From Sulfitobacter sp. S190 (GTDB taxonomy: Bacteria; Pseudomonadota; Alphaproteobacteria; Rhodobacterales; Rhodobacteraceae): DNA of 64,000 nt. Below are positions 1 through 64,000 of this stretch, in pieces. Position 1 is the first letter of the stretch, and the number at the start of each line of letters is the position of its first letter. The position numbers and the translations under genes were made by a program. The notes under the pieces are model-generated. The model was given only the letters and a program-made list of their open reading frames with translations. It ran no database searches and was not told the origin of the DNA. Where the stretch lies: assembly GCF_025141935.1 (NCBI RefSeq), contig NZ_CP081120.1, positions 806,001 through 870,000 of the forward strand. Reading direction: 5' to 3'.

Positions 1-205
1 CGCCAGCCCTGCGGGCACGGCCACCATCAATCTGCGCATTGATTACATGCGTGCCGCGACACCGGGGCAGACCGTGACGGCCCATGCCACCTGTTATCAT
101 GTGACCCGCTCTGTCGCCTTTGTGCGGGCGGTGGCGATGGACGAGGATACGCAAAACCCCGTGGCCTGCGCGACCGGCGCCTTTACCGTGGAGGCCCGCC
201 CGTGA
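1..205 (+). CDS. PaaI-family thioesterase, C-terminal part (truncated by window edge)
   Basis: An open frame runs from the window edge to a TGA at 203-205 and encodes about 67 residues. The reading (…[14 protein letters not shown]…ATGAFTV) is typical of the second half of a hotdog-fold PaaI/YdiI-type acyl-CoA thioesterase, including the strand that precedes the closing 'TGAF' stretch. The N-terminal half, with the catalytic region, lies outside the window. The TGA overlaps the GTG start of the next gene, which is also a PaaI-type thioesterase, so the two are translationally coupled paralogues. Substrate unknown. Confidence 0.75.
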
Positions 206-714
206 GCCCGCGTCCCAAGCCCGAACCCGTGCAGGTCATCAAGCAACGCCGCGATGCGGCGCTGAGGGCGTTGCTGGACGGGGTGCCCTATGTCCGGTTT
301 CTGGGCATCGAATTCGAACGCCGCGGCGATGAGCTGACCGGTATTCTGCCCTTCAAGGACAGCCTGATCGGCAATCCGATCCTGCCGGCGCTGCACGGCG
401 GGGCCACGGCGGCGTTTCTGGAGGTCACAGCCGTCATGACGCTGAACTGGGCGTTTATCTGGAGCGATCTGGAAGCCGGCAAGCTGGATCTGGAAGGCGC
501 AGCGCCCAAAGATTTGCCGCGCTTGCCCAAGACGGTGGATTTCACGGTGGACTATCTGCGCACCGGTCTGCCGCGCGACGCCTATGCCCGCGCCCGCGTG
601 ACCCGGTCGGGCCGCCGCTATGCAAGCGTGCAGGTCGAGGGCTGGCAGGACAACCGCGAACGCCCCTTTGCGCAGGCCATGGGACATTTCGTTATGCCCC
701 AGCCGCGTGGCTGA
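202..714 (+). CDS. PaaI-family acyl-CoA thioesterase
   Basis: This encodes 170 residues, close to the usual size of a hotdog-fold thioesterase. The central '[14 protein letters not shown]' is the PaaI signature, in which the His-Gly-Gly loop precedes the hotdog helix; '[18 protein letters not shown]' matches the strand pair after it. The start is GTG at 202, preceded by GGAGG at 190-194 with seven-base spacing and overlapping the stop of the paralogous gene before it. It probably hydrolyses an aromatic or medium-chain acyl-CoA in the cytoplasm, but no substrate can be read from the sequence. The MATE exporter gene behind it starts before this gene ends. Confidence 0.8.
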
Positions 715-2029
715 GGCCGCAACCGCTCCGCTCGGGCACCGCCGCGTTCTCAACATCGCGTTGCCGGTGGTGCTTTCCAATGCGACCGTGCCGATCCTTG
801 GTGCGGTCGATACCGGTGTGGTGGGCCATATGGGGCTCGCGGCCCCCATCGGGGCGGTGGGCATCGGGGCCGTGATCCTGTCGGCGTTCTACTGGGTATT
901 CGGGTTTTTGCGGATGGGCACCGTGGGTTTGACCGCGCAGGCCGAAGGCGTGGGGGACCGGGCCGAGGTCGCAGCGCTGCTGAGCCGTGCCTTGATGATC
1001 GGGCTGGGGGCGGGGGTGGTCATCATCGCCGCGCAGGCCGGGCTGTTCTGGGCGGCCTTTCGCGTGTCGCCCGCCAGTGTCGAGGTGGAGACGTTGGCGC
1101 GGCAGTACATGGCGGTGCGCGTCTGGTCGGCGCCTGCCGCCATCGCGCTTTACGGCATCACCGGCTGGTTGATCGCGCAGGAGCGCACGCGGGCGGTTCT
1201 GGTGCTGCAAGTGTGGATGAACGGGCTGAACATCGTGCTGGATCTGTGGTTCGTGATCGGGCTGGGCTGGGGTGTGCAGGGCGTGGCCTTTGCCACGTTT
1301 CTGGCCGAGTGGAGCGGTCTGGCGCTGGGCCTGTGGTTCTGCCGCGCCGTATTCGCCACGCCTGCATGGCGCGACCGGGCGCAGGTGTTTGCGCGGGCCC
1401 GATGGCTGCGGATGATGTCGGTCAACGGGGATATTCTGGTCCGATCGCTGCTGTTGGAGGCGATATTCGTGAGCTTCATGTTCATGGGGGCGGCCAAGGG
1501 GGATGTGACGCTGGCCGCCAATCAGGTCTTGATGCAGTTCCTGATGATCACCAGCTACGCGCTCGACGGGTTCGCGTTTTCGGCCGAGGCACTGGTTGGC
1601 AAGGCCATGGGCGCGCGCCAACGGCTCCGTCTGCGGCGCGCGGCGGTGCTGGCGTCGGGCTGGGGCATGGGGGCGGCGATGCTGATGGCGTCGGGGTTTG
1701 CCGTGGCCGGCGGAACGGTGATCGACGCGATGACCACCGCAGAGGCCGTGCGGGACGCGGCGCGGATTTACCTGCCCTACCTGATCATCCTGCCCCCTGT
1801 GGCCTGCGCTGCGTTCATGCTGGACGGGATTTTCGTGGGCGCCACGCGCAGCCGCGACATGCGCAACATGATGGCGGTGTCTTTCGTGGTCTATGTGGTG
1901 TGTGCGGCGGTGCTGTACCCGACGCTGGGCAATCACGGGTTGTGGCTGTCGATGTTGATCAGCTTCGTGGCCCGTGGGCTCACACTGGGTGCGCGGTATC
2001 CCGCGCTGGAACGGGCGGCGGCGGTCTGA
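707..2029 (+). CDS. MATE-family multidrug/metabolite efflux protein
   Basis: A polytopic inner-membrane protein of about 440 residues with some 12 hydrophobic segments. The N-terminus 'LPVVLSNATVPILGAVDTG' is the MATE family opening, in which the Asp lies in helix 1. The second half repeats the pattern near 'GDILVRSLLLEAIFVSFMF'. It most resembles the DinF-like branch, which exchanges cations for organic compounds. The frame is open from an ATG at 620, but that extension lies entirely inside the thioesterase gene; I prefer GTG at 707, giving 440 residues and an eight-base overlap with the upstream stop. No clear ribosome binding site supports either start, so the N-terminus is uncertain. Confidence 0.85.
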   Translation: MAEAATAPLGHRRVLNIALPVVLSNATVPILGAVDTGVVGHMGLAAPIGAVGIGAVILSAFYWVFGFLRMGTVGLTAQAEGVGDRAEVAALLSRALMIGLGAGVVIIAAQAGLFWAAFRVSPASVEVETLARQYMAVRVWSAPAAIALYGITGWLIAQERTRAVLVLQVWMNGLNIVLDLWFVIGLGWGVQGVAFATFLAEWSGLALGLWFCRAVFATPAWRDRAQVFARARWLRMMSVNGDILVRSLLLEAIFVSFMFMGAAKGDVTLAANQVLMQFLMITSYALDGFAFSAEALVGKAMGARQRLRLRRAAVLASGWGMGAAMLMASGFAVAGGTVIDAMTTAEAVRDAARIYLPYLIILPPVACAAFMLDGIFVGATRSRDMRNMMAVSFVVYVVCAAVLYPTLGNHGLWLSMLISFVARGLTLGARYPALERAAAV

Positions 2030-2032
2030 GGG

Positions 2033-2374
2033 TCACAGAAGCGCGGAGACGTTTTCGGGCGGCCGCCCGATGACGGCACGGTCCCCGCGGATCACGATGG
2101 GCCGTTCAATGACGATCGGGTGGGCGGTGGCGAGCGCAATCAGGGCCGCTTCGGGCGCGGCCGCGTCAAGCCCTGCCGCCCTGAACGCGGCCTCGGAGGG
2201 GCGCAGTATGTCGATCAGCGGGATATCGAGACGCGCGCGCACGGCGCGGAGTTCATCGGCCGTCGGTGGATCATCGAGGTAGCGCCGCTGGGTATAGGGC
2301 AGGCCCGATGCCTCGATCAGCGCGAGCGTCTGGCGCGATTTGGAGCAGCGCGGGTTGTGCCAGATGGTGATCAC
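2033..2374 (-). CDS. arsC: ArsC/Spx-family arsenate reductase-like protein
   Basis: A 113-residue thioredoxin-fold protein. The opening '[14 protein letters not shown]' carries the single catalytic Cys of the glutaredoxin-dependent ArsC family, and '[17 protein letters not shown]' matches the C-terminal region with the conserved Arg-Pro. The start is GTG, overlapping the TGA of pyrD by four bases, so it is the last gene of a coupled minus-strand operon (DUF952, DUF1330, pyrD, arsC). There is no arsR, arsB or acr3 nearby, so arsenate reduction is a family-level inference; a general thiol-redox role is equally possible. Confidence 0.8.
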
Positions 2375-3414
2375 AGGAAGTCGTCCCGCCCTGTGCCCAC
2401 GGCCTGTGCCACGCGGTCGAACCCGTCCCGCGCTAGAAGTTCATCGAGCCCCTGCGCGATCTGCGCCACCAGCGACAGGCCGCCGTAGACAAGCGCCGTG
2501 TAGAGTTGCACGGCGCTGGCGCCTGCGCGGATCTTGTCATAGGCCTGCTGCGCGTTGCCAATGCCGCCGACCCCGATCAAGGGCACATCCGTGAGGGTCG
2601 ACAGCCGTGCGAGCACTTTGGTCGAGGGTGTGAACAGCGGTGCGCCGGACAGGCCGCCCGCCTGATCCTTGTGCGCGGCCCGCAGGCCGGCGCGCGACAG
2701 CGTCGTGTTCGTGGCGATGATTGCGGCGACCCCGGCTTCGGTGGCGACCTCGGCCACATCGGCGATTTCGGCGTCGGTGAGGTCCGGCGCGATCTTGAGC
2801 ATGACTGGCGTGTCCCCGCGCACCTCCATTACACCCGCGAGCAGGGCCGCGAGGGCGGCCTTGCCCTGCAGATCGCGTAGCCGTTCGGTATTGGGCGAAC
2901 TGACGTTCACGGTTGCGAAATCGACGTGGCCTCGGGCGGCCTGCATGACACGTGCGAAATCGGCGGTGCGGTCGGTCGACGTTTTGTTGGCACCAAGGTT
3001 CAGCCCGACGGGAATGCCTGGTTTGCGGGCGGCGAGCCGGGCGCAGATGGCATCCGCGCCATCGTTGTTGAACCCGAAACGGTTGATTGCGGCGCGGTCC
3101 TCGGTCAGCCGGAAGAGGCGCGGTTTGTCGTTGCCCGGTTGGGCCACGGGCGTGGCCGCGCCCACCTCTAGAAAGCCGAAACCGGCCCGCGACAGCGGCG
3201 CGATCGCGGTTGCGTTCTTGTCGAACCCCGCGGCTAGCCCCACCGGATTTGGCAGGTCGAGCCCGGCGATTTGCGTGCGCAGCCGTGCCGATGTCACCGG
3301 GCCCGGCGCGGGGGCAAGCCCGGCTTGCAGGGCGCGGATGGCCAGGCCGTGTGCCGCTTCGGGGTCGATCCGGCGCAGGGCCGTCAGCCCCAGACGTTCG
3401 ATCAGGGCGTTCAT
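2371..3414 (-). CDS. pyrD: dihydroorotate dehydrogenase, class 2 (quinone)
   Basis: Encodes 347 residues, the usual length of the membrane-associated class 2 enzyme, which oxidises dihydroorotate to orotate and passes electrons to quinone (fourth step of pyrimidine synthesis). '[13 protein letters not shown]' is the FMN-barrel opening, and '[12 protein letters not shown]' carries the Ser base that separates class 2 from class 1 (Cys). '[12 protein letters not shown]' binds the FMN phosphate. The N-terminal 35 residues form the amphipathic membrane-docking helices. The frame stays open 53 residues further upstream, but ATG 3414 overlaps the preceding TGA in an ATGA junction and fits the family N-terminus. 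Confidence 0.95.
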
Positions 3415-3842
3415 TGGAAGGTGCCGCCGCTGGCGAGGTTCTGGCTGCGGATCAGCCGCGACGTTGCCACGGCTGCCTGCCGGTGGACCACGGCGCGTTG
3501 GTAATCGGGATCGCTGATCATGGCGAGGAATGCGTGTGCGTCGGGGTAGCGGGCGATGAACATTGCGTCCCACGCTTCGTCCGATGGGCCGATCAGGGTT
3601 GTTTCATATGCGCCGCGCCAGACGATACTGCCGCCGACCTTTTGCAGCACGGGACCGCTTTCGCGGCCGTAATTCGCGTAGGCCTGCGCGCCGCTGAGGC
3701 CTGCGTCGGCGAGGGGATGGTCCGCGGGATATGCGGCGTCGCCGCGAAAGCGCACGAGGTTGAGCATGTCGATCGGGGTGTCGCGGGGCAGATCCTTGAA
3801 CGCGTCGAATTGCGCGCGGTCCGGGTCGATGTGGCCGCTCAT
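3411..3842 (-). CDS. DUF1330 domain protein
   Basis: A 143-residue soluble protein. '[17 protein letters not shown]' and '[27 protein letters not shown]' are the two characteristic stretches of DUF1330, a ferredoxin-like dimeric alpha/beta-barrel fold related to monooxygenase-type ABM proteins. No catalytic activity is established. It overlaps both neighbours by ATGA junctions (DUF952 before, pyrD after), so it is part of the pyrD operon. Function unknown. Confidence 0.85.
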
Positions 3843-4189
3843 GTGCTGGCCGCGTCCAGACCGGCGGGAAAGGCGTGCACCCCGTCCACCAGCGGCAGGG
3901 GCTGCGCCCAGACGACATCGTCCAGTGTCATCTTGCGGTAGAGGTGCGGGAAATCGGCACCGCCCCGCGACACTTCCCAGCGCAGGTCGTCCCCGAGCGG
4001 CGCGGTATCGACGGCGATCAAAAAGAGATCCTGCGCACCGGCGAAATGCTTGGCCGCGGTTTCGGCGGCCTGCGTGGCGGTGGAAAAGTGGATATAGCCG
4101 TCGGCCAGATCAATCGGTGCGCCCGCCGTTTCGCCGGTGGAGCGCAGGGAGTGCCATTCATCGGCACGGAAAATCTTGTAGATGAGCAT
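3839..4189 (-). CDS. DUF952 domain protein
   Basis: A 116-residue protein beginning 'MLIYKIFRADEW', with the DUF952 core 'DGYIHFSTATQ' and 'DFPHLYRKMTLDDVVWA'. DUF952 proteins have a fold related to ADP-ribosyltransferase-like or glutathione-S-transferase-adjacent domains, but no function is established. The frame continues upstream for more than 200 codons without a plausible start; ATG 4189 matches the family N-terminus. It is the first gene of the minus-strand operon that ends in arsC. The 99 bases between it and the divergent gene at 4289 hold the promoters for both directions. Confidence 0.85.
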   Translation of the reverse strand: MLIYKIFRADEWHSLRSTGETAGAPIDLADGYIHFSTATQAAETAAKHFAGAQDLFLIAVDTAPLGDDLRWEVSRGGADFPHLYRKMTLDDVVWAQPLPLVDGVHAFPAGLDAAST

Positions 4190-4288
4190 GGCCGTGGTGA
4201 TGCCTTGGGGCGCGGGGTTGGTCAAGGGGCTTGCACCCGTGGGCGGGGCCGCGCAAAGTGCCGCGCAGCCCAGACAGGAGAGACCGGC

Positions 4289-4741
4289 ATGGCCCGTGTC
4301 GTCACGATTACAGCCGTGTACCCGCGCGACCCCGAGCTGGTCTTTGCCGAGGCGATGAACCTGTCGGAAATGAAGCAGGCCATGCACAGGATCGCCCGCT
4401 ATGAGGGGCTGCCTGACGGGGTGATCGCGCAGGGTGATTGTTATGCGGTCGATGTGGTGATGTGGGGCTGGCTGCGCACCAACAACCACGTCATGCAGAT
4501 CGAAACGCTCGATTGGGACGCATTGTACGTGCAAAGCCGTGAACATAACCCCGCCGTTGCGCGCTGGGATCACCGGCTGAGCATCACGCCGCACGAGGCG
4601 GGGGCGTTGTGGACGGACGAGATTGTTCTGGACGCGGGGTGGCGTACGGCGCTGACCGCGTATTTCTGCCGCTATGTCTATCGTCACCGGCACCGGAGCA
4701 GGGATGCGCTGTCTATAAAGTGCACGATTGCGGCTGCTTGA
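4289..4741 (+). CDS. SRPBCC (START-like) domain protein
   Basis: A 150-residue protein. It opens 'VTITAVYPRDPELVFAEAMNLSEMKQAM', the helix-grip pattern of SRPBCC/polyketide-cyclase folds, and ends 'AYFCRYVYRHRHR', matching the long C-terminal helix. Start chosen at ATG 4289 because AGGAGAG lies just upstream; the frame is open much further back but that part runs antisense to the DUF952 gene. Such proteins bind hydrophobic ligands in a central cavity; nothing here points to a particular ligand. It is a lone gene, divergent from the pyrD operon. Confidence 0.65.
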   Translation: MARVVTITAVYPRDPELVFAEAMNLSEMKQAMHRIARYEGLPDGVIAQGDCYAVDVVMWGWLRTNNHVMQIETLDWDALYVQSREHNPAVARWDHRLSITPHEAGALWTDEIVLDAGWRTALTAYFCRYVYRHRHRSRDALSIKCTIAAA

Positions 4742-4844
4742 CGTAAGGGCGCGGGGTCCGGGCCGATATCCTCTTTGACAGGCCCGCGGCGCTGGGCCAG
4801 CATGGCGCACACCAAAAAAACGAGATTCCAACAGGGAGTTCCAC

Positions 4845-6401
4845 ATGAACCGATTCTTGATGAGCGTTGCCGCGCTCGGCCTGACGGCCGGTACAGCCGC
4901 TGCCGATTACACGCTGACGATTTTGCACACCAATGATTTCCATGCCCGTTTCGAGCCGATCAGCAAGTATGATGGCCCGTGCGGCGCCGAAGACAACACC
5001 GCGGGTGAATGCTTTGGCGGCACCGCGCGTCTTGTGACGGCGATCGAGGAGGCCAAGAGCCGGTCGAACAATGCGATCCTCGTGGATGGCGGCGACCAAT
5101 TCCAGGGCACGCTGTTCTACACCCAGTACAAGGGCGCGATGGCCGCCGAGATGATGAACAAGCTGGGCTATGACGGCATGACCGTGGGCAACCACGAATT
5201 TGACGACGGGCCCGAAGTGCTGGCTGCGTTCATCGATGCGGTCGAGTTCCCGATCCTGATGTCGAACGCGGATGTCAGCGCGGAGCCGTTGCTGGCCGAA
5301 AAGCTCGCCAAGTCCACCGTGATCGAACGCGGCGGCGAGAAGCTGGGTCTGATTGGTCTGACGCCCGAAGACACGGACGAGCTTGCCTCGCCCGGCGATA
5401 ACGTGAGCTTTTCCGATCCGGTGGCAGCGGTGCAGGCCGAAGTGGACCGTTTGACGGCCGAAGGGATCAACAAGATCATCGTGCTGAGCCATTCGTCCTA
5501 TGCCGTGGACCAGCGTGTCGCGGCCGAGACGACCGGCGTTGACGTGATTGTGGGGGGCCATTCGAACACGCTGCTGAGCAACACCAACGACCGCGCGGCA
5601 GGCCCGTACCCGACGATGGTGGGGGATACGGCCATCGTGCAGGCCTATGCCTACGGCAAGTACCTGGGCGAGTTGAATGTCACATTCAACGATGCGGGCG
5701 AGATCACCGAAGCGAGCGGCGAGCCGATCCTGATCGACGCCTCCGTCAGCGAGGATGATGTGACTGTCCAGCGGATTGCCGAGCTGGCAAAACCGCTCGA
5801 CGAGATCCGCAACAAGGTGGTTGCACAGACCGATGAGCCCATCGGCGGCGACCGTGCGGTGTGCCGTGCGCAGGAATGCAGCATGGGGACGCTGATCGCG
5901 GATGCGATGCTGGCGCGTGTCGCGGATCAGGGGATCGAGATCGCGATCCAGAACGGTGGCGGCATCCGTGCGTCGATTGACGCGGGCGATGTGACGATGG
6001 GTGACGTGCTGACGGTGCTGCCCTTCCAGAACACGCTGTCGACATTTCAGGTCACCGGTGAAACGCTGGTTGCGGCACTGGAAAACGGTGTGAGCGAAGT
6101 GGAGGAAGGCGCGGGCCGTTTCCCGCAGGTCGCGGGCATGAGCTATGCGTTTGACGCCAGCGCCGAGGCCGGCAGCCGCATCAGCGACGTGATGGTGGGC
6201 GGTGCGCCTATCGAGATGGACAAGGTCTATGGCGTTGTGTCGAACAACTATGTCCGCAACGGCGGCGACGGCTACAAGATGTTCAAGGATGCGATGAATT
6301 CCTATGACTTCGGTCCCGATCTGGCGGATGTCACGGCCGAGTATCTGGCAGAAAACCAGCCCTACAAACCCTACACGGACGGCCGCATCACGGTGAAATA
6401 A
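4845..6401 (+). CDS. secreted bifunctional metallophosphatase / 5'-nucleotidase
   Basis: Encodes 518 residues with a signal peptide (MNRFLMSVAALGLTAGTAAA). The N-terminal calcineurin-like domain shows 'ILHTNDFHARFEP', 'DGGDQFQGT', 'GNHEFDDGPE' and 'VGGHSNTLL', which supply the two-metal site. The C-terminal nucleotide-binding domain shows 'QNGGGIRASID' and 'NYVRNGGDGYKMF'. This is the UshA/5'-nucleotidase architecture at normal length. In the periplasm such enzymes release nucleosides and phosphate from nucleotides or UDP-sugars. It stands alone, with a terminator hairpin at 6435-6465. Confidence 0.92.
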   Translation: MNRFLMSVAALGLTAGTAAADYTLTILHTNDFHARFEPISKYDGPCGAEDNTAGECFGGTARLVTAIEEAKSRSNNAILVDGGDQFQGTLFYTQYKGAMAAEMMNKLGYDGMTVGNHEFDDGPEVLAAFIDAVEFPILMSNADVSAEPLLAEKLAKSTVIERGGEKLGLIGLTPEDTDELASPGDNVSFSDPVAAVQAEVDRLTAEGINKIIVLSHSSYAVDQRVAAETTGVDVIVGGHSNTLLSNTNDRAAGPYPTMVGDTAIVQAYAYGKYLGELNVTFNDAGEITEASGEPILIDASVSEDDVTVQRIAELAKPLDEIRNKVVAQTDEPIGGDRAVCRAQECSMGTLIADAMLARVADQGIEIAIQNGGGIRASIDAGDVTMGDVLTVLPFQNTLSTFQVTGETLVAALENGVSEVEEGAGRFPQVAGMSYAFDASAEAGSRISDVMVGGAPIEMDKVYGVVSNNYVRNGGDGYKMFKDAMNSYDFGPDLADVTAEYLAENQPYKPYTDGRITVK

Positions 6402-6434
6402 ACACCGTACAAACGTGCGGTTTGTCTAGAATGG

Positions 6435-6465
6435 TGCGCCCGGCCTTTGGTCGGGCGCATTTTTT
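6435..6465 (+). terminator. rho-independent terminator of the 5'-nucleotidase gene
   Basis: TGCGCCCG at 6435-6442 pairs perfectly with CGGGCGCA at 6452-6459 across a nine-base loop, followed by six T. It lies 34 bases after the 5'-nucleotidase stop. Confidence 0.85.
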
Positions 6466-6524
6466 ATTGGGATGGCGCGGGCGGCTGACTATCTTGGGGG
6501 CAAGGCATTTCAAGGAGCCGGCAA

Positions 6525-7241
6525 ATGTGCGGACGCATGGCATTGACCCTTCCCCCCGAAGCGATGGCCGCGGTGTTCGACGCGGCCCCGGCGAATGATC
6601 TGCCGGTGGGGCCGAACTACAACGTGTGCCCGACCACACAGATTGCCGTGGTGTCAGGCGGTGCCGATCGGGGGCGGTTGTTGGAGCCGATGCGGTGGGG
6701 ATTGATTCCGCGGTGGTACAAGACGCCGACGGATGGTCCGCTGCTGATCAACGCGCGTGCAGAAACGGTGCTGGAAAAACCCGCGTTCCGCGATGCGGTC
6801 CATGATCGGCGCGTGCTGATTGTGGCGAGCGGTTTTTTCGAATGGACGAAGGACGCGCAAGGCAACCGGCTGCCGTGGTACATCACGCGCCGGGATGGCG
6901 CACCATTGGCGTTTGCGGGCATCTGGCAGGCGTGGAGCCCGCGCGACAGCGATGATGTCTGGCGGACAGTGGCCGCGTTGACCACGGCGGCAAACGCACC
7001 GATGCAGCAGATACACCACCGGATGCCGGTGATCGTGGAGCAGGCGGACCATGCGCTGTGGCTGGGCGAAAACGGCAAAGGCGCCGCCCGCCTGATGCGG
7101 GCCGCGCCGGATGACACGTTGCAATGGCACCGTGTGGACCGTGCCGTCAATTCCAACAGGGCCAGTGGCCCCGAGTTGATCGAGCCGTTCGACGCGGACG
7201 AAGAGACGCCCGCGCCATCAACGGACGGGCGTCTGATCTAG
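6525..7241 (+). CDS. SOS response-associated peptidase (SRAP; HMCES/YedK type)
   Basis: A 238-residue protein starting MCGRM, so Cys2 becomes the catalytic N-terminal residue after Met removal. 'NYNVCPTTQIAVV', 'NARAETVLEKPAFRD', 'GFFEW' with its catalytic Glu, and 'IHHRMPVIV' with the catalytic His are all SRAP signatures. The family forms a thiazolidine crosslink with abasic sites in single-stranded DNA and protects them from error-prone repair. Length is normal for a bacterial member. A single gene after a terminator; no LexA box was recognised. Confidence 0.93.
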   Translation: MCGRMALTLPPEAMAAVFDAAPANDLPVGPNYNVCPTTQIAVVSGGADRGRLLEPMRWGLIPRWYKTPTDGPLLINARAETVLEKPAFRDAVHDRRVLIVASGFFEWTKDAQGNRLPWYITRRDGAPLAFAGIWQAWSPRDSDDVWRTVAALTTAANAPMQQIHHRMPVIVEQADHALWLGENGKGAARLMRAAPDDTLQWHRVDRAVNSNRASGPELIEPFDADEETPAPSTDGRLI

Positions 7242-7253
7242 ACGCTGGCGCGA

Positions 7254-7622
7254 TCAGTTGTCGGCGAGATCAAGCACCGGGGGCGGGTTGAAGTCCAGCG
7301 CCCCTTCGAGCAGCGCCTCTTCTTCGCCGACGCCGGAGAACGTGGTCTGCATGTCTTCTTCGACGAGGACGGACACGGCACCCGCAACAGGGATTTCACC
7401 CGTGGTCCAGCCCTCTTCGCCGGTGGCGACGGTGTGCGGCACGTCTGCTTCGTTTATGAAAGTCAGTGTGTCGCCCGGCTGCACGAAGGTGATGTCCGGG
7501 AAATAGGCCGTGCCAAAGACCAGAATATTGTGTGTCTGCGCTTCGCGCGCCATGGAAGATGACGCGATAAGCGTGGTGGCGGCCGCCAGAACAGCGGCGC
7601 CCGCGCGAAATGAGTTAAGCAT
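7254..7622 (-). CDS. secreted cupredoxin-like protein lacking a full copper site
   Basis: A 122-residue protein with a signal peptide ending near SSSMA. The body 'FPDITFVQPGDTLTFINEADVPHTV' is the first half of a plastocyanin/amicyanin-type cupredoxin, including the first copper-ligand position (His in 'DVPHTV'). The usual Cys-x-x-x-x-His-x-x-x-x-Met loop is absent; the mature chain has no Cys at all, and the region is replaced by an acidic stretch 'GVGEEEALLEGALDF'. A type 1 copper site is therefore unlikely. An AAGGAG site precedes the start. It converges on the SRAP gene with a 12-base gap. Confidence 0.7.
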   Translation of the reverse strand: MLNSFRAGAAVLAAATTLIASSSMAREAQTHNILVFGTAYFPDITFVQPGDTLTFINEADVPHTVATGEEGWTTGEIPVAGAVSVLVEEDMQTTFSGVGEEEALLEGALDFNPPPVLDLADN

Positions 7623-7719
7623 CGACGTGCTCCTTGTAACGGCCCCACCCGGTCACAGGCTGCATCTAATAGGGGAGGATTGTGTCAGAAGTTTGACCAT
7701 CCGCCGGTCCGGTTAACCA

Positions 7720-8610
7720 TTATGCGGGTGCCGTCAGTCCCTCCAGCCACGCACGGAAGGCGGCAAGGGGGGCGGCGGCAGGCCGGTCATCCGGCCAGAC
7801 GAGGTAATAGCTGCCGATGCTTTCGCCGGTGCGTTCGGCGGCAAGCTGTAACTGGCCGTCCCGCAGGTACGGCTCGGCGACGAAGGTTGGCAGCAGGGCC
7901 ACGCCCAATCCGTGCATCGCCGCCTGCGCCATGGTGGCAAACTGGTCGAACATCATGCCGTCGGGCAGGGGCGTGTCGTCGCCGATGGCCTCGAACCAGC
8001 GTTGCCACGCGCGGGGGCGTGTTTCGAGATGCAGCAGCGGCAGGCCGTGCAACGCAGACGGATCGTCAAAGGGCGCACCGGGCAGATCACGCGCGCAGAC
8101 CGGCACCACGATTTCGGGCATCAGGGACAGGTAATCCACCCCCGGCCAATCGGTGTGCCCGAAGTGGATGGCGGCGTCAAAGGGGCTGGACCCGATCGAA
8201 AAAGGCCGCAGGCGGGTCGACAGGTTCACGGTGATTTCCGGGTGGGCCTGAGAAAAATCCGACAGGCGCGGGGCCAGCCAGTGCATCCCGAAGGCCGGCA
8301 GGATCGCCAGATTGAGCGTGCCCGAGCGCCGTTCCGTGCGGGCATTCACAGAGGCCTGTGCCAGACGCCCCAGAACTTCGCGAATTTCGCGGACGTATTC
8401 CGTGCCGGTCTGCGTCAGCACCAGCCGCCGCCCCTTGCGGGCCATCAGCTGCACGCCCAGTTGCTCTTCGAGTGTTTTGATCTGGCGGCTGATGGCGGAT
8501 TGCGTCAGCGACAGCTCTGTGGCCGCCGAAGTGGCACTGCCCAGCCGCGCGCAGGCCTCGAAGGCAAGCAGGGCGGAAACAGACGGCAGATAGCGGCGCG
8601 GAGCGATCAT
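7720..8610 (-). CDS. LysR-family regulator, probable regulator of gcdH
   Basis: A 296-residue protein with an N-terminal winged helix (residues about 8-65: 'SALLAFEACARLGSATSAA', 'LSLTQSAISRQIKTLEEQLG') and a C-terminal LysR substrate-binding domain. The N-terminus resembles the GcvA/AmpR branch. It is divergently transcribed from glutaryl-CoA dehydrogenase across 111 bases; this pairing is common in proteobacteria, where the regulator activates glutarate/lysine catabolism. The effector is inferred from that context only. Confidence 0.88.
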   Translation of the reverse strand: MIAPRRYLPSVSALLAFEACARLGSATSAATELSLTQSAISRQIKTLEEQLGVQLMARKGRRLVLTQTGTEYVREIREVLGRLAQASVNARTERRSGTLNLAILPAFGMHWLAPRLSDFSQAHPEITVNLSTRLRPFSIGSSPFDAAIHFGHTDWPGVDYLSLMPEIVVPVCARDLPGAPFDDPSALHGLPLLHLETRPRAWQRWFEAIGDDTPLPDGMMFDQFATMAQAAMHGLGVALLPTFVAEPYLRDGQLQLAAERTGESIGSYYLVWPDDRPAAAPLAAFRAWLEGLTAPA

Positions 8611-8653
8611 CTATGCGTTTTTCTCATGGGTTGAGGATCACGCTTCGTTAGAC

Positions 8654-8674
8654 CTTTGCGCGTGGAAATGCAAT
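8654..8674. promoter_or_regulatory. candidate LysR-type binding site between lysR and gcdH
   Basis: In the divergent intergenic region, TTGC at 8656-8659 and GCAA at 8670-8673 form an inverted pair separated by ten bases, within the sequence CTTTGC…GCAAT. A T-rich/A-rich dyad of this spacing suits a LysR-type site, but the match is short and no second site was identified. Weak evidence. Confidence 0.3.
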
Positions 8675-8721
8675 AAAGCCCCCAACTCCCGATATTCCAT
8701 ATGCTGTGAAAGGATCGCGCC

Positions 8722-9945
<1,224 letters not shown>

Positions 9946-9975
9946 GCGCGATACGACGGATAGACAGACATGAAG

Positions 9976-10005
9976 CCGCGCGGTGGGATGCCCCCGCGCG
10001 GTTTT
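9976..10005 (+). terminator. rho-independent terminator of gcdH
   Basis: Two copies of the self-complementary octamer CCGCGCGG (9976-9983 and 9994-10001) form an eight-base-pair stem with a ten-base loop, followed by TTTT. The T run overlaps the stop codon of the converging MFS gene. Confidence 0.8.
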
Positions 10006-11390
10006 CATTTGTGCGGGCGCAAACGCCACACGGCAACCAGCGTCAGGGCAGCCATCGGCAGTCCTGCGACAAAGACCATGCGCGCCGCGGTGGCCGGTTC
10101 GGGGTTTTCGATTCCAGACAGGTTGGCCACGATCCCCAGATATGCGGCGCCCACGGCGTAGCCTGTGCGCTGGACCGTCGGGACGGCGGCGGCCACGATC
10201 GGTTTATCGGCAGGCGCACAAAGCCGTGCGGCCATGCGTGGCATGAAGGTGAAGGCTGCCCCGAACCCGATGCCCTGCGCCGCCGCCGATGCCGCCACGA
10301 GCCACAGGGGGCCGGTGGCCATCGACACCACGAAGCCCACGACGCTGATGGCCACAAGTATCATTCCGAACGCGATGTTGCGCACGTCGCGTTTTTCCGG
10401 CTCACCCGAAATCAGCGCGGCGGTGGTCGCCCAGAGGATGGCTTCGAGCGCGATGAGCGCGCCGGCCTGAAACGGGCTGAAGCCGTGCAGTTTTGTCAGG
10501 AAGAACGGCACGAAAGCCCCGACCGCGATGCTGGCGCAGGCGGACAGAAAGATCATCGCCATGATCGCCGATACCGCGTCGCGCAGCAGGGGATCGAAGA
10601 CCGGCAGCAGGCGGTTTGCCGGACTGTTGGCATCGCGCCACAAGAACGCGGCAAACAGCAGCAGGCCACCCCCGACGTAAAGGGGCGTTGTGAGTGCCGA
10701 CAGGTGTTCGCCGCCGTAGGCGATCATCAGGATCGCGCCGAGCAAGAGCGCGAGACGGGTCAGCGGGAAGCGGTCTGTGGCCGCGTCGGTTGTCGCGGTG
10801 GGCGGGATCGACACCCACAGCCAGCCTGCAAGCAGGGCCGAGACGCCGGTGAAGAACCAGAATGCCGCCTGCCACGTGGCGTATTCGACAAACAGCCCCC
10901 CGATGAGCGGGCCCATGAACGCGGATGCGGCCCAGACCGTCGATACCGCGCCGATCACCCGCGCATGTAGGCGGGCGGGAAACAGCAGCGTCAGCGCGAC
11001 GAAGGCCATCGCCATCAATCCGCCACCGCCGAGGCCCTGAAACACCCGGCCCCACAGAAGGACGGGCATGCTGTCGGCGAGGGCACTGACGCCGCAGCCG
11101 AAGGAGAAGACCAGCGCCGCCAGTGACATCGGCAGGCGCAGGCCATTGCGGCTGATCAGCAGACCGCAGGCGGCCCCCATCACGATCGAGCCGACCTCGT
11201 AGAGCATCACGACCCATGAGATCAGCGTCACGCCGCCGATGTCGTCGACGATCACCGGCAGCATCGTGGCCACCAGCAGACCGTCGGCGGCATGCAGGAA
11301 CACGGCGAGGCACGTGATGCCCAGAGCGCCCGCGTAGGCGCGGGTCAGCACGTCGCGCCAGCGCGCCGTTTCGGCGGGGGCTTCAGTCAT
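10005..11390 (-). CDS. MFS transporter
   Basis: A 461-residue polytopic membrane protein with about 12 to 14 hydrophobic segments. 'GRVFQGLGGGGLMAMAFVAL' is the motif C-like antiporter stretch of drug:H+ antiporters (DHA family), and 'GPLIGGLFVEYATWQAAFWFF' follows as expected. No substrate can be assigned. It converges on gcdH and is divergent from the ABC importer operon at 11665, so its promoter shares the 274-base intergenic region. Confidence 0.85.
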   Translation of the reverse strand: MTEAPAETARWRDVLTRAYAGALGITCLAVFLHAADGLLVATMLPVIVDDIGGVTLISWVVMLYEVGSIVMGAACGLLISRNGLRLPMSLAALVFSFGCGVSALADSMPVLLWGRVFQGLGGGGLMAMAFVALTLLFPARLHARVIGAVSTVWAASAFMGPLIGGLFVEYATWQAAFWFFTGVSALLAGWLWVSIPPTATTDAATDRFPLTRLALLLGAILMIAYGGEHLSALTTPLYVGGGLLLFAAFLWRDANSPANRLLPVFDPLLRDAVSAIMAMIFLSACASIAVGAFVPFFLTKLHGFSPFQAGALIALEAILWATTAALISGEPEKRDVRNIAFGMILVAISVVGFVVSMATGPLWLVAASAAAQGIGFGAAFTFMPRMAARLCAPADKPIVAAAVPTVQRTGYAVGAAYLGIVANLSGIENPEPATAARMVFVAGLPMAALTLVAVWRLRPHK

Positions 11391-11572
11391 CGGGGCATTG
11401 GATCATCATGGCCGGACTGTACGCCTGCGGCGGGGCGGTGCAAGGGGCGAGTCGCACCCCTCGAGCGGGGCGGGGTGTTGGCGCGGCGCGCGCGGCGTCC
11501 GGCCAAAAGCCGGAATAGGGCGGACGGTAAGTGGCTGCAAATCATGCGGGAATTGCGATTGGTGGACAGGCA

Positions 11573-11588
11573 TTGCACACGTGTGCAA
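11573..11588. promoter_or_regulatory. perfect 16-bp palindrome; candidate LacI-family operator of the importer operon
   Basis: TTGCACACGTGTGCAA reads identically on both strands, with a central CpG as in most LacI-family operators. It lies 77 bases ahead of the first gene of the ABC importer operon, in the 274-base divergent region, just upstream of a weak promoter-like pair (TTGCCA at 11596, 16-base spacer, CATAGG at 11618). The LacI-family gene at 20201 is the obvious candidate protein. Binding is inferred, not shown. The rest of the intergenic region holds nothing I recognise. Confidence 0.55.
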
Positions 11589-11664
11589 ATTTTTGTTGCC
11601 AAAGCCGGAGCGCCGCGCATAGGCTTGGGTATTGTCGGTGTGTCCCGACGCTTGGGGAAGTGAT

Positions 11665-12714
11665 ATGGCCGAAATCCAGTTGCGCAATGTGAACAAGCGG
11701 TGGGGCGATTTTGTCGGCGTCGACAATTTCAATCTGACAATTGGCAACGAGGAATTTCTGGTGCTTCTGGGCCCGTCGGGCTGTGGCAAGACCACGACCA
11801 TGCGGATGATTGCAGGGCTGGAAGACGTCACCGAAGGCGAGATCATCATCGACGGCAAGGTGGTGAATGATCTGGACCCCAAGGACCGCGATGTGGCGAT
11901 GGTGTTCCAGTCCTACGGGCTTTATCCGCACATGAACGTCTATGACAACATCCGCTTTCCACTGAAGGTGCGCAAGATCGACAACGCCACCCATGATGCG
12001 CGGGTGCGCCGTGCCAGCGCGATGGTGGAGCTGGATGAATTTTTGCACCGCAAGCCCGCGGAGCTGTCCGGGGGGCAACGCCAGCGGGTCGCTCTGGCGC
12101 GGGCCATCGTGCGTGAACCCAACGTGTTCCTGATGGACGAGCCACTGTCGAACCTTGACGCGAAACTGCGTGTCAGCACGCGGGCCCAGATCAAGAACCT
12201 CAGCCATGAATTGAAAGTCACGACCGTTTACGTGACCCACGACCAGATCGAAGCCATGACCCTTGCCGACCGCGTTGTCGTGATGAAGCAGGGCAAGGTC
12301 CAGCAGGTCGGCACGCCGACGGAAATCTATGACAACCCGGCAAACACCTTTGTGGCGAGCTTTATCGGATCGCCCGCGATGAACCTGATGGACGGGCGGA
12401 TCACCAATGGCGTTTTCGAAGGCGCGAATGTGCGGATCGAGGGGCTGTCCGTGGCAGATGGCGACGTGACGCTCGGCTTTCGGGCCGAAGATGCGCATGT
12501 AACGCCCGCGGGTGGGCAGGGGCAGATCACCGCGCCGATCTACACCATCGAATTGCTGGGCGATGCGGTGATGCTGACGGTGCGCGCGGGCGGGCAGATG
12601 ACGTCCGTCAAGGCGCCCAAGGATTTCCGCGCCGACATCGGCGACGAGATCAGTTTTTCGGTGCCCTCCGGCATCTGCCACGTCTTTGACCACGCCACCG
12701 GCGAACGGGTCTGA
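11665..12714 (+). CDS. ABC importer ATPase, MalK/UgpC type
   Basis: Encodes 349 residues. Walker A 'GPSGCGKTTT', Q-loop 'VFQSYGLYPHMNVYDNI', signature 'LSGGQRQRVALARAI', Walker B 'VFLMDEPLSNLDAKL' and H-loop 'VTHDQIEAM' are all intact, followed by a C-terminal TOBE/OB domain from about residue 235. This is the CUT1 sugar-importer type of ATPase. The start at ATG 11665 (MAEIQLRNV) is preferred to an upstream ATG at 11632. It heads the operon with the binding protein and two permeases, so it powers import of the same, probably carbohydrate-like, ligand. Confidence 0.93.
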   Translation: MAEIQLRNVNKRWGDFVGVDNFNLTIGNEEFLVLLGPSGCGKTTTMRMIAGLEDVTEGEIIIDGKVVNDLDPKDRDVAMVFQSYGLYPHMNVYDNIRFPLKVRKIDNATHDARVRRASAMVELDEFLHRKPAELSGGQRQRVALARAIVREPNVFLMDEPLSNLDAKLRVSTRAQIKNLSHELKVTTVYVTHDQIEAMTLADRVVVMKQGKVQQVGTPTEIYDNPANTFVASFIGSPAMNLMDGRITNGVFEGANVRIEGLSVADGDVTLGFRAEDAHVTPAGGQGQITAPIYTIELLGDAVMLTVRAGGQMTSVKAPKDFRADIGDEISFSVPSGICHVFDHATGERV

Positions 12715-12806
12715 GCGCGGCAACGTATCCCCTTTTGCGAGGGGGCAAACCACGGGTGCAGCCTTGCAAGATGCACCCATCAATAAGCAAAACAGGGAGT
12801 TTGCAC

Positions 12807-14024
12807 ATGTTGAAGAACCTAGTCCTCGCGGGCGCTGTGTCCTTGATGGGATCCACCGCATTTGCCGCGTGTTCTTACGAAAACGAGACCGAGATCAAGA
12901 TGCTGTCGGCCGGCTTTGAAGCGTGGAAAGCGGTCACCGACGCGATGGCGGAATGCGGCAACCTGCAAGCCGAGCTGGACCAGGAGTTCCGCACCAAGCA
13001 GCCCGCCGCGTTCGAGGCGAACCCGTCGCTGTATCATATCGGCGGCGTGTCCAACGGCACCATCACGCCCCTGATGAACGCAGGCACCATCCGCCCGCTG
13101 GATGATCTGGTCGAGAAATACGGTCAGAACCTCAAGCCCAACCAGCTGATCCGTATCGACGGTCAGATTATGGCGGTGGCGATGATGGTCAACACCCAGC
13201 ACTTGATGTACCGCGAGGACGTGCTGTCGGATCTGGGCATTGACGTGCCAACCACGTGGGACGAAGTGCTTGCCGCCTCGGCCAAGATCGAAGAGGCCGG
13301 TGTCGTGGATCACGCGCTGGGTGCGACGCTGAAATCCGGTTGGAACCTCGCGCAGGACTTCAACAACATGTACGTCGGTTTCGGCGGTGATTTCTTCAAC
13401 GACGACAATACCACCGCGGTCAACGGCGACGCGGGCATGAAGGCGCTGGAGACGATCAAGGCGTCGATGGAATACATGGACCCCGAAGTGCTGGTCAGCG
13501 ATTCCACATATGTCCAGCAGCAGTTCCAGCAGGGCAAGATCGCCATGGCCAACCTGTGGGCATCGCGCGCCTCGGCCATGAACGATGAGGCCGAAAGCCA
13601 GGTGGTCGGCAAGGTCAAGATGGCCGCAGCACCGACCGCGATGGACGGCGGTGTGCCCGCGACGACCCTGTGGTGGGACGGTATCGTGATCGCCAAGAAC
13701 ATCTCGGACGAAGAGGCTGACGCCGCATTCCGTCTGGCGATGGAGGGCATGGACAGCGAAATGGTCACCGCCAACAATGACGCGGCGATCTGGCTGGTCG
13801 AAGGCTATGCGCCCACCGATCTGGCCGCGGGTGCCATTGCGACGGCCACTGCAAACCCGGCGCCACCTGCCTATCCGTCCACATCGCAAATGGGTCTGTT
13901 GCATACCGTTCTGGGCAACGAGATTCCGGCTTTCCTGACCGGTGAGCGTGACGCGGCTGCGACGCTGACGGCGATCGAGGAAGGCTACACCACTGCCGCG
14001 AAAGAAGCGGGCGTGCTGCAATAA
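12807..14024 (+). CDS. ABC importer periplasmic solute-binding protein (family 1)
   Basis: Encodes 405 residues with a signal peptide (MLKNLVLAGAVSLMGSTAFA) and a family 1 extracellular sugar-binding fold. Recognisable parts are 'PLMNAGTIRPLDDLVEKYG', 'LMYREDVLSDLGIDVPTTWDEVLAA' and the repeated 'FQQGKIAMANLWAS' motif of these proteins. It captures the ligand in the periplasm and delivers it to the two permeases that follow. CAGGGAG precedes the ATG; the frame is open 24 codons further upstream, but that would bury the signal peptide. A strong hairpin follows the gene, as is common for highly expressed binding proteins. Confidence 0.92.
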   Translation: MLKNLVLAGAVSLMGSTAFAACSYENETEIKMLSAGFEAWKAVTDAMAECGNLQAELDQEFRTKQPAAFEANPSLYHIGGVSNGTITPLMNAGTIRPLDDLVEKYGQNLKPNQLIRIDGQIMAVAMMVNTQHLMYREDVLSDLGIDVPTTWDEVLAASAKIEEAGVVDHALGATLKSGWNLAQDFNNMYVGFGGDFFNDDNTTAVNGDAGMKALETIKASMEYMDPEVLVSDSTYVQQQFQQGKIAMANLWASRASAMNDEAESQVVGKVKMAAAPTAMDGGVPATTLWWDGIVIAKNISDEEADAAFRLAMEGMDSEMVTANNDAAIWLVEGYAPTDLAAGAIATATANPAPPAYPSTSQMGLLHTVLGNEIPAFLTGERDAAATLTAIEEGYTTAAKEAGVLQ

Positions 14025-14033
14025 GATCACCGT

Positions 14034-14061
14034 GGGGGCGGCCGGTTGCCGGACCGCCCCC
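14034..14061 (+). other. stable hairpin after the solute-binding protein gene
   Basis: GGGGGCGG at 14034-14041 pairs with CCGCCCCC at 14054-14061, and inside it CCGG pairs with CCGG across TTG, giving about 12 base pairs with one bulged A. There is no T run, so it is more likely an mRNA-stabilising or partial-termination structure that raises binding-protein mRNA over permease mRNA. Confidence 0.7.
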
Positions 14062-14153
14062 GCCATTCGCGACCGGCGATTTTCGTCAGGGGCACCGGCC
14101 CCTTGCCAAGACCGCCACGCCCGTCGGGGGCGCGTCAAAAGGGGGGCTGACCC

Positions 14154-15179
14154 ATGAAATTCAAGACATTTGCCGCGTTTGTCGGCCCATCTGTTTTCAT
14201 GATGTTTCTGTTCATCGCGCTGCCGCTCGTGTCGGTCTTCAGCCAGTCGTTCCAGAACACCTATGATCTGCGCGAACAGGTCGAAGTCGAAACCTGCACA
14301 CCGGGTTTTCTGACACAGACCTGCACCACCGAGCTCAAGAACGTGCCGCAGCTGGACGCGGACGGCAAGCCGATCAAGATTACCGAGTGGACAGGGCTGC
14401 AAAGCTACCGCAACGTGCTGCAGATGGACAAGGTCTGGGCCGCGATCGGTGACGGGCGGCCCGGTGATATCCTGCAAATCGATTTCTGGAAGGCGCTGCG
14501 GTTCACGCTGGTGTTTACGCTGGTGACCTTGCCGCTGGTGATCGGGGTTGGTCTGCTGATTGCGCTGACCGTCAACAATGCCATGCGCAGCCTGCGCGGG
14601 CCGGTGATCTTTATCTCTTTGTTGCCGTTCATCATCACGCCGGTGATCGGATCGCTCTCGATCTACTGGCTGTTTGTGGGCGACGGGATCCTGACCGCCA
14701 TGATGGAACGATGGTCAGGCCAGAACATCTCGATGTTCGCGCAGGCGTGGACGATCGAGTTGCTGATGTATTTCTACCGCGTGTGGCACGTGGCGCCTTT
14801 TGCGTTCGTGATTTTCTACGCGGGTTTGCAGTCGGTCAACATGGACACGCTGGAATCCGCGGTGATTGACGGGGCGAACCGCTGGGAACGGCTGCGCCAT
14901 GTGATCATCCCGCATCTGATGCCGCTTATTGTATTTATTGCGCTGATCCACCTGATGGATTGCTACCGGGTCTTCGATGAAATCATCGGCTTCCGCTCAC
15001 AGGCGCATGTCATTTCGCTGCAATGGCTGACGGTCGATTTGCTGACGCCGGATGACGCGGGCAACCGTGCCATCAGCCGCGCATCGGCCAGCGCGATGCT
15101 GACGATGATCGGCATCGTGGTGTTGCTGGTGCCGCTGTTGCGCCGCACATGGCGCGATCACAAGGGAGGGTCACACTGA
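14154..15179 (+). CDS. ABC importer permease 1 (MalF/UgpA type)
   Basis: Encodes 341 residues with six predicted membrane helices. After the first helix comes a long periplasmic loop (about residues 40-100) that contains several Cys ('ETCTPGFLTQTCTTEL'), longer than in most CUT1 permeases. The cytoplasmic EAA loop, which contacts the ATPase, reads 'ESAVIDGANRWERLRHVIIP' near residue 240. It pairs with the second permease, whose ATG overlaps this stop (TGATG). Part of the importer operon starting at 11665. Confidence 0.9.
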   Translation: MKFKTFAAFVGPSVFMMFLFIALPLVSVFSQSFQNTYDLREQVEVETCTPGFLTQTCTTELKNVPQLDADGKPIKITEWTGLQSYRNVLQMDKVWAAIGDGRPGDILQIDFWKALRFTLVFTLVTLPLVIGVGLLIALTVNNAMRSLRGPVIFISLLPFIITPVIGSLSIYWLFVGDGILTAMMERWSGQNISMFAQAWTIELLMYFYRVWHVAPFAFVIFYAGLQSVNMDTLESAVIDGANRWERLRHVIIPHLMPLIVFIALIHLMDCYRVFDEIIGFRSQAHVISLQWLTVDLLTPDDAGNRAISRASASAMLTMIGIVVLLVPLLRRTWRDHKGGSH

Positions 15180-16339
15180 TGTCCGCCACACCCAAAGCCT
15201 TGCGCCAACCGTTCGGGCTGCGCTTTGCCTCAGGCACGTTCCTTGTGTTCTGGTGCATCATCGCCGCCTTCCCGATCTTCTGGATCGCGGTGATGAGTTT
15301 CAAATCCCCCGTCGACGCCTTTGCCGACAGCCCGTGGGACGTGCTCACCGGTCCGGTGACCCGGGCGGGGGGCAACGGCCTGTCGGTGATCGATGTGGTG
15401 CTGGGGGGGCTGGTGGTTGTTCTGGCGTTGCGCTGGGCGTTTACGCGGTTGCCGGGGCTGGTGAACGCACTGACCCCGAAGGGCCTGACCGCAGTGGGCT
15501 GGCTGATCGGCGCGGCCGCATACGCAATCGTGTTTCTGGTCGTGTTCTTCGGCATTCTGCCACCCGTCCTCGGCGTGCTGAACGGTCTGCTCGGACCCTT
15601 GGGAGAGCCTGTGATTGGCCTGACAACACAGCACTACATCTCCGTCTGGCAGGACAACGAATTCTATCGCAACTTCGGCAATTCCATGCTGGTGACGGCC
15701 GGCGTTGTGACAATCTCGCTCACGGTCGGCACGCTCGCAGGCTATGGTCTGGCGCGCTCGGGCAGCGATTTGGCATTCTGGCTCTTGATCATGGCGCTGA
15801 TTTTCCGGGCCTTGCCGCATTCGGTTCTGGTGGCCGGGTATCTGCCGTGGTTCATTAATTCCGCCGAAATCCTGCGCCCTATATTTGGTGAAATCTCGCC
15901 CACGCTCTACGGTCAGCCCTGGGCTGTGATCGCCGTACTGGTCTCGATCAACCAGCCGTTCACAATCTGGATGCTGCGGTCTTTCTTCCAGAATATCCCG
16001 GCAGAGCTTGATGAAGCGGCCCGCGTCGACGGCTGCAGCCATTTTCAGGCCTTCCGCCGCGTGATCATGCCGGTGATGTGGCCGGGCGTCATTACAACCG
16101 GTCTTTTCAGCTTTCTCTTGGGATACAACGACTTTCTGGTCACGTCCCTCCTGCTGGATGCGCAGAACCAGACGATGGTTCCCGCCATCGCCGGGTACTT
16201 CAACCGCGAAACAACAACCACCGATCAGGTCGAAGCGGTCGCCGCGGCGGTATCGATCACCGCGCCGCTGTTCCTGCTGGTGATGGTGTTCCAGCGCCAG
16301 ATCGTCAGCGGCCTTACTGCAGGTGCGGTGAAGGGATGA
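15179..16339 (+). CDS. ABC importer permease 2 (MalG/UgpE type)
   Basis: Encodes 386 residues, longer than the usual 270-300. An extra N-terminal region of about 100 residues carries two additional hydrophobic segments ('VVLGGLVVVLALRWAF', 'LIGAAAYAIVFLVVFFGILP') between helix 1 and the conserved core. The EAA loop 'LDEAARVDGCSHFQAFRRVI' is intact. GGGAGGG precedes ATG 15179, and the start overlaps the stop of permease 1. Together with the previous three genes it completes the importer. Confidence 0.9.
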   Translation: MSATPKALRQPFGLRFASGTFLVFWCIIAAFPIFWIAVMSFKSPVDAFADSPWDVLTGPVTRAGGNGLSVIDVVLGGLVVVLALRWAFTRLPGLVNALTPKGLTAVGWLIGAAAYAIVFLVVFFGILPPVLGVLNGLLGPLGEPVIGLTTQHYISVWQDNEFYRNFGNSMLVTAGVVTISLTVGTLAGYGLARSGSDLAFWLLIMALIFRALPHSVLVAGYLPWFINSAEILRPIFGEISPTLYGQPWAVIAVLVSINQPFTIWMLRSFFQNIPAELDEAARVDGCSHFQAFRRVIMPVMWPGVITTGLFSFLLGYNDFLVTSLLLDAQNQTMVPAIAGYFNRETTTTDQVEAVAAAVSITAPLFLLVMVFQRQIVSGLTAGAVKG

Positions 16340-16346
16340 CAGCGCC

Positions 16347-16390
16347 TTTCATCTTGCCCGAAAAACTCCGGGGTACGGGGCTGGCCCCGT
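16347..16390 (-). repeat. interspersed extragenic repeat, copy 1 of 5 (minus orientation)
   Basis: Read on the minus strand: a hairpin (ACGGGGC/GCCCCGT at 16375-16390) is followed by CCCCGGAGTTTTTC and a tail GGGCAAGATGAAA ending at 16347. The same hairpin-plus-tail layout recurs at 18315, 28442, 37709 and 41850. It sits between permease 2 and the first SnoaL-like gene, against their direction. Confidence 0.65.
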
Positions 16391-16421
16391 TCCGCCATCA
16401 GCCAGAAGGACGACACTAGTT

Positions 16422-16949
16422 ATGACAGGCCAAAGACCCGAACAGGCGGTGCTGACACGTGACACCGACCTGTCGAAAACCGATGCCACCCGCGGGGTGA
16501 TCGAACGGATGGTCGATGGCCTGAACGACCATACGATCGATGGCATCGGGGCGTTCTTTGATGACAGCTTCCGGTGGATGGGCAATCAGGGCTGCGGCAC
16601 CAAACAGGGGCTCAAGGAGTTTCAGGACAATTGGCAGCGTCCGTTCCAGGCGGCATTTTCCGACAAGGTCTGTATCGACGAGGCGCGGTTGTACATGGGC
16701 GAATGGGCCGCGGCTTTCGGGCGGCAGGAAGCGGTCCATTCGGGCCCCTTCATGGGCATCGCCCCCACCGGCAAACGGGTCGAGATCAGATATATGGATT
16801 TCTGGAAAGTCACCGATGGCAAGATCGAGGACAACTGGGTCATGGTCGATTTTCCCCATGTGATGGCACAGCTCGGTGTCGATGTATTTGGCGGTGAAGG
16901 CTGGGAAGCGTTCGACCGTGGCGAAAAAATTCCCCCGCGCCCGGCGTGA
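16422..16949 (+). CDS. SnoaL-like (NTF2-fold) protein
   Basis: A 175-residue protein with one SnoaL/NTF2-like domain: '[24 protein letters not shown]' forms the opening helices and '[21 protein letters not shown]' the sheet that closes the cavity. SnoaL relatives include polyketide cyclases and ketosteroid isomerases. Its C-terminal half is clearly paralogous to the C-terminal half of the protein at 18391; both share the pattern P-x-GK-x-x-E-x-R-x-x-DFW-x-V-x-DG-x-I. It lies between the importer genes and the HisD-like gene, all on the same strand. Function unknown; an isomerase, dehydratase or cyclase step in the pathway is plausible. Confidence 0.75.
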
Positions 16950-16983
16950 GCCGCGCGGTGAAGACTTTCTCGGAGAAGACGAT

Positions 16984-18312
16984 ATGACAATCGAATACCT
17001 CAAACGTGGCAAATCCGATGCGGAGCGGGGGGCCGATGATGCCAAGACCCGCGGTGTGGTCGAGGCAACGCTGCGCGATATCGAAGAGCGGGGCGATGTG
17101 GCCGTGCGGGCCTTGTCGGAGAAATTCGACGGCTACGCGCCGGCGTCCTTCCGGCTGAGCGTGGCCGAAATCGACGCGCTGATCGCCAAGGTCAGCCCCC
17201 GCGAAATGGCCGATATCAAGTTCGCGCAGGAAAATGTCCGCCGGTTCGCCCAGGCCCAGCGCGACAGCATGACGGACATCGAAATCGAGATGATGCCCGG
17301 CGTCATCCTGGGTCACAAGAACATCCCCGTGCAGTCGGTCGGCTGCTACGTGCCGGGCGGTAAGTTTCCGATGGTCGCGTCTGCCCATATGTCGGTGGCC
17401 ACGGCCAGTGTCGCGGGGGTGCCACGTATCATCGCCTGCACGCCACCTTTCAACGGCGAACCCAATCCGGCGGTGATTGCCGCGATGCATCTGGGGGGGG
17501 CGCATGAAATCTATGTGCTCGGGGGCATACAGGCGGTGGGTGCGATGGCGATCGGCACCGAAACCATCGATCCTGTGCACTTGCTGGTGGGACCGGGCAA
17601 CGCCTTTGTTGCCGAAGCAAAACGCCAGCTTTTCGGGCGCGTCGGCATCGACCTTTTTGCCGGTCCGACCGAAACCATGGTGATTGCGGACGAAACCGTG
17701 GACGCGGAATTATGCGCGACCGATCTGTTGGGGCAGGCCGAGCATGGCTACAACAGCCCGTGTGTGTTGCTGACCAACAGCCGAAAACTGGCCGAAGAAA
17801 CATTGGCCGAAATCGACCGGTTGCTGGAAATTCTGCCCACCGCGGACACCGCGCGTGTCAGCTGGGACGATTATGGCGAGGTGATCGTGTGCGACACCTA
17901 TGACGAGATGTTGCAGGTAGCGGACGACATTGCCTCCGAGCACGTTCAGGTGATGACCGACCGCGATGACTGGTTCCTCGAGCATATGACCTGTTACGGG
18001 GCCCTGTTTCTGGGTCCGCGGACCAATGTTGCCAACGGCGACAAGGTCATCGGCACCAACCACACGCTGCCGACCAAGAAGGCCGGGCGGTATACGGGTG
18101 GGCTTTGGGTAGGCAAATACCTCAAGACGCACAGTTACCAGAAGATCACCACCGACGCGGCCGCCGCTGAGATGGGGGCTTACGGATCGCGGCTTTGCAT
18201 GCTCGAGGGGTTCGTGGGCCACGCGGAGCAGTGCAACGTGCGCGTGCGCCGGTACGGCGGCGTCAATGTGCCCTACGGCGCCGGTGCCCCCGCCCGCAAC
18301 GCGGCGGAATAG
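16984..18312 (+). CDS. histidinol dehydrogenase-family enzyme, probably a catabolic alcohol dehydrogenase
   Basis: Encodes 442 residues. Every active-site position of HisD is present at matching spacing: zinc ligands Gln251, His254, Asp353 and His413, and catalytic Glu319, His320 and His360. The family oxidises a primary alcohol to the acid with two NAD. There is no his operon here; the gene sits between two SnoaL-like genes in a catabolic region, as do HisD paralogues such as HpsN (sulfopropanediol 3-dehydrogenase). A sulfonate substrate is not supported, because no suy, slc or hps neighbour is visible. ATG 16984 is chosen; an upstream ATG at 16876 lies within the preceding gene. Confidence 0.85.
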
Positions 18313-18314
18313 AT

Positions 18315-18396
18315 CGTTTTGCGGCCCCCATCGAGGGGGCAGCAAAACGCCGGAGGCGCGGCCTCCGGACCTTCGGAGTTTAAAGGCAAGATGAAG
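18315..18396 (+). repeat. interspersed extragenic repeat, copy 2 of 5; its tail contains the next start codon
   Basis: Two hairpins follow the stop of the HisD-like gene. The first pairs CGTTTTGC and GCCCCC (18315-18329) with GGGGGC and GCAAAACG (18335-18349), with one mismatch; the second pairs CCGGAGGC with GCCTCCGG (18350-18368) across a triloop. The tail CGGAGTTTAAAGGCAAG plus ATGAAG ends at 18396, and this ATG is the apparent start of the SnoaL-like gene at 18391. Confidence 0.7.
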
Positions 18397-19443
18397 ACCG
18401 ACCCACACACCCGAAACAAGGAGCTGCTGGCACCTTTGCGCGCCGCGATGGCGGATTTCGATGCGGATGCGGTACGTACTGCGCTGGCCGCCGTTGCAGG
18501 TCCGGATGCGGTTTTCAGGCTTGCGCATCCGTTCGAGACGGTCGCGGGGGTGGACGCCTATTTCGAGCGCACGTATCTGCCCCTGTTGCGGGCTGTCCCG
18601 GATCTGGAGCGCCGTGACTATATCGTGATGGCCGGTCCGGACGGCGACGGGGCCGATTGGGTCGGGTGCGGGGGGTATTACTGCGGCACATTTGCGCGGC
18701 CGTGGCTGGATATTCCGCCGACGTGTCATCTGGTGCACATGCGGTTTCACGAATTCTACCGCATCGAGGATGGCAAGGTCGTCGAGATGCAGGCGCTGTG
18801 GGATATTCCCGAGGTCATGATGCAGGCGGGTGCCTGGCCGATGGTCCCCAGTCTGGGCCGCGAGTGGCATGTGCCGGGACCTGCCACGCAGGACGGATTT
18901 GTGCCCGGTCCCCATGACCGCGATGCCGGGCAGGCAAGTTGTGACCACATTGTCGAGATGTTGGAGTACCTCAAGAAGCACCCCAGTCAGGGTGGTCCGG
19001 AGGTCATGGAAATGGACCGGTTCTGGCATCCCCGCATGACATGGTACGGCCCTGCGGGGATCGGCACGGGGCGCGGCACGGCGGGGTTTCGCAACTGGCA
19101 CCAGATCCCTTTTCTGAACGGCATGCCGGATCGCGGCCAGTATGTGGACGAGATCACATACCATTTTTTCGGCGACCGGAACTATGCCGCCGTGACCGGA
19201 TGGCCCGATATGTTCCAGTCGATCACACACGACGGATGGCTAGGCATTCCGCCCGTCGGCAAGAAGATCGAGATGCGCAGTCTGGATTTCTGGCGGGTAG
19301 AGGACGGGTTGATCCGCGAGAACTGGGTGCTGGTCGATCTGCTGCATATGTATCACCAGATCGGCGTTGATGTGCTGGGGCGGATGCGGGAGTTCAACAA
19401 GGCGCGGGCCGGGTTCGACCCTGTTACGGGGAGGGCGCAGTGA
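18391..19443 (+). CDS. tandem SnoaL-like (NTF2-fold) fusion protein
   Basis: A 350-residue protein with two SnoaL-like domains. Domain 1 (about 1-165) has 'AHPFETVAGVDAYFERTYLPLL' and 'MRFHEFYRIEDGKVVEMQALWD'. Domain 2 (about 190-335) has 'RGTAGFRNWHQIPFLNGMP' and 'IEMRSLDFWRVEDGLIRENW', the latter closely matching the single-domain protein at 16422. The start ATG 18391 falls in the tail of an interspersed repeat; GGAG (18375-18378) is 12 bases away and AAAGG closer. Its stop overlaps the SDR start (TGATG), so it is coupled to the SDR and LacI genes. Catalytic role unknown. Confidence 0.75.
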   Translation: MKTDPHTRNKELLAPLRAAMADFDADAVRTALAAVAGPDAVFRLAHPFETVAGVDAYFERTYLPLLRAVPDLERRDYIVMAGPDGDGADWVGCGGYYCGTFARPWLDIPPTCHLVHMRFHEFYRIEDGKVVEMQALWDIPEVMMQAGAWPMVPSLGREWHVPGPATQDGFVPGPHDRDAGQASCDHIVEMLEYLKKHPSQGGPEVMEMDRFWHPRMTWYGPAGIGTGRGTAGFRNWHQIPFLNGMPDRGQYVDEITYHFFGDRNYAAVTGWPDMFQSITHDGWLGIPPVGKKIEMRSLDFWRVEDGLIRENWVLVDLLHMYHQIGVDVLGRMREFNKARAGFDPVTGRAQ

Positions 19444-20201
19444 TGGATTTGCCGCGGACACCATCGTTTGATCTGGACGGGCGCCGTGCGCTGGTGACGG
19501 GCGGTACATCGGGCATCGGGCTGGGCTGTGCCGTGGCGCTGGCGCAGGCCGGTGCGCATGTCACGCTGGCCGCCCGGCGGGCCGACGTGCTGGACGCCTG
19601 TGTCTCGGCGATCAAGGCCGAAGGCTGGGCCGCGGATGCGGCGGTTTTCGATCAATCCGATACGGGCGCCATGCCCGATCTGTTCAGCACGCCATACGAT
19701 ATTGTGGTCAACTCGGCAGGGTTGGCGCGCCATTCAGCGGCGGTCGACACGGTGCCGGAAGACTACGATGCGGTGATGGATTTGAATGTGCGCGGTGCGT
19801 ATTTCCTGTCCATGCATGCCGCACGCGCCCTGATGGCGGCGGGCAAGCCCGGGTCGATCATTCATATCTCAAGCCAGATGGGGCACGTGGGCGGCATCGA
19901 TCGCGCGGTGTATTGTGCCTCCAAACATGCCGTCGAAGGCATGGTCAAAGCGATGGCTGTCGAGTGGGGCAAGGCAAACATTCGCATCAACACGGTTTGC
20001 CCGACCTTTATCCGCACCCCCCTGACGCAATCGACGTTCGACAATCCCGAGCGCCTGGCGTGGATCATGGACAAGATCAAGCTGCCCCGTGTGGGCGAGG
20101 TTGCGGACATCATGGGCGCGGTTGCGTTTTTGGCCTCTGATGCGTCGGCGATGGTGACGGGCACCGCGATGATGATCGACGGCGGCTGGACGGCGGACTG
20201 A
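19443..20201 (+). CDS. short-chain dehydrogenase/reductase (SDR)
   Basis: Encodes 252 residues of the classical SDR type. 'LVTGGTSGIGLGCAVALAQAG' is the NAD(P)-binding motif, the catalytic Ser is in 'HISSQMGHVGG', and Tyr and Lys are in 'YCASKHAVEGM'. 'AAR' after strand 2 gives no firm NAD/NADP preference. The C-terminus 'VTGTAMMIDGGWTAD' is typical. GGGAGGG precedes ATG 19443, which overlaps the stop of the SnoaL fusion; its own stop overlaps the LacI start. Probably oxidises a hydroxyl of the imported compound or a 2-keto-3-deoxy acid. Confidence 0.92.
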   Translation: MDLPRTPSFDLDGRRALVTGGTSGIGLGCAVALAQAGAHVTLAARRADVLDACVSAIKAEGWAADAAVFDQSDTGAMPDLFSTPYDIVVNSAGLARHSAAVDTVPEDYDAVMDLNVRGAYFLSMHAARALMAAGKPGSIIHISSQMGHVGGIDRAVYCASKHAVEGMVKAMAVEWGKANIRINTVCPTFIRTPLTQSTFDNPERLAWIMDKIKLPRVGEVADIMGAVAFLASDASAMVTGTAMMIDGGWTAD

Positions 20202-21217
20202 TGGGGAAGGTGACTTCACTCGACGTGGCGGCAAAGGCGGGGGTGAGCCGGTCGGCGGTCAGCCGTGTCTTTACCCCCGGCGCGTCGGTGAGCAAGGACA
20301 CGGCCGCCAAGGTGCGCGAGGCCGCCGACCAGCTGGGCTATCGGCCGAATGTGCTGGCGCGCAGTCTCAACACCGGGCAGAGCCGCATCATCGGGCTTGT
20401 CGTGGCCTATCTCGAGAACCAGTTTTATCCCGAAGCGATCGAGAAACTGTCAAAGGCCCTGCAGGAGCGGGGCTACCATGTGCTGGTGTTCATGGCGTCC
20501 AACGACAGCGATGCGACACAGCAGGTGATTGACGAACTGCTCGATTATCAGGTCGATGGCATCATCGCCGCGTCGGTCGGTTTGTCGAATGATCTGACGG
20601 GACGCTGTGCGGCGGCAGGCATACCGGTGCTGCTCTTCAACCGCCGTCAGGCTGATGCGCGTTTGTCGAGTGTGACGTCGGACAACCGCGCAGGCGGCGC
20701 GGCGCTGGCGGAGTTCTTGCTGGCCGGAGAGCACGCACGCATCGGGCATATCGCCGGTTGGGAAGGGGCCTCGACCCAGGTGGATCGCGAGGCCGGGTTT
20801 CGGGCGGTTCTGGCCCGTGAGGGGCTGGAGTGGGCGGCGCGCGAGGTCGGCAATTTCGATTTCAAGCAGGCCCAACAGGCAGCAAGACGCATGTTCGGCG
20901 TCGATGCCCCGCCTGATGCGGTGTTCGTTGCAAACGATCACATGGCCTTTGCGGTGATGGATGTGTTGCGGTTCGAATTGGGCATCGATGTTCCCCGTGA
21001 CGTGTCGGTCGTGGGCTATGACGACGTGCAGCTTGCGGCCTGGGCATCCTATGACCTGACGACGATACGGCAGCGCGCCAACATGATGGTGGCGCAGGCC
21101 GTAGACACATTGCTGGCGCGTATCGACACCGCCGGATTACCCCCCCAACACGCCGCCATCGAGGCGCCGTTGATTGTTCGCGGCTCTGCCCGCAAGCCAA
21201 AAAGGACCACGACATGA
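20201..21217 (+). CDS. LacI-family transcriptional regulator
   Basis: A 338-residue protein: N-terminal LacI helix-turn-helix ('SLDVAAKAGVSRSAVSRVF', residues about 4-22), hinge helix near 'RPNVLARSLNTGQ', then a periplasmic-binding-like sensor domain ending 'HAAIEAPLIVRGSARKP'. It probably senses the imported compound or an intermediate and represses the surrounding genes. The palindrome at 11573-11588 is the best operator candidate. It is embedded within the operon, with TGATG and ATGA overlaps at both ends, so it would be autoregulated. Confidence 0.93.
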   Translation: MGKVTSLDVAAKAGVSRSAVSRVFTPGASVSKDTAAKVREAADQLGYRPNVLARSLNTGQSRIIGLVVAYLENQFYPEAIEKLSKALQERGYHVLVFMASNDSDATQQVIDELLDYQVDGIIAASVGLSNDLTGRCAAAGIPVLLFNRRQADARLSSVTSDNRAGGAALAEFLLAGEHARIGHIAGWEGASTQVDREAGFRAVLAREGLEWAAREVGNFDFKQAQQAARRMFGVDAPPDAVFVANDHMAFAVMDVLRFELGIDVPRDVSVVGYDDVQLAAWASYDLTTIRQRANMMVAQAVDTLLARIDTAGLPPQHAAIEAPLIVRGSARKPKRTTT

Positions 21218-22182
21218 AAGGGTTTGACCCTAAATTCAAGGACTTCCCGGATTACATTATCGGGATCACCAAGGAGATCTGGGAGGACAGGGGGATCGCG
21301 ACCCTGCACCAGTATTACAGTGACGACATCGTCGTGAGGTCACCCGGATCGGTGGTGATCGGCAACGAGAAGGTCATCGGAGCCACGATGGCCACACTGG
21401 CGGAGTTTCCCGACCGGACGTTGTTGGGCGAAGACGTCATCTGGTCCGGCACACCGGAAGAGGGGATGCTGAGTTCGCACCGCTTGCTGAGCACCGCCAC
21501 CCACACCGGCGATGGCATGTATGGCGCGGCTACGGGCAAGAAGCTGGTGTACCGGATCATGGCCGACTGTCATGCGATCAACAACCAGATCAACGACGAA
21601 TGGCTGATCCGCGATCAGGGCGCTATCGTGCGCCAGATGGGGTGGGATCCGAAAGCCTATGCGGCCGATCTGATCGCGCGCGAGGGCGGGCCGCAGAATT
21701 GCGTCAAGCCGCTTACCCCCGCCATTGATCAGCCCGGCCCCTACAAGGGGCGCGGCAATGACAACGCATGGGGCCAGAAATACGCCGACATCATCACGCG
21801 CGTCATGGGGGCCGATATGGCCGTGATCCCCGCGGAGTATGACCGCGCCGTGCACACCGAATACGTGGGCGGTGCAACGGGGCAGAGCCATGGATCGGTC
21901 GACCGGTTCTGGATGGGTCTGCGGGCGTCCTTCCCCGATGCCACTTTCAAGGTGGAGCATGTGATCGGACGTGATGATCCGTTGATGCCCCCGCGTGCCG
22001 CGGTACGCTGGAGCCTGCATGGCACGCATTCGGGGTGGGGGGTATTCGGCACACCAACGGATGCCGAGGTCTATGTGCTCGGCATCAGTCACGCCGAATT
22101 CGGCCCGTGGGGCCTGCGCCGCGAATACACGCTTTATGACGAGGCGATGATCTGGAAACAGATCCTTTTGAAAACCGGATAG
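21214..22182 (+). CDS. second tandem SnoaL-like (NTF2-fold) protein
   Basis: A 322-residue protein with two SnoaL-like domains. Domain 1 (about 1-145) has 'GIATLHQYYSDDIVVRSPG' and 'HAINNQINDEWLIRDQGAIV'; domain 2 (about 175-320) has 'GQSHGSVDRFWMGLRASFPDATFKV' and ends 'EYTLYDEAMIWKQILLK'. It belongs to the ester-cyclase-like branch of SnoaL proteins. It overlaps the LacI gene by ATGA. With the genes at 16422 and 18391 it makes about five SnoaL-like domains in one operon-like run, an unusual concentration. Function unknown. Confidence 0.72.
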   Translation: MKGFDPKFKDFPDYIIGITKEIWEDRGIATLHQYYSDDIVVRSPGSVVIGNEKVIGATMATLAEFPDRTLLGEDVIWSGTPEEGMLSSHRLLSTATHTGDGMYGAATGKKLVYRIMADCHAINNQINDEWLIRDQGAIVRQMGWDPKAYAADLIAREGGPQNCVKPLTPAIDQPGPYKGRGNDNAWGQKYADIITRVMGADMAVIPAEYDRAVHTEYVGGATGQSHGSVDRFWMGLRASFPDATFKVEHVIGRDDPLMPPRAAVRWSLHGTHSGWGVFGTPTDAEVYVLGISHAEFGPWGLRREYTLYDEAMIWKQILLKTG

Positions 22183-22226
22183 GGGCGGCCGCGCTGCCGA
22201 CCCATTCGCATATCGCGCTGGCGCTA

Positions 22227-22244
22227 CGGTCCCGCGGGGGACCG
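22227..22244 (+). other. short perfect hairpin ahead of the bicupin gene
   Basis: CGGTCCC at 22227-22233 pairs perfectly with GGGACCG at 22238-22244 across GCGG. There is no T run. It lies in the 93-base gap between the second tandem SnoaL gene and the bicupin gene and may separate expression of the two. Confidence 0.5.
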
Positions 22245-22275
22245 ACTGCCGCCGCGCTAACCAGAGGCCAAGACC

Positions 22276-23259
22276 ATGACATTATCCATCCATGACCGCA
22301 TTGTCCGCTACGGCGAATTGCAACCGTGCAAGACCGCCTTTATCGACGCCCACACGCCCGGCAGCGACCAAAAGGAAAATTTCACCATCATCGGTGGCGG
22401 GGTATCGGAATCCGCCGACCAGCATGTCCACATCGGGCTGCCACACGGGTTCAATATCGGGGCCGCGGGTCAGCCGCCCAAATGCCGCAACAGCCTGCAC
22501 AGTCACCGCACCGCGGAAGTGTTTTTCGTGTTGTCAGGGCGCTGGCGGTTTTTCTGGGGGCGGTACGGCACCGCCGGCGAAGTCACGCTGGAAGAGGGCG
22601 ATATCATCAACATCCCGACTGGCATGTTTCGCGGGTTCGAAAACATCGGAACCGACTACGGGATGATCATGGCGGTCTTGGGCGGCGATGATGCGGGCGG
22701 CGGTGTGATCTGGGCGCCGCAGGTGATCGATGACGCCAAGGCGCACGGGCTGGTTCTGGGTGACAACGGCAAGCTCTATGACAGCAAGCAGGGCATTCAT
22801 CCGCCTGCGGGCGTGTCGCCGATGCCGCTTCTGAGCGAGGAGGAGCTGGCCGCCTATCCGGAGCCGTCGACCATGCAGGTCGTTGGCGGCTACGTGCGGC
22901 GGTATTGGGATATGATGGCGCTGTCGGACAAGACGCCCTGCAAGGTGATCGGCGAGCGCGGCATCATCCGCGACAAACCCGGTTTCGAGATTGACTTCAT
23001 CTCGCGCGGGAGTGCCCGGAGCGAGAAACACGCCCATGACGTGCCGTCGGTCCTGATGCCGATGCGGGGCCATTGGCGGGTGGAATGGGACGCGAATGCG
23101 GATCACGCCGCAGGCAGCGCCACGCTCGCGCCCGGCGATACCATGTCGGTGCCCGAAGGGTTGGCCCACTCCGCCGTGCCATCGATGACCGGCGAAGCGT
23201 CCTTGTATCACGTGGTCTCGACGGGCGATCCTGCCGGCCTGACCTGGACCGGCAGCTGA
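22276..23259 (+). CDS. bicupin-domain protein
   Basis: A 327-residue protein with two cupin barrels. Cupin 1 (about residues 60-150) has 'NSLHSHRTAEVFFVLSGRWRFFWG' and 'EEGDIINIPTGMFRGFEN', with His and Glu positions for a metal. Cupin 2 (about 230-325) has 'SEKHAHDVPSVLMPMRGHWRVEW' and 'APGDTMSVPEGLAHSAVP'. The architecture recalls gentisate-dioxygenase-like and other metal-dependent bicupins, but I see no specific signature for ring cleavage. It follows the SnoaL/SDR/LacI genes on the same strand and may be a dioxygenase or isomerase of the same pathway. Confidence 0.75.
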   Translation: MTLSIHDRIVRYGELQPCKTAFIDAHTPGSDQKENFTIIGGGVSESADQHVHIGLPHGFNIGAAGQPPKCRNSLHSHRTAEVFFVLSGRWRFFWGRYGTAGEVTLEEGDIINIPTGMFRGFENIGTDYGMIMAVLGGDDAGGGVIWAPQVIDDAKAHGLVLGDNGKLYDSKQGIHPPAGVSPMPLLSEEELAAYPEPSTMQVVGGYVRRYWDMMALSDKTPCKVIGERGIIRDKPGFEIDFISRGSARSEKHAHDVPSVLMPMRGHWRVEWDANADHAAGSATLAPGDTMSVPEGLAHSAVPSMTGEASLYHVVSTGDPAGLTWTGS

Positions 23260-23268
23260 CGCCCGCGA

Positions 23269-24357
23269 TCAGGCCGGAGGCGTATCGAGAAAAGGGTAAT
23301 CCGTGTAGCCCTCACGCCCGCCGCCATAAAATGTGTCCTGATCGGGGGTGTTCATTTCGGCGTCGCGGCGGATGCGTTCCGGCAGATCGGGATTGGCGAT
23401 GAACGGGCGGCCGAATGTAACCCCATGGGCGTGCCCGCTGTCGATCACTTTGGCCGCCGTGGCGCCGTCATAGTCGCCATTGGCCATGTAAAAGCCGGTG
23501 AAGTGCGGACGCAGGGCCGCCACCAGATCCTTCTCACCCTCACTTCCGGGGAATTTCTCGACGATATGCAGATAGGCCAGCCCCCGCGCATCAAGCGCCT
23601 TGTAGATTTCGCCGAAGTGCTTTTCGGGGTCGCTGTCGGACATGTCGTGGACCTCGCCGATGGGCGACAGGCGTACGCCGACCCGGCCCGCGCCAAAGAC
23701 GTCGATCACCTCGTCAAGGATTTCGGCCAGCAGACGCATCCGGTTTTCAAGGCTTCCCCCATAGGCATCGTCGCGTTTGTTCACGCCGTCCTGAAGAAAC
23801 TGGTCGATGAGATAGCCGTTGGCGGCATGCACCTCGACCCCGTCAAAACCGGCTTCCTGTGCACATTTGGCGGCGTGGGCGAAATCCGCGATCGTTTGCT
23901 TGATCCCCTCCGCATCGAGTGCGGTCGGTTTGGACGTGTCCTCGAAACCGTTTTGGGTAAAGGTCTGCGCATCCGCGGCCACATCGGTCGAAGATACGGG
24001 GGCTGCGTTATCGGGCAGCAGCGATGTGTGGCTGATCCGGCCCACGTGCCACAGCTGGCAGTAGATCCGCCCGCCCGCGGCGTGCACCGCATCGGTGATC
24101 TTGCGCCAACCCGCCACGTGATCCTCGGTATAGATGCCGGGCGTGTCGATGTACCCTTTGCCCATCGCGGAGACCTGTGTGGCTTCGGTCAGGATCATGC
24201 CGGCGCTGGCGCGCTGCGCGTAGTAGGTCACCGCCATGTCGCTGGGCACGCCGTCGCCGCCCGCCCGGTTGCGCGTCAGTGGCGCCATCAGGACCCGGTT
24301 GGGCAGGGTGACATCCCCCATTCGGACGGGGGTGAACAGGCTGGCGTGGTGGGTCAT
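23269..24357 (-). CDS. old yellow enzyme-family NADH:flavin oxidoreductase
   Basis: Encodes 362 residues, an FMN TIM barrel of the NemA/OYE type that reduces activated C=C bonds, nitro groups or nitrate esters. 'NRVLMAPLTRNRA' opens the barrel, 'GRIYCQLWHVGRISH' and 'EVHAANGYLIDQFLQDGVNKR' carry FMN and substrate residues, and 'TFGRPFIANPDLPERI' is the C-terminal signature. ATG 24357 fits the family start; the open frame upstream is noise. It converges on the bicupin gene and is divergent from the MetE-like gene. Physiological substrate unknown. Confidence 0.92.
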   Translation of the reverse strand: MTHHASLFTPVRMGDVTLPNRVLMAPLTRNRAGGDGVPSDMAVTYYAQRASAGMILTEATQVSAMGKGYIDTPGIYTEDHVAGWRKITDAVHAAGGRIYCQLWHVGRISHTSLLPDNAAPVSSTDVAADAQTFTQNGFEDTSKPTALDAEGIKQTIADFAHAAKCAQEAGFDGVEVHAANGYLIDQFLQDGVNKRDDAYGGSLENRMRLLAEILDEVIDVFGAGRVGVRLSPIGEVHDMSDSDPEKHFGEIYKALDARGLAYLHIVEKFPGSEGEKDLVAALRPHFTGFYMANGDYDGATAAKVIDSGHAHGVTFGRPFIANPDLPERIRRDAEMNTPDQDTFYGGGREGYTDYPFLDTPPA

Positions 24358-24403
24358 CGGGGTATCTCCGCTATGGCAATCAAGTCTGGGTGCAACGCGA
24401 AGC

Positions 24404-24426
24404 GGGGCGCGCGGGTTCCGCGCCCC
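24404..24426. other. strong hairpin in the OYE/MetE-like divergent region
   Basis: GGGGCGCG at 24404-24411 pairs perfectly with CGCGCCCC at 24419-24426 across a seven-base loop. It lies within the 152-base region that must contain promoters for both divergent genes. It could be a protein-binding dyad or a leader hairpin. No SAM- or folate-type riboswitch was recognised here. Confidence 0.45.
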
Positions 24427-24509
24427 TTGCCCGGGCTGTCCCCTTGCGCGCCGCGCGGTGATGCCGCATGCATAATCAACAATAGCTTTTCGCGAGAAGG
24501 ACATCTTTC

Positions 24510-25637
24510 ATGGTTTTGACAACGCACGCAGGGTCGCTTCCCCGCACGCAGGAGGTGGTTGATTTCATCTTTGCCCGTGAGCATGGCGAGGCGTATGATC
24601 GGGCCGCCTTTGACGCGGCCATGACGGCGGCGGTTTCGGCGACGGTCAAGCGTCAGGTCGAAACCGGTGTGGGCGTCGTGAGCGACGGCGAGACGTCCAA
24701 GATCAGCTATGCCACCTATGTCAAAGACCGCTACACCGGGTTTTCAGGGGACAGCCCGCGCAACGCGCCCGCGGATCTGAAGCAGTTCCCGACCTTTCTC
24801 AAACGTCTGGCCGAGGGCGGCGGCACGCCTCAATACGCGCGCCCGATGTGCACGGGTGATGTGGTGTCCAAAGGGCAGGGTGAGCTGGGCAAGGACATCG
24901 CCAACCTCAAGGCGGCGATGGCCGAGCATGGTGCGCCCCGCGGGTTCATGAACGCGGCCTCTCCCGGTGTCATTTCGCTGTTCCTGCAGAACGATCATTA
25001 CCCCACACGCGATGCTTACCTTGCCGCGCTGGCGGACGCGATGAAGGAAGAATACGAAACGATTGTCGCCGCCGGGCTGGATCTGCAACTCGATTGCCCC
25101 GATCTGGCGTTGTCGCGGCACATGTTGTTCAACGATCTGTCGGACGAGGCATTTCTGAAGATCGCGGGCGCGCATGTCGAAGCGTTGAACCACGCATTGC
25201 AGAATGTTCCCGAGGACCGCGTGCGCATCCATATCTGTTGGGGCAATTACGAGGGCCCGCACACATGCGACATCGGCATGGACAAGGTCTTCGACACGCT
25301 GATGTCGGCCAAGGCGCGGTATGTGCTGTTCGAGACTTCCAATCCGCGTCACGCCCATGAATGGACCGTGTTCCGCGACAGGCGAGCCGACATTCCCGAC
25401 GGCAAGGTGCTGGTGCCCGGTGTCGTCGATACGACCTCGAACTTCGTTGAACATCCCGAAGTGGTGGCGCAGCGCATCGAACGCTTCACCGACATCGTGG
25501 GGCAAGACCGCGTGATTGCGGGCAGCGATTGCGGTTTCGGCACCTTCGCGGGTTTCGGCGCGGTCGACCCCGAAATCGCCTATGCCAAGCTGACGGCCCT
25601 GTCGGACGGTGCCAAACTGGCCGAGGGACGGGCATGA
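24510..25637 (+). CDS. MetE C-terminal-like (cobalamin-independent methionine synthase II family) protein
   Basis: Encodes 375 residues, a TIM barrel related to the C-terminal half of MetE and to zinc-dependent alkyl transferases. It opens 'TTHAGSLPRTQEVVDF'. The zinc ligands are visible as His241 and Cys243 ('RIHICWGNYEG') and Cys341 ('GSDCGFGTF'). MetE itself is about twice as long, so this is not methionine synthase; members move alkyl groups between a substrate and a thiol, and most are uncharacterised. GAGAAGG precedes the ATG. It is coupled by ATGA to the RraA-like gene, and that to the FAH gene. Confidence 0.82.
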   Translation: MVLTTHAGSLPRTQEVVDFIFAREHGEAYDRAAFDAAMTAAVSATVKRQVETGVGVVSDGETSKISYATYVKDRYTGFSGDSPRNAPADLKQFPTFLKRLAEGGGTPQYARPMCTGDVVSKGQGELGKDIANLKAAMAEHGAPRGFMNAASPGVISLFLQNDHYPTRDAYLAALADAMKEEYETIVAAGLDLQLDCPDLALSRHMLFNDLSDEAFLKIAGAHVEALNHALQNVPEDRVRIHICWGNYEGPHTCDIGMDKVFDTLMSAKARYVLFETSNPRHAHEWTVFRDRRADIPDGKVLVPGVVDTTSNFVEHPEVVAQRIERFTDIVGQDRVIAGSDCGFGTFAGFGAVDPEIAYAKLTALSDGAKLAEGRA

Positions 25638-26329
25638 ACGACAGTCTGCTCGACCTGCTGCGCCGCGTCGATACGCCCACCGTTTGCAACGCCATCGAGG
25701 TGGCACAGGGCAAGCGCGGCTTCAACCGTTTCACACGCGGAACGATGCAGGCCTCTGCGGCGCAAGGGCCCGCGATGGTGGGCTACGCACGCACGGCGCG
25801 TATTCGTGCAGTTGCGCCCCCGCAGGAAGCACCGGAAGATGTGCGCGCCCGCCGCATGGGCTATTACCGGCATATGTCCGAAGGTCCCCGCCCCGGTATC
25901 GCCGTGGTGCAGGACATGGATGTGCCCAATGCCATCGGTGCCTATTGGGGTGAAATCAACACCAACGTGCACAAGGCGTTTGGCCTGTCGGGGGCGCTTA
26001 CCGACGGGGTGATGCGCGATCTGGGCGATCTGCCCGACGGCTTTCCGGTGGTGGCCGGATCTGTCGGCCCCAGCCACGGTTTCGTCCATGTGGTGGACTA
26101 CGGCACACCCGTCGATATCTTTGGCATGGCGGTCGCCGATGGCGATCTGGTGCACGCGGACCGCCACGGCGCGCTGGTCATCCCGACGGACGTGATCGCC
26201 GTGCTCGAGGACGCGATCGGTCAGCTTTTCGCCGCCGAACGCATCGTTCTGGATGCGGTGCGCGACAGGCAGATCAGTTTTGCCGATTTCGAAGAGATCT
26301 GGTCCGCCTTTGAAAGGAGCCGCACATGA
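25634..26329 (+). CDS. RraA/HMG-aldolase-like protein
   Basis: A 231-residue protein of the RraA-like fold. 'AFGLSGALTDGVMRDLGDLP' has the family's Asp-Gly…Arg-Asp motif, which binds the divalent metal and oxaloacetate-like substrates in 4-hydroxy-4-methyl-2-oxoglutarate aldolases, followed by 'VDYGTPVDIFGMAVADGDLVHAD'. The aldolase/decarboxylase reading is favoured over RNase E inhibition because it is coupled (ATGA at both ends) to catabolic genes. Start ATG 25634 overlaps the MetE-like stop; upstream in-frame sequence lies within that gene. Confidence 0.85.
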   Translation: MNDSLLDLLRRVDTPTVCNAIEVAQGKRGFNRFTRGTMQASAAQGPAMVGYARTARIRAVAPPQEAPEDVRARRMGYYRHMSEGPRPGIAVVQDMDVPNAIGAYWGEINTNVHKAFGLSGALTDGVMRDLGDLPDGFPVVAGSVGPSHGFVHVVDYGTPVDIFGMAVADGDLVHADRHGALVIPTDVIAVLEDAIGQLFAAERIVLDAVRDRQISFADFEEIWSAFERSRT

Positions 26330-27165
26330 AACTGGCCCGTATCGGCAATGCAGGGAGCGAACGGCCCGCAGTCGTCGCCCCCGATGGATCGTTCCGAGAT
26401 CTCAGCGATCACGTCGATGACATCACCGGCGCCACACTGGATTCCGAAACGCTTGGCAGGCTTGCCGCGCTTGATCCGATGGCATTGCCCGAAATCACCG
26501 GCAGGATTGGCGCTTGCGTCGGCGGCATCGGTAAATTCCTGTGCATCGGGCTGAACTACTCCGACCACGCCGCCGAGGCGGGCATGGCCATCCCCGAGCA
26601 CCCGATCCTGTTTCTGAAGGCCAATTCCGCGATTTGCGGACCGAACGACGATCTGATCCAGCCCCGCGGGTCGCAGGCACTCGATTGGGAGGTCGAGTTG
26701 GGCGTCGTGATTGGAAAGACGGCGAAATATGTGGATCGGACCACGGCACTGGAGCACGTGGCGGGCTACTGCGTGATCAATGACGTGAGCGAGCGGGACT
26801 TCCAGACGAAACTGACCGGGCAGTGGACCAAGGGCAAAAGCTGCGACACCTTCGGCCCCGTAGGCCCCTGGCTGGTGAGCGCGGATGCGGTGGGTGATCC
26901 GCAGGCGCTCGACCTGCGCTGCGATGTCAATGGCACCACACGGCAGACCGGATCGACCGCCACGATGATTTTCGGCGTGGCCGACATCATCGCGCACCTG
27001 AGCCAGCTGATGACATTGCACCCCGGTGACGTGATTTCCACTGGCACGCCACCCGGCGTCGGCATGGGTATGAAGCCACCGCTGTATCTGGCCCCCGGCG
27101 ATATAGTCGAATGCAGCATCGACGGACTGGGCACCCAGAAACAGGGGGTTGTCGCGGACGTCTAG
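26326..27165 (+). CDS. fumarylacetoacetate hydrolase (FAH)-family protein
   Basis: Encodes 279 residues. 'CIGLNYSDHAAEAGMAIPEHPILF', 'DWEVELGVVIGKTAKYV' and 'CVINDVSERDFQ' provide the metal-binding Glu, Glu and Asp of the FAH fold, and 'VISTGTPPGVGMGMKPP' is the C-terminal signature. Family members cleave C-C bonds in beta-diketo acids; a subgroup with this length hydrolyses 2,4-diketo-3-deoxy sugar acids in non-phosphorylative sugar pathways. With an SDR and an enolase-superfamily gene nearby, that role is the leading inference. Coupled by ATGA to the RraA-like gene. Confidence 0.9.
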   Translation: MKLARIGNAGSERPAVVAPDGSFRDLSDHVDDITGATLDSETLGRLAALDPMALPEITGRIGACVGGIGKFLCIGLNYSDHAAEAGMAIPEHPILFLKANSAICGPNDDLIQPRGSQALDWEVELGVVIGKTAKYVDRTTALEHVAGYCVINDVSERDFQTKLTGQWTKGKSCDTFGPVGPWLVSADAVGDPQALDLRCDVNGTTRQTGSTATMIFGVADIIAHLSQLMTLHPGDVISTGTPPGVGMGMKPPLYLAPGDIVECSIDGLGTQKQGVVADV

Positions 27166-27168
27166 GCG

Positions 27169-28401
27169 TCAGGTTTTCGGGGCAGGCGCGCCGCCCTCGA
27201 ATGCGTTGCCGTTGACATAGTCACAGGGCGCCTCCTGCATCTCCAGATGCAAACCTGCACCGGGATAGGGATGCGCGCGCGCCAGCTCCTCGTCCACCTC
27301 GATCCCGAGACCGGGGGCCTGTGGCGCGTGGATGAAGCCGTCCTCGACGCGGATGGTATTGCGGATCAGGTTGGCATGGAAAGGCGTCTCGATCGTCTCG
27401 GCCATCAACAGGTTCGGGATCGACACCGCCAGATGCACATTCGCGGCCCATTCCACGGGGCCGGCATAAAGATGCGGTGCCATCTGCGCGTTGTAGACCT
27501 CTGCCATGGCGGCGATCTTCTTGGCCTCCCAGATCCCGCCGACACGCCCCAGCGCAGGCTGCAGAATGGTGGCCGCGCCCGCGCGCAGGACAGGCGCGAA
27601 TTCGGCCTTGGTGCAAAGCCGCTCGCCGGTGGCGACGGGTATTCGGACCGCGGCGGCAACCTTACCCATTTCAGCAACATTATCCGGCGGGATCGGTTCC
27701 TCGAACCACAGCGGGCTATAGGGTTCCAATGCCTGTCCCAAACGGATGGCCCCTGCCGTCGTGAACTGGCCGTGGGTGCCGAACAACAGATCGGCGCGGT
27801 CGCCAACAGCGGCGCGAATGGCGCGGCAAAACGCGACAGATTGGGTGATATCCGACATCGCGGGCATATGGCCTCCGCGCAGGGTATAGGGCCCTGCGGG
27901 ATCAAATTTCACTGCCGTATAGCCACGCGCAACGGCATCCAGTGCCGCCTCGGCCGCCATATCGGGCGATGTCCAGAACGCGGTCGGGTCATGATGGGGC
28001 AGGGGGTAGAGATAGGTATAGGCCCGCACACGCGCATTCATGCAACCGCCCAGAAGCGCGTAGACAGGCCGCTCGCGCATCTTGCCCAATATGTCCCAGC
28101 AGGCAATTTCGAGACCCGAGAACGCGCCGATCACCGTCAAATCGGGGCGCTGCGTAAAGCCGCTGGAATAGGCCCGGCGAAACATCAGCTCGATATCTTC
28201 GGGATTTTGGCCGCGCATGTGGCGCTCGAATACATCTTCGATGACCGCGCGCATCGCCTCCGGCCCCACGGACGCGGCATAACATTCGCCCCATCCCACA
28301 ATGCCCGTTTCGGTGGTCAGCTTGACCAGTATCCAGTACCGCCCGCCCCATCCCGGCGCGGGTGGGGCCGTCACGATAACGTCCAGATCCACAAGTTTCA
28401 T
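27169..28401 (-). CDS. enolase-superfamily (mandelate racemase type) sugar-acid dehydratase-like protein
   Basis: Encodes 410 residues: a capping domain followed by a TIM barrel. Aligned to D-galactonate dehydratase (DgoD), His210 matches His185, Glu234 matches Glu209, Glu260 matches Glu235 and His310 matches His285, all with identical spacing. The first metal ligand, Asp183 in DgoD, is Gly208 here ('LLFGTHGQF'). It should dehydrate a sugar acid to a 2-keto-3-deoxy acid if the metal site is still functional. It converges on the FAH gene with a three-base gap. The substrate and even the activity are open. Confidence 0.85.
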   Translation of the reverse strand: MKLVDLDVIVTAPPAPGWGGRYWILVKLTTETGIVGWGECYAASVGPEAMRAVIEDVFERHMRGQNPEDIELMFRRAYSSGFTQRPDLTVIGAFSGLEIACWDILGKMRERPVYALLGGCMNARVRAYTYLYPLPHHDPTAFWTSPDMAAEAALDAVARGYTAVKFDPAGPYTLRGGHMPAMSDITQSVAFCRAIRAAVGDRADLLFGTHGQFTTAGAIRLGQALEPYSPLWFEEPIPPDNVAEMGKVAAAVRIPVATGERLCTKAEFAPVLRAGAATILQPALGRVGGIWEAKKIAAMAEVYNAQMAPHLYAGPVEWAANVHLAVSIPNLLMAETIETPFHANLIRNTIRVEDGFIHAPQAPGLGIEVDEELARAHPYPGAGLHLEMQEAPCDYVNGNAFEGGAPAPKT

Positions 28402-28441
28402 ATCTTTCCCCCCCGCAGGTGCCGGCTCACAACAGATCGGC

Positions 28442-28497
28442 CTTCATCTTGCCCTTAAACTCAAATCCGCGCCGCGCACCGCGCGCAGGTCCCTGCG
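28442..28497 (-). repeat. interspersed extragenic repeat, copy 3 of 5 (minus orientation)
   Basis: Read on the minus strand: a CGCAGG/CCTGCG hairpin (28484-28497), a GC-rich stretch, then the tail TTGAGTTTAAGGGCAAG plus ATGAAG ending at 28442. It starts two bases past the ADH stop and lies upstream of the enolase-superfamily gene. Here the ATGAAG is not used as that gene's start, which is ATG at 28401. Confidence 0.6.
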
Positions 28498-28498
28498 T

Positions 28499-29587
28499 TT
28501 AGCGATCAAAGACAATCACATTCCGCCGTGCCGCACCGGTTTTCGTGTCAGCAATCGCCTCGTTTATCTCGGCAAGCGACCAGCGCCCCGAGATAAGCGC
28601 GTCCAGTTCCAGCCGACCTTGGGTATAAAGATCGACCATCCACGGAATATCGCGTTGGATGACGACATCCCCCATTTTGGAGCCGACCATTCCCTGGCCC
28701 ACGGCGGCCAGCATGACAGGCTCGTAAGTGGACGTGGCACCCGAATGGGGCATGCCAACCATCACGACCCTGCCCCCATAGGCGAGATACTGCGGGGCGG
28801 TGTCATAGGCAGGGATCGCGCCGACGGTGACGATCACGGCATCCGCACCCCGGCCCAACGCGCGCTTTGCCGCGCGCCATGGTTTGGCGTCGGTCGCCAG
28901 CACCCCGTCGGTTGCGCCAAAGGATTTCGCCACCTCCAGCTTCTCCTCGCTCATATCGACGGCAACGATGCGCCGGGCACCGGCAATCCGCGCGCCCTGT
29001 ATCGCGTTGAGCCCGACACCGCCCGCACCGATGACGACCACGTCCTGTCCGGCCCGCAGCGCGGCGGCGTTCACAACTGCGCCGACGCCGGTGATCACCC
29101 CACAGGAAATCAGGCTGGCCGATGCCTTGGGAATTTCTGCCGGAATTTTGACGACCTGTTTCTGGTCAACCACAACCGCCTCGGCAAAGGCCCCGCAGGC
29201 CATGGCCTGATGCAGTTTGCCACCGTCGGCGGTCTTGATGGGCCCCTGATCGCCGTCATAGGGCGTCTCGCACAAGGTCGGTTTACCGCTGGCGCAGGAC
29301 GGACACGTGCTGCACGACCGGATGAGCGTGACGACCACGCTGTCGCCTTCGGCCAGTCCTTGCACGCCGTCACCCAGAGCGCTCACACGACCGGCGGCTT
29401 CGTGGCCGTACACCGCAGGCAATGAGCCGCCCCAGGCGCCTTCGGCAAAGGATATATCGGAATGGCAGATCGCAACCGCGTCCAGCGTCACTTCGATCTC
29501 GCCCGTTCCGGGCGCGCGCAACTGGATGTCTTCGATCTGGAGTGGGCTGCCGAAGGATCGGCAGACGGCGGCTTTGATGGTACGCAA
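28499..29587 (-). CDS. zinc-dependent alcohol dehydrogenase (MDR family)
   Basis: Encodes 362 residues, a class III-like medium-chain dehydrogenase. The catalytic zinc ligands are Cys in 'VAICHSDIS' and His-Glu in 'VYGHEAAG'. The structural zinc loop 'CSTCPSCASGKPTLC' keeps all four Cys. 'VIGAGGVGLNAIQGA' binds NAD, with 'AVDMSEEKLEVAK' giving the Asp for NAD. It oxidises an alcohol to an aldehyde or ketone. It follows the pca operon's MFS gene by 66 bases on the same strand and precedes the enolase-superfamily gene, so it could serve either pathway. Confidence 0.93.
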   Translation of the reverse strand: MRTIKAAVCRSFGSPLQIEDIQLRAPGTGEIEVTLDAVAICHSDISFAEGAWGGSLPAVYGHEAAGRVSALGDGVQGLAEGDSVVVTLIRSCSTCPSCASGKPTLCETPYDGDQGPIKTADGGKLHQAMACGAFAEAVVVDQKQVVKIPAEIPKASASLISCGVITGVGAVVNAAALRAGQDVVVIGAGGVGLNAIQGARIAGARRIVAVDMSEEKLEVAKSFGATDGVLATDAKPWRAAKRALGRGADAVIVTVGAIPAYDTAPQYLAYGGRVVMVGMPHSGATSTYEPVMLAAVGQGMVGSKMGDVVIQRDIPWMVDLYTQGRLELDALISGRWSLAEINEAIADTKTGAARRNVIVFDR

Positions 29588-29653
29588 GTTATATCCTTCC
29601 GGCGCAGGTGATGCCCGACCGTCGCGATTTCGGGGCGGGCTGACAAGGGGGAA

Positions 29654-30877
29654 TCACGCCTCGGGCGTGCGCGGTGTGTTTTGCCTGCGCGGTGACGCAA
29701 GAAGCGCAAACAGGCCGAGCACCGTGAGCAGCCCTGCCAGCGCAAAAGGAGCCCCCGGCAGGAAGACCGGCGCTTGATTGTCGGTAAAGCGGGCAAAGGT
29801 ATAGGTCATGACCAGCGGCGACAGGATCATCGCCAGTGCCGACGCCGAGGTCAGTGCACCTTGCAATTCACCCTGTGCGTCTTCTGCAACCCGCACCGAC
29901 ATCATGCCTTGCAAAGCGGGCGGGATGATGCCGCCGATTGCTGCGATTGGGGTCAGCGCCAATGCCCACGGCCCCGAGGTGGTAACGGCCAAAAACCCGA
30001 AGGCGACGATGTTCGTCAGATGCCCTGCCACCACCGTGCCGCGTTCACCGAGCAGTGAGAGCACCGGCCGGATCAACCCGCCCTGAATGACGGCCATCAT
30101 CGCCCCGAACAGCCCCAGCGAGACACCGATCGTCGCCGGGGACCAGTCGAATTGCGCCTTTGCGAAATAGGCCCAGACCGCTGGATAGACGGCAAAGCCC
30201 ACGTAATAGATGAAATAGACCAGCAACAATCGCGTCACCCCCGGCAACCGGCCCAGACTGCGCAGCGCCCCCAGCGGGTTTGACCGGCGCCACGAAAACG
30301 GCCGGACCCTGTCGCCGGTGACCGTTTCCTTCAGCACCATCCAACCGAACAGGGCATTGCCGGCGGCCAGTCCGGCGGCGGTCCAGAAGGGGGCGCGGGT
30401 GCCGTATTCGGCCAGCACACCGCCCAGCAGGGGTCCGAGCACAAACCCCGCACCGAAGGCGGCCCCGACCAGCCCAAAATTCGCCGCGCGTCTCTCGGGC
30501 GGCGAGACGTCCGCCATATACGCGGTCGCGGTGGACTGGGTGGCCGCCGTGATGCCGCCGATGACACGGCCCAGCAGCAACAGCCAAAGAGCGCCCGCGA
30601 CCGCCATCAGCACATAGTCCAGTGCCATCACCAAAAGCGCCACCAACAGGACGGGCCGGCGCCCGAACCGGTCAGACAGCCCGCCCACGACAGGGCCGAA
30701 GACAAACTGCATCACGGCGAATGTGGTCGACAGGATCCCGCCCCAGAGCGCCGCCTGCGCGAGCGTGCCGCCGCCCACATCCTGAATGAGATCGGGCATC
30801 ACCGGCACGATCAAACCGATGCCCATTGCGTCGATCATCACCGTGAGAAGGATGAAGAGAACCGGCAACCGCTTCAT
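29654..30877 (-). CDS. MFS exporter, TetA-like (DHA1 family)
   Basis: Encodes 407 residues with about 12 membrane segments. 'IDAMGIGLIVPVMPDLIQDV' in helix 1, motif A 'GGLSDRFGRRPVLL' and 'GRVIGGITAATQSTATAYMAD' match TetA-type tetracycline/H+ antiporters, but many chromosomal members have no link to antibiotics. The start overlaps the pcaB stop by ATGA, so it is the last of eight coupled genes, and may export or import an aromatic or pathway intermediate. Resistance is not implied. Confidence 0.85.
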   Translation of the reverse strand: MKRLPVLFILLTVMIDAMGIGLIVPVMPDLIQDVGGGTLAQAALWGGILSTTFAVMQFVFGPVVGGLSDRFGRRPVLLVALLVMALDYVLMAVAGALWLLLLGRVIGGITAATQSTATAYMADVSPPERRAANFGLVGAAFGAGFVLGPLLGGVLAEYGTRAPFWTAAGLAAGNALFGWMVLKETVTGDRVRPFSWRRSNPLGALRSLGRLPGVTRLLLVYFIYYVGFAVYPAVWAYFAKAQFDWSPATIGVSLGLFGAMMAVIQGGLIRPVLSLLGERGTVVAGHLTNIVAFGFLAVTTSGPWALALTPIAAIGGIIPPALQGMMSVRVAEDAQGELQGALTSASALAMILSPLVMTYTFARFTDNQAPVFLPGAPFALAGLLTVLGLFALLASPRRQNTPRTPEA

Positions 30878-32208
30878 GGACGGCGCAATGCGCGGACACG
30901 GCGGACAAAGGCCCTTGCTTCGGCGGGGGCCGCGCCCATGTGACGATCTGCTTCAAACACCGTCGGGGCGAGTTCGGGGTAGGCTGCGGTCGCAAGCGCG
31001 CGCAGGGTTTGCCCGCTCGACTGCGCCTGGGCGCACAGGTCCTTGGTCGCGGTTTGCGCGGCTGGCCGCGGCATGGTCTCGCTGAGCGCGAAACTGAGGG
31101 CTTCGGCCTGGAGCATGCCGCCGGATTTTTCGATGGTGGCGCGCATGCGCTCCGCGTCAGGACACAGCGCATCGGCCACCGAACAGGCAATCTGCGTCCC
31201 GCTGGCCGCGCCAAGGCATATTTGCGGCAGGACCATCCATTCGGTGAACCATGCTGCGCCATCGCGCTGATGCTGGTGGGCCCCGGCGGGACCCATGGCA
31301 GCACGCAAGGCGTTTGTCTGATGCGCGAGCGCCACAAGCGCCGAAGGGCCAACCGGATTTTGTTTCTGCGGCATCGTCGAAGAGCCGCCAGCACCCGTCA
31401 GCCGTATCTCGGCGATGTCGGAGGCACATAATGCGATGAGCGTGTCGCCCATACGCCCCAGCGTGGTTGTAACCAGCCCGAGCCAATCGGTAATCCGCAA
31501 CAGCGGGCCGCGGTCCACATGCCAGCTGCGTCCGGGGTCGGCGAGCCCGAGCCCATCGGCGAGCGCCGCGCGCAGTTGCGGTGCATGCGGTCCAAGCGCC
31601 GCTGACGTGCCGGCGGCCCCCGACAGCGACACCCACAGCGCATTGCCGCGCAGGGCTGGCAGCGCCTCGAGGCTATCACACAGGGCGTGCCCCCAGTCCG
31701 CCAAGACAGCGCCCCAGCTTGTCACCGTGGCGTGCTGCGCGTAGGTGCGCCCCGCCATGACGGTTTCGGCGTGGGTTTCTGCCTGATTTGCAAGCAAATC
31801 CAGCAGGCGTTGCAGATCAGTTTCGATCAGCGCGAGCAGCTGGCGCAGCCGTAGCATCAGCGCGGTGTCGATGATGTCCTGACTGGTGGCCCCCCAGTGC
31901 ACGTATTGCGCGTGTTCGGGGGCGTTCATTTCGGTGCGGAAGGCCGCCACCAGTCCCGGAACACAGACCCCGTTTTCGCCCGTTGCCTTGGCGATGGCGC
32001 CGGGATCAATGGCGATTTCGAGCGTGGCGCGGTGGATCGCGGCGGCGCTGATTTCGGGGATCACCCCGAGGTTGCCCTGTGCCTTGGCCAGCGCCCCCTC
32101 GACGATCAGCATGGCGCGGATCGCGGCGCTGTCAGAGAAAAGGCGCCCGGCGTCGCCGGTCGGGAACAGGTGGGCATAAAGGGGGCTGTCAAAGACGCTG
32201 GCGGCCAT
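30874..32208 (-). CDS. pcaB: 3-carboxy-cis,cis-muconate cycloisomerase
   Basis: Encodes 444 residues of the fumarase/aspartase superfamily. 'AGGSSTMPQKQNPVGPS' is the superfamily signature loop and 'YVHWGATSQDIIDTALMLRLR' is typical of PcaB, which lactonises beta-carboxymuconate in protocatechuate breakdown. 'HATVTSWGAVLADWG' distinguishes it from adenylosuccinate lyase. The start ATG 32208 overlaps the pcaC stop (TAATG). The order D-C-B matches the pca clusters of related bacteria, except that pcaH and pcaG, which normally lie between C and B, are missing. Confidence 0.9.
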   Translation of the reverse strand: MAASVFDSPLYAHLFPTGDAGRLFSDSAAIRAMLIVEGALAKAQGNLGVIPEISAAAIHRATLEIAIDPGAIAKATGENGVCVPGLVAAFRTEMNAPEHAQYVHWGATSQDIIDTALMLRLRQLLALIETDLQRLLDLLANQAETHAETVMAGRTYAQHATVTSWGAVLADWGHALCDSLEALPALRGNALWVSLSGAAGTSAALGPHAPQLRAALADGLGLADPGRSWHVDRGPLLRITDWLGLVTTTLGRMGDTLIALCASDIAEIRLTGAGGSSTMPQKQNPVGPSALVALAHQTNALRAAMGPAGAHQHQRDGAAWFTEWMVLPQICLGAASGTQIACSVADALCPDAERMRATIEKSGGMLQAEALSFALSETMPRPAAQTATKDLCAQAQSSGQTLRALATAAYPELAPTVFEADRHMGAAPAEARAFVRRVRALRRP

Positions 32209-32600
32209 TATTCGTCTGCTTTTGCTTGTTCTTCCAGTTCCGCCCACGTCGCCTTGGCCAGTTTGATGGCGCGGTTGGCGCGGGGCACCCCGGCGTAAAC
32301 GGCTACGTGCTGGAACGCTTCCATCACGTCACGTTTGCTGGCCCCCGTGCGGGCGCAGGCGCGGATGTGCATCGGGATTTCGTCAAAGTTGCCCATCGCC
32401 GCCAGCAGCGCCAGCGTCAGCATGGACCGTTCGCGCGGCGCAATGGCGTCGGAGGCCCAGACGGTGCCCCACGCCCCTTCGGTGATGAGACCCTGAAACG
32501 CCGCATCCAGTTCATCGCGGGAGGCTTCAGCGGCATCGACATGCGCGTCGCCCAGCACCTTGCGACGCACCGCCATGCCGGTGTCGTAGCGTTCAGACAT
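32208..32600 (-). CDS. pcaC: 4-carboxymuconolactone decarboxylase
   Basis: Encodes 130 residues, the usual length of the stand-alone CMD enzyme. 'ERSMLTLALLAAMGNFDEIPMH' and 'CARTGASKRDVMEAFQHVAVYAGVP' include the conserved Glu/Cys/His region of the AhpD-like fold. It decarboxylates gamma-carboxymuconolactone to beta-ketoadipate enol-lactone. It overlaps pcaD by eight bases upstream and pcaB by one base downstream. Confidence 0.93.
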   Translation of the reverse strand: MSERYDTGMAVRRKVLGDAHVDAAEASRDELDAAFQGLITEGAWGTVWASDAIAPRERSMLTLALLAAMGNFDEIPMHIRACARTGASKRDVMEAFQHVAVYAGVPRANRAIKLAKATWAELEEQAKADE

Positions 32601-33384
32601 GACCGACCCCTTTGAGAAAGGCGGTCAGGATGCGGGCGTATTCTGCGGGCTGTTCGACGCACGGCAGATGGCCCGCGCGGCGGATCAGGTCGAATTTCGA
32701 TCCCGGTATCAGGTCGAGCGTTTCGCGCACCAGATCGGGCGGGGTCGAGCCGTCTTCGGTTCCGGCGATACCAAGAGCGGGCAGGCGCAGACCCGAGGTG
32801 GGAGTGTAAAAATCAGTGCCCGAAATCGCCGCAGAGCATCCGGCGTAACCGTCATCGGCCTGTTGCACCAGCATGTTGCGCCACAGCTCGAGCGCGGCGG
32901 TTTTGCGGAACTCTTTGGAGAACCAGCGCTCCATCACCGCATCGGCGAGGCTTTCGATGCCGCCCGACTGGACCGCGGCGATGCGGTCGGCCCAGCGCGG
33001 CGGGTTGCCGATCTTGGCGGCCGTGTTGCTCAGAACGAGCGCGCGGATCATGTCGAGGCGCTTTACCGCAAGCCCCTGCGCAATCATGCCCCCGATAGAG
33101 AGGCCGACGAAAACGCAGTTGCGCACCTCCAGATGATCGAGCAGGCGTTCGCAATCAGTCACCAGCGCCCCCATGGAGTAGGGCGGTTTCGGTACGCTGG
33201 AAAGACCATGCCCGCGTTTGTCAAACCGGATAATGCGCAGACCTTTCGGCAGCAGAGGCAATACCGGATCCCACAGGCGCATGTCGGTGCCCAATGAATT
33301 GGCGAACACCACCGGGGGGCCGTCATCTGGGCCATCGACACGGAAGTGCAGCCGGACATCACCGGTATCGAACATCTGCATCAT
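32593..33384 (-). CDS. pcaD: 3-oxoadipate enol-lactonase
   Basis: Encodes 263 residues, an alpha/beta hydrolase that opens beta-ketoadipate enol-lactone. The nucleophile elbow is 'FVGLSIGGMIAQGLA' (Ser), the acid Asp lies near 'GIAGTEDGSTPPDLV', and the His is in 'RAGHLPCVEQPAEY'. 'FANSLGTDMRLWDPVLPLL' is the PcaD N-terminal oxyanion region. The start overlaps the stop of the EEP gene by ATGA. With pcaC and pcaB it covers three consecutive steps between carboxymuconate and beta-ketoadipate. Confidence 0.92.
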   Translation of the reverse strand: MMQMFDTGDVRLHFRVDGPDDGPPVVFANSLGTDMRLWDPVLPLLPKGLRIIRFDKRGHGLSSVPKPPYSMGALVTDCERLLDHLEVRNCVFVGLSIGGMIAQGLAVKRLDMIRALVLSNTAAKIGNPPRWADRIAAVQSGGIESLADAVMERWFSKEFRKTAALELWRNMLVQQADDGYAGCSAAISGTDFYTPTSGLRLPALGIAGTEDGSTPPDLVRETLDLIPGSKFDLIRRAGHLPCVEQPAEYARILTAFLKGVGHV

Positions 33385-34571
33385 GCACCCCCTTTCAGGC
33401 GCATATGCGCCATGATCTGCCCGTGATCGGACGCCAGCTTGTTATAGGGCGCTTCCGGATGACTGCCGTCGGTGAGATGGTCGTTGAACACGCTGAAATA
33501 CTCCATCTCCCCGATGCTGTCAGGGCTGTTCGCCATGAAGTGCCGCGACATGTAGATTTGGTCGATGCTTTCGTAGACGCCGCCGAATGCGGCGGTAAAG
33601 ACCATGTCACGCAGGGATTTTTGCACGAACTGGCGTTCGGCAGAATGCAGCCGTACGGCCTCGATGTCTTCGGTGATCTGGATGTTTTCGGCTTCGGAAT
33701 ACCGGTCGCCGCGGTGCTCGGCGTCATGACGCAGCATCCACTCGTAGTTCTTGAACGGGTGCTCACCGCTCACGATTTCGGAGCTGACCGCATTGTCGGC
33801 ATCGTTGAAGTCACCCAGAACCATCACCGGATGGCCCGCTCTGAGCTCTGCGACAATCGCGCCGCGCAGAACCCACGCTTCGGCCATTCGGCGCATGGCC
33901 GCGCGGGCAGAACCCAAGGCGCGTCCGACAGGATCATAGCGGGTCAGATCCGCTTCTTTGGCGGTGCCGTCTGGCCCGCGCATATATTCGCCAAGTTTGG
34001 ATTTCAGGTGGCAATTGAACACCGTGACCGTGTGCCCGTTGATCGGAACGCGCGCCTTCAGGATCGGGCGGCTGAGTTTGCTGATGCGGAAATAGCCGCC
34101 CTCTGCGTCGCCATCCTGAAACGGGATATCCAGTGGTTTGCCGAGGTCCTGAATGATTTCGGGCGACCCCTCAAAGCCGTAGCGCGAAACGATTGCCAGC
34201 CCCGGGCGCCGGTGTCCGGGATCGCCATCGTGGATATTGGGAGCAAAGGCCACCGCCGCATCGCGGTAACTGCGGTAGGCCAGTTTGCGAAAGATGGCCC
34301 GTTTGCGGTAGCGCTTCGAGCCATCGGGAATGGAAAACTCGTTCTGTTCTTCGCCGTACTGGTCAGCGAGCGCGATTACATCACGCAGCGCAGAGTCTTC
34401 GAACACTTCCTGAAAACCCACGATATCGGCATCCAGCGTCACCAGTTGATCGGCCAGCCAGTCCCGTTTCCAAGCGTATTCCTCGGGGGTGTAGGACATG
34501 AAGCGATAGTATTCGCTGTCTGCACCTATGAGGTTTTTCACGTTGAAGCTGGCGATGGTGAAATCGGTCAT
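33381..34571 (-). CDS. endonuclease/exonuclease/phosphatase (EEP)-family protein
   Basis: Encodes 396 residues with the DNase I-like fold. 'IASFNVKNL', 'IVGFQEVFE' (metal Glu), 'VFNCHLKSKLG', 'VMVLGDFNDADN' and the closing 'LASDHGQIMAHM' supply the catalytic residues. No signal peptide is seen. Substrates in this superfamily range from DNA to phospholipids and sugar phosphates, so the function is open. Its location between the dehydratase-like gene and pcaD, with ATGA overlaps on both sides, is odd for a nuclease. Confidence 0.85.
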   Translation of the reverse strand: MTDFTIASFNVKNLIGADSEYYRFMSYTPEEYAWKRDWLADQLVTLDADIVGFQEVFEDSALRDVIALADQYGEEQNEFSIPDGSKRYRKRAIFRKLAYRSYRDAAVAFAPNIHDGDPGHRRPGLAIVSRYGFEGSPEIIQDLGKPLDIPFQDGDAEGGYFRISKLSRPILKARVPINGHTVTVFNCHLKSKLGEYMRGPDGTAKEADLTRYDPVGRALGSARAAMRRMAEAWVLRGAIVAELRAGHPVMVLGDFNDADNAVSSEIVSGEHPFKNYEWMLRHDAEHRGDRYSEAENIQITEDIEAVRLHSAERQFVQKSLRDMVFTAAFGGVYESIDQIYMSRHFMANSPDSIGEMEYFSVFNDHLTDGSHPEAPYNKLASDHGQIMAHMRLKGGA

Positions 34572-35536
34572 AGTGTGTCCAATGCGCGGGCAAACATGGG
34601 GGCATCGACATTGCCGCCCGAAATGGTGACGATCACGTCATCGCCTTCGATCTGGTCACCCCGAAACAGGGCGGCGGCCAATGCGACCGCGCCGCCGGGT
34701 TCGGCAGTAACCTTGAGCCGGTTCCACGCATGGGCCATCGCGCGCAGGGCATCGGTTTCGCTGACCACGAGGCCCGGGCCGCACAGACGCTGGATGACAG
34801 GCCAGGTAATATCGCCGGGTTGCGGGGTGATGATGGCATCGCAGATGTTGCCGGACGTGGCGGTGTTGCGCTGGATCGTGCCTGCCTGCTGGCTGCGTGC
34901 CACATCGTCGAAGCCTTCGGGCTCGGCCGGGCGGACCCGCAGGCCGGGTGCCTCCGCCTCGAGCGCCAGCGCAATGCCGGAGGTCAGGCCGCCGCCGCCG
35001 CAGCAGACAATGACATCGGCCCGTTCGATCCCGTTTTCGGCCGCTTGGCGGGCGATTTCCAGACCGCAGGTGCCCTGGCCCGCGATGACTTGCGGCTCGT
35101 CGAAGGGGCGGATCAGGGTCAGACCGCGCTCTGTGCTCAGACGCTCGCCTATTTCTTCGCGGCTTTCGGTGTCGCGGTCATACAGCACCACCTGTGCGCC
35201 GTATGCGCGGGTGTTGGCGACTTTCAGGGCAGGGGCATCGGAAGGCATGACGATGACGGCAGAGGTTCCGTGCAGCCTTGCGGCATAGGCGACCCCTTGC
35301 GCGTGGTTGCCCGATGAAAACGCGATGACGCCGCGCGCGCGGTCTTCTTTCCCGAGTGCGGATAGCGCCGCATAGGCCCCGCGAAATTTGAAGCTGCCGG
35401 TGTGCTGCAGGCATTCGGGTTTGACCCAGACCCGGCGGCCCGCGATCTCGTCGAGGAAGGGAGAGTTGAGCAGCGGGGTTTGGCGGGCGTGCCCGTCGAG
35501 CCGCCCGGCAGCCGCGCGGATCATGTCGATGTTCAT
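34568..35536 (-). CDS. PLP-dependent threonine/serine dehydratase-like protein
   Basis: Encodes 322 residues of the fold type II PLP family. The PLP Lys is in 'HTGSFKFRGAYAAL', 'FSSGNHAQGVAYAARL' binds the amino-acid carboxylate, and 'CCGGGGLTSGIALALE' binds the PLP phosphate. There is no C-terminal ACT domain, so it is the catabolic/short type rather than biosynthetic IlvA. ATG 35536 is chosen because it overlaps the previous stop (ATGA) and fits the family length. It could deaminate threonine, serine or hydroxyaspartate. Confidence 0.9.
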   Translation of the reverse strand: MNIDMIRAAAGRLDGHARQTPLLNSPFLDEIAGRRVWVKPECLQHTGSFKFRGAYAALSALGKEDRARGVIAFSSGNHAQGVAYAARLHGTSAVIVMPSDAPALKVANTRAYGAQVVLYDRDTESREEIGERLSTERGLTLIRPFDEPQVIAGQGTCGLEIARQAAENGIERADVIVCCGGGGLTSGIALALEAEAPGLRVRPAEPEGFDDVARSQQAGTIQRNTATSGNICDAIITPQPGDITWPVIQRLCGPGLVVSETDALRAMAHAWNRLKVTAEPGGAVALAAALFRGDQIEGDDVIVTISGGNVDAPMFARALDTL

Positions 35537-36357
35537 GAGATCTGTCCTATCCACGCGTGCAAGGCTTCGCGTGCTGGTTCTTCGTCCAGAAACGGTATGT
35601 GTCCCCGCCCGGGCACGCGCCCCAGTATCATGTCGGGGCGTCGACGCTGCATTTCGTGGACGGTGTCGGCGACCAGCAGGTTGGAATTTTCGCCCCAGAT
35701 CAGGGCAAGCGGCAAACCCGACAGCGCGTCGAAATAGGGCCACAGATCCGGCATGGCCTGATCTTCGGTGGCGAGAATGGCGTCGCGCAAATGCCGATCG
35801 TAGGTGATGCGCAAGCCGTCCGCAGTTTGCGTGTAGTGCTTGCGGGCTTCCGCGAGCCAGCGGCCCGGGGGCAGGTCGGTGAATTGGGGAAAGGCGCGGG
35901 CCATCGCGGCGGCTGCTTCCTCGTGGGTGCGGGCGGCGGGATCACGGCCGATGTAGGACCGGATGAAAGCCATGCCTTCTTCGTCTATGTCCGGTCCGAT
36001 GTCGTTGAGCGCGACGCCCAGGAGCCGGTCCTTTGCGCCCATCGCCAGTCCCATCGCGTTCAGGCCCCCGCGCGATGTCCCCAGAATGGCGACCTGCGGC
36101 AGATCGAGATGATCCAGCAGTTCCACCACATCGCGACATTCAACCGGCAGCGTATAGTTGCGCCAGTCGGGGTCGAAATCGGATTTGCCGCGCCCCCGGT
36201 AATCCATTTTGATCAGGCGGCAGGATGGCAGATACGGTGTGACATAGTCGAAATCCGCCGTGGTGCGGGTCAGCCCCGCAAGGCACAGGATCGGCAGGCC
36301 TTCGCCGCTGTCTTCGTAGTAGAGGTCGAGACCGTCCGAGGTTTTGAAATAGGCCAT
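35533..36357 (-). CDS. alpha/beta hydrolase
   Basis: Encodes 274 residues. The nucleophile elbow is 'AILGTSRGGLNAMGLA' (Ser), and the catalytic Asp and His are expected near 'LALIWGENSNLLVADTV' and 'VPGRGHIPFLDEEPA'. It opens 'YFKTSDGLDLYYEDSGEGLPILCL', like haloalkane dehalogenase-, epoxide hydrolase- and lactonase-type enzymes. It neighbours a haloacid dehalogenase, but Asp rather than Ser would be expected in a haloalkane dehalogenase, so an esterase or lactonase is more likely. Overlaps its neighbours at both ends. Confidence 0.88.
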   Translation of the reverse strand: MAYFKTSDGLDLYYEDSGEGLPILCLAGLTRTTADFDYVTPYLPSCRLIKMDYRGRGKSDFDPDWRNYTLPVECRDVVELLDHLDLPQVAILGTSRGGLNAMGLAMGAKDRLLGVALNDIGPDIDEEGMAFIRSYIGRDPAARTHEEAAAAMARAFPQFTDLPPGRWLAEARKHYTQTADGLRITYDRHLRDAILATEDQAMPDLWPYFDALSGLPLALIWGENSNLLVADTVHEMQRRRPDMILGRVPGRGHIPFLDEEPAREALHAWIGQIS

Positions 36358-37043
36358 CAGCGCGCCGCCAGTTCGGGAATGCCGGTCAGATCGGACAGGA
36401 TGTGCGCGGGCGTCCACGGCAGCCGGTCGACCGGATCACCGGCGCGGTTGACCCAAGCGGTGGCAAAGCCGTAGCCGCTGGCGGCGGCGGCGTCCCAGCC
36501 GTTGGACGAGACGAACAGCACATCGTCGCGCGCGCAGCCGAATGCCGTGCCTACAAGATCATAGACCCGCGCGTCCGGCTTGAAGACGCCGACAGTTTCG
36601 ACGGACAGGGTTTTGTCCAGAACGCCGCCGATGCCAGCCGAATCGACCGCCCCCTGCAGCATGTCGGGCGATCCGTTCGACAGGATTGCGGTGTTCATGC
36701 CCGCCTGTTTCAACTGCGCCAGCATCTGGGGGACTTCGGGGTAGGCACCCAGTTCCCAGTAAAGCTGCAGCAACCGTTCGCGCAGAGGGGCGTCACCGCC
36801 GTGGCCGGTTTTCTCCAGCGCCCAGTCGAGCCCGTTTTGCGTGACCTCCCAGAAATCGCAGTGCGCGTCTGCCACCGCGCGAAGCCAGCTGTATTGCAAC
36901 TGCTTGAGCCGCCAGTGTTCTGCCAGCGTTTGCCAGTCGTCGCGGATGCGGGCGAAGTCGGGTTCGGCTGCGGCCTGCCGCGCGGCGGATGCCACATCGA
37001 ACAGCGTGCCGTAGGCGTCGAAAATGCAGGTGGTGATGGGCAT
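36357..37043 (-). CDS. haloacid dehalogenase, type II (L-2-haloacid dehalogenase family)
   Basis: Encodes 228 residues. The nucleophile Asp is in 'CIFDAYGTLFDV', the halide-site Arg region in 'EHWRLKQLQYSWLR', and 'AILSNGSPDML', 'FKPDARVYDLV' and 'FVSSNGWDAAAASGYGF' supply the remaining Ser, Lys, Asn and Asp residues. Together these are the type II L-2-haloacid dehalogenase set, at normal length. It would convert L-2-haloacids to D-2-hydroxyacids. It is the first gene of the eight-gene coupled operon; the 178 bases to the divergent FKBP gene hold the promoter. Confidence 0.88.
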   Translation of the reverse strand: MPITTCIFDAYGTLFDVASAARQAAAEPDFARIRDDWQTLAEHWRLKQLQYSWLRAVADAHCDFWEVTQNGLDWALEKTGHGGDAPLRERLLQLYWELGAYPEVPQMLAQLKQAGMNTAILSNGSPDMLQGAVDSAGIGGVLDKTLSVETVGVFKPDARVYDLVGTAFGCARDDVLFVSSNGWDAAAASGYGFATAWVNRAGDPVDRLPWTPAHILSDLTGIPELAAR

Positions 37044-37221
37044 GCTGTCCTCTTGCGGCGGCGGGTGTTGCGGGCAGACTGACACGGGGCAGGCGGGTGG
37101 AAAAGGGCGAATTGAGGGGTTTACCTTCGCGGGCGGGCTTGAAATGGTGGGACGCGCATCGGAGAACCCGCGCAGATACGTGGCCTCCGCAGATGAATTC
37201 CTGACAAGACTGGAGAAGACT

Positions 37222-37656
37222 ATGGCCGAAGTTAAGGCTGGCGATACCGTGCACATTCACTACACCGGAACCCTGCTGGACGGGACCACCTTTGACAGCT
37301 CCGAGGGGCGCGAGCCGCTTGAGTTCGTGGTGGGCTCGGGCCAGATCATCCCCGGTCTGGACGTGGCGCTGCCCGGGATGACCGAAGGCGAGAAGAAAAC
37401 CGTCAAGATCGGTTGCACGGATGCTTATGGCGAGGCCAACCCCGAGATGCGGCAGGCTGTGCCACGCGAGGGCATTCCTGCGGATATCCCGCTCGAGGTG
37501 GGCATGCAGTTGCAGATGCAGACACCCGATGGGCAGGCGATGCCAGTGACGGTTGTCGAAATGGATGAGGCAACGGTCACGCTTGATGCGAACCACCCGT
37601 TGGCCGGCAAGGACCTGCAGTTCGATATCGAGTTGGTCAAGGTTGCCGCTGCCTGA
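37222..37656 (+). CDS. FKBP-type peptidyl-prolyl isomerase (SlyD-like)
   Basis: A 144-residue cytoplasmic protein. 'DTVHIHYTGTLLDGTTFDSS' and 'IIPGLDVALPGMTEGEKKTV' form the FKBP core; an inserted chaperone flap (about residues 70-120) carries 'EANPEMRQAVPREGIP'. It lacks the His-rich nickel-binding tail of E. coli SlyD. GGAGAAG precedes ATG 37222; the frame is open back to 37024 but without support. A copy of the interspersed repeat follows it and probably ends the transcript. Confidence 0.92.
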   Translation: MAEVKAGDTVHIHYTGTLLDGTTFDSSEGREPLEFVVGSGQIIPGLDVALPGMTEGEKKTVKIGCTDAYGEANPEMRQAVPREGIPADIPLEVGMQLQMQTPDGQAMPVTVVEMDEATVTLDANHPLAGKDLQFDIELVKVAAA

Positions 37657-37708
37657 AGCAGTCTGAAGGCATGACGACCGTCCGGTGCATGTGGTACGGG
37701 GCGGTCGA

Positions 37709-37771
37709 GGGGCTCTGCCCCGTCCTTGTCTGTCGACAAGGCCCCCCCCGGAGTTTAGGGGCAAGATGAAG
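37709..37771 (+). repeat. interspersed extragenic repeat, copy 4 of 5
   Basis: GGGGC/GCCCC (37709-37721) forms one hairpin and GTCCTTGTC/GACAAG (37722-37740) a second, followed by CCCCCCCC, then GGAGTTTAGG and the tail GGCAAGATGAAG ending at 37771. The two-hairpin part is almost identical to copy 5 at 41850. It lies between the FKBP gene and the converging PhyH gene and could act as a terminator. Confidence 0.7.
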
Positions 37772-37779
37772 CCGCGCGG

Positions 37780-38568
37780 TCAGCGCAGCATCGGAAACCA
37801 GTCCTCGCGCAGGCGTTGCCCCTGAACCATGTTGTGACCCGGAAACGGGGGCGACGTGGGGCCGGGCCGTTCGGTATAGCGGGCATCATCGCCCAAGAGC
37901 CGGAGCGAAAAGGCCCGCCGACGTGACCCGTCGAGATTGCCCCGTGCGCCGTGCAGGGTGGCGAAGTGGAATGCGACGGCGTCGCCCGGGGCGAGATCCC
38001 ATTCGCGGATATCCATGCCTTCGGCGTCCGGATCGGGCACTGGCCGGTAGGGGGCGGGATCGAAGAAAGCATCGCCCTTGGCCCAGCGGGTGGGCAGCAC
38101 GGGTTTCGGCCAGACGTGTGATCCCGCGACACAGCGCAGGCTGGCGTCCGTCACAGGGTCGAGCGGCGACCAGAAGCTGACCGTTTGGCGCCCCTCGACG
38201 AAATAGTAGGGGCCGTCCTGATGCCACGGGGTCGCCATCGAGGTGCCGGGCTCCTTGACCAGGATATGATCGTGGAATAGCTGCACGCGCTCCGAGCCCA
38301 TCAGGGCCGCTGCGACATCGGCGGCAGCGCTTTGCCGGATCACGCGTTCGAATTCGGGGATGCGCTGCCAGTTGCAATAGTCGTCGAAGAACAGGCCGGT
38401 TTCGCCCGGTTTGTCATTTGTCGAAGCGTAGGGACCGGGGACTGCCATGTTGCGCGCGATGCCGGCGCGCAGGTCTTCGAGATGGTCGGCGAAAAGACCC
38501 CGTATCACGACGACGCCGTCGCGTTGGTAGCGGTCTGTTGTTGCGGCGTCGATGTCGAGGCCAGTCAT
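37780..38568 (-). CDS. phytanoyl-CoA dioxygenase (PhyH)-family protein
   Basis: Encodes 262 residues, an Fe(II)/2-oxoglutarate oxygenase. The iron ligands are His and Asp in 'ATPWHQDGPYYFVEG' and His in 'FATLHGARGNLDG'; the Arg in 'SRRRAFSLRLLGDD' binds 2-oxoglutarate. The frame stays open upstream, but ATG 38568 fits the family start and lies five bases after the irr stop, so it is probably co-transcribed with irr. The iron-dependent activity suits that pairing, though the substrate is unknown. Confidence 0.88.
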   Translation of the reverse strand: MTGLDIDAATTDRYQRDGVVVIRGLFADHLEDLRAGIARNMAVPGPYASTNDKPGETGLFFDDYCNWQRIPEFERVIRQSAAADVAAALMGSERVQLFHDHILVKEPGTSMATPWHQDGPYYFVEGRQTVSFWSPLDPVTDASLRCVAGSHVWPKPVLPTRWAKGDAFFDPAPYRPVPDPDAEGMDIREWDLAPGDAVAFHFATLHGARGNLDGSRRRAFSLRLLGDDARYTERPGPTSPPFPGHNMVQGQRLREDWFPMLR

Positions 38569-38572
38569 GGGA

Positions 38573-39010
38573 TCAGGTTTTGCGCCGCAGGCGGATGACC
38601 ACATCGACGGATGCGATTTCGGCGCCGTCAGGTGCGTCGGGCAACTGTGCTATCACCAGTTGGTCCGATGGCGCATCGGACAGCCGCGCTTCGTCTTCCC
38701 AGAAGAAATGGGGGTGGTCGTGGGTGTTGGTGTCGAAATAGCTTTTGGAGCCGTCGACGGTCACTTCCTGCAAAAGCCCTGCGTCACAAAATGCCCGCAA
38801 CGTGTTGTAAACGGTTGCCAGAGACACGCCGGCACCGTCGATGCGGGCCGCCTCGAACAGGCTTTCGGCGGTGACGTGGCGGTGCTGGCCGTCGCCCACG
38901 AGCAAGGTGGCAAGCGTCACGCGCTGGCGGGTCGGGCGCAGGCCGGCCTTTGCCAGCCAATCGGTGCCAACCTTTGCGGCCGTGTCTGTGTGCTGCGGTG
39001 TCTGTGTCAT
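38573..39010 (-). CDS. irr: iron response regulator Irr (Fur superfamily)
   Basis: Encodes 145 residues: an N-terminal winged helix ('[15 protein letters not shown]', '[18 protein letters not shown]') and a C-terminal dimerisation domain. '[19 protein letters not shown]' is the HxHxH-containing stretch typical of Irr rather than Fur, Zur or Mur. Irr senses haem and controls haem synthesis and iron uptake in alphaproteobacteria. It has a good promoter and an iron-box-like element upstream, so autoregulation or control by another iron regulator is likely. The PhyH gene follows. Confidence 0.9.
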
Positions 39011-39021
39011 CGCTGACCTCG

Positions 39022-39042
39022 TTGCAATTCATTCTCAATATA
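39022..39042 (-). promoter_or_regulatory. candidate iron-responsive operator of irr
   Basis: On the minus strand ATTGAGAATGAATTGCAA lies between the -10 element and the irr ribosome binding site. It resembles known Fur/RirA-type iron boxes (GAGAATGA core, imperfect dyad). It is positioned to block transcription. Assignment by resemblance only. Confidence 0.45.
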
Positions 39043-39066
39043 GGGGCGCGTGGGGGGGATTTTCAA
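39037..39066 (-). promoter_or_regulatory. sigma-70-type promoter of irr
   Basis: On the minus strand, -35 TTGAAA (39066-39061), an 18-base spacer and -10 TATATT (39042-39037), each one base from consensus. The start site would fall near 39030, about 20 bases before ATG 39010, with GAGG as the ribosome binding site. It lies in the 182-base region shared with divergent fabA. Confidence 0.65.
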
Positions 39067-39192
39067 ATGATTTCCGTGTCTCCGCCAGATTGCCGCATGC
39101 ACGGGCGCGGGCGGGGTGCCCTTGCAGGGGGGCATTGGGCGGTGTTAGATCGCCCGAAGACCTCATTTCAAGTGATCATCAGGAGATCGACC

Positions 39193-39702
39193 ATGGCAGA
39201 TTATCCCACCCGTTTCGACAAAGAGGATCTGTTGAAATGTGCCCGTGGCGAGCTTTTCGGTGAGGGCAACGCGCAGTTGCCTGCGCCGCCGATGCTGATG
39301 ATGGACCGGATCACGGATGTATCGGCAGACGGGGGTGCCCACGGCAAGGGCCACATTACCGCGGAATTCGACATTACGCCCGATCTTTGGTTTTTCGACT
39401 GCCATTTTCCCGGAAACCCCATCATGCCGGGGTGTCTGGGTCTGGACGGACTGTGGCAGTTGACCGGTTTCAACCTCGGCTGGCGCGGCTGGCAGGGGCG
39501 CGGGTATGCGCTGGGCGTGGGCGAGGTGAAGCTGACCGGCATGGTGCGCCCTGACCGCAAGATGCTGACCTACAAGATCGACTTTACCAAGGCGATCCAG
39601 ACGCGGCGGCTGACGATGGGCGTGGCCGACGGGATCGTCGAGGCCGATGGCGAGGTGATCTATCAGGTCAAGGATATGAAAGTCGCGCTCAGCGAAAGCT
39701 AG
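39193..39702 (+). CDS. fabA: 3-hydroxydecanoyl-ACP dehydratase/isomerase
   Basis: Encodes 169 residues, the normal length of FabA. '[20 protein letters not shown]' contains the catalytic His and Asp of the hotdog fold. It dehydrates 3-hydroxydecanoyl-ACP and isomerises the double bond, starting anaerobic-type unsaturated fatty acid synthesis. AGGAGA precedes ATG 39193. fabB and fabI follow on the same strand and complete the pathway module; irr is divergent. Confidence 0.96.
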
Positions 39703-39805
39703 GCGGCCTGCGCGGCGCGATGCCCCCGGCTGTGCGCCGCTAGCTGCTTGCACCTGTTGCGTGCGCTGTCCTACACAGGGTCAAGACAATCAGAGGGAGT
39801 GCGCC

Positions 39806-41035
39806 ATGCGCCGTGTCGTCGTTACAGGCCTGGGGATCGTATCATCGATCGGGAACAATGCAGCCGAGGTGAAGGCCGCGCTCAAGGCGGGCACCAGCGG
39901 CATCGTCGCCAGCCCTGAAATGGCCGAGCACGGGTTTCGCAGCCAGGTTGCCGGCACGCTCAAGATCGACGTGGCCGAACACATCGACAAGCGCGCACTG
40001 CGGTTCATGGGACCGGGTGCGGCCTATGCCTATATCGCGATGGGGCAGGCGATCGAGGACGCGGGTCTGGGCGAGGACGTGATTTCCAATCCGCGCACGG
40101 GTCTGGTGGCGGGGTCAGGTGGCCCCTCAACATCGGCGATGAAAGCCGCGCATGACACGGTCGAGAAAACCGGTGCGACCAAGCGCATAGGGCCCTTTGC
40201 CGTGCCAAAGTGCATGTCCTCCACGGTGAGTGCGAACCTGTCGACCGCTTATAAGATCAAGGGCATCAACTATTCCATCACCAGCGCCTGTTCCACATCG
40301 CTGCATTGCATCGGTAACGCGGCAGAGCAGATCATGCTGGGCAAGCAGGACGTGATGTTTGCAGGCGGCGGAGAAGAGCTTGACTGGACGCTGTCGTGTC
40401 TGTTCGACGCCATGGGCGCGATGAGCAGCAAGTACAATGACGCACCCGAAACCGCCAGCCGCGCCTTCGACGAGAACCGCGACGGGTTCGTCATATCGGG
40501 CGGCGGTGGCATGGTGGTTCTGGAAGATCTGGACCATGCGCTTGCGCGGGGGGCGAGTATCTATGCGGAAGTGACCGGATATGCGGCCACATCCGACGGA
40601 CATGACATGGTTGCCCCGTCGGGCGAGGGTGGTGAACGGGCGATGCGTCTGGCGCTGCAAACTCTGCCCGAGGGCCGCAAAGTCAGCTATATCAACGCGC
40701 ACGGGACGTCGACGCCGGTGGGTGATGTTGGCGAGATCGAGGCCGTGCGCCGCGTTTTCGGCGAGGGCAGCACCCCGCCGGTCAGTTCGACCAAGTCGAT
40801 GACAGGGCACGCGCAGGGCGCGGCTGGGGCGCTCGAGGCGATTTTCTGTCTGTTGATGCTGGAGGATGATTTTATCACGCCGTCGATCAACGTCGAAACG
40901 CTTGACCCCCGACTGAGTGCCGAAGAGATCGCGCTGGAACGGGTCGACGACGCAAAGCTGGATTCGGTGATGACCAATTCGTTCGGCTTTGGCGGAACAA
41001 ACGGATCGATGATCCTGTCCAGATACACGGCATAA
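39806..41035 (+). CDS. fabB: 3-oxoacyl-ACP synthase I
   Basis: Encodes 409 residues. The catalytic Cys is in '[13 protein letters not shown]', and the two His in '[14 protein letters not shown]' and '[16 protein letters not shown]'. It elongates the cis-3-decenoyl-ACP made by FabA. Pairing directly with fabA identifies it as FabB rather than FabF. GAGGGAG precedes ATG 39806, which is preferred to an in-frame ATG 15 codons upstream. The 103-base gap after fabA holds nothing I recognise. Confidence 0.95.
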
Positions 41036-41046
41036 GGATCGGTTTG

Positions 41047-41838
41047 ATGTCAGATATGCTCAAGGGAAAGCGCGGCCTCGTCATGGGTGTTGCGAATGAA
41101 CGCTCCATCGCGTGGGGGATTGCCAAGGCAATGGCCGAGGCGGGGGCCGAGTTGGCGTTTACCTATCAGGGAGAGGCGTTCGGCAGCAGGCTGCGGCCCC
41201 TTGCGGAGAGTGTCGGGTCGGACTTCATGGTCGATGTCGACGTGACGGACGATGCGTCGCTTGATGCGGCATTCGATCAATTGGGCGCGCGGTGGCCGAC
41301 GATTGATTTCGTGGTGCACGCCATAGCCTTTTCCGACAAGTCGGAGTTGACCGGCCGGTTCCTCAACACCAGCAGGGCCAATTTCAAGCATTCGATGGAC
41401 ATATCGGCCTATAGTTTCATCGAGGTGGCCCGCCGCGCCCATCCCATGATGGTCGAGAACGGTGGCACGCTGCTTACCCTGACCTATCAGGGGTCGAACA
41501 AGGTGGTTCCGAATTACAACGTGATGGGCGTTGCAAAGGCGGCACTGGAAAGTGCCACGCGGTATCTGGCAAATGATCTGGGGCCGGAGGGCATACGCGT
41601 GAACGCGATATCCCCCGGTCCGATGAAAACGCTTGCCGGTGCGGCGATCGGCGGGGCGCGCAAGACGTACAAGCACACGGACATCAATGCCCCCATGCGC
41701 GCCAACGCGACGCTTGACGCGGTTGGCGGTACGGCCGTTTATCTCGCGTCAGATGCCGGGGCGTGCACCACCGGCGAGATCATTCACGTCGATGGCGGAT
41801 TTCATGTTCTGGGCATGCCGCAGGCCGAAAACCTGTAG
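41047..41838 (+). CDS. fabI: enoyl-ACP reductase (NADH)
   Basis: Encodes 263 residues of the divergent SDR type. 'GVANERSIAWGIAKAMAEAG' is the FabI nucleotide-binding signature, and the Tyr-x6-Lys catalytic pair is 'YNVMGVAK' in 'VPNYNVMGVAKAALESATRY'. It reduces trans-2-enoyl-ACP in the last step of each elongation cycle. AAGGA eight bases before supports ATG 41047 over the adjacent in-frame TTG. The start lies 11 bases after fabB. Confidence 0.95.
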   Translation: MSDMLKGKRGLVMGVANERSIAWGIAKAMAEAGAELAFTYQGEAFGSRLRPLAESVGSDFMVDVDVTDDASLDAAFDQLGARWPTIDFVVHAIAFSDKSELTGRFLNTSRANFKHSMDISAYSFIEVARRAHPMMVENGGTLLTLTYQGSNKVVPNYNVMGVAKAALESATRYLANDLGPEGIRVNAISPGPMKTLAGAAIGGARKTYKHTDINAPMRANATLDAVGGTAVYLASDAGACTTGEIIHVDGGFHVLGMPQAENL

Positions 41839-41849
41839 GAGAGCGGGCG

Positions 41850-41913
41850 GGGGCTCTGCCCCGTCCTTGTCTGGCGACAAGGACCCCCCGGAGTATTTGT
41901 GGCCAAGAAAGAT
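41850..41913 (+). repeat. interspersed extragenic repeat, copy 5 of 5
   Basis: GGGGC/GCCCC (41850-41862) is followed by a perfect nine-base-pair stem GTCCTTGTC/GACAAGGAC (41863-41884) with loop TGGC, then CCCCCCGGAGTATTTG and the tail GGCCAAGAAAGAT. It fills the 80 bases between converging fabI and kdsA and probably terminates transcription. Confidence 0.7.
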
Positions 41914-41918
41914 AGGCG

Positions 41919-43933
<2,015 letters not shown>

Positions 43934-44024
43934 GTGCGGGGCATACGCATTCGCGCCACAATCTACGAGTTAATTCTGCAATGTCGCCTCAAATTGGTCG
44001 GAATCCCGCGGTACCGATCTGGCT

Positions 44025-44408
44025 ATGAGTTTTGCCGATATCTACCGCGAAGAACGTCTGATCAGCCGCCGCAGCCGAGCGCGCAAGGCGCGGCTTCTGG
44101 GGCGCATCATCGGGTTCGGACTGACGGCTTGTCTGGTTGTGGTGGTCCGGACCGATCCGCAGGTGCGCGCGATCGCCGATGATCTGGCGCTTGCCGCTGT
44201 CGCATCGGTGATGGGCCCGCCTGATCCCGCAAGCGCCGATGTCGCCGCCGCGCAGGACGCGGCAATCGAAGGGCTCGGATATGTGCCCGGCAGCGCGCAA
44301 GCAGACACAATCGAACAACTGGGCCTGTCCCAGCAACAGACGTCGGCACCCGGCACAAGCAGTCTGCCAAAAAGCCGGGTGACGATCCGTCGGGGGACGG
44401 ACGGCTAG
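44025..44408 (+). CDS. hypothetical single-pass membrane protein
   Basis: A 127-residue protein with a basic N-terminus ('RRSRARKARLLG'), one hydrophobic segment at about residues 27-41 ('IIGFGLTACLVVVVR') and a charged, low-complexity C-terminal half. I do not recognise a domain. It is divergent from the methyltransferase and converges on the glycosyltransferase-like gene; its stop codon lies in the 5' arm of a long hairpin. Confidence 0.6.
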   Translation: MSFADIYREERLISRRSRARKARLLGRIIGFGLTACLVVVVRTDPQVRAIADDLALAAVASVMGPPDPASADVAAAQDAAIEGLGYVPGSAQADTIEQLGLSQQQTSAPGTSSLPKSRVTIRRGTDG

Positions 44409-44443
44409 ACACGTGGTGGCGTTCTGCGCTGCCGCGTGTCTAG
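44405..44443. terminator. bidirectional hairpin carrying both stop codons of converging genes
   Basis: CTAGACACG (44405-44413) pairs perfectly with CGTGTCTAG (44435-44443); the stem continues inward (TGGTGGCG with CGCTGCCG, three G-T wobbles) to a five-base loop, about 17 pairs. The TAG of the plus-strand gene (44406-44408) and the TAG of the minus-strand gene (44442-44440) lie in opposite arms. No T run follows on either strand. Confidence 0.65.
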
Positions 44444-45318
44444 AACCATTGCCCCGGTTCCATCAGCCCAAGATCGAGCAATTGTCGCGAGTGCCATTCA
44501 AAAGGTGCCGAATTGTGCCATTTGAACGTGTCGATGTCGTAGGTACTTCCGGGGTTGGCCTTGAGCGCCTTGGCCGTGCGGAACGAGCAGATCGTCGCGG
44601 TGATGTTGTGATGCCAGGGACAGGAATAGGTGTTGTATTCCTCATCCGAAAACGTGTGGTCATCGCGGATGGTAAGGCCCGCCTTGGCACGGAAGATCGC
44701 GATGCGGTCGATTTTGCGGCGCGCGGCGGGCACGTGTTCTTCGTAGCGCCAGCGCAAGCCGCCAAAAAAGTCGAGCTGGCGTTCCTTAGGATGATTTTCC
44801 TTGGCCGGATCAGGCCGGGCAAGCGCGTAATAGCCCGAACGGTCCAGATGGGCCGTTTCCAATGACACGGCGTGCGGGTTCTGAGCCAGATCTTCGGCGT
44901 AAAGATCGATGATGTATGTCAGCATCGACCCGCGCCGCTCTTCTGCATGAAAGGCAAGCATTTCGCCGACGGATCGCGTTTCGCAGAAAGGAAAGAACAG
45001 GAATTCGGCGTTGTAGCAGTAATAAATCCATTCGCCGGGGGCGGCGGCGATGAGCGTGTTCAGCGCAATCTCCATCGCGCCATCGCGCGACATGTCATAG
45101 TCGATGCGGACGACCGTTTCCTGCAGATCGCGCGGCAGATCGAACTGGCTTGGCATCAGGGCGAGCACAAGTTTGAACCCCGATTGCAGCGTGTGCCGCA
45201 GCGTTGTGTCCACCTCGACGTCGTCCTCGACCATCACCACCGCAATAGGGCCTTTTGGGGGGGCGGGCAGAGATTTGATCATGGCGTCGAGCGATGTATG
45301 GCGCATGGTGTCCTGCAT
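44440..45318 (-). CDS. hypothetical protein, possible glycosyltransferase
   Basis: A protein of about 292 residues. 'PPKGPIAVVMVEDDVEVDTTLRHTL' resembles the nucleotide-sugar region of GT-A glycosyltransferases, with acidic 'EDD' as a possible metal motif; 'EWIYYCYNAEFLFFPFCETR' and 'RWRYEEHVPAARRKIDRIAIF' are distinctive but unassigned. The start is uncertain: ATG 45318 (MQDTM) or ATG 45306 (MRHTS), the latter having AGGA close upstream. The frame is open far upstream only because it runs antisense to miaB. Divergent from miaB across 114 bases. Confidence 0.6.
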   Translation of the reverse strand: MQDTMRHTSLDAMIKSLPAPPKGPIAVVMVEDDVEVDTTLRHTLQSGFKLVLALMPSQFDLPRDLQETVVRIDYDMSRDGAMEIALNTLIAAAPGEWIYYCYNAEFLFFPFCETRSVGEMLAFHAEERRGSMLTYIIDLYAEDLAQNPHAVSLETAHLDRSGYYALARPDPAKENHPKERQLDFFGGLRWRYEEHVPAARRKIDRIAIFRAKAGLTIRDDHTFSDEEYNTYSCPWHHNITATICSFRTAKALKANPGSTYDIDTFKWHNSAPFEWHSRQLLDLGLMEPGQWF

Positions 45319-45432
45319 TATTGGTCTTTTGTCGCAGAATCGGTTAATTCGGCGTGCATTGCAAGATGTCACCGCGGCTGATAGGCCGCGCGCACTCTGT
45401 TTGTCCCTGCCATAGCCCCGCGAGCCTGTCCG

Positions 45433-46743
45433 ATGTCCGACACCAAGACTGCCCCCAAAAAGCTGTTCATCAAGACCTACGGGTGCCAGATGAACGTCTA
45501 CGACAGCGAACGCATGGCCGAGAGCCTCGAGGGATACGAGCAGACGGACAAGGCCGATGAGGCGGATATGATCCTTCTCAACACCTGCCACATCCGCGAG
45601 AAGGCAGCCGAGAAGGTGTATTCGGAGCTCGGGCGGCTGAAGACGCTCAAGGCCGACAAACCCGATCTGAAAATTGGCGTGGCGGGGTGCGTTGCACAGG
45701 CCGAGGGGGCGGAAATCATGCGCCGCCAACCCGCGGTTGATCTGGTGGTCGGGCCGCAAAGCTACCACCGTCTGCCGCAGATGGAAGCGCAGGTCCGCGA
45801 AGGGCGATCCGCGCTGGATACGGACTTTCCTGAAGAGGATAAATTCAACCACCTTAAGGGACGGCCGAAAGCACGGCGGGCCCCGGCTGCGTTTCTGACG
45901 GTGCAGGAAGGGTGTGACAAGTTCTGCGCCTTTTGCGTGGTGCCTTACACACGCGGGGCCGAAGTGTCGCGACCTGCGGACCGTGTCGTGCGCGAGGCGC
46001 AGGAGCTGGTCGAGCGCGGCGTGCGCGAGATCACCCTGCTGGGTCAGAACGTCAACGCCTACCACGGGGGCATGACGCTGGCGCAGTTGATCCGCGCGCT
46101 GGGGAAGATCGACGGGTTGGAGCGCATCCGCTATACCACAAGCCATCCCAACGACATGGACGATGACCTGATTGCGGCCCATGCCGACACGCCCAAGTTG
46201 ATGCCGTACCTGCATCTGCCGGTGCAATCGGGCAGCGACCGTATTCTCAAGCGGATGAACCGCAGTCATACGGCAGAGAGCTATCTGCGGCTGATCGAAC
46301 GTATCCGTGAAGTCCGCCCCGATATCATGATGTCGGGAGACTTCATCGTGGGCTTTCCGGAAGAAACCGAGGCCGATTTCCAGGCCACGCTCGATCTGGT
46401 TGAAGCAGTGAACTATGGCTACGCCTACAGCTTCAAATATTCGACACGGCCCGGCACACCCGCAGCGGAGCGTCCGCAGGTCGACCCCGCCGAGGCGGAC
46501 GAACGGTTGCAACGTCTGCAAGCGCTGATCACGCGCCAACAACGTGCGATTCAGCAGGGCATGGTGGGCCGCGATCTCACTGTTCTGGTCGAAAAGAAGG
46601 GACGCAAGGACGGCCAGATGCTGGGCAAGTCGGAATACCTGCACGCAGTGCATATCGACGACTCCACGGCGCAGATCGGTGATCTGGTGCCGGTGCACAT
46701 CACGCAGGCCATGACCAATTCGCTGACAGCCGTCGAAAAATAG
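45433..46743 (+). CDS. miaB: tRNA-2-methylthio-N6-dimethylallyladenosine synthase
   Basis: Encodes 436 residues of the methylthiotransferase family. The N-terminal [4Fe-4S] domain has Cys in '[15 protein letters not shown]', '[11 protein letters not shown]' and 'GVAGCVAQ'; the radical-SAM motif is '[16 protein letters not shown]'; a C-terminal TRAM domain ends the protein. It adds the methylthio group at A37 of tRNAs reading U-starting codons. It is the first gene on this strand of the miaB…metK run. Confidence 0.96.
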
Positions 46744-46831
46744 CGGCGGCACGCCCGCATAGCGTGAATGCGTATGATGAACCACTACATGTGGCAGTTA
46801 GAGCTTCCCTAAACGTCAACTTTTGCCTAAT

Positions 46832-46893
46832 CTCCCCAAATGTAGGGGGAGCGATTTGGGCGCCGTGAGGTCCTGATGCTGCTTCTGAGCAGC
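46832..46893 (+). other. two hairpins in the leader of the OmpA-family gene
   Basis: In the 169-base gap after miaB, CTCCCC (46832-46837) pairs with GGGGAG (46846-46851), and GCTGCT (46878-46883) pairs with AGCAGC (46888-46893) across TCTG. The second lies just before the AAGAGGA ribosome binding site. Neither has a T run. A role in termination or translation control is possible. The rest of the gap shows no recognisable signal. Confidence 0.4.
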
Positions 46894-46912
46894 AACAAGA
46901 GGACAGAAAGCT

Positions 46913-47488
46913 GTGGCAAACACACTTCTCAAAATGACACGCCGGATTGCGGGGCTCTTGCTGGCCGTTGCAGTTGCGGCGCAGGGCAGCGTCGCGGTGG
47001 CGCAGACCAAATCGCAATCAGGCCGCGACGGCGGCCGCTATGTGCCCACGATCTGGGTTGATCCCGACGGGTGCGAACACTGGGTCATGGATGATGGCGT
47101 CGAAGGTTTTATGACGCCGCATGTAACGCGCGCCGGCATTCCGGTCTGCCGGCGGGGTAACGTTTGCGGTGTGATGCAGTCGGACCAGTTCTTTGCGACG
47201 AACAGTTTCCGCATTTCGCCACACGGCAAGAAGCGGCTGCAGGCCTTCTTCAAGAAAGCGTCTGCCAGCAGCTTTATCATCACCGGCCATACCGACAGCC
47301 GCGCGTCCGATGCCTACAACATGCGTCTGTCGCTCAACCGTGCCAATTCGGTCGCCAAAGTGGCCCGTGCCTCGGGTGTGCGCGTCGCCGATGTGCGCGG
47401 CTACGGGGAACGCCAGCCGAAGGCATCGAACAAAACAGCCAGCGGCATGGCAAAGAACCGCCGCGTCGAAATCATCTGCATCCGCTAG
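46913..47488 (+). CDS. OmpA-domain periplasmic protein with an N-terminal WVDP-HW domain
   Basis: A 191-residue exported protein (signal peptide ending near SVAVA). After it comes a short domain with 'IWVDPDGCEHWVMDDGVEG' and a closing 'GIPVC'; then an OmpA/MotB peptidoglycan-binding domain with 'FIITGHTDSRASDAYNMRLS' and 'VRGYGERQP'. The first domain recurs in the next gene. The start is GTG 46913, supported by AAGAGGA upstream; ATG 46934 would shorten the signal peptide. It probably anchors an envelope component to peptidoglycan. Confidence 0.85.
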   Translation: MANTLLKMTRRIAGLLLAVAVAAQGSVAVAQTKSQSGRDGGRYVPTIWVDPDGCEHWVMDDGVEGFMTPHVTRAGIPVCRRGNVCGVMQSDQFFATNSFRISPHGKKRLQAFFKKASASSFIITGHTDSRASDAYNMRLSLNRANSVAKVARASGVRVADVRGYGERQPKASNKTASGMAKNRRVEIICIR

Positions 47489-47499
47489 GGAACACCGCC

Positions 47500-47820
47500 A
47501 TGAAGATATTCAAGATCACTGCATTGGTCGGCGCGGCGGCATTGCTTGCTGCGTGCGAAGACGGGTCCTACCGCGAGTTGGGACCTGACAAGACCGTCGA
47601 CCGCGGCATCGACAAAAAGCATCTCAGCCAGCTTGAGGCAGGCATCTGGGTTGACCCGACAGGGTGCGACCACTGGATCATCGACGACGGTGTCGAGGGC
47701 TACCTGTCGGCGCGGTTGGGCCCCGACGGCAAGCCGGTATGCTCGGGCATCGCCAAGCCCACCCAGACGGTGGGGGATTTCAAGAAGGGCGCCACGCCGC
47801 TTATCGGGGATCCGGTCTGA
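47500..47820 (+). CDS. small lipoprotein with a WVDP-HW domain
   Basis: A 106-residue protein. The signal peptide MKIFKITALVGAAALLAAC ends in a lipobox (LLAAC), so Cys19 would be lipidated. The body contains 'IWVDPTGCDHWIIDDGVEGY' and 'GKPVCSG', the same module as in the upstream OmpA-family protein (about 30 residues, two Cys, matching spacing), plus a C-terminal tail. It starts 11 bases after that gene and the pair ends at a strong terminator. Function unknown; the two probably act together at the outer membrane. Confidence 0.75.
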   Translation: MKIFKITALVGAAALLAACEDGSYRELGPDKTVDRGIDKKHLSQLEAGIWVDPTGCDHWIIDDGVEGYLSARLGPDGKPVCSGIAKPTQTVGDFKKGATPLIGDPV

Positions 47821-47851
47821 TTTGGGACTTGCCGAAAGATCGCTTAGACTG

Positions 47852-47883
47852 GGGCCGGGGTGTGATGCACCTCGGCCCTTTTT
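47852..47883 (+). terminator. rho-independent terminator of the OmpA-family/lipoprotein operon
   Basis: GGGCCGGGGTG (47852-47862) pairs with CACCTCGGCCC (47868-47878) in an 11-base-pair stem with one G-T pair and a five-base loop, followed by TTTTT. It closes the two-gene operon ahead of phoH. Confidence 0.9.
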
Positions 47884-47954
47884 GCATTCGGGGTCTGGTC
47901 AGGACCGTGTGTACGACTTATCTCCAACCGACAGCCGCTTGAAAGGAGCCGCTC

Positions 47955-48995
47955 TTGCCCTCATCCGATACCGATAGCCCCGTCATGGACACCCAGAAGC
48001 CAACCGCGTCGGGCCGTGTGCTGGATCTGCCTGACAATCGGCTCTTGATCGATCTTTGTGGTCCCTACGACCAGCATCTGGCGGCCCTCGAAAAGGGGCT
48101 GGAAATCCAGATCGTGCGCCGCGGCAACCAGTTGAGCCTGCACGGCGATGCGGATGCCGTGGACCGCGGTGCCGCGATTTTGAACGCGCTTTACGCGCGG
48201 CTGGAATCGGGCAGGTCGGTCGAACCTGCGGACATCGACAGCATGTTGCGCATGGGGACCTCCGCATCCGGCACCGGTGTGCGGGACGGCGACCAGATGG
48301 AAATGCCCATGACGCACGGCATCGAGATCCAGACCCGCAAGAAGCGTATCGAACCGCGTACCGAGGCACAAAAGGCCTATGTGCAATCGTTGTTCGACAA
48401 TGAGCTTGCCTTTGGCATCGGGCCCGCGGGCACGGGCAAGACATATCTGGCGGTTGCGGTGGGTGTTTCGCTGTTCCTGACCGGGAAAGTCGACAAGATC
48501 ATTCTGAGCCGCCCCGCTGTCGAGGCGGGAGAGAAGCTTGGCTTCCTGCCCGGCACGCAGGATGAAAAGGTCGATCCCTATATGCAGCCGCTTTACGATG
48601 CGCTGAACGATTTTCTTCCCGGCAAGCAACTGGCCAAGCTGCGCGAGGAAAAGACGATTGAAATCGCACCTTTGGCCTTCATGCGCGGGCGGACCCTGTC
48701 GAACGCGTTTGTGGTTCTCGACGAAGCGCAGAATGCGACGACCATGCAGATGAAGATGTTCCTGACGCGCCTCGGGCAGGGGTCGCGCATGGTGATTACC
48801 GGCGACCGGACACAGATCGATTTGCCGCGCGGGCAGGCGTCGGGGTTGGCGGATGCCGAAAGGTTGCTCAAGTCGATTCCGAAAATCAGCTTCAACTACT
48901 TCACCTCCAAGGACGTTGTGCGCCATCCGCTGGTGGCGGCGATCATCGAGGCATACGAGGCCGAAGCCGAACGCGCGCTGAACCGCGACGTATGA
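47955..48995 (+). CDS. phoH: PhoH-family ATPase
   Basis: Encodes 346 residues. Walker A is 'FGIGPAGTGKTYLAV', Walker B 'AFVVLDEAQNATTMQMKMFL', and an N-terminal KH-like region precedes the ATPase core. It partners YbeY in rRNA maturation, and ybeY follows 38 bases later. The TTG start at 47955 is chosen because GAAAGGAG lies seven bases before it; the first ATG (47985) would need a start with no ribosome binding site. Confidence 0.92.
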   Translation: MPSSDTDSPVMDTQKPTASGRVLDLPDNRLLIDLCGPYDQHLAALEKGLEIQIVRRGNQLSLHGDADAVDRGAAILNALYARLESGRSVEPADIDSMLRMGTSASGTGVRDGDQMEMPMTHGIEIQTRKKRIEPRTEAQKAYVQSLFDNELAFGIGPAGTGKTYLAVAVGVSLFLTGKVDKIILSRPAVEAGEKLGFLPGTQDEKVDPYMQPLYDALNDFLPGKQLAKLREEKTIEIAPLAFMRGRTLSNAFVVLDEAQNATTMQMKMFLTRLGQGSRMVITGDRTQIDLPRGQASGLADAERLLKSIPKISFNYFTSKDVVRHPLVAAIIEAYEAEAERALNRDV

Positions 48996-49033
48996 GCCTG
49001 CGCCCCCGTGATCCAGCGCGCCCGGTCTGAGCC

Positions 49034-49588
49034 ATGGAAACGCTCGATATTCTGATCGAAGAGGGCGCGTGGGACGCTGGCATGCTGACCGAAGTGGCGA
49101 CGCGGGCTGTGGTGGCGACGCTGCAGCGGCAGAACGTGGCGCCGGATCTGGCCGAGATTGCGGTTCTGGCCTGTGATGACGCCCAAATTGCGCAACTCAA
49201 CGCGGAGTTTCGCGGCAAACCCACCCCGACCAATGTGCTCAGTTGGCCAGCTCAGGAACTTGGCCCCGATACCGAAGGCGCGCCCCCTGCGGCCCCGCAA
49301 GCGGGTTTCGACGGAATGATTGAGTTGGGCGATATCGCCGTCAGTTTGAGCACATGCGCGCGCGAAGCCGAAGACTCTGGCAAGACACTTTCGGATCATT
49401 TGACACATCTCATTGTGCACGGAACCCTGCATTTGTTGGGATTTGATCACATACGTGACGGCGATGCGGTGCTGATGGAGCATTTGGAGATCGAAATACT
49501 TGGCAAAATGGGCCTGGATGACCCATATATGAGTGCAACACTTATCGTGCCGCCATCTGACGCGCGGCCTACCAAAGACAGGACCTAA
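49034..49588 (+). CDS. ybeY: endoribonuclease YbeY
   Basis: Encodes 184 residues, a little longer than E. coli YbeY because of an insert near 'GPDTEGAPPAAPQAG'. The zinc motif is 'HLIVHGTLHLLGFDH' (three His). It processes the 3' end of 16S rRNA and takes part in ribosome quality control. It is located between phoH and the corC-like gene, as in many proteobacteria, and its stop overlaps the next ATG. Confidence 0.95.
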   Translation: METLDILIEEGAWDAGMLTEVATRAVVATLQRQNVAPDLAEIAVLACDDAQIAQLNAEFRGKPTPTNVLSWPAQELGPDTEGAPPAAPQAGFDGMIELGDIAVSLSTCAREAEDSGKTLSDHLTHLIVHGTLHLLGFDHIRDGDAVLMEHLEIEILGKMGLDDPYMSATLIVPPSDARPTKDRT

Positions 49589-50499
49589 TGGGCGACACAG
49601 ACGGATCTTCTATGGCAGCGCGCAGCGCGCTGTCCCAGACCCCAACAGAACCCTCCACCTCGCCGGAACCTGACGATACGGCCAAGGGCGGGTTTTTCAG
49701 CCGTGTGATCGGGGCGCTCAGCCCGTCCGATACCGATGGTGCCGCTGATCCTGCTCCTTTGGCCGAACAACGCCCCGCAGCACACGGCATGGGCAATCTG
49801 CGCCGGATGCGCGTCGATGATGTGATGGTGCCGAAGGCGGATATTGTGGCGGTGCCCGTTACCGCGGACATGGACGAGCTTGTTTCCGTTTTCAAGGACA
49901 GTGGCTTGACCCGCCTGCCGGTGTACGATGGCACGCTGGATACGCCGGTGGGTATGGCCCACCTCAAGGATCTGGCGTTGAACCACGGGTTCAACGGGAA
50001 GCCGAAGAACTTCAATCTTGCCGATCTGATCCGGCCGCTGGTCTATGTGCCACCGTCGATGACGATCGGCGTTTTGCTGACCAAGATGCAGGCCGAGCGG
50101 CGCCACATGGCGCTGGTGATAGACGAATACGGCGGTGTCGACGGACTGGTGACGATCGAGGATCTGATCGAACAGGTCATCGGCCAGATCGAGGACGAGC
50201 ACGACATCGACGAGGGGCTATACTGGACCGAGGAGAAATCGGGGCAGTATCTCGCGCTGGCCAAGACGCCGCTTGCCGATTTCGAGGCCGAGATCGACCG
50301 GTCGCTGACCGACCACGAGGACGTGGACGAAGAAGACATCGAAACGCTTGGTGGTCTTGTCTTCATGCTGTCCGGCCGGGTCCCGGCTCGCGGCGAGGTC
50401 GTGTTGCATCCCGATGGTCCGGAGTTTGAAGTCCTTGATGCCGATCCGCGCCGGATCAAGCGGTTGCGCGTGCGGTTGGACGGCACCGCGGGGGGATGA
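49588..50499 (+). CDS. CorC/HlyC-family CBS-domain protein
   Basis: Encodes 303 residues: a disordered N-terminus (about 1-65), two CBS domains ('RVDDVMVPKADIVAVPV' to about 190) and a C-terminal CorC_HlyC (transporter-associated) domain ('DEEDIETLGGLVFMLSGRVP'). It lacks the DUF21 membrane domain, so it is cytoplasmic. It is linked to magnesium/cobalt homeostasis by family only. Overlaps ybeY and lnt at both ends. Confidence 0.92.
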   Translation: MGDTDGSSMAARSALSQTPTEPSTSPEPDDTAKGGFFSRVIGALSPSDTDGAADPAPLAEQRPAAHGMGNLRRMRVDDVMVPKADIVAVPVTADMDELVSVFKDSGLTRLPVYDGTLDTPVGMAHLKDLALNHGFNGKPKNFNLADLIRPLVYVPPSMTIGVLLTKMQAERRHMALVIDEYGGVDGLVTIEDLIEQVIGQIEDEHDIDEGLYWTEEKSGQYLALAKTPLADFEAEIDRSLTDHEDVDEEDIETLGGLVFMLSGRVPARGEVVLHPDGPEFEVLDADPRRIKRLRVRLDGTAGG

Positions 50500-51980
50500 T
50501 GGCCGGTGCCAAGCGGCTGGGCCTGCCTCTTGTTGCGGGGGGCGTCGCTGCGCTCGGCCATGAACCGTTTTCCATTCCCGTCTTTACCTTCGTCGGAATT
50601 GCCGCCGGATTGTGGCTGCTCACGCAGTGCGTCACCGGACGTCAGGCTGCGTGGACCGGTTGGGCCGTGGGGCTGGGGTATTTTGCGATCGCTTTGCATT
50701 GGATCGTCTCTCCGTTTTTGGTGGATGTGGCACGGCATGGCTGGATGGCGCCCTTCGCGGTTATCTTTCTGAGCGCCGGATTGGCGCTTTTCTGGGCTTT
50801 GGCCTTCTGGGGGGCGCACGCGTTGCGATGCGGCGTCTGGGGGGCGGTTCTGACGTTGCCGGTGGTGGAGACTCTGCGGGCCTATGTGTTTACCGGATTT
50901 CCGTGGGCCACACCCGCTCAGGTGACGGTTGACGGCTGGGCGGGGCAGGCGCTGGCGTTTGTCGGCCCCCACGGAGTCAATCTCTTGATCGTGTCGGCCG
51001 CTGCCTTGGCGGTCTCACTCCAAAAACGGGCCCGCGTGCTCGGCTTGGCAGTTCTCGGCGCTGCCGGACTATTGCTGCATGTGCCGCCCATGCTCGCCCC
51101 GTCGCCCTTGGGCGAGCGGGTCGTGCGATTGGTCCAACCCAACGCAGCGCAGCATGAAAAATGGGATCCTGCAATGATCCCCGTCTTTTTTCGCCGTCAG
51201 TTGGACTTTACGGCCGCCCCGCCGACCCCGGGACTGCCTGCGCCTGACGTGGTTGTGTGGTCGGAAACGGCCATTCCATGGGCTTTGAACGGTGCGGGGG
51301 ACGCGCTGGACATGATCTCCGATGCGGCGGGCGATGTGCCGGTCATTCTGGGTGTGCAGCGGCGCGGGGGCGATACTTATTACAACTCGATGGTGGTGCT
51401 TGGTCCCGATGGTAACGTGTCCCACCTGTACGACAAGCACCATCTGGTGCCATTCGGAGAATACCTGCCGTTGCAGGGTCTGGCAGGTCGGCTGGGGCTG
51501 AGCAGTCTGGCTGCGCAGTTTGGGAACGGTTACGGCGCGGGGCCGGGGCCACGTGTGTTGCATGTGGCGGGGGTGGGCACGGTGTTGCCGCTCATCTGTT
51601 ACGAAGCGGTGTTTGCGCATGACGTCGGCGGCGCGCCTGAACGGGCCGATATGATTGTTCACGCCACGAATGATGCGTGGTTCGGGCGGCATGCGGGCCC
51701 GCAGCAGCATCTGGCGCAGACCCGGATGCGGGCCATCGAACAGGGGCTGCCGGTGGCGCGGGCGGCCAACACCGGCATCTCGGCCGTGATTGATCCGCGC
51801 GGTCGGGTGCTGTCGCACCTGCCGTTGGGTCAGGCCGGCTATGTTGACGCAAGGCTACCGCAGCCGCTTGCGCCCACGCTTTACAGCCGCACGGGAGATA
51901 TCCCGTTGAGTGCCGTGCTGTTTCTGGCCGTTGCCTGTTTGGCATTCGCCGCGCGCGCGAGATCGGCGAAAGACAAATAG
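50496..51980 (+). CDS. lnt: apolipoprotein N-acyltransferase
   Basis: Encodes 494 residues: about six N-terminal membrane segments and a periplasmic nitrilase-like domain. The catalytic triad is visible as Glu in 'VVWSETAIPWALN', Lys in 'LYDKHHLVPFGEYLP' and Cys in 'LICYEAVFAHDV'. It adds the third acyl chain to lipoproteins; a lipoprotein gene lies 3 kb upstream. ATGA overlap with the corC-like gene. Confidence 0.95.
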   Translation: MMAGAKRLGLPLVAGGVAALGHEPFSIPVFTFVGIAAGLWLLTQCVTGRQAAWTGWAVGLGYFAIALHWIVSPFLVDVARHGWMAPFAVIFLSAGLALFWALAFWGAHALRCGVWGAVLTLPVVETLRAYVFTGFPWATPAQVTVDGWAGQALAFVGPHGVNLLIVSAAALAVSLQKRARVLGLAVLGAAGLLLHVPPMLAPSPLGERVVRLVQPNAAQHEKWDPAMIPVFFRRQLDFTAAPPTPGLPAPDVVVWSETAIPWALNGAGDALDMISDAAGDVPVILGVQRRGGDTYYNSMVVLGPDGNVSHLYDKHHLVPFGEYLPLQGLAGRLGLSSLAAQFGNGYGAGPGPRVLHVAGVGTVLPLICYEAVFAHDVGGAPERADMIVHATNDAWFGRHAGPQQHLAQTRMRAIEQGLPVARAANTGISAVIDPRGRVLSHLPLGQAGYVDARLPQPLAPTLYSRTGDIPLSAVLFLAVACLAFAARARSAKDK

Positions 51981-52021
51981 CGATTGACGCGGCAGGGGGC
52001 GGCGCTTACCTCAGACCGAAC

Positions 52022-52070
52022 GCGCCACAACGGCTTCCTGACGTGGCGTTTGATTTTTCCTATCGGAGCA
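52022..52070 (+). ncRNA. SAM/SAH riboswitch (Rhodobacterales metK type)
   Basis: GCGCCAC (52022-52028) pairs with GTGGCGT (52043-52049), one wobble. The loop ACGGCTTCCTGAC matches the conserved SAM/SAH aptamer core, and its GCTTCC can pair with GGAGC at 52065-52069 to form the pseudoknot. GGAG is the ribosome binding site of metK, eight bases before ATG 52077, so SAM binding would hide it and lower MetK synthesis. The class is known upstream of metK in Rhodobacterales. The 38 bases before the aptamer carry its promoter, not resolved. Confidence 0.9.
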
Positions 52071-52076
52071 ATGCCA

Positions 52077-53258
<1,182 letters not shown>

Positions 53259-53273
53259 ACACAAGGTTTTTCA

Positions 53274-53299
53274 CGCCCGCGCGTCCGGGTGCACGGGCG
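53274..53299. terminator. possible bidirectional terminator between metK and the response-regulator gene
   Basis: CGCCCG (53274-53279) pairs with CGGGCG (53294-53299) across a 14-base loop, in the 47-base gap between converging genes. T-rich CTTTTCTTTT follows on the plus strand after 12 bases. The stem is short and the distance long, so this is tentative. Confidence 0.35.
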
Positions 53300-53305
53300 G
53301 TGTGC

Positions 53306-54160
53306 TCACCCTTTTCTTTTGCCGAAAATCGAGGGTGGCTTACGCGGTGTGATCGACCGTGCGGCAGCCGGTGGTGCGGCGCTTGTATTCAGGACCGCAT
53401 CCACCTGGGTGGGCGCTTGCGTCAGGTCGAGCATGCTGGCCACGGATCGGTCGGACTCGGATTTCCGGGTGAGATCGTCGCCACGATAATGCTCTAGCTC
53501 ATTGAGAAAGTCCCACAGGCGGCGGCAAGACGTCTCGACCCGATCGATTCTGTCGATCGCCTGTTCTTGCGTGAGCGATTGTATTTCGCGCAATTCGCGC
53601 ATCTGTCGCATCATGCGGCTGACGGTCGGTTTGATTTCCTGTGCGCATTCCTTCGAAAAACGCTGCAGGATCGTCTGCATTTCCTTGCGCTTGCGCCCCT
53701 GCGTCTGAAGGCCCGTGGTCAGCCGTGATTTTTGCAAGGCGGTGATGGCCGCGCGGCGCAGGGCATCGACGGACAACTCGTCTTTCGTCAGATAGTCGCT
53801 GAAGCCCAGTTTCAGGGCATTGATGCCGACTTCGGCATCGTCGCTGCCGGTGATCATGATCGTCGCGGCCGCCGAATTGGTGGCATCGGCCCGGATGCTG
53901 TCAACACCGTCAAGCCCCGTACCGTCGGGCAGGTAATAGTCCAGCAAAATCAGATCGAATTTGTCTTTCTTCAGCACATTGCGCATCGCATCCAGGCTGT
54001 CTGCCTCCACCGTGTGGGTGGTGAAACCGAAGTTGGCGCACATTCTTTGCAGGCGCATGCGGTCGAACCTCTGGTCATCCACGATGAGAATACTGGCGAA
54101 GTCGGGTGTATGAAGGGCCTGTTGGTCGAGTGTGGCAGTGATGCGGTTCATGCTGCTCAT
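53306..54160 (-). CDS. response regulator with a C-terminal helical (DHp-like) region
   Basis: Encodes 284 residues. The receiver domain (about 30-150) has 'ILIVDDQRFDRMRLQRMC', the phospho-Asp in 'DLILLDYYLPDGTGLDG' and Lys in 'SDYLTKDELSVDALR'. After it a basic linker leads to two long helices (about 170-240, 'TVSRMMRQMRELREIQS', 'IDRIDRVETSCRRLWDFL') that resemble a kinase dimerisation domain but lack a phospho-acceptor His. The C-terminus is disordered. AAGGAG seven bases before supports ATG 54160. No kinase partner is adjacent. Confidence 0.8.
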   Translation of the reverse strand: MSSMNRITATLDQQALHTPDFASILIVDDQRFDRMRLQRMCANFGFTTHTVEADSLDAMRNVLKKDKFDLILLDYYLPDGTGLDGVDSIRADATNSAAATIMITGSDDAEVGINALKLGFSDYLTKDELSVDALRRAAITALQKSRLTTGLQTQGRKRKEMQTILQRFSKECAQEIKPTVSRMMRQMRELREIQSLTQEQAIDRIDRVETSCRRLWDFLNELEHYRGDDLTRKSESDRSVASMLDLTQAPTQVDAVLNTSAAPPAAARSITPRKPPSIFGKRKG

Positions 54161-54266
54161 GAAAATGCTCCTTGCGGCAAGTGGCACTTTATTGCGGCCA
54201 AATTCTCAAGATCGCGTAAACGTCTGCGCATTGCGCAGCCGTGCACATCACGCTAAAGCCGCCCGC

Positions 54267-54968
54267 ATGAGCACACCGATCCGCCCCCGTCGCAATTTCT
54301 ATGGTCGCCTCAAAGGCAAAACCCTCAAGCAGTCGCAGCGCGGCTATCTTGATGAGGACCTCGGCCCCCTGTCGCCCGGGCCCGTCGATTGGGCGGCAAA
54401 CCCCGACCGGACACCGCTCGATCTGGACGCGATGTTTGGCGGTCGGCCGACATGGCTCGAGATCGGGTTCGGCGGGGGGGAGCATATGGTCCATCAGGCC
54501 GCTTCTCATCCCGACGTCGGCATTATCGGCTGCGAGCCCTATATCAATGGTGTGGCGATGCTGCTGGGCAAGATACGCCGTGCGGGCGTCGACAACGTCA
54601 GGGTTCATCCCGGCGATGTGCGCGACATGTTCGATGTGTTGCCGGAGGGGGCGATTGATCGGGCGTTTCTGCTCTATCCCGATCCCTGGCCCAAGGCACG
54701 GCACCACCGTCGCCGTTTCGTGACGCCAGAACATCTGAAGCCATTGCACAGGGTGCTCAGGCCCGGAGCGATTTTCCGCGTTGCAACCGATATCGAGGAT
54801 TACGTGCGCCAGACGCTGGAGCAGGTGCCGCAGCATGGTTTCGAATGGCTTGCCGAGGGGCCGTCCGACTGGCGCACGCCATGGTCCGACTGGATTTCGA
54901 CACGTTATGAGCAAAAGGCACTGCGCGAAGGCCGCACGCCGCATTACCTGACATTCAAACGCATCTGA
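54267..54968 (+). CDS. trmB: tRNA (guanine-N7-)-methyltransferase
   Basis: Encodes 233 residues. 'WLEIGFGGGEHMVHQA' is the SAM-binding motif, 'LLYPDPWPKARHHRRRFV' the TrmB substrate signature, and 'DWISTRYEQKALREGR' the closing motif. It makes m7G46 in tRNA. ATG 54267 fits the family N-terminus; the frame is open further upstream without support. Divergent from the response regulator; follows the metK cluster as in related genomes. Confidence 0.95.
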   Translation: MSTPIRPRRNFYGRLKGKTLKQSQRGYLDEDLGPLSPGPVDWAANPDRTPLDLDAMFGGRPTWLEIGFGGGEHMVHQAASHPDVGIIGCEPYINGVAMLLGKIRRAGVDNVRVHPGDVRDMFDVLPEGAIDRAFLLYPDPWPKARHHRRRFVTPEHLKPLHRVLRPGAIFRVATDIEDYVRQTLEQVPQHGFEWLAEGPSDWRTPWSDWISTRYEQKALREGRTPHYLTFKRI

Positions 54969-55015
54969 GGCGGTCCTGCGGGAACCATCGGGGCCAGTCG
55001 AGCGTTGCGCAGGCA

Positions 55016-56680
55016 ATGCTGAATACCTTGATGATCCGCCTCGCCCCTTTGATCGCTGCTATTTCCCTGCTGCTGTGCGCCGCCATCCCGGTCTCCGCAC
55101 AGGATCAGGTATTCGAGGTCGACGCGCTGAATGCCGGGCTGCCCGCACCGCGCGGGGATCTTGATCTGGCCACGCCGCAATCGGCGATGGAAACCTTTCT
55201 GTTTGCGATCGAGGACGGCGCATTCGATGATGCCGCCCATGTTCTGAACCTCAACGACATTGATGTGGCGTCGCAGGCCGAAACGGGTCCGCTGCTCGCG
55301 CAGCGGCTGGCAACGGTCATCGACCGCAAGGTGGTGATTTCATGGCAGCAGTTGCTGGAGCGACCGGATGCGCTCGACACGACGGCGGCAAGCAATAATC
55401 CGATGGCGGGTACGGCACGCAAGAGCCTTTTGCTGGGAGTTCTGGATCTGGACGGTCGGGGCGTTGCCCTGCGCCTGAACCGAATAAAGCCCGAAGGCGG
55501 CGCACCGGTGTGGGTCTTTTCGCGGCAAAGTGTTGCCAATATCGACCCGCTTTTCGCGCGCTACGGCCCGTCGAAGTTTGAAAAGGCGCTGCCGGACCAA
55601 CTGCGCAAGGATGCGTTTGCCGGGCTGAAGTGGTGGGAGCTATTGGGCATGCCGCTCGTCCTCGCCATTGCTGCCGGTATTTCGGTACTGGTCTGGCGGA
55701 TACTGGGCAAGGCGGGCAGCGGCGGGTTGGCCAACAGCATCATCAACGGATTGCGCACGCCGGTGACAATGAGCGTGCTGGCGCTGACGGTCTGGGCCGC
55801 TACGCAGTATCTATTCGTTGTCTCGGGCGCACTGTCGACGTTTCTTGAACCGCTTCTTATCCTGACTTTTGTCGCGGCAGGCGTAATCCTGACAGTGAAT
55901 GTCATCGACGCGGTGCTGGAGCGTGTGGTCGCGGTGGACATCGACACACTTGCGTCACCGGAAGAGGAAGACCGGCGCAATCTGGCCGCGTCCCTTTCGG
56001 CGGCGCGGCGTGTGCTCGTCGTGATCGCGGTTCTTGCGGGGACGGGGATTGTTCTCAGCACGGCCAAGATTTTCCAGACACTCGGTTTTTCGCTTCTGGC
56101 GGCTGCCGGATCAATGACGCTCGTGCTGGGCTTTGCCGCGCGCGAGGTGCTCGGCAATATTATGGCGAGCCTGCAGATTTCGCTCAACAGGTCGGCGCGC
56201 GTCGGTGATCAGCTGATCTGGCACGACACGCTTTGCACGGTCGAGCGGGTGAATTTCACCTACGTGCAGCTGCGGGCGTGGGACGATACCCGTCTGATCG
56301 TGCCGGTCTCCAAATTTGTCTCGGACGCATTTATCAACCGCAACGTAGTGGACAGCGGAATGACCCGCGTCGCCAAGCTGACCGTCTCGTCCGCGGTTGA
56401 CATCGACGCCCTGCGCGAGGGCTTCAACGACTTTGTGGCAGGCGATGACCGGATCGCCGACGAGGGCAGCGCCGCGATGGTTGTAGGGCAGGACGGCTAT
56501 GGCGTGCAAATCCGGTTTGCCGTGCCCGTGCCTGATCCGCGTGACGGTTGGGACGTCGAGTGCGAATTGCGGGAGCACATGATTGGCGTGGCCCGCGCGC
56601 AAGGACGCAAGCACGACATTGACCCCCTGCCGCATCTCGGCACGCAATCGCAGCCGGTGGCGCCCGACACGGCCGATTGA
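55016..56680 (+). CDS. mechanosensitive ion channel (MscS family) with an N-terminal periplasmic domain
   Basis: Encodes 554 residues with a signal peptide (…[14 protein letters not shown]) and an extra soluble domain (about 25-185) before four membrane segments and the MscS core. '[20 protein letters not shown]' is the pore helix TM3, followed by the '[18 protein letters not shown]' beta domain. The fourfold hydrophobic and soluble architecture is larger than E. coli MscS (286 residues). It probably releases solutes under osmotic down-shock. Start: ATG 55016 or ATG 55031. Confidence 0.88.
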
Positions 56681-56751
56681 TCCAAATCGCGCATGGACGC
56701 GTTCGGGCGGCTGGGCTAAAACGCGCCAAAGACAAAGTTGAGGGCGCTAAC

Positions 56752-58104
56752 ATGTCGAGCCACGGTGATCCCATTCCAATGACGTCGCGGGCCTGTGGTC
56801 CGCTGCGCGGCACGGCAGAGGTGCCGGGCGATAAATCCATTTCCCATCGCTCCTTGATCCTCGGAGCGATGTGCATCGGCGAGACGACGATAAAGGGTCT
56901 GCTGGAAGGGCAGGATGTGCTGGATACCGCCAAGGCGATGCAGGCATTCGGCGCGGACGTGACAGACCACGGCGACGGCAACTGGTCCGTGCGGGGTGTC
57001 GGGGTCGGCGGCTTTGCAGAGCCCCAGAATGTCATCGACTGCGGGAATTCTGGTACGGGTGTGCGGCTTATCATGGGGGCGATGGCGACCCAGCCGATCA
57101 CTGCGACCTTCACGGGGGATGCAAGCCTGAACGGCCGGCCCATGGCGCGGGTTACCGATCCGCTCGCTGAATTCGGTTGTCAGGCTGTGGGCCGGGAAGG
57201 GGGCCGTCTGCCTATGACGCTTGTCGGGGCACGGGCGCCGGTTCCGGTGCGCTATACTGTGCCGGTGCCATCTGCGCAGGTCAAATCTGCCGTGTTGCTG
57301 GCGGGGCTGAATGCGCCCGGACAAACAGTGGTGATCGAGCAGGAGGCCACCCGCGATCACACCGAACGGATGCTGGCGGGCTTTGGCGCCCGGATCGACA
57401 CCCGCGAAACGGATGAAGGCTACGAAATTACGCTGACCGGCCAGCCGGAACTGCAACCGCAACATATTGACGTGCCGCGCGATCCCTCCTCTGCGGCATT
57501 TCCTGTGTGTGCCGCGCTGATTACACCGGGGTCGGATGTTCTGGTTCCGGGTATCGGCCTCAACCCGACGCGGGCCGGTCTGTTCACGACCCTGCGCGAA
57601 ATGGGTGCCGATCTGACCTACGAAAACGAACGCACGGAAGGGGGCGAGCCCGTTGCCGATCTGCGGGCACGTTTTTCGCCTGATATGCATGGTATCGAAG
57701 TTCCTCCTGCACGCGCGGCCTCTATGATCGACGAATATCCGGTGCTGAGCGTGGTTGCGGCCTATGCCAGCGGGCAGACGGTGATGCGCGGGGTTAAGGA
57801 ACTGCGCGTCAAGGAAAGCGACCGGATCGATGCCATGGCGCAGGGCTTGCGTGCGAACGGCATCGAGGTCGAGGAAGGCCCCGATTGGTGGATTGTAACG
57901 GGTTTGGGCCACGGCAATGTTCCCGGCGGTGCTGTTTGCGCAAGCCAGCTGGATCACCGGATCGCGATGTCTTTCCTCATCCTCGGAATGGCGGCAAACG
58001 CGCCTGTCCGGGTTGATGACGGCGGCCCCATTGCCACTTCCTTTCCGATCTTTGAGCCGCTGATGGCGCGTCTGGGGGCAGACGTGAGCCGCGATACCGC
58101 ATGA
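56752..58104 (+). CDS. aroA: 3-phosphoshikimate 1-carboxyvinyltransferase (EPSP synthase)
   Basis: Encodes 450 residues. '[17 protein letters not shown]', '[14 protein letters not shown]', '[15 protein letters not shown]' and '[17 protein letters not shown]' are the conserved EPSP-synthase motifs. Ala in 'IMGAMA' is typical of the class II (Agrobacterium CP4-like) enzymes; it makes EPSP for aromatic amino acids. ATG 56752 is chosen with upstream GAGGG. It overlaps the following membrane-protein gene by ATGA. Confidence 0.95.
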
Positions 58105-58592
58105 GCAATCCCGCGCTTCTGACACGGATGCTGGCGATCGTGGCATTCGGGCTTTTGACGGCGCTGACCGTGTTGTCGATCGGGTGGTTGCAACCGGGCG
58201 GGTTGCGCATTTTTGACAGCAGGTTGCTGGGCTATGACGTAGCAGACGCGCAGACCTATATCGACAGTCTGACACCTGCGGCGCGCGGTCTTTACCTCGG
58301 TGTGTTCAGGGTTCTTGATACGCTGTTTCCCGTCTTTGCGAGTGCTGCCATGATCGGGGCCGTTCTGGTTGGCAAAGGCCGCGCCTGGGTTCCCGCACTG
58401 GCTATTCCGGTGGCGTTTCTCGCGCTGGATCTGACCGAGAACGCATTGGTTGGACAGATGTTGCGCGAGGGACCGGCCTTGGCCGAAACCGCATCGCGGA
58501 TCACGATGGCGAAATGGGGCAGTTTCTTTACCGGCCTGTTGCTTGCACTTGCGGCATGGCGGGCCCGACACAGGAAAGGGGATGACAGATGA
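58101..58592 (+). CDS. hypothetical inner-membrane protein
   Basis: A 163-residue protein with four hydrophobic segments ('[20 protein letters not shown]', '[16 protein letters not shown]', '[17 protein letters not shown]', '[13 protein letters not shown]'). I do not recognise a named family. It overlaps aroA before it and cmk after it by ATGA, so it is part of an aroA-X-cmk operon. It may be a conserved lineage-specific component of that operon; function unknown. Confidence 0.75.
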
Positions 58593-59197
58593 CCGGATTT
58601 ACCATCACAATCGATGGCCCGGCGGCAGCGGGCAAAGGCACCTTGTCCAAGGCGGTCGCGGCGCACTTCGGCTTCGCACATCTTGATACCGGTCTGCTTT
58701 ACCGCGCTGTCGGCGCAAAGGTGATTGCCGGTCAAGACGCGGTCGAGGCGGCGCAGTCCCTCGATCCCTCCGACCTCGACGATGATAGCCTTCGCACGCC
58801 CGATGTGGCCCAAGCGGCGAGCAAAGTTGCCGTGATCCCAGAGGTGCGTGCCGCGTTGGTCGAATTCCAGCGCAGCTTTGCCGCCCGTGCGGGCGGTGCC
58901 GTGCTGGACGGGCGCGATTGCGGAACGGTGATTTGTCCCGATGCGGCGGTGAAACTGTTCGTCACGGCCTCTGCCGAGGTCCGGGCCAAACGTCGGTTTG
59001 CAGAGCTTTCGGGCAAGGGCATAGAAGATAGCTTCGAGACGGTTCTGGCGGATGTAAAAGCACGCGACGCGCGCGACATGGAACGCGCGACCGCGCCACT
59101 CGTTGCCGCGCAGGACGCGTTGACCATCGATACGTCTGATCTGACAATCGAGGACGCGATTGCGGCAGCTGTCGCCGCGATCGAGGCGGCACGCTGA
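58589..59197 (+). CDS. cmk: cytidylate kinase
   Basis: Encodes 202 residues. The P-loop is '[17 protein letters not shown]', '[18 protein letters not shown]' is the CMP-binding signature, and '[14 protein letters not shown]' the lid. It phosphorylates CMP and dCMP. It overlaps the upstream membrane-protein gene. In many bacteria rpsA follows cmk directly; here rpsA is 3.9 kb further on, after five unrelated genes. Confidence 0.95.
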
Positions 59198-59281
59198 CCC
59201 CGTACGGCTGGACGGTTCACCAAAGCTTGTTTCGTATTTCAACGGCGCTTGGTTAGGTTGGAGGGGCAAAGGAGACGCCCC

Positions 59282-59857
59282 ATGATCCGACAAATCGCCA
59301 TTGCCGCAACGCTCATTGTGTCGAGCACCACGCTGGCCGCGCAAACCGCGCCCGAAGCACCCGCACCGCCCCCCGAGGCGCAAACGCCGGCACCACAGGT
59401 TGAAGGGCCGATGACACTGCAACGCCTCGCGCTCATCGTGCAGGCGCTCGATCCACAGGTGATCGCCAGAGGTCCCACGCTGGAATTCACGCTCGACGAC
59501 ATTCCGGTGATTGTGGTGGCCGATGCGGCTGCTGACAGAATGCGGGCGATGGTGCCCATTGCGTCCGCCCAGGGTCTGAGCGACGCAGAGATGCGCCGCT
59601 TGATGCAGGCCAATTTCGACACGGCGCTCGATGCGCGATACGCCATCGCCAACGGACGGCTCTGGGGTGTCTTCATCCACCCCTTATCGCCACTGGAGCG
59701 GGACCAGTTCATCAGCGGTCTGATCCAGACCATCAACGTGGCACGCACCTTTGGGCAGACCTATTCGGGCGGCGCGCAGGTTTTCGGTGGCGGTGATTCA
59801 AACGGCATCTATCAGGAGCTTTTCGAGGAGTTGCGTAAAAAGGGCGAAGCGCTCTAG
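59282..59857 (+). CDS. hypothetical secreted protein, possibly YbjN-like
   Basis: A 191-residue protein with a signal peptide (MIRQIAIAATLIVSSTTLAA), a proline-rich linker ('EAPAPPPEAQTPAPQV') and a soluble domain. The domain ('GPTLEFTLDDIPVIVV', 'RYAIANGRLWGVFIHPLSPL', 'QFISGLIQTINVARTFG') weakly resembles the YbjN/type III chaperone fold, but the match is not firm. AAAGGAGA supports ATG 59282. It begins the stretch that separates cmk from rpsA. Confidence 0.65.
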   Translation: MIRQIAIAATLIVSSTTLAAQTAPEAPAPPPEAQTPAPQVEGPMTLQRLALIVQALDPQVIARGPTLEFTLDDIPVIVVADAAADRMRAMVPIASAQGLSDAEMRRLMQANFDTALDARYAIANGRLWGVFIHPLSPLERDQFISGLIQTINVARTFGQTYSGGAQVFGGGDSNGIYQELFEELRKKGEAL

Positions 59858-59930
59858 GACCAAAGCGGGCGCGCTGCATTGACGTTGGCCGCCCGATCCC
59901 CGACATTGCCGCCAAACCGGAGGACCGTTC

Positions 59931-60746
59931 ATGGCGGCAGTCAAAAAGCAGATCATTTGCATCAATTGGGGCACCAAATACGGGGCACCCTATATCAACC
60001 GGTTGTATGCGATGTGTGCGCGCAACATCACCGGCGCGTTCACGATGACCTGCTTTACCGACAACCGCGAAGGTGTGCGGCCCGAGGTCATCTGTCAGGA
60101 CCTGCCGCCCAGCGATATCGTGATGCCCAAATCCAAAGGTATCTGGCCAAAGTCGCGGCTGTGGAACGAAACACTGGACGGGGTCGAGGGACCGGTGCTG
60201 TTTCTGGATCTCGATCTGGTGATTACGGGCAATCTGGACGGATTTTTCGACTATGGCGATCCCGACGATGTGATCCTTGCGCGCAATCCCACGACGCCGT
60301 TCGAAAAGCTGGGGCAGACGTCGATCTTCCGCTTTCCGGTTGGCAAGCTTGCGCCTTTGCTCGAGATTTTCCGGGCCGATCCACAAGGGATCGCGGACGA
60401 GTATACATTCGAGCAGCGGTTTGTGACGCGCAACGCGCCGGGCGGCATCAAATTCTGGCCGAAGCCCTGGGTCCGCCATTTCCGAACCCAATGCGTGCCG
60501 TTGTTTCCGATGAATTATTTCATTGCGCCGAAATTGCCCGCCGATGCCCGTGTCGTGATTTTTCCGGCCACACCGAACCCGCCCGATGCCCTGCGGGGCC
60601 GCTGGGTGCCGGAAGAAGGGGACCGCACCCGCGGCGAGCATATCATGCGGGCAATCCGCGGGCCGCGCCACTTTGACAAGCGCTTCCGCCATTTGCGACG
60701 TTTTTTGTTGCCGACGCCCTGGATTGCGGATCACTGGCGCGAGTAA
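59931..60746 (+). CDS. putative glycosyltransferase
   Basis: A 271-residue cytoplasmic protein. 'GPVLFLDLDLVITGNLDGFF' carries a D-x-D motif typical of GT-A glycosyltransferases of the GT8/GT32 kind; 'KQIICINWGTKYGAPYINRL' opens the nucleotide-sugar fold, and 'HFRTQCVPLFPMNYF' occurs near the acceptor side. The acceptor is unknown; it could act in surface polysaccharide or lipopolysaccharide decoration, but no polysaccharide cluster is adjacent. ATG 59931 has GGAGG upstream. Confidence 0.7.
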   Translation: MAAVKKQIICINWGTKYGAPYINRLYAMCARNITGAFTMTCFTDNREGVRPEVICQDLPPSDIVMPKSKGIWPKSRLWNETLDGVEGPVLFLDLDLVITGNLDGFFDYGDPDDVILARNPTTPFEKLGQTSIFRFPVGKLAPLLEIFRADPQGIADEYTFEQRFVTRNAPGGIKFWPKPWVRHFRTQCVPLFPMNYFIAPKLPADARVVIFPATPNPPDALRGRWVPEEGDRTRGEHIMRAIRGPRHFDKRFRHLRRFLLPTPWIADHWRE

Positions 60747-60807
60747 TCCCTTGCGGGGCGCGCACAGGCTTCCCTAGGGTATAACAAGCACAATCTGGGA
60801 GCTGACC

Positions 60808-61596
60808 ATGCTGAAAATCCTGAGCGCCGCTGCGGCCACACTCACCATCGCCACTGCCACTTTCGCGGCCGATCTGCCCGACCTGCAAGGGCGCGAGATC
60901 GTGGTTGCCACCGAAAATGCCTATCCTCCGTTGCAGTTCGTGGACCCCGACAGCGGTGATGCCGTGGGCTGGGAATATGACGCGATGGCCGAAATCGCCG
61001 AGCGGCTGAATGCAAAGGTCGTCTATGAGAACGTCAGCTGGGACGCCATGATCCCCGCCGTGTCCGAGGCGCAGTTCGACATGGGCATGACGGGCATCAC
61101 CATCCGTGACGACCGCAAGGAAAAGGTGGATTTCTCCGACACCTATATGACGTCCGAAATGGTGATGCTGGTGCGCGGCGACGAGGATCGTTTTGCCTCG
61201 GCCGAAGAATTTGCGGCCAACGATGATTTGCTGGTCGCGGCCCAGCCCGGCACCACGCCGTTTTATGTGGCCGTCTATGATGTGCTGGACGGGGACGAAG
61301 CAAACGCGCGGATCAAGCTGTTCGAGACCTTCGGGGCCACGGTGCAGGCGCTGCGGGCGGGCGACGTCGATCTGTCTTTGACCGATAGCGTGGGCGGCGA
61401 AGGTTATGTGGCGGCCTCGGAGGGCAAGCTTAAGATCGTGGGCGAAAAGCTGGGCACCGAGGATTTCGGTTTCATCTTTCCCAAGGGATCCGATCTGGTG
61501 GCGCCGATCAATGCGGCCATCGCGGACATGCGCGCTGATGGCACGATCGACGCGCTCGACAAGAAGTGGTTCCTGGATTTCAAAGTCGGCGGCTGA
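60808..61596 (+). CDS. polar amino-acid ABC transporter binding protein
   Basis: Encodes 262 residues with a signal peptide ([20 protein letters not shown]) and a family 3 solute-binding domain. '[20 protein letters not shown]', '[20 protein letters not shown]' and '[14 protein letters not shown]' are typical. Glutamine/arginine/cystine-type ligands are common for this family. TGGGAG precedes the ATG. Its permease follows three bases after the stop; no ATPase gene is present in the window. Confidence 0.9.
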
Positions 61597-61599
61597 TCA

Positions 61600-62394
61600 T
61601 TGCGACAGCATCCTGATGCGGGCGGCGACTTTCCCTATTGGCTGGTCGCCGTTTTTGCCGCACTTGTCTGGGCATTCTGGCAGGTTGTCACACAGGACAT
61701 ATACCTCGATGTACTGAGCAAACTGAGCCGTGGCATCTGGATAACGCTTCAGGTCAGCGTCGTAGGGTACCTGTCGGCCTGTGCGGTCGGGCTGGCGTTG
61801 GCCCTGATGCAGCGCAGCGGCAATATTGTCGTGCGGCAAGTGGCACGCGGCTACGTCGAAATCATGCGTGGCATCCCCATACTGGTGCTGCTCCTGTACG
61901 TGGCTTTCGTGCTGGCCCCGGCGCTCGTGGCGTTGTGGAACTGGAGCGCGGGCTATACCGGCGCCGAGGAGCTGCGCACACGGGATTTTCCGTTCGTCTG
62001 GCGGGCGACGCTGGCGCTCGTGCTTGCCTACTCCAGTTTTCTCGCCGAGGTGTTTCGCGCCGGTCTGCAATCGATTGACATCGGCCAGGTCGAGGCGGCC
62101 GAGGCGCTGGGGCTCAACCGCTGGCAACGCTTTCGACATGTGATCTGGCCGCAGGCTGTGCGCATCGTCATGCCTCCTCTGGGCAATGATTTCGTGGCCA
62201 TGCTCAAGGACAGCTCGCTTGTCTCGGTGGTCGGCGTGCAGGATATCGCCCAGATCGGCAAGCTGACGGCGGCGGGAAATTTTCGCTATTTCGAGACGTA
62301 TAATGTGGTCGCGCTGGTGTATCTGACGATGACGATCGCGCTATCTCTGGCGCTCAGGGCGTTCGAGCGGCACCTCAAGAGAAACGACCGCTAG
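61600..62394 (+). CDS. polar amino-acid ABC transporter permease
   Basis: Encodes 264 residues of the HisMQ type. The EAA loop is 'QVEAAEALGLNRWQRFRHVI', followed by 'MLKDSSLVSVVGVQDI'. Five to six membrane segments. The start appears to be TTG 61600, three bases after the binding-protein stop, because no in-frame ATG precedes the first membrane segment; translation would depend on coupling. No ATPase gene is adjacent, so the transporter must borrow or find its ATPase elsewhere. Confidence 0.88.
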   Translation: MRQHPDAGGDFPYWLVAVFAALVWAFWQVVTQDIYLDVLSKLSRGIWITLQVSVVGYLSACAVGLALALMQRSGNIVVRQVARGYVEIMRGIPILVLLLYVAFVLAPALVALWNWSAGYTGAEELRTRDFPFVWRATLALVLAYSSFLAEVFRAGLQSIDIGQVEAAEALGLNRWQRFRHVIWPQAVRIVMPPLGNDFVAMLKDSSLVSVVGVQDIAQIGKLTAAGNFRYFETYNVVALVYLTMTIALSLALRAFERHLKRNDR

Positions 62395-62451
62395 CTTGCA
62401 AATGCTTTCGGGTGCGCCATCTCTTGGGCAGATACTTGAAGGAGAACACAG

Positions 62452-62829
62452 ATGAAAACCGCCAAAGACTATATGGACGCCGCCAATGCCGAGGTCCCGA
62501 AGATGAGCGCCGAAGATGCCATCGCCAAGCACAAGGCCGGGCAGGGCACCTTTATTGATGTGCGCGACAGCGCCGACATTGCCAAGAGTGGTACGATCGC
62601 CGGCGCCCACCGCGTGCCGCGGGGCATGATCGAGTTCCGCGCCGATCCCGCGATGGAGCAGCTCTATGACGATACGTTCCAGAAAGACGCCGAGCTGTAT
62701 CTGATTTGCGGCGCGGGCGGTCAGGCGGCGCTGGCCGGCAAGACACTGCGCGATATGGGCTTTACGAATGTCACCAACATCGGCGGTTTCCCTGCGTGGA
62801 AAGACGCGGGCGGGCCGACCGAAAGCTAG
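62452..62829 (+). CDS. rhodanese-domain protein
   Basis: A 125-residue single-domain rhodanese. 'GQGTFIDVRDSADIAKSG' is the CH2A motif and the active-site loop 'LICGAGGQAALAGKTLRDMG' has the catalytic Cys. It probably transfers sulfane sulfur to an unknown acceptor. AAGGAG precedes the ATG. It lies between the amino-acid permease and rpsA. Confidence 0.88.
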   Translation: MKTAKDYMDAANAEVPKMSAEDAIAKHKAGQGTFIDVRDSADIAKSGTIAGAHRVPRGMIEFRADPAMEQLYDDTFQKDAELYLICGAGGQAALAGKTLRDMGFTNVTNIGGFPAWKDAGGPTES

Positions 62830-62906
62830 GGCCAAGCGCCCGCATGCATCAGACGCAAGGCATCGGCCGTCTGCCGCCAAACCGGGTGGCGAAACACAGG
62901 CGGGCC

Positions 62907-62935
62907 TTGCCTTGCGCCCCAGAATCCCCTATACG
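62907..62935 (+). promoter_or_regulatory. candidate promoter of rpsA
   Basis: TTGCCT (62907-62912), a 17-base spacer and TATACG (62930-62935). Each element matches consensus at four of six positions, and the spacing is ideal. Transcription would start near 62943, giving a leader of about 170 bases to rpsA. Confidence 0.5.
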
Positions 62936-62984
62936 CGCGCCTGTCTAAGGGGCATTAAAAGCCTCGGATGCAGATGACTGAGCA

Positions 62985-63010
62985 GGGTCGGACCATTCCG
63001 GCCCTCTTTT
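62985..63010 (+). other. attenuator-like hairpin in the rpsA leader
   Basis: GGGTCGG (62985-62991) pairs with CCGGCCC (62998-63004) with one G-T pair and a six-base loop, followed by TCTTTT. It has terminator form but lies downstream of the candidate promoter and 100 bases before the rpsA ATG. It could end readthrough from the rhodanese gene or attenuate rpsA. The remaining leader (63011-63111) is GC-rich and may be structured. Confidence 0.5.
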
Positions 63011-63111
63011 CATTGCAATCCGGGAGACCGCCCCGAAGTCCAATTCACACTCAAGACCGGCGGAGACAACCGCACGGCCAGCTACATCTCTTAAAGGATA
63101 CGATACGCCAC

Positions 63112-64000
63112 ATGGCAAATATGATGGACGAGTTTGAAGCACTCTTGAACGAAAGCTTCGAAATGGACACGCCCGAAGAGGGTTCTGTTGTCAAAGGCAA
63201 GGTCATCGCGATCGAAGCGGGCCAAGCCATCATCGACGTAGGCTACAAGATGGAAGGCCGCGTCGAGTTGAAAGAATTTGCCGATCCCGGCGAAGCTCCC
63301 AAAATTGACGTTGGTGACGAAGTCGAAGTGTTCCTTCGTCAGGTCGAGAACGCGCGTGGCGAAGCCGTCATCAGCCGCGAAATGGCCCGCCGCGAAGAAG
63401 CTTGGGACCGTCTGGAGAAAGCCTACGCCGCAGAAGAGCGTGTCGAAGGCGCGATCTTTGGCCGCGTCAAGGGTGGCTTCACGGTCGATCTGGGCGGTGC
63501 GGTTGCATTCCTGCCCGGCTCGCAAGTTGACGTGCGTCCCGTGCGCGACGCAGGCCCGTTGATGGGTCTCAAGCAGCCATTCCAGATCCTGAAAATGGAC
63601 CGCCGCCGTGGCAACATCGTTGTATCGCGCCGTGCGATCCTCGAAGAATCCCGTGCCGAGCAGCGCGCCGAAGTCATCGGCAACCTGACCGAAGGCCAGA
63701 CCGTAGACGGTGTGGTCAAGAACATCACCGAATACGGTGCGTTCGTGGATCTGGGCGGTGTCGACGGTCTGCTGCACGTCACCGACATGGCGTGGCGCCG
63801 GGTCAACCACCCGTCCGAAATCCTTGCCATCGGCGAGACGATCAAGGTGCAGGTCATCAAGATCAACAAAGAGACACACCGCATCAGCCTCGGCATGAAG
63901 CAGCTGCAGGAAGATCCATGGGATCTGGTAGCCGCGAAGTATCCGCTGGAATCCTCGCACACCGGTCGCGTCACCAACATCACCGACTACGGTGCCTTTG
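63112..64000 (+). CDS. rpsA: 30S ribosomal protein S1, N-terminal part (runs off window)
   Basis: Open for 296 codons to the window end; full-length alphaproteobacterial S1 is about 560 residues. At least three S1 (OB-fold) repeats are seen: 'EEGSVVKGKVIAIEAGQAI', 'GAIFGRVKGGFTVDLGG' and 'VDGVVKNITEYGAFVDLGGV', with a fourth beginning at the end ('TGRVTNITDYGAF'). It binds mRNA and helps it dock on the ribosome. ATG 63112 is the family start. The C-terminus is outside the window. Confidence 0.97.
   Translation, partial: MANMMDEFEALLNESFEMDTPEEGSVVKGKVIAIEAGQAIIDVGYKMEGRVELKEFADPGEAPKIDVGDEVEVFLRQVENARGEAVISREMARREEAWDRLEKAYAAEERVEGAIFGRVKGGFTVDLGGAVAFLPGSQVDVRPVRDAGPLMGLKQPFQILKMDRRRGNIVVSRRAILEESRAEQRAEVIGNLTEGQTVDGVVKNITEYGAFVDLGGVDGLLHVTDMAWRRVNHPSEILAIGETIKVQVIKINKETHRISLGMKQLQEDPWDLVAAKYPLESSHTGRVTNITDYGAF

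Follow-up and report, generated by a model that had tools for sequence, protein, structure and literature searches.

Which genes of a catabolic-looking locus in Sulfitobacter sp. S190 belong to one system, and what compound might that system degrade? The window, that is, the whole stretch of DNA analyzed, comprised 64,000 nt (GCF_025141935.1, NZ_CP081120.1, positions 806,001-870,000 of the forward strand), and the region under study was 11573..29587 of it (Table 1).

Gene content of the locus

All genes named in an initial annotation of the region were found in place as open reading frames uninterrupted by stop codons, and their family names were borne out by Pfam and NCBIfam. Pfam likewise recovered the five SnoaL-like domains (one in SnoaL1, two each in SnoaL2 and SnoaL3) and the complete CUT1-type importer (an ATPase with TOBE/OB domains, SBP_bac_1 and two BPD_transp_1 permeases) that had been reported. 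The MetE-like, RraA-like and FAH genes (24510-27165) were joined by 4-base overlaps.

Table 1. Features of the region, in window positions, with their occurrence in the 80 best loci.
Feature	Position	Strand	Basis and occurrence
LacI-type operator ATTGCACACGTGTGCAAA	11572..11589	.	93 bases before ATPase start
CUT1-type ABC ATPase, OB_MalK + TOBE domains	11665..12714	+	Pfam; 77/80
Extracellular solute-binding protein (SBP_bac_1)	12807..14024	+	Pfam; 59/80 at ≥45% identity
ABC permease 1, BPD_transp_1	14154..15179	+	Pfam; 59/80 at ≥45% identity
ABC permease 2, BPD_transp_1	15179..16339	+	Pfam; 77/80
SnoaL1, single SnoaL domain	16422..16949	+	Pfam; 77/80
HisD-family dehydrogenase, putative third class	16984..18312	+	Met130 at HpsN His126 place; 77/80
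SnoaL2, two SnoaL domains	18391..19443	+	Pfam; predicted fold; query that fetched the loci
SDR oxidoreductase	19440..20201	+	Pfam; 77/80
LacI-family regulator	20201..21217	+	Pfam; 78/80
SnoaL3, two SnoaL domains	21214..22182	+	Pfam; 78/80
Bicupin	22276..23259	+	Pfam and predicted model; 77/80
OYE (N-ethylmaleimide reductase-like), non-core neighbor	23269..24357	-	0/80
MetE-like Zn-thiol methyltransferase family protein	24510..25637	+	Pfam; 73/80
RraA-like aldolase family protein	25634..26329	+	Pfam; 68/80
FAH-family hydrolase, non-core neighbor in Sulfitobacter sp. S190	26326..27165	+	0/80
Enolase-superfamily sugar-acid dehydratase-like, neighbor in a subset	27169..28401	-	at least 20/80
Zn-dependent ADH, neighbor in a subset	28499..29587	-	at least 7/80

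Conservation of the core and its edge

The 80 best loci were chosen by similarity to SnoaL2, and each spanned only about 10 kb on either side, so that the counts for the enolase-like and ADH genes are lower bounds. Each core gene was present in 68-80 of these loci, except the solute-binding protein and permease 1 (59 loci); most loci outside the 59 carried a solute-binding protein with approximately 40-44% identity. In 76 of the 80 loci the core genes located shared both order and strand; all 13 were located in 53 loci and at least 12 in 69. Among 198 genomes of one bacterial family, a sample not selected for the cluster, SnoaL2 relatives occurred in 80 and bicupin relatives in 85. Both were present in 75 genomes, SnoaL2 alone in 5, the bicupin alone in 4 and neither in 114 (raw counts, which ignore kinship). 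Judged by these sequence comparisons, the importer, three SnoaL proteins, HisD-like enzyme, SDR, LacI regulator, bicupin, MetE-like and RraA-like proteins constitute one system, the core, which a sizeable fraction of marine bacteria of the Roseobacter type keep together.

Conserved gene order in other genomes, set beforehand as the check on the proposed unit, was thus found for the core. At the edge the unit failed: OYE and FAH were absent from all 80 loci, and the enolase-like and ADH genes accompanied the core in a subset. The importer-linked, catabolic-looking character of the set was supported, and no paper describing this gene set turned up among the open-access PMC papers searched.

The initial annotation had also argued for a non-phosphorylative sugar-acid pathway, an argument left unsupported because FAH and the enolase-type dehydratase lie outside the core. 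FAH relatives (E ≤ 1e-60) occurred in 55 of 61 family genomes, and in a same-genus genome (G055) the relative lay at 4.06 Mb and the cluster at 0.86 Mb. The best NCBIfam match of FAH was 2,4-didehydro-3-deoxy-L-rhamnonate hydrolase (384 of 500 bits, below the cut-off), a resemblance to a rhamnonate-pathway enzyme which suggests that a sugar-acid module may adjoin the core. FAH, enolase-like and ADH proteins all resembled members of L-rhamnose/fucose-type pathways, each below the curated cut-off, but were not conserved with the core. Two further genes recurred in the best loci: a PcaD-like alpha/beta hydrolase (47/80 at ≥50% identity; outside the window) and a fuconolactonase-like amidohydrolase (24/80; score below that model's cut-off).

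Operator and regulon

The operator consensus was TTTGCANNCGNNTGCAAA, a palindrome with a central CG. It lay at most 250 bases upstream of the ATPase gene in 73 of 76 loci and upstream of the 12 other core genes in only 0-1 loci each. The Sulfitobacter sp. S190 genome held one further near-copy only, preceding a fourth SnoaL gene (SnoaL4). In other genomes the operator preceded detached members of the set: a HisD-like gene and a pair of MetE-like and hydrolase genes (82-99 bases upstream of the MetE-like gene); it also occurred at a divergent SnoaL/GMC oxidoreductase pair. The locus thus had the features of a LacI-regulated operon, a LacI gene and a conserved central-CG palindromic operator, and the regulator at 20201..21217 is proposed to bind the site at 11572..11589. 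The importer, four SnoaL proteins, HisD-like enzyme, SDR, bicupin, MetE-like and RraA-like proteins almost certainly form a single predicted LacI-controlled regulon. Counting against it, no core gene was found near two sites resembling the operator, in G109 and G038. It is very probable that the core encodes a dedicated catabolic pathway. The operator also provides a handle for tracking the regulon across genomes.

Another CG-centered palindrome in the window preceded the bicupin gene and was kept in just 2 of 77 loci. The interval first annotated began, at 11573, inside the operator. The operator, SnoaL4 and the kinship of the HisD-like enzyme with HpsN were additions to that annotation.

The HisD-like dehydrogenase

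The closest solved relatives of the HisD-like enzyme were HpsN structures (E 1e-115). In HpsN (DHPS-3-dehydrogenase), His126 belongs to the sulfonate-recognition motif (PMC11382572). Met130 occupied this place in the window protein, and Met, Leu or Ile did so in all 31 aligned cluster enzymes. The Met-bearing motif was present in 74 of 77 orthologs, the other three falling outside the search expression, with the residue not read. The Zn ligands and catalytic residues of HpsN (Gln248, His251, Glu318, His319, Asp352 and His411) were kept in the enzyme and in all aligned rows, one sequence ending before His411. The same genome encoded, outside the cluster, an HpsN-type enzyme with the His (YSH) and a HisD-type paralog (G000:C1:3012165) with Tyr at the place of Lys353. 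The alignments indicate that the cluster enzyme, by its residues neither HisD nor HpsN, represents a third class within the HisD fold, and define that class. NCBIfam TIGR00069 also matched the window protein (426 bits, cut-off 244), so the family name cannot tell the enzyme from HisD.

The replacement of His126 by Met and the separately encoded HpsN-type enzyme speak against an identity as HpsN; an identity as the biosynthetic HisD is made less probable by the separate HisD-type protein. Automatic annotation names third-class enzymes histidinol dehydrogenase.

The hps operons of Ruegeria pomeroyi and Cupriavidus share with the core a HisD-fold NAD enzyme with the Zn and catalytic residues of HpsN and oxidoreductase partners, and that of R. 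pomeroyi pairs HpsN with a LacI regulator (PMC4334477). They have a TRAP or MFS importer, whereas the core has a CUT1 importer, an enzyme without the sulfonate-binding His, and additional SnoaL, bicupin, MetE-like and RraA-like proteins. Sulfitobacter sp. S190 keeps its HpsN-type enzyme apart from the cluster.

Other core proteins

PDB relatives of SnoaL1 included SnoaL and IdmH; in SnoaL1 a Val aligned with Asp121 of SnoaL, the catalytic residue of that enzyme. The NTF2/SnoaL fold is common to the cluster proteins, the polyketide cyclases SnoaL, IdmH and AclR and the epoxide hydrolases Lsd19 and MonB; Lsd19 also has two domains per chain, as in the predicted fold of SnoaL2. Unlike the cyclases, the cluster proteins sit in an importer-linked operon, and the core includes no polyketide synthase. 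For the SDR, no NCBIfam model cut-off was reached among the 25 matches listed.

Pfam found a single cupin stretch in the bicupin, whereas the predicted model spanned bicupin chains. In an alignment of 22 sequences the N-terminal H75, H77 and E81 formed the only invariant site, with an invariant Arg119 where cupins usually place the third metal His. The model resembled quercetin and salicylate dioxygenases, among others; its best structural matches were no more dioxygenases than they were oxalate decarboxylases and seed storage proteins. At least 6774 of 7999 candidates scored matched the bicupin at E ≤ 0.001, not necessarily all as orthologs. Given these matches and the spread of SnoaL2 and bicupin relatives in family genomes, the substrate should be common, and its identification would close a gap in our picture of how carbon and nitrogen cycle in the sea. 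The bicupin matches listed included many marine Rhodobacterales.

H241, C243, E275 and C341 of the MetE-like protein, presumably the Zn residues of Escherichia coli MetE, were invariant (17/17). The protein shares these Zn-thiol residues and the Meth_synt_2 domain with MetE and the short cobalamin-independent methionine synthases but is distant from them (Meth_synt_2 match, 49 bits), and its partners here look catabolic. A Croceicoccus relative adjoined aminomethyltransferase, MTHFR, purU, folD, LigK and LigA/extradiol dioxygenase genes, and a Sphingobium relative adjoined GcvT-type, MTHFR and purU genes; other relatives had neighbors without any hint of demethylation.

A T[DN]GxxRD motif was present in 68 of 68 RraA-like orthologs; its Arg-Asp is the active-site motif of LigK-type CHA/HMG aldolases. 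An RraA-fold aldolase with this motif also serves the lower pathway of gallate/protocatechuate 4,5-cleavage, the kind of cluster in which the Croceicoccus MetE-like relative was found. The core differs from that pathway in having a cupin and no extradiol dioxygenase, and the RraA-like protein scored far below the LigK cut-off (24.6 bits against 304.5).

Related clusters were found in Deinococcus, Pantoea, Priestia, Vibrio and a haloarchaeon. Among related clusters, genes for C-N chemistry occurred (amidase or C-N hydrolase, sarcosine oxidase, SolA-type oxidase). Distant clusters had an "aldolase/citrate lyase" gene instead of the RraA-like gene. No MetE-like gene was seen in the parts read of the clusters with an amidase from Pantoea, Deinococcus, Priestia and Sinorhizobium. 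One Ensifer cluster had OtnK and aldolase genes, and the part of it that was read lacked HisD and MetE-like genes; its gene content points to tetronates as substrate.

Candidate pathway and alternatives

Our best overall explanation, offered tentatively, is that the LacI regulon imports a mycosporine/4-deoxygadusol-type cyclohexenone and feeds it into central metabolism. That the substrate is such a sunscreen-like ring, as produced by algae and fungi, is possible but doubtful as a specific assignment. SnoaL-fold enzymes would release the amino-acid part of the mycosporine, and the HisD-like enzyme would use NAD to oxidize the ring CH2OH to COOH; the skeleton HOCH2-C(X)-CH2-C/S=Y is common to histidinol, DHPS and 4-deoxygadusol, so Zn could be chelated alike. 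The MetE-like Zn-thiol enzyme would dispose of the O-methyl group, a demethylation we infer from its Zn-thiol residues and its Croceicoccus and Sphingobium neighbors. Using O2, the bicupin would then open the ene-diol-one ring so formed. Ring opening between C2 and C3 would produce 4-carboxy-4-hydroxy-2-oxoadipate, on which RraA-fold CHA aldolases act, and hence the RraA-like protein might yield pyruvate and oxaloacetate, accounting for all seven core carbons. The genes for C-N chemistry in related clusters, the Arg-Asp motif of the RraA-like orthologs and the likeness of the bicupin model to quercetin and salicylate dioxygenases also speak for the proposal. If so, SnoaL-fold proteins could be a new class of mycosporine hydrolases, with variants in soil, leaf and haloarchaeal microbes, and mycosporines could be mineralized; this wider reading is likewise possible but doubtful.

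Against the proposal, the SDR (77/80) and the PcaD-like hydrolase (47/80) have no clear step on 4-deoxygadusol. The bicupin matches, Arg119, the LigK score, the Ensifer cluster, the SnoaL1 Val and some MetE-like neighborhoods also count against it. Although fungal mycosporines carry methoxy groups, amidase-bearing clusters in which no MetE-like gene was seen weigh against a mycosporine substrate.

Possibly the substrate is instead a different ring structure bearing nitrogen or methoxy groups, such as a C7 aminocyclitol, a methoxylated aromatic or a natural product akin to these. The SnoaL/cyclase folds, the bicupin, the MetE-like relative near LigK/LigA, the amidases and amine oxidases of related clusters and the GMC oxidoreductase beside the operator would all suit it. 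Nothing specific counted against it; no carbon balance as simple as that of deoxygadusol was found.

A sugar-acid, tetronate or branched-polyol pathway is unlikely. In it, the SDR and HisD-like enzyme would oxidize a polyol or aldonate, SnoaL proteins would act as dehydratases or isomerases, and an RraA/HpaI aldolase would split a 2-keto acid. LacI regulators and CUT1 importers are typical of sugars, OtnK lies beside a SnoaL3 ortholog in Ensifer, threonate-like acids also have a HOCH2-C(OH)-C-C=O skeleton, and the enolase-like and (below cut-off) fuconolactonase-like genes fit. The absence of FAH and the limited occurrence of the enolase-like gene in the best loci speak against it, and the MetE-like, bicupin, amidase and amine oxidase genes would go unexplained.

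A pathway for DHPS or another sulfonate with an HpsN variant, suggested by the kinship with HpsN and by the LacI-HpsN pairing in R. pomeroyi (PMC4334477), is very improbable given the replaced His126, the His-bearing enzyme elsewhere in the genome and a core that includes neither a sulfolactate lyase nor a TRAP importer. Chance neighborhood or shared ancestry alone, to which loci chosen by likeness to one member and a count ignoring kinship lend some room, is scarcely credible, since co-occurrence held in the independent 198-genome sample, the operator was conserved even beside detached members, and related sets occurred in other phyla and a haloarchaeon.

Gene content and conservation of the cluster

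The ORFs and family names given in the initial annotation were borne out by ORF reading and family searches (see table). The MetE-like, RraA-like and FAH genes show 4-base overlaps.

Coordinates of features in the window (plain numbers) and elsewhere in the host genome (G000)
Feature	Position	Remarks
Whole window	G000:C1:806001-870000	genome size 4.0 Mb
Glutaryl-CoA dehydrogenase-like gene	8722-9945	upstream of the cluster; named from translation
Predicted 18-bp operator, TTGCANNCGNNTGCAA type	11572-11589	conserved palindrome
CUT1 importer	11665-16339	family search and ORFs
SnoaL1, HisD-family enzyme, SnoaL2, SDR, LacI regulator, SnoaL3, bicupin	16422-23259	in that order
OYE (opposite strand), then MetE-like/RraA-like/FAH, then enolase-like, ADH		beyond the bicupin
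pcaB/pcaC/pcaD-like genes	30874-33384	past the ADH and MFS genes, beyond the reach of the 80 loci; named from translations
Orphan SnoaL4	G000:C1:1745469-1746527 (L128:1501-2559)	far from the cluster, behind the same operator
TTTGCAACCGGTTGCAAA palindrome pair	G000:C1:2892956 and 2897231 (L172, L173)	4.3 kb apart
HpsN-type enzyme	G000:C5:31967-33238 (L125)	carries the sulfonate His

Searching genome contigs with SnoaL2 as query yielded 285 relatives, from which the best 80 loci were kept; these loci were selected by similarity to a member of the cluster and extend no more than about 10 kb to each side. Genes were counted as present at ≥45% identity and >50% coverage. The most frequent companions were LacI and SnoaL3 (78/80 loci each), followed by the ATPase, permease 2, SnoaL1, HisD-like, SDR and bicupin genes (77/80 each), MetE-like (73/80), RraA-like (68/80), and SBP and permease 1 (59/80 each; in most of the remaining loci these two were present in diverged form, about 39-45%). 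All 13 core genes were located in 53 of the 80 loci and at least 12 in 69; those located kept the window order on a single strand in 76/80. The enolase-like, ADH and MFS2 genes and the upstream glutaryl-CoA dehydrogenase-like gene occurred in at least 20, at least 7, at least 3 and at least 19 of the 80 loci, respectively, counts that are lower bounds because of the limited reach of the loci.

At the same thresholds (≥45% identity, >50% coverage), OYE, FAH and MFS1 were found in none of the 80 loci. OYE was ruled out as a cluster member on this count. A sugar-acid module with FAH and the enolase-like gene at its heart is a reading that we reject on their conservation.

The gap between the MetE-like and RraA-like genes measured 600-900 bases (mostly 689), the size of an alpha/beta-hydrolase gene, in 42 of 65 measurable loci, and less than 50 bases in 21; two loci showed other values. 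Additional neighbours at ≥50% identity were an alpha/beta hydrolase (47 of the 80 loci), SnoaL4 (37), a methyltransferase (32), an amidohydrolase (24) and a PNPOx-like protein (24). None of these five was found within the window at that identity; SnoaL4 matches SnoaL2 of the window at 35%.

Co-occurrence in an independent genome sample

The independent sample comprised 198 genomes of the host's family, nearly one per genus. Relatives of SnoaL2 (E ≤ 0.001), a set that also takes in more distant paralogs, were present in 80 genomes, and relatives of the bicupin in 85, with E < 1e-100 in 79 of those. When SnoaL2 was compared with the strong bicupin set, 75 genomes had both, 5 SnoaL2 alone, 4 the bicupin alone and 114 neither (Fisher test, P about 5e-43, kinship between genomes being ignored); against all 85 bicupin genomes the figures were 77 with both, 3 and 8 with one and 110 with neither. 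Strong hits with a listed position were available for both genes in 61 genomes; the two lay on the same contig in 51 of these and at most 10 kb apart in 49; they were on different contigs in 10, some assemblies being fragmented, and far apart in 2. In three of these genomes a second SnoaL2 copy was used, and with top-scoring copies only the numbers were 48 (same contig) and 46 (at most 10 kb).

Predicted operator and regulon

For six types of gene, the 300 bases ahead of the start were scanned for palindromes centred on CG with ≥8 of 9 positions paired. Such palindromes were present upstream of the ATPase gene in 65/76 loci, with a single common consensus, and numbered 0-2 upstream of SBP (n = 77), SnoaL1 (n = 80), bicupin (n = 77), MetE-like (n = 73) and enolase-like (n = 17) genes. 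The form TTGCANNCGNNTGCAA, with ACCGGT centres excluded, stood at most 250 bases upstream of the ATPase gene in 73/76 loci, and upstream of each of the 12 other core genes in 0-1 of 68-80. The evidence for the operator is its conservation; a lone site in 64 kb would prove little (0.30 sites expected by chance at ≤3 mismatches).

Genome-wide, one other copy was found in the host at ≤2 mismatches (reversed-pattern control, 0). This site begins 60 bases ahead of the gene for a 332-aa SnoaL protein that shares 53-56% identity with SnoaL4 types from other loci. In split clusters of other genomes, the operator lay ahead of a lone HisD-like gene (78% identical), 82-99 bases ahead of a MetE-like gene (79%) followed by the alpha/beta hydrolase (57%), and between divergent SnoaL and GMC genes. 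Judged from these sequence patterns, the cluster genes very probably form one regulon.

A degenerate operator search across the family gave matches in at least 66 of 198 genomes; it also picks up a different palindrome, TTTGCAACCGGTTGCAAA, and its two exact matches in the host genome are of that type. From this search 13 stretches of other genomes were picked by hand, not at random: 12 had an operator-like site, and 10 of these 12 had a regulon-type gene beside it. The other two, L163 (G109:C110) and L164 (G038:C11), held no core gene within the fetched stretch; in L163 an enolase-like gene, 75% identical to that of the window, lies about 1.8 kb from the site. The TTTGCAACCGGTTGCAAA palindrome is also among the matches from many other genomes in this family, and its sites possibly mark a second LacI-type regulon.

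The HisD-like enzyme

In a PDB sequence search, the closest solved relatives of the HisD-like enzyme were HpsN proteins (DHPS-3-dehydrogenases). According to PMC11382572, HpsN is distinguished from HisD by His126, which recognizes the sulfonate. The window enzyme has Met130 at this place, and Met, Leu or Ile was found there in all 31 cluster enzymes of a 33-sequence alignment, including those of Pantoea, Deinococcus, Priestia, Roseomonas, Roseibium and Alloyangia; Zn and catalytic residues were retained. The motif YVP[GA]GKFPM occurred in 74/77 HisD-like orthologs, the remaining three giving no match to the motif expression. Given the replacement of the sulfonate His by Met, Leu or Ile, we reject a reading of the cluster as a DHPS pathway. 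The two other HisD-family proteins of the host are HpsN-type (YSH) and HisD-type (ASY, Tyr for Lys353), and the former suggests a DHPS pathway in this genome.

In a HisD-family tree of 25 rows, the window type formed a group of 17 rows from Alphaproteobacteria, Gammaproteobacteria and Deinococcus, apart from the HpsN type (support 94/87, not starred, with long branches flagged). The same tree held further cluster-linked groups. In a second group (stretches L110, L112, L118 and L119), the position of HpsN His126 is occupied by Ile or Leu; the clusters of this group also carry amidase genes.

Candidate substrate and proposed route

The MetE-like proteins retained the Zn-thiol residues (17/17) and the RraA-like proteins an Arg-Asp motif (68/68); among 22 bicupin sequences, invariance was confined to the N-terminal site. 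Weak matches only were found between the MetE-like and RraA-like proteins and PDB sequences, and none for the bicupin at E ≤ 0.001. The predicted bicupin model was about equally near oxalate decarboxylases, quercetinases, salicylate dioxygenase and seed storage proteins, and that of SnoaL2 showed two NTF2-like domains.

4-Deoxygadusol has a C5(OH)(CH2OH) centre, two CH2 groups and a 2-methoxy-1,3-diketone. In the route that we propose, the HisD-like enzyme would oxidize its CH2OH group, the MetE-like protein would remove the methyl group, and the bicupin would cleave the ring between C2 and C3 to give 4-carboxy-4-hydroxy-2-oxoadipate. This compound is split by RraA-fold aldolases into pyruvate and oxaloacetate, and the RraA-like protein may perform that final step. 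The proposal places the four enzymes in one line with seven carbons balanced, and does not account for the SDR or the PcaD-like hydrolase. A 4-deoxygadusol-type compound is a tentative candidate for the substrate class. A route in which SnoaL dehydratases aromatize 4-deoxygadusol to O-methylgallate is retained as a variant only, because direct ring cleavage takes fewer steps. Ascorbate-, apiose- and pantoate-type substrates were also considered and not adopted.

Among the open-access PMC papers listed in our searches, none describes this gene set, judging from titles and the opening lines of abstracts. The individual folds have all been described before; within the scope of these open-access searches, the same does not hold for their combination, the HisD class or the operator.

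Related clusters elsewhere

Annotated plasmids with related sets were found in Octadecabacter, Paracoccus, Ensifer (with OtnK), Vibrio pelagius (four SnoaL genes, an importer and sarcosine oxidase) and Halobellus (five SnoaL genes, MetE-like, an importer and an aminomethyltransferase family gene). SnoaL-bearing sets also occurred in Pantoea, two Deinococcus, Priestia, Sinorhizobium, Alloyangia, Roseibium and Roseomonas, where the partners were a varying mix of HisD, SDR, cupin, alpha/beta hydrolase, RraA or HpaI-type aldolase and amidase/C-N hydrolase; no HisD was seen in the Sinorhizobium stretch, and those of Roseibium and Roseomonas only part of the partner set. MetE-like relatives in Dietzia, Halobaculum and Pantoea sp. 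At-9b have other kinds of neighbours. In sphingomonads they adjoin GcvT/aminomethyltransferase, MTHFR and purU genes, and a Croceicoccus marinus plasmid (L122) carries a MetE-like gene and a small NTF2 protein amid LigK, LigA, extradiol dioxygenase, MTHFR, purU and folD.
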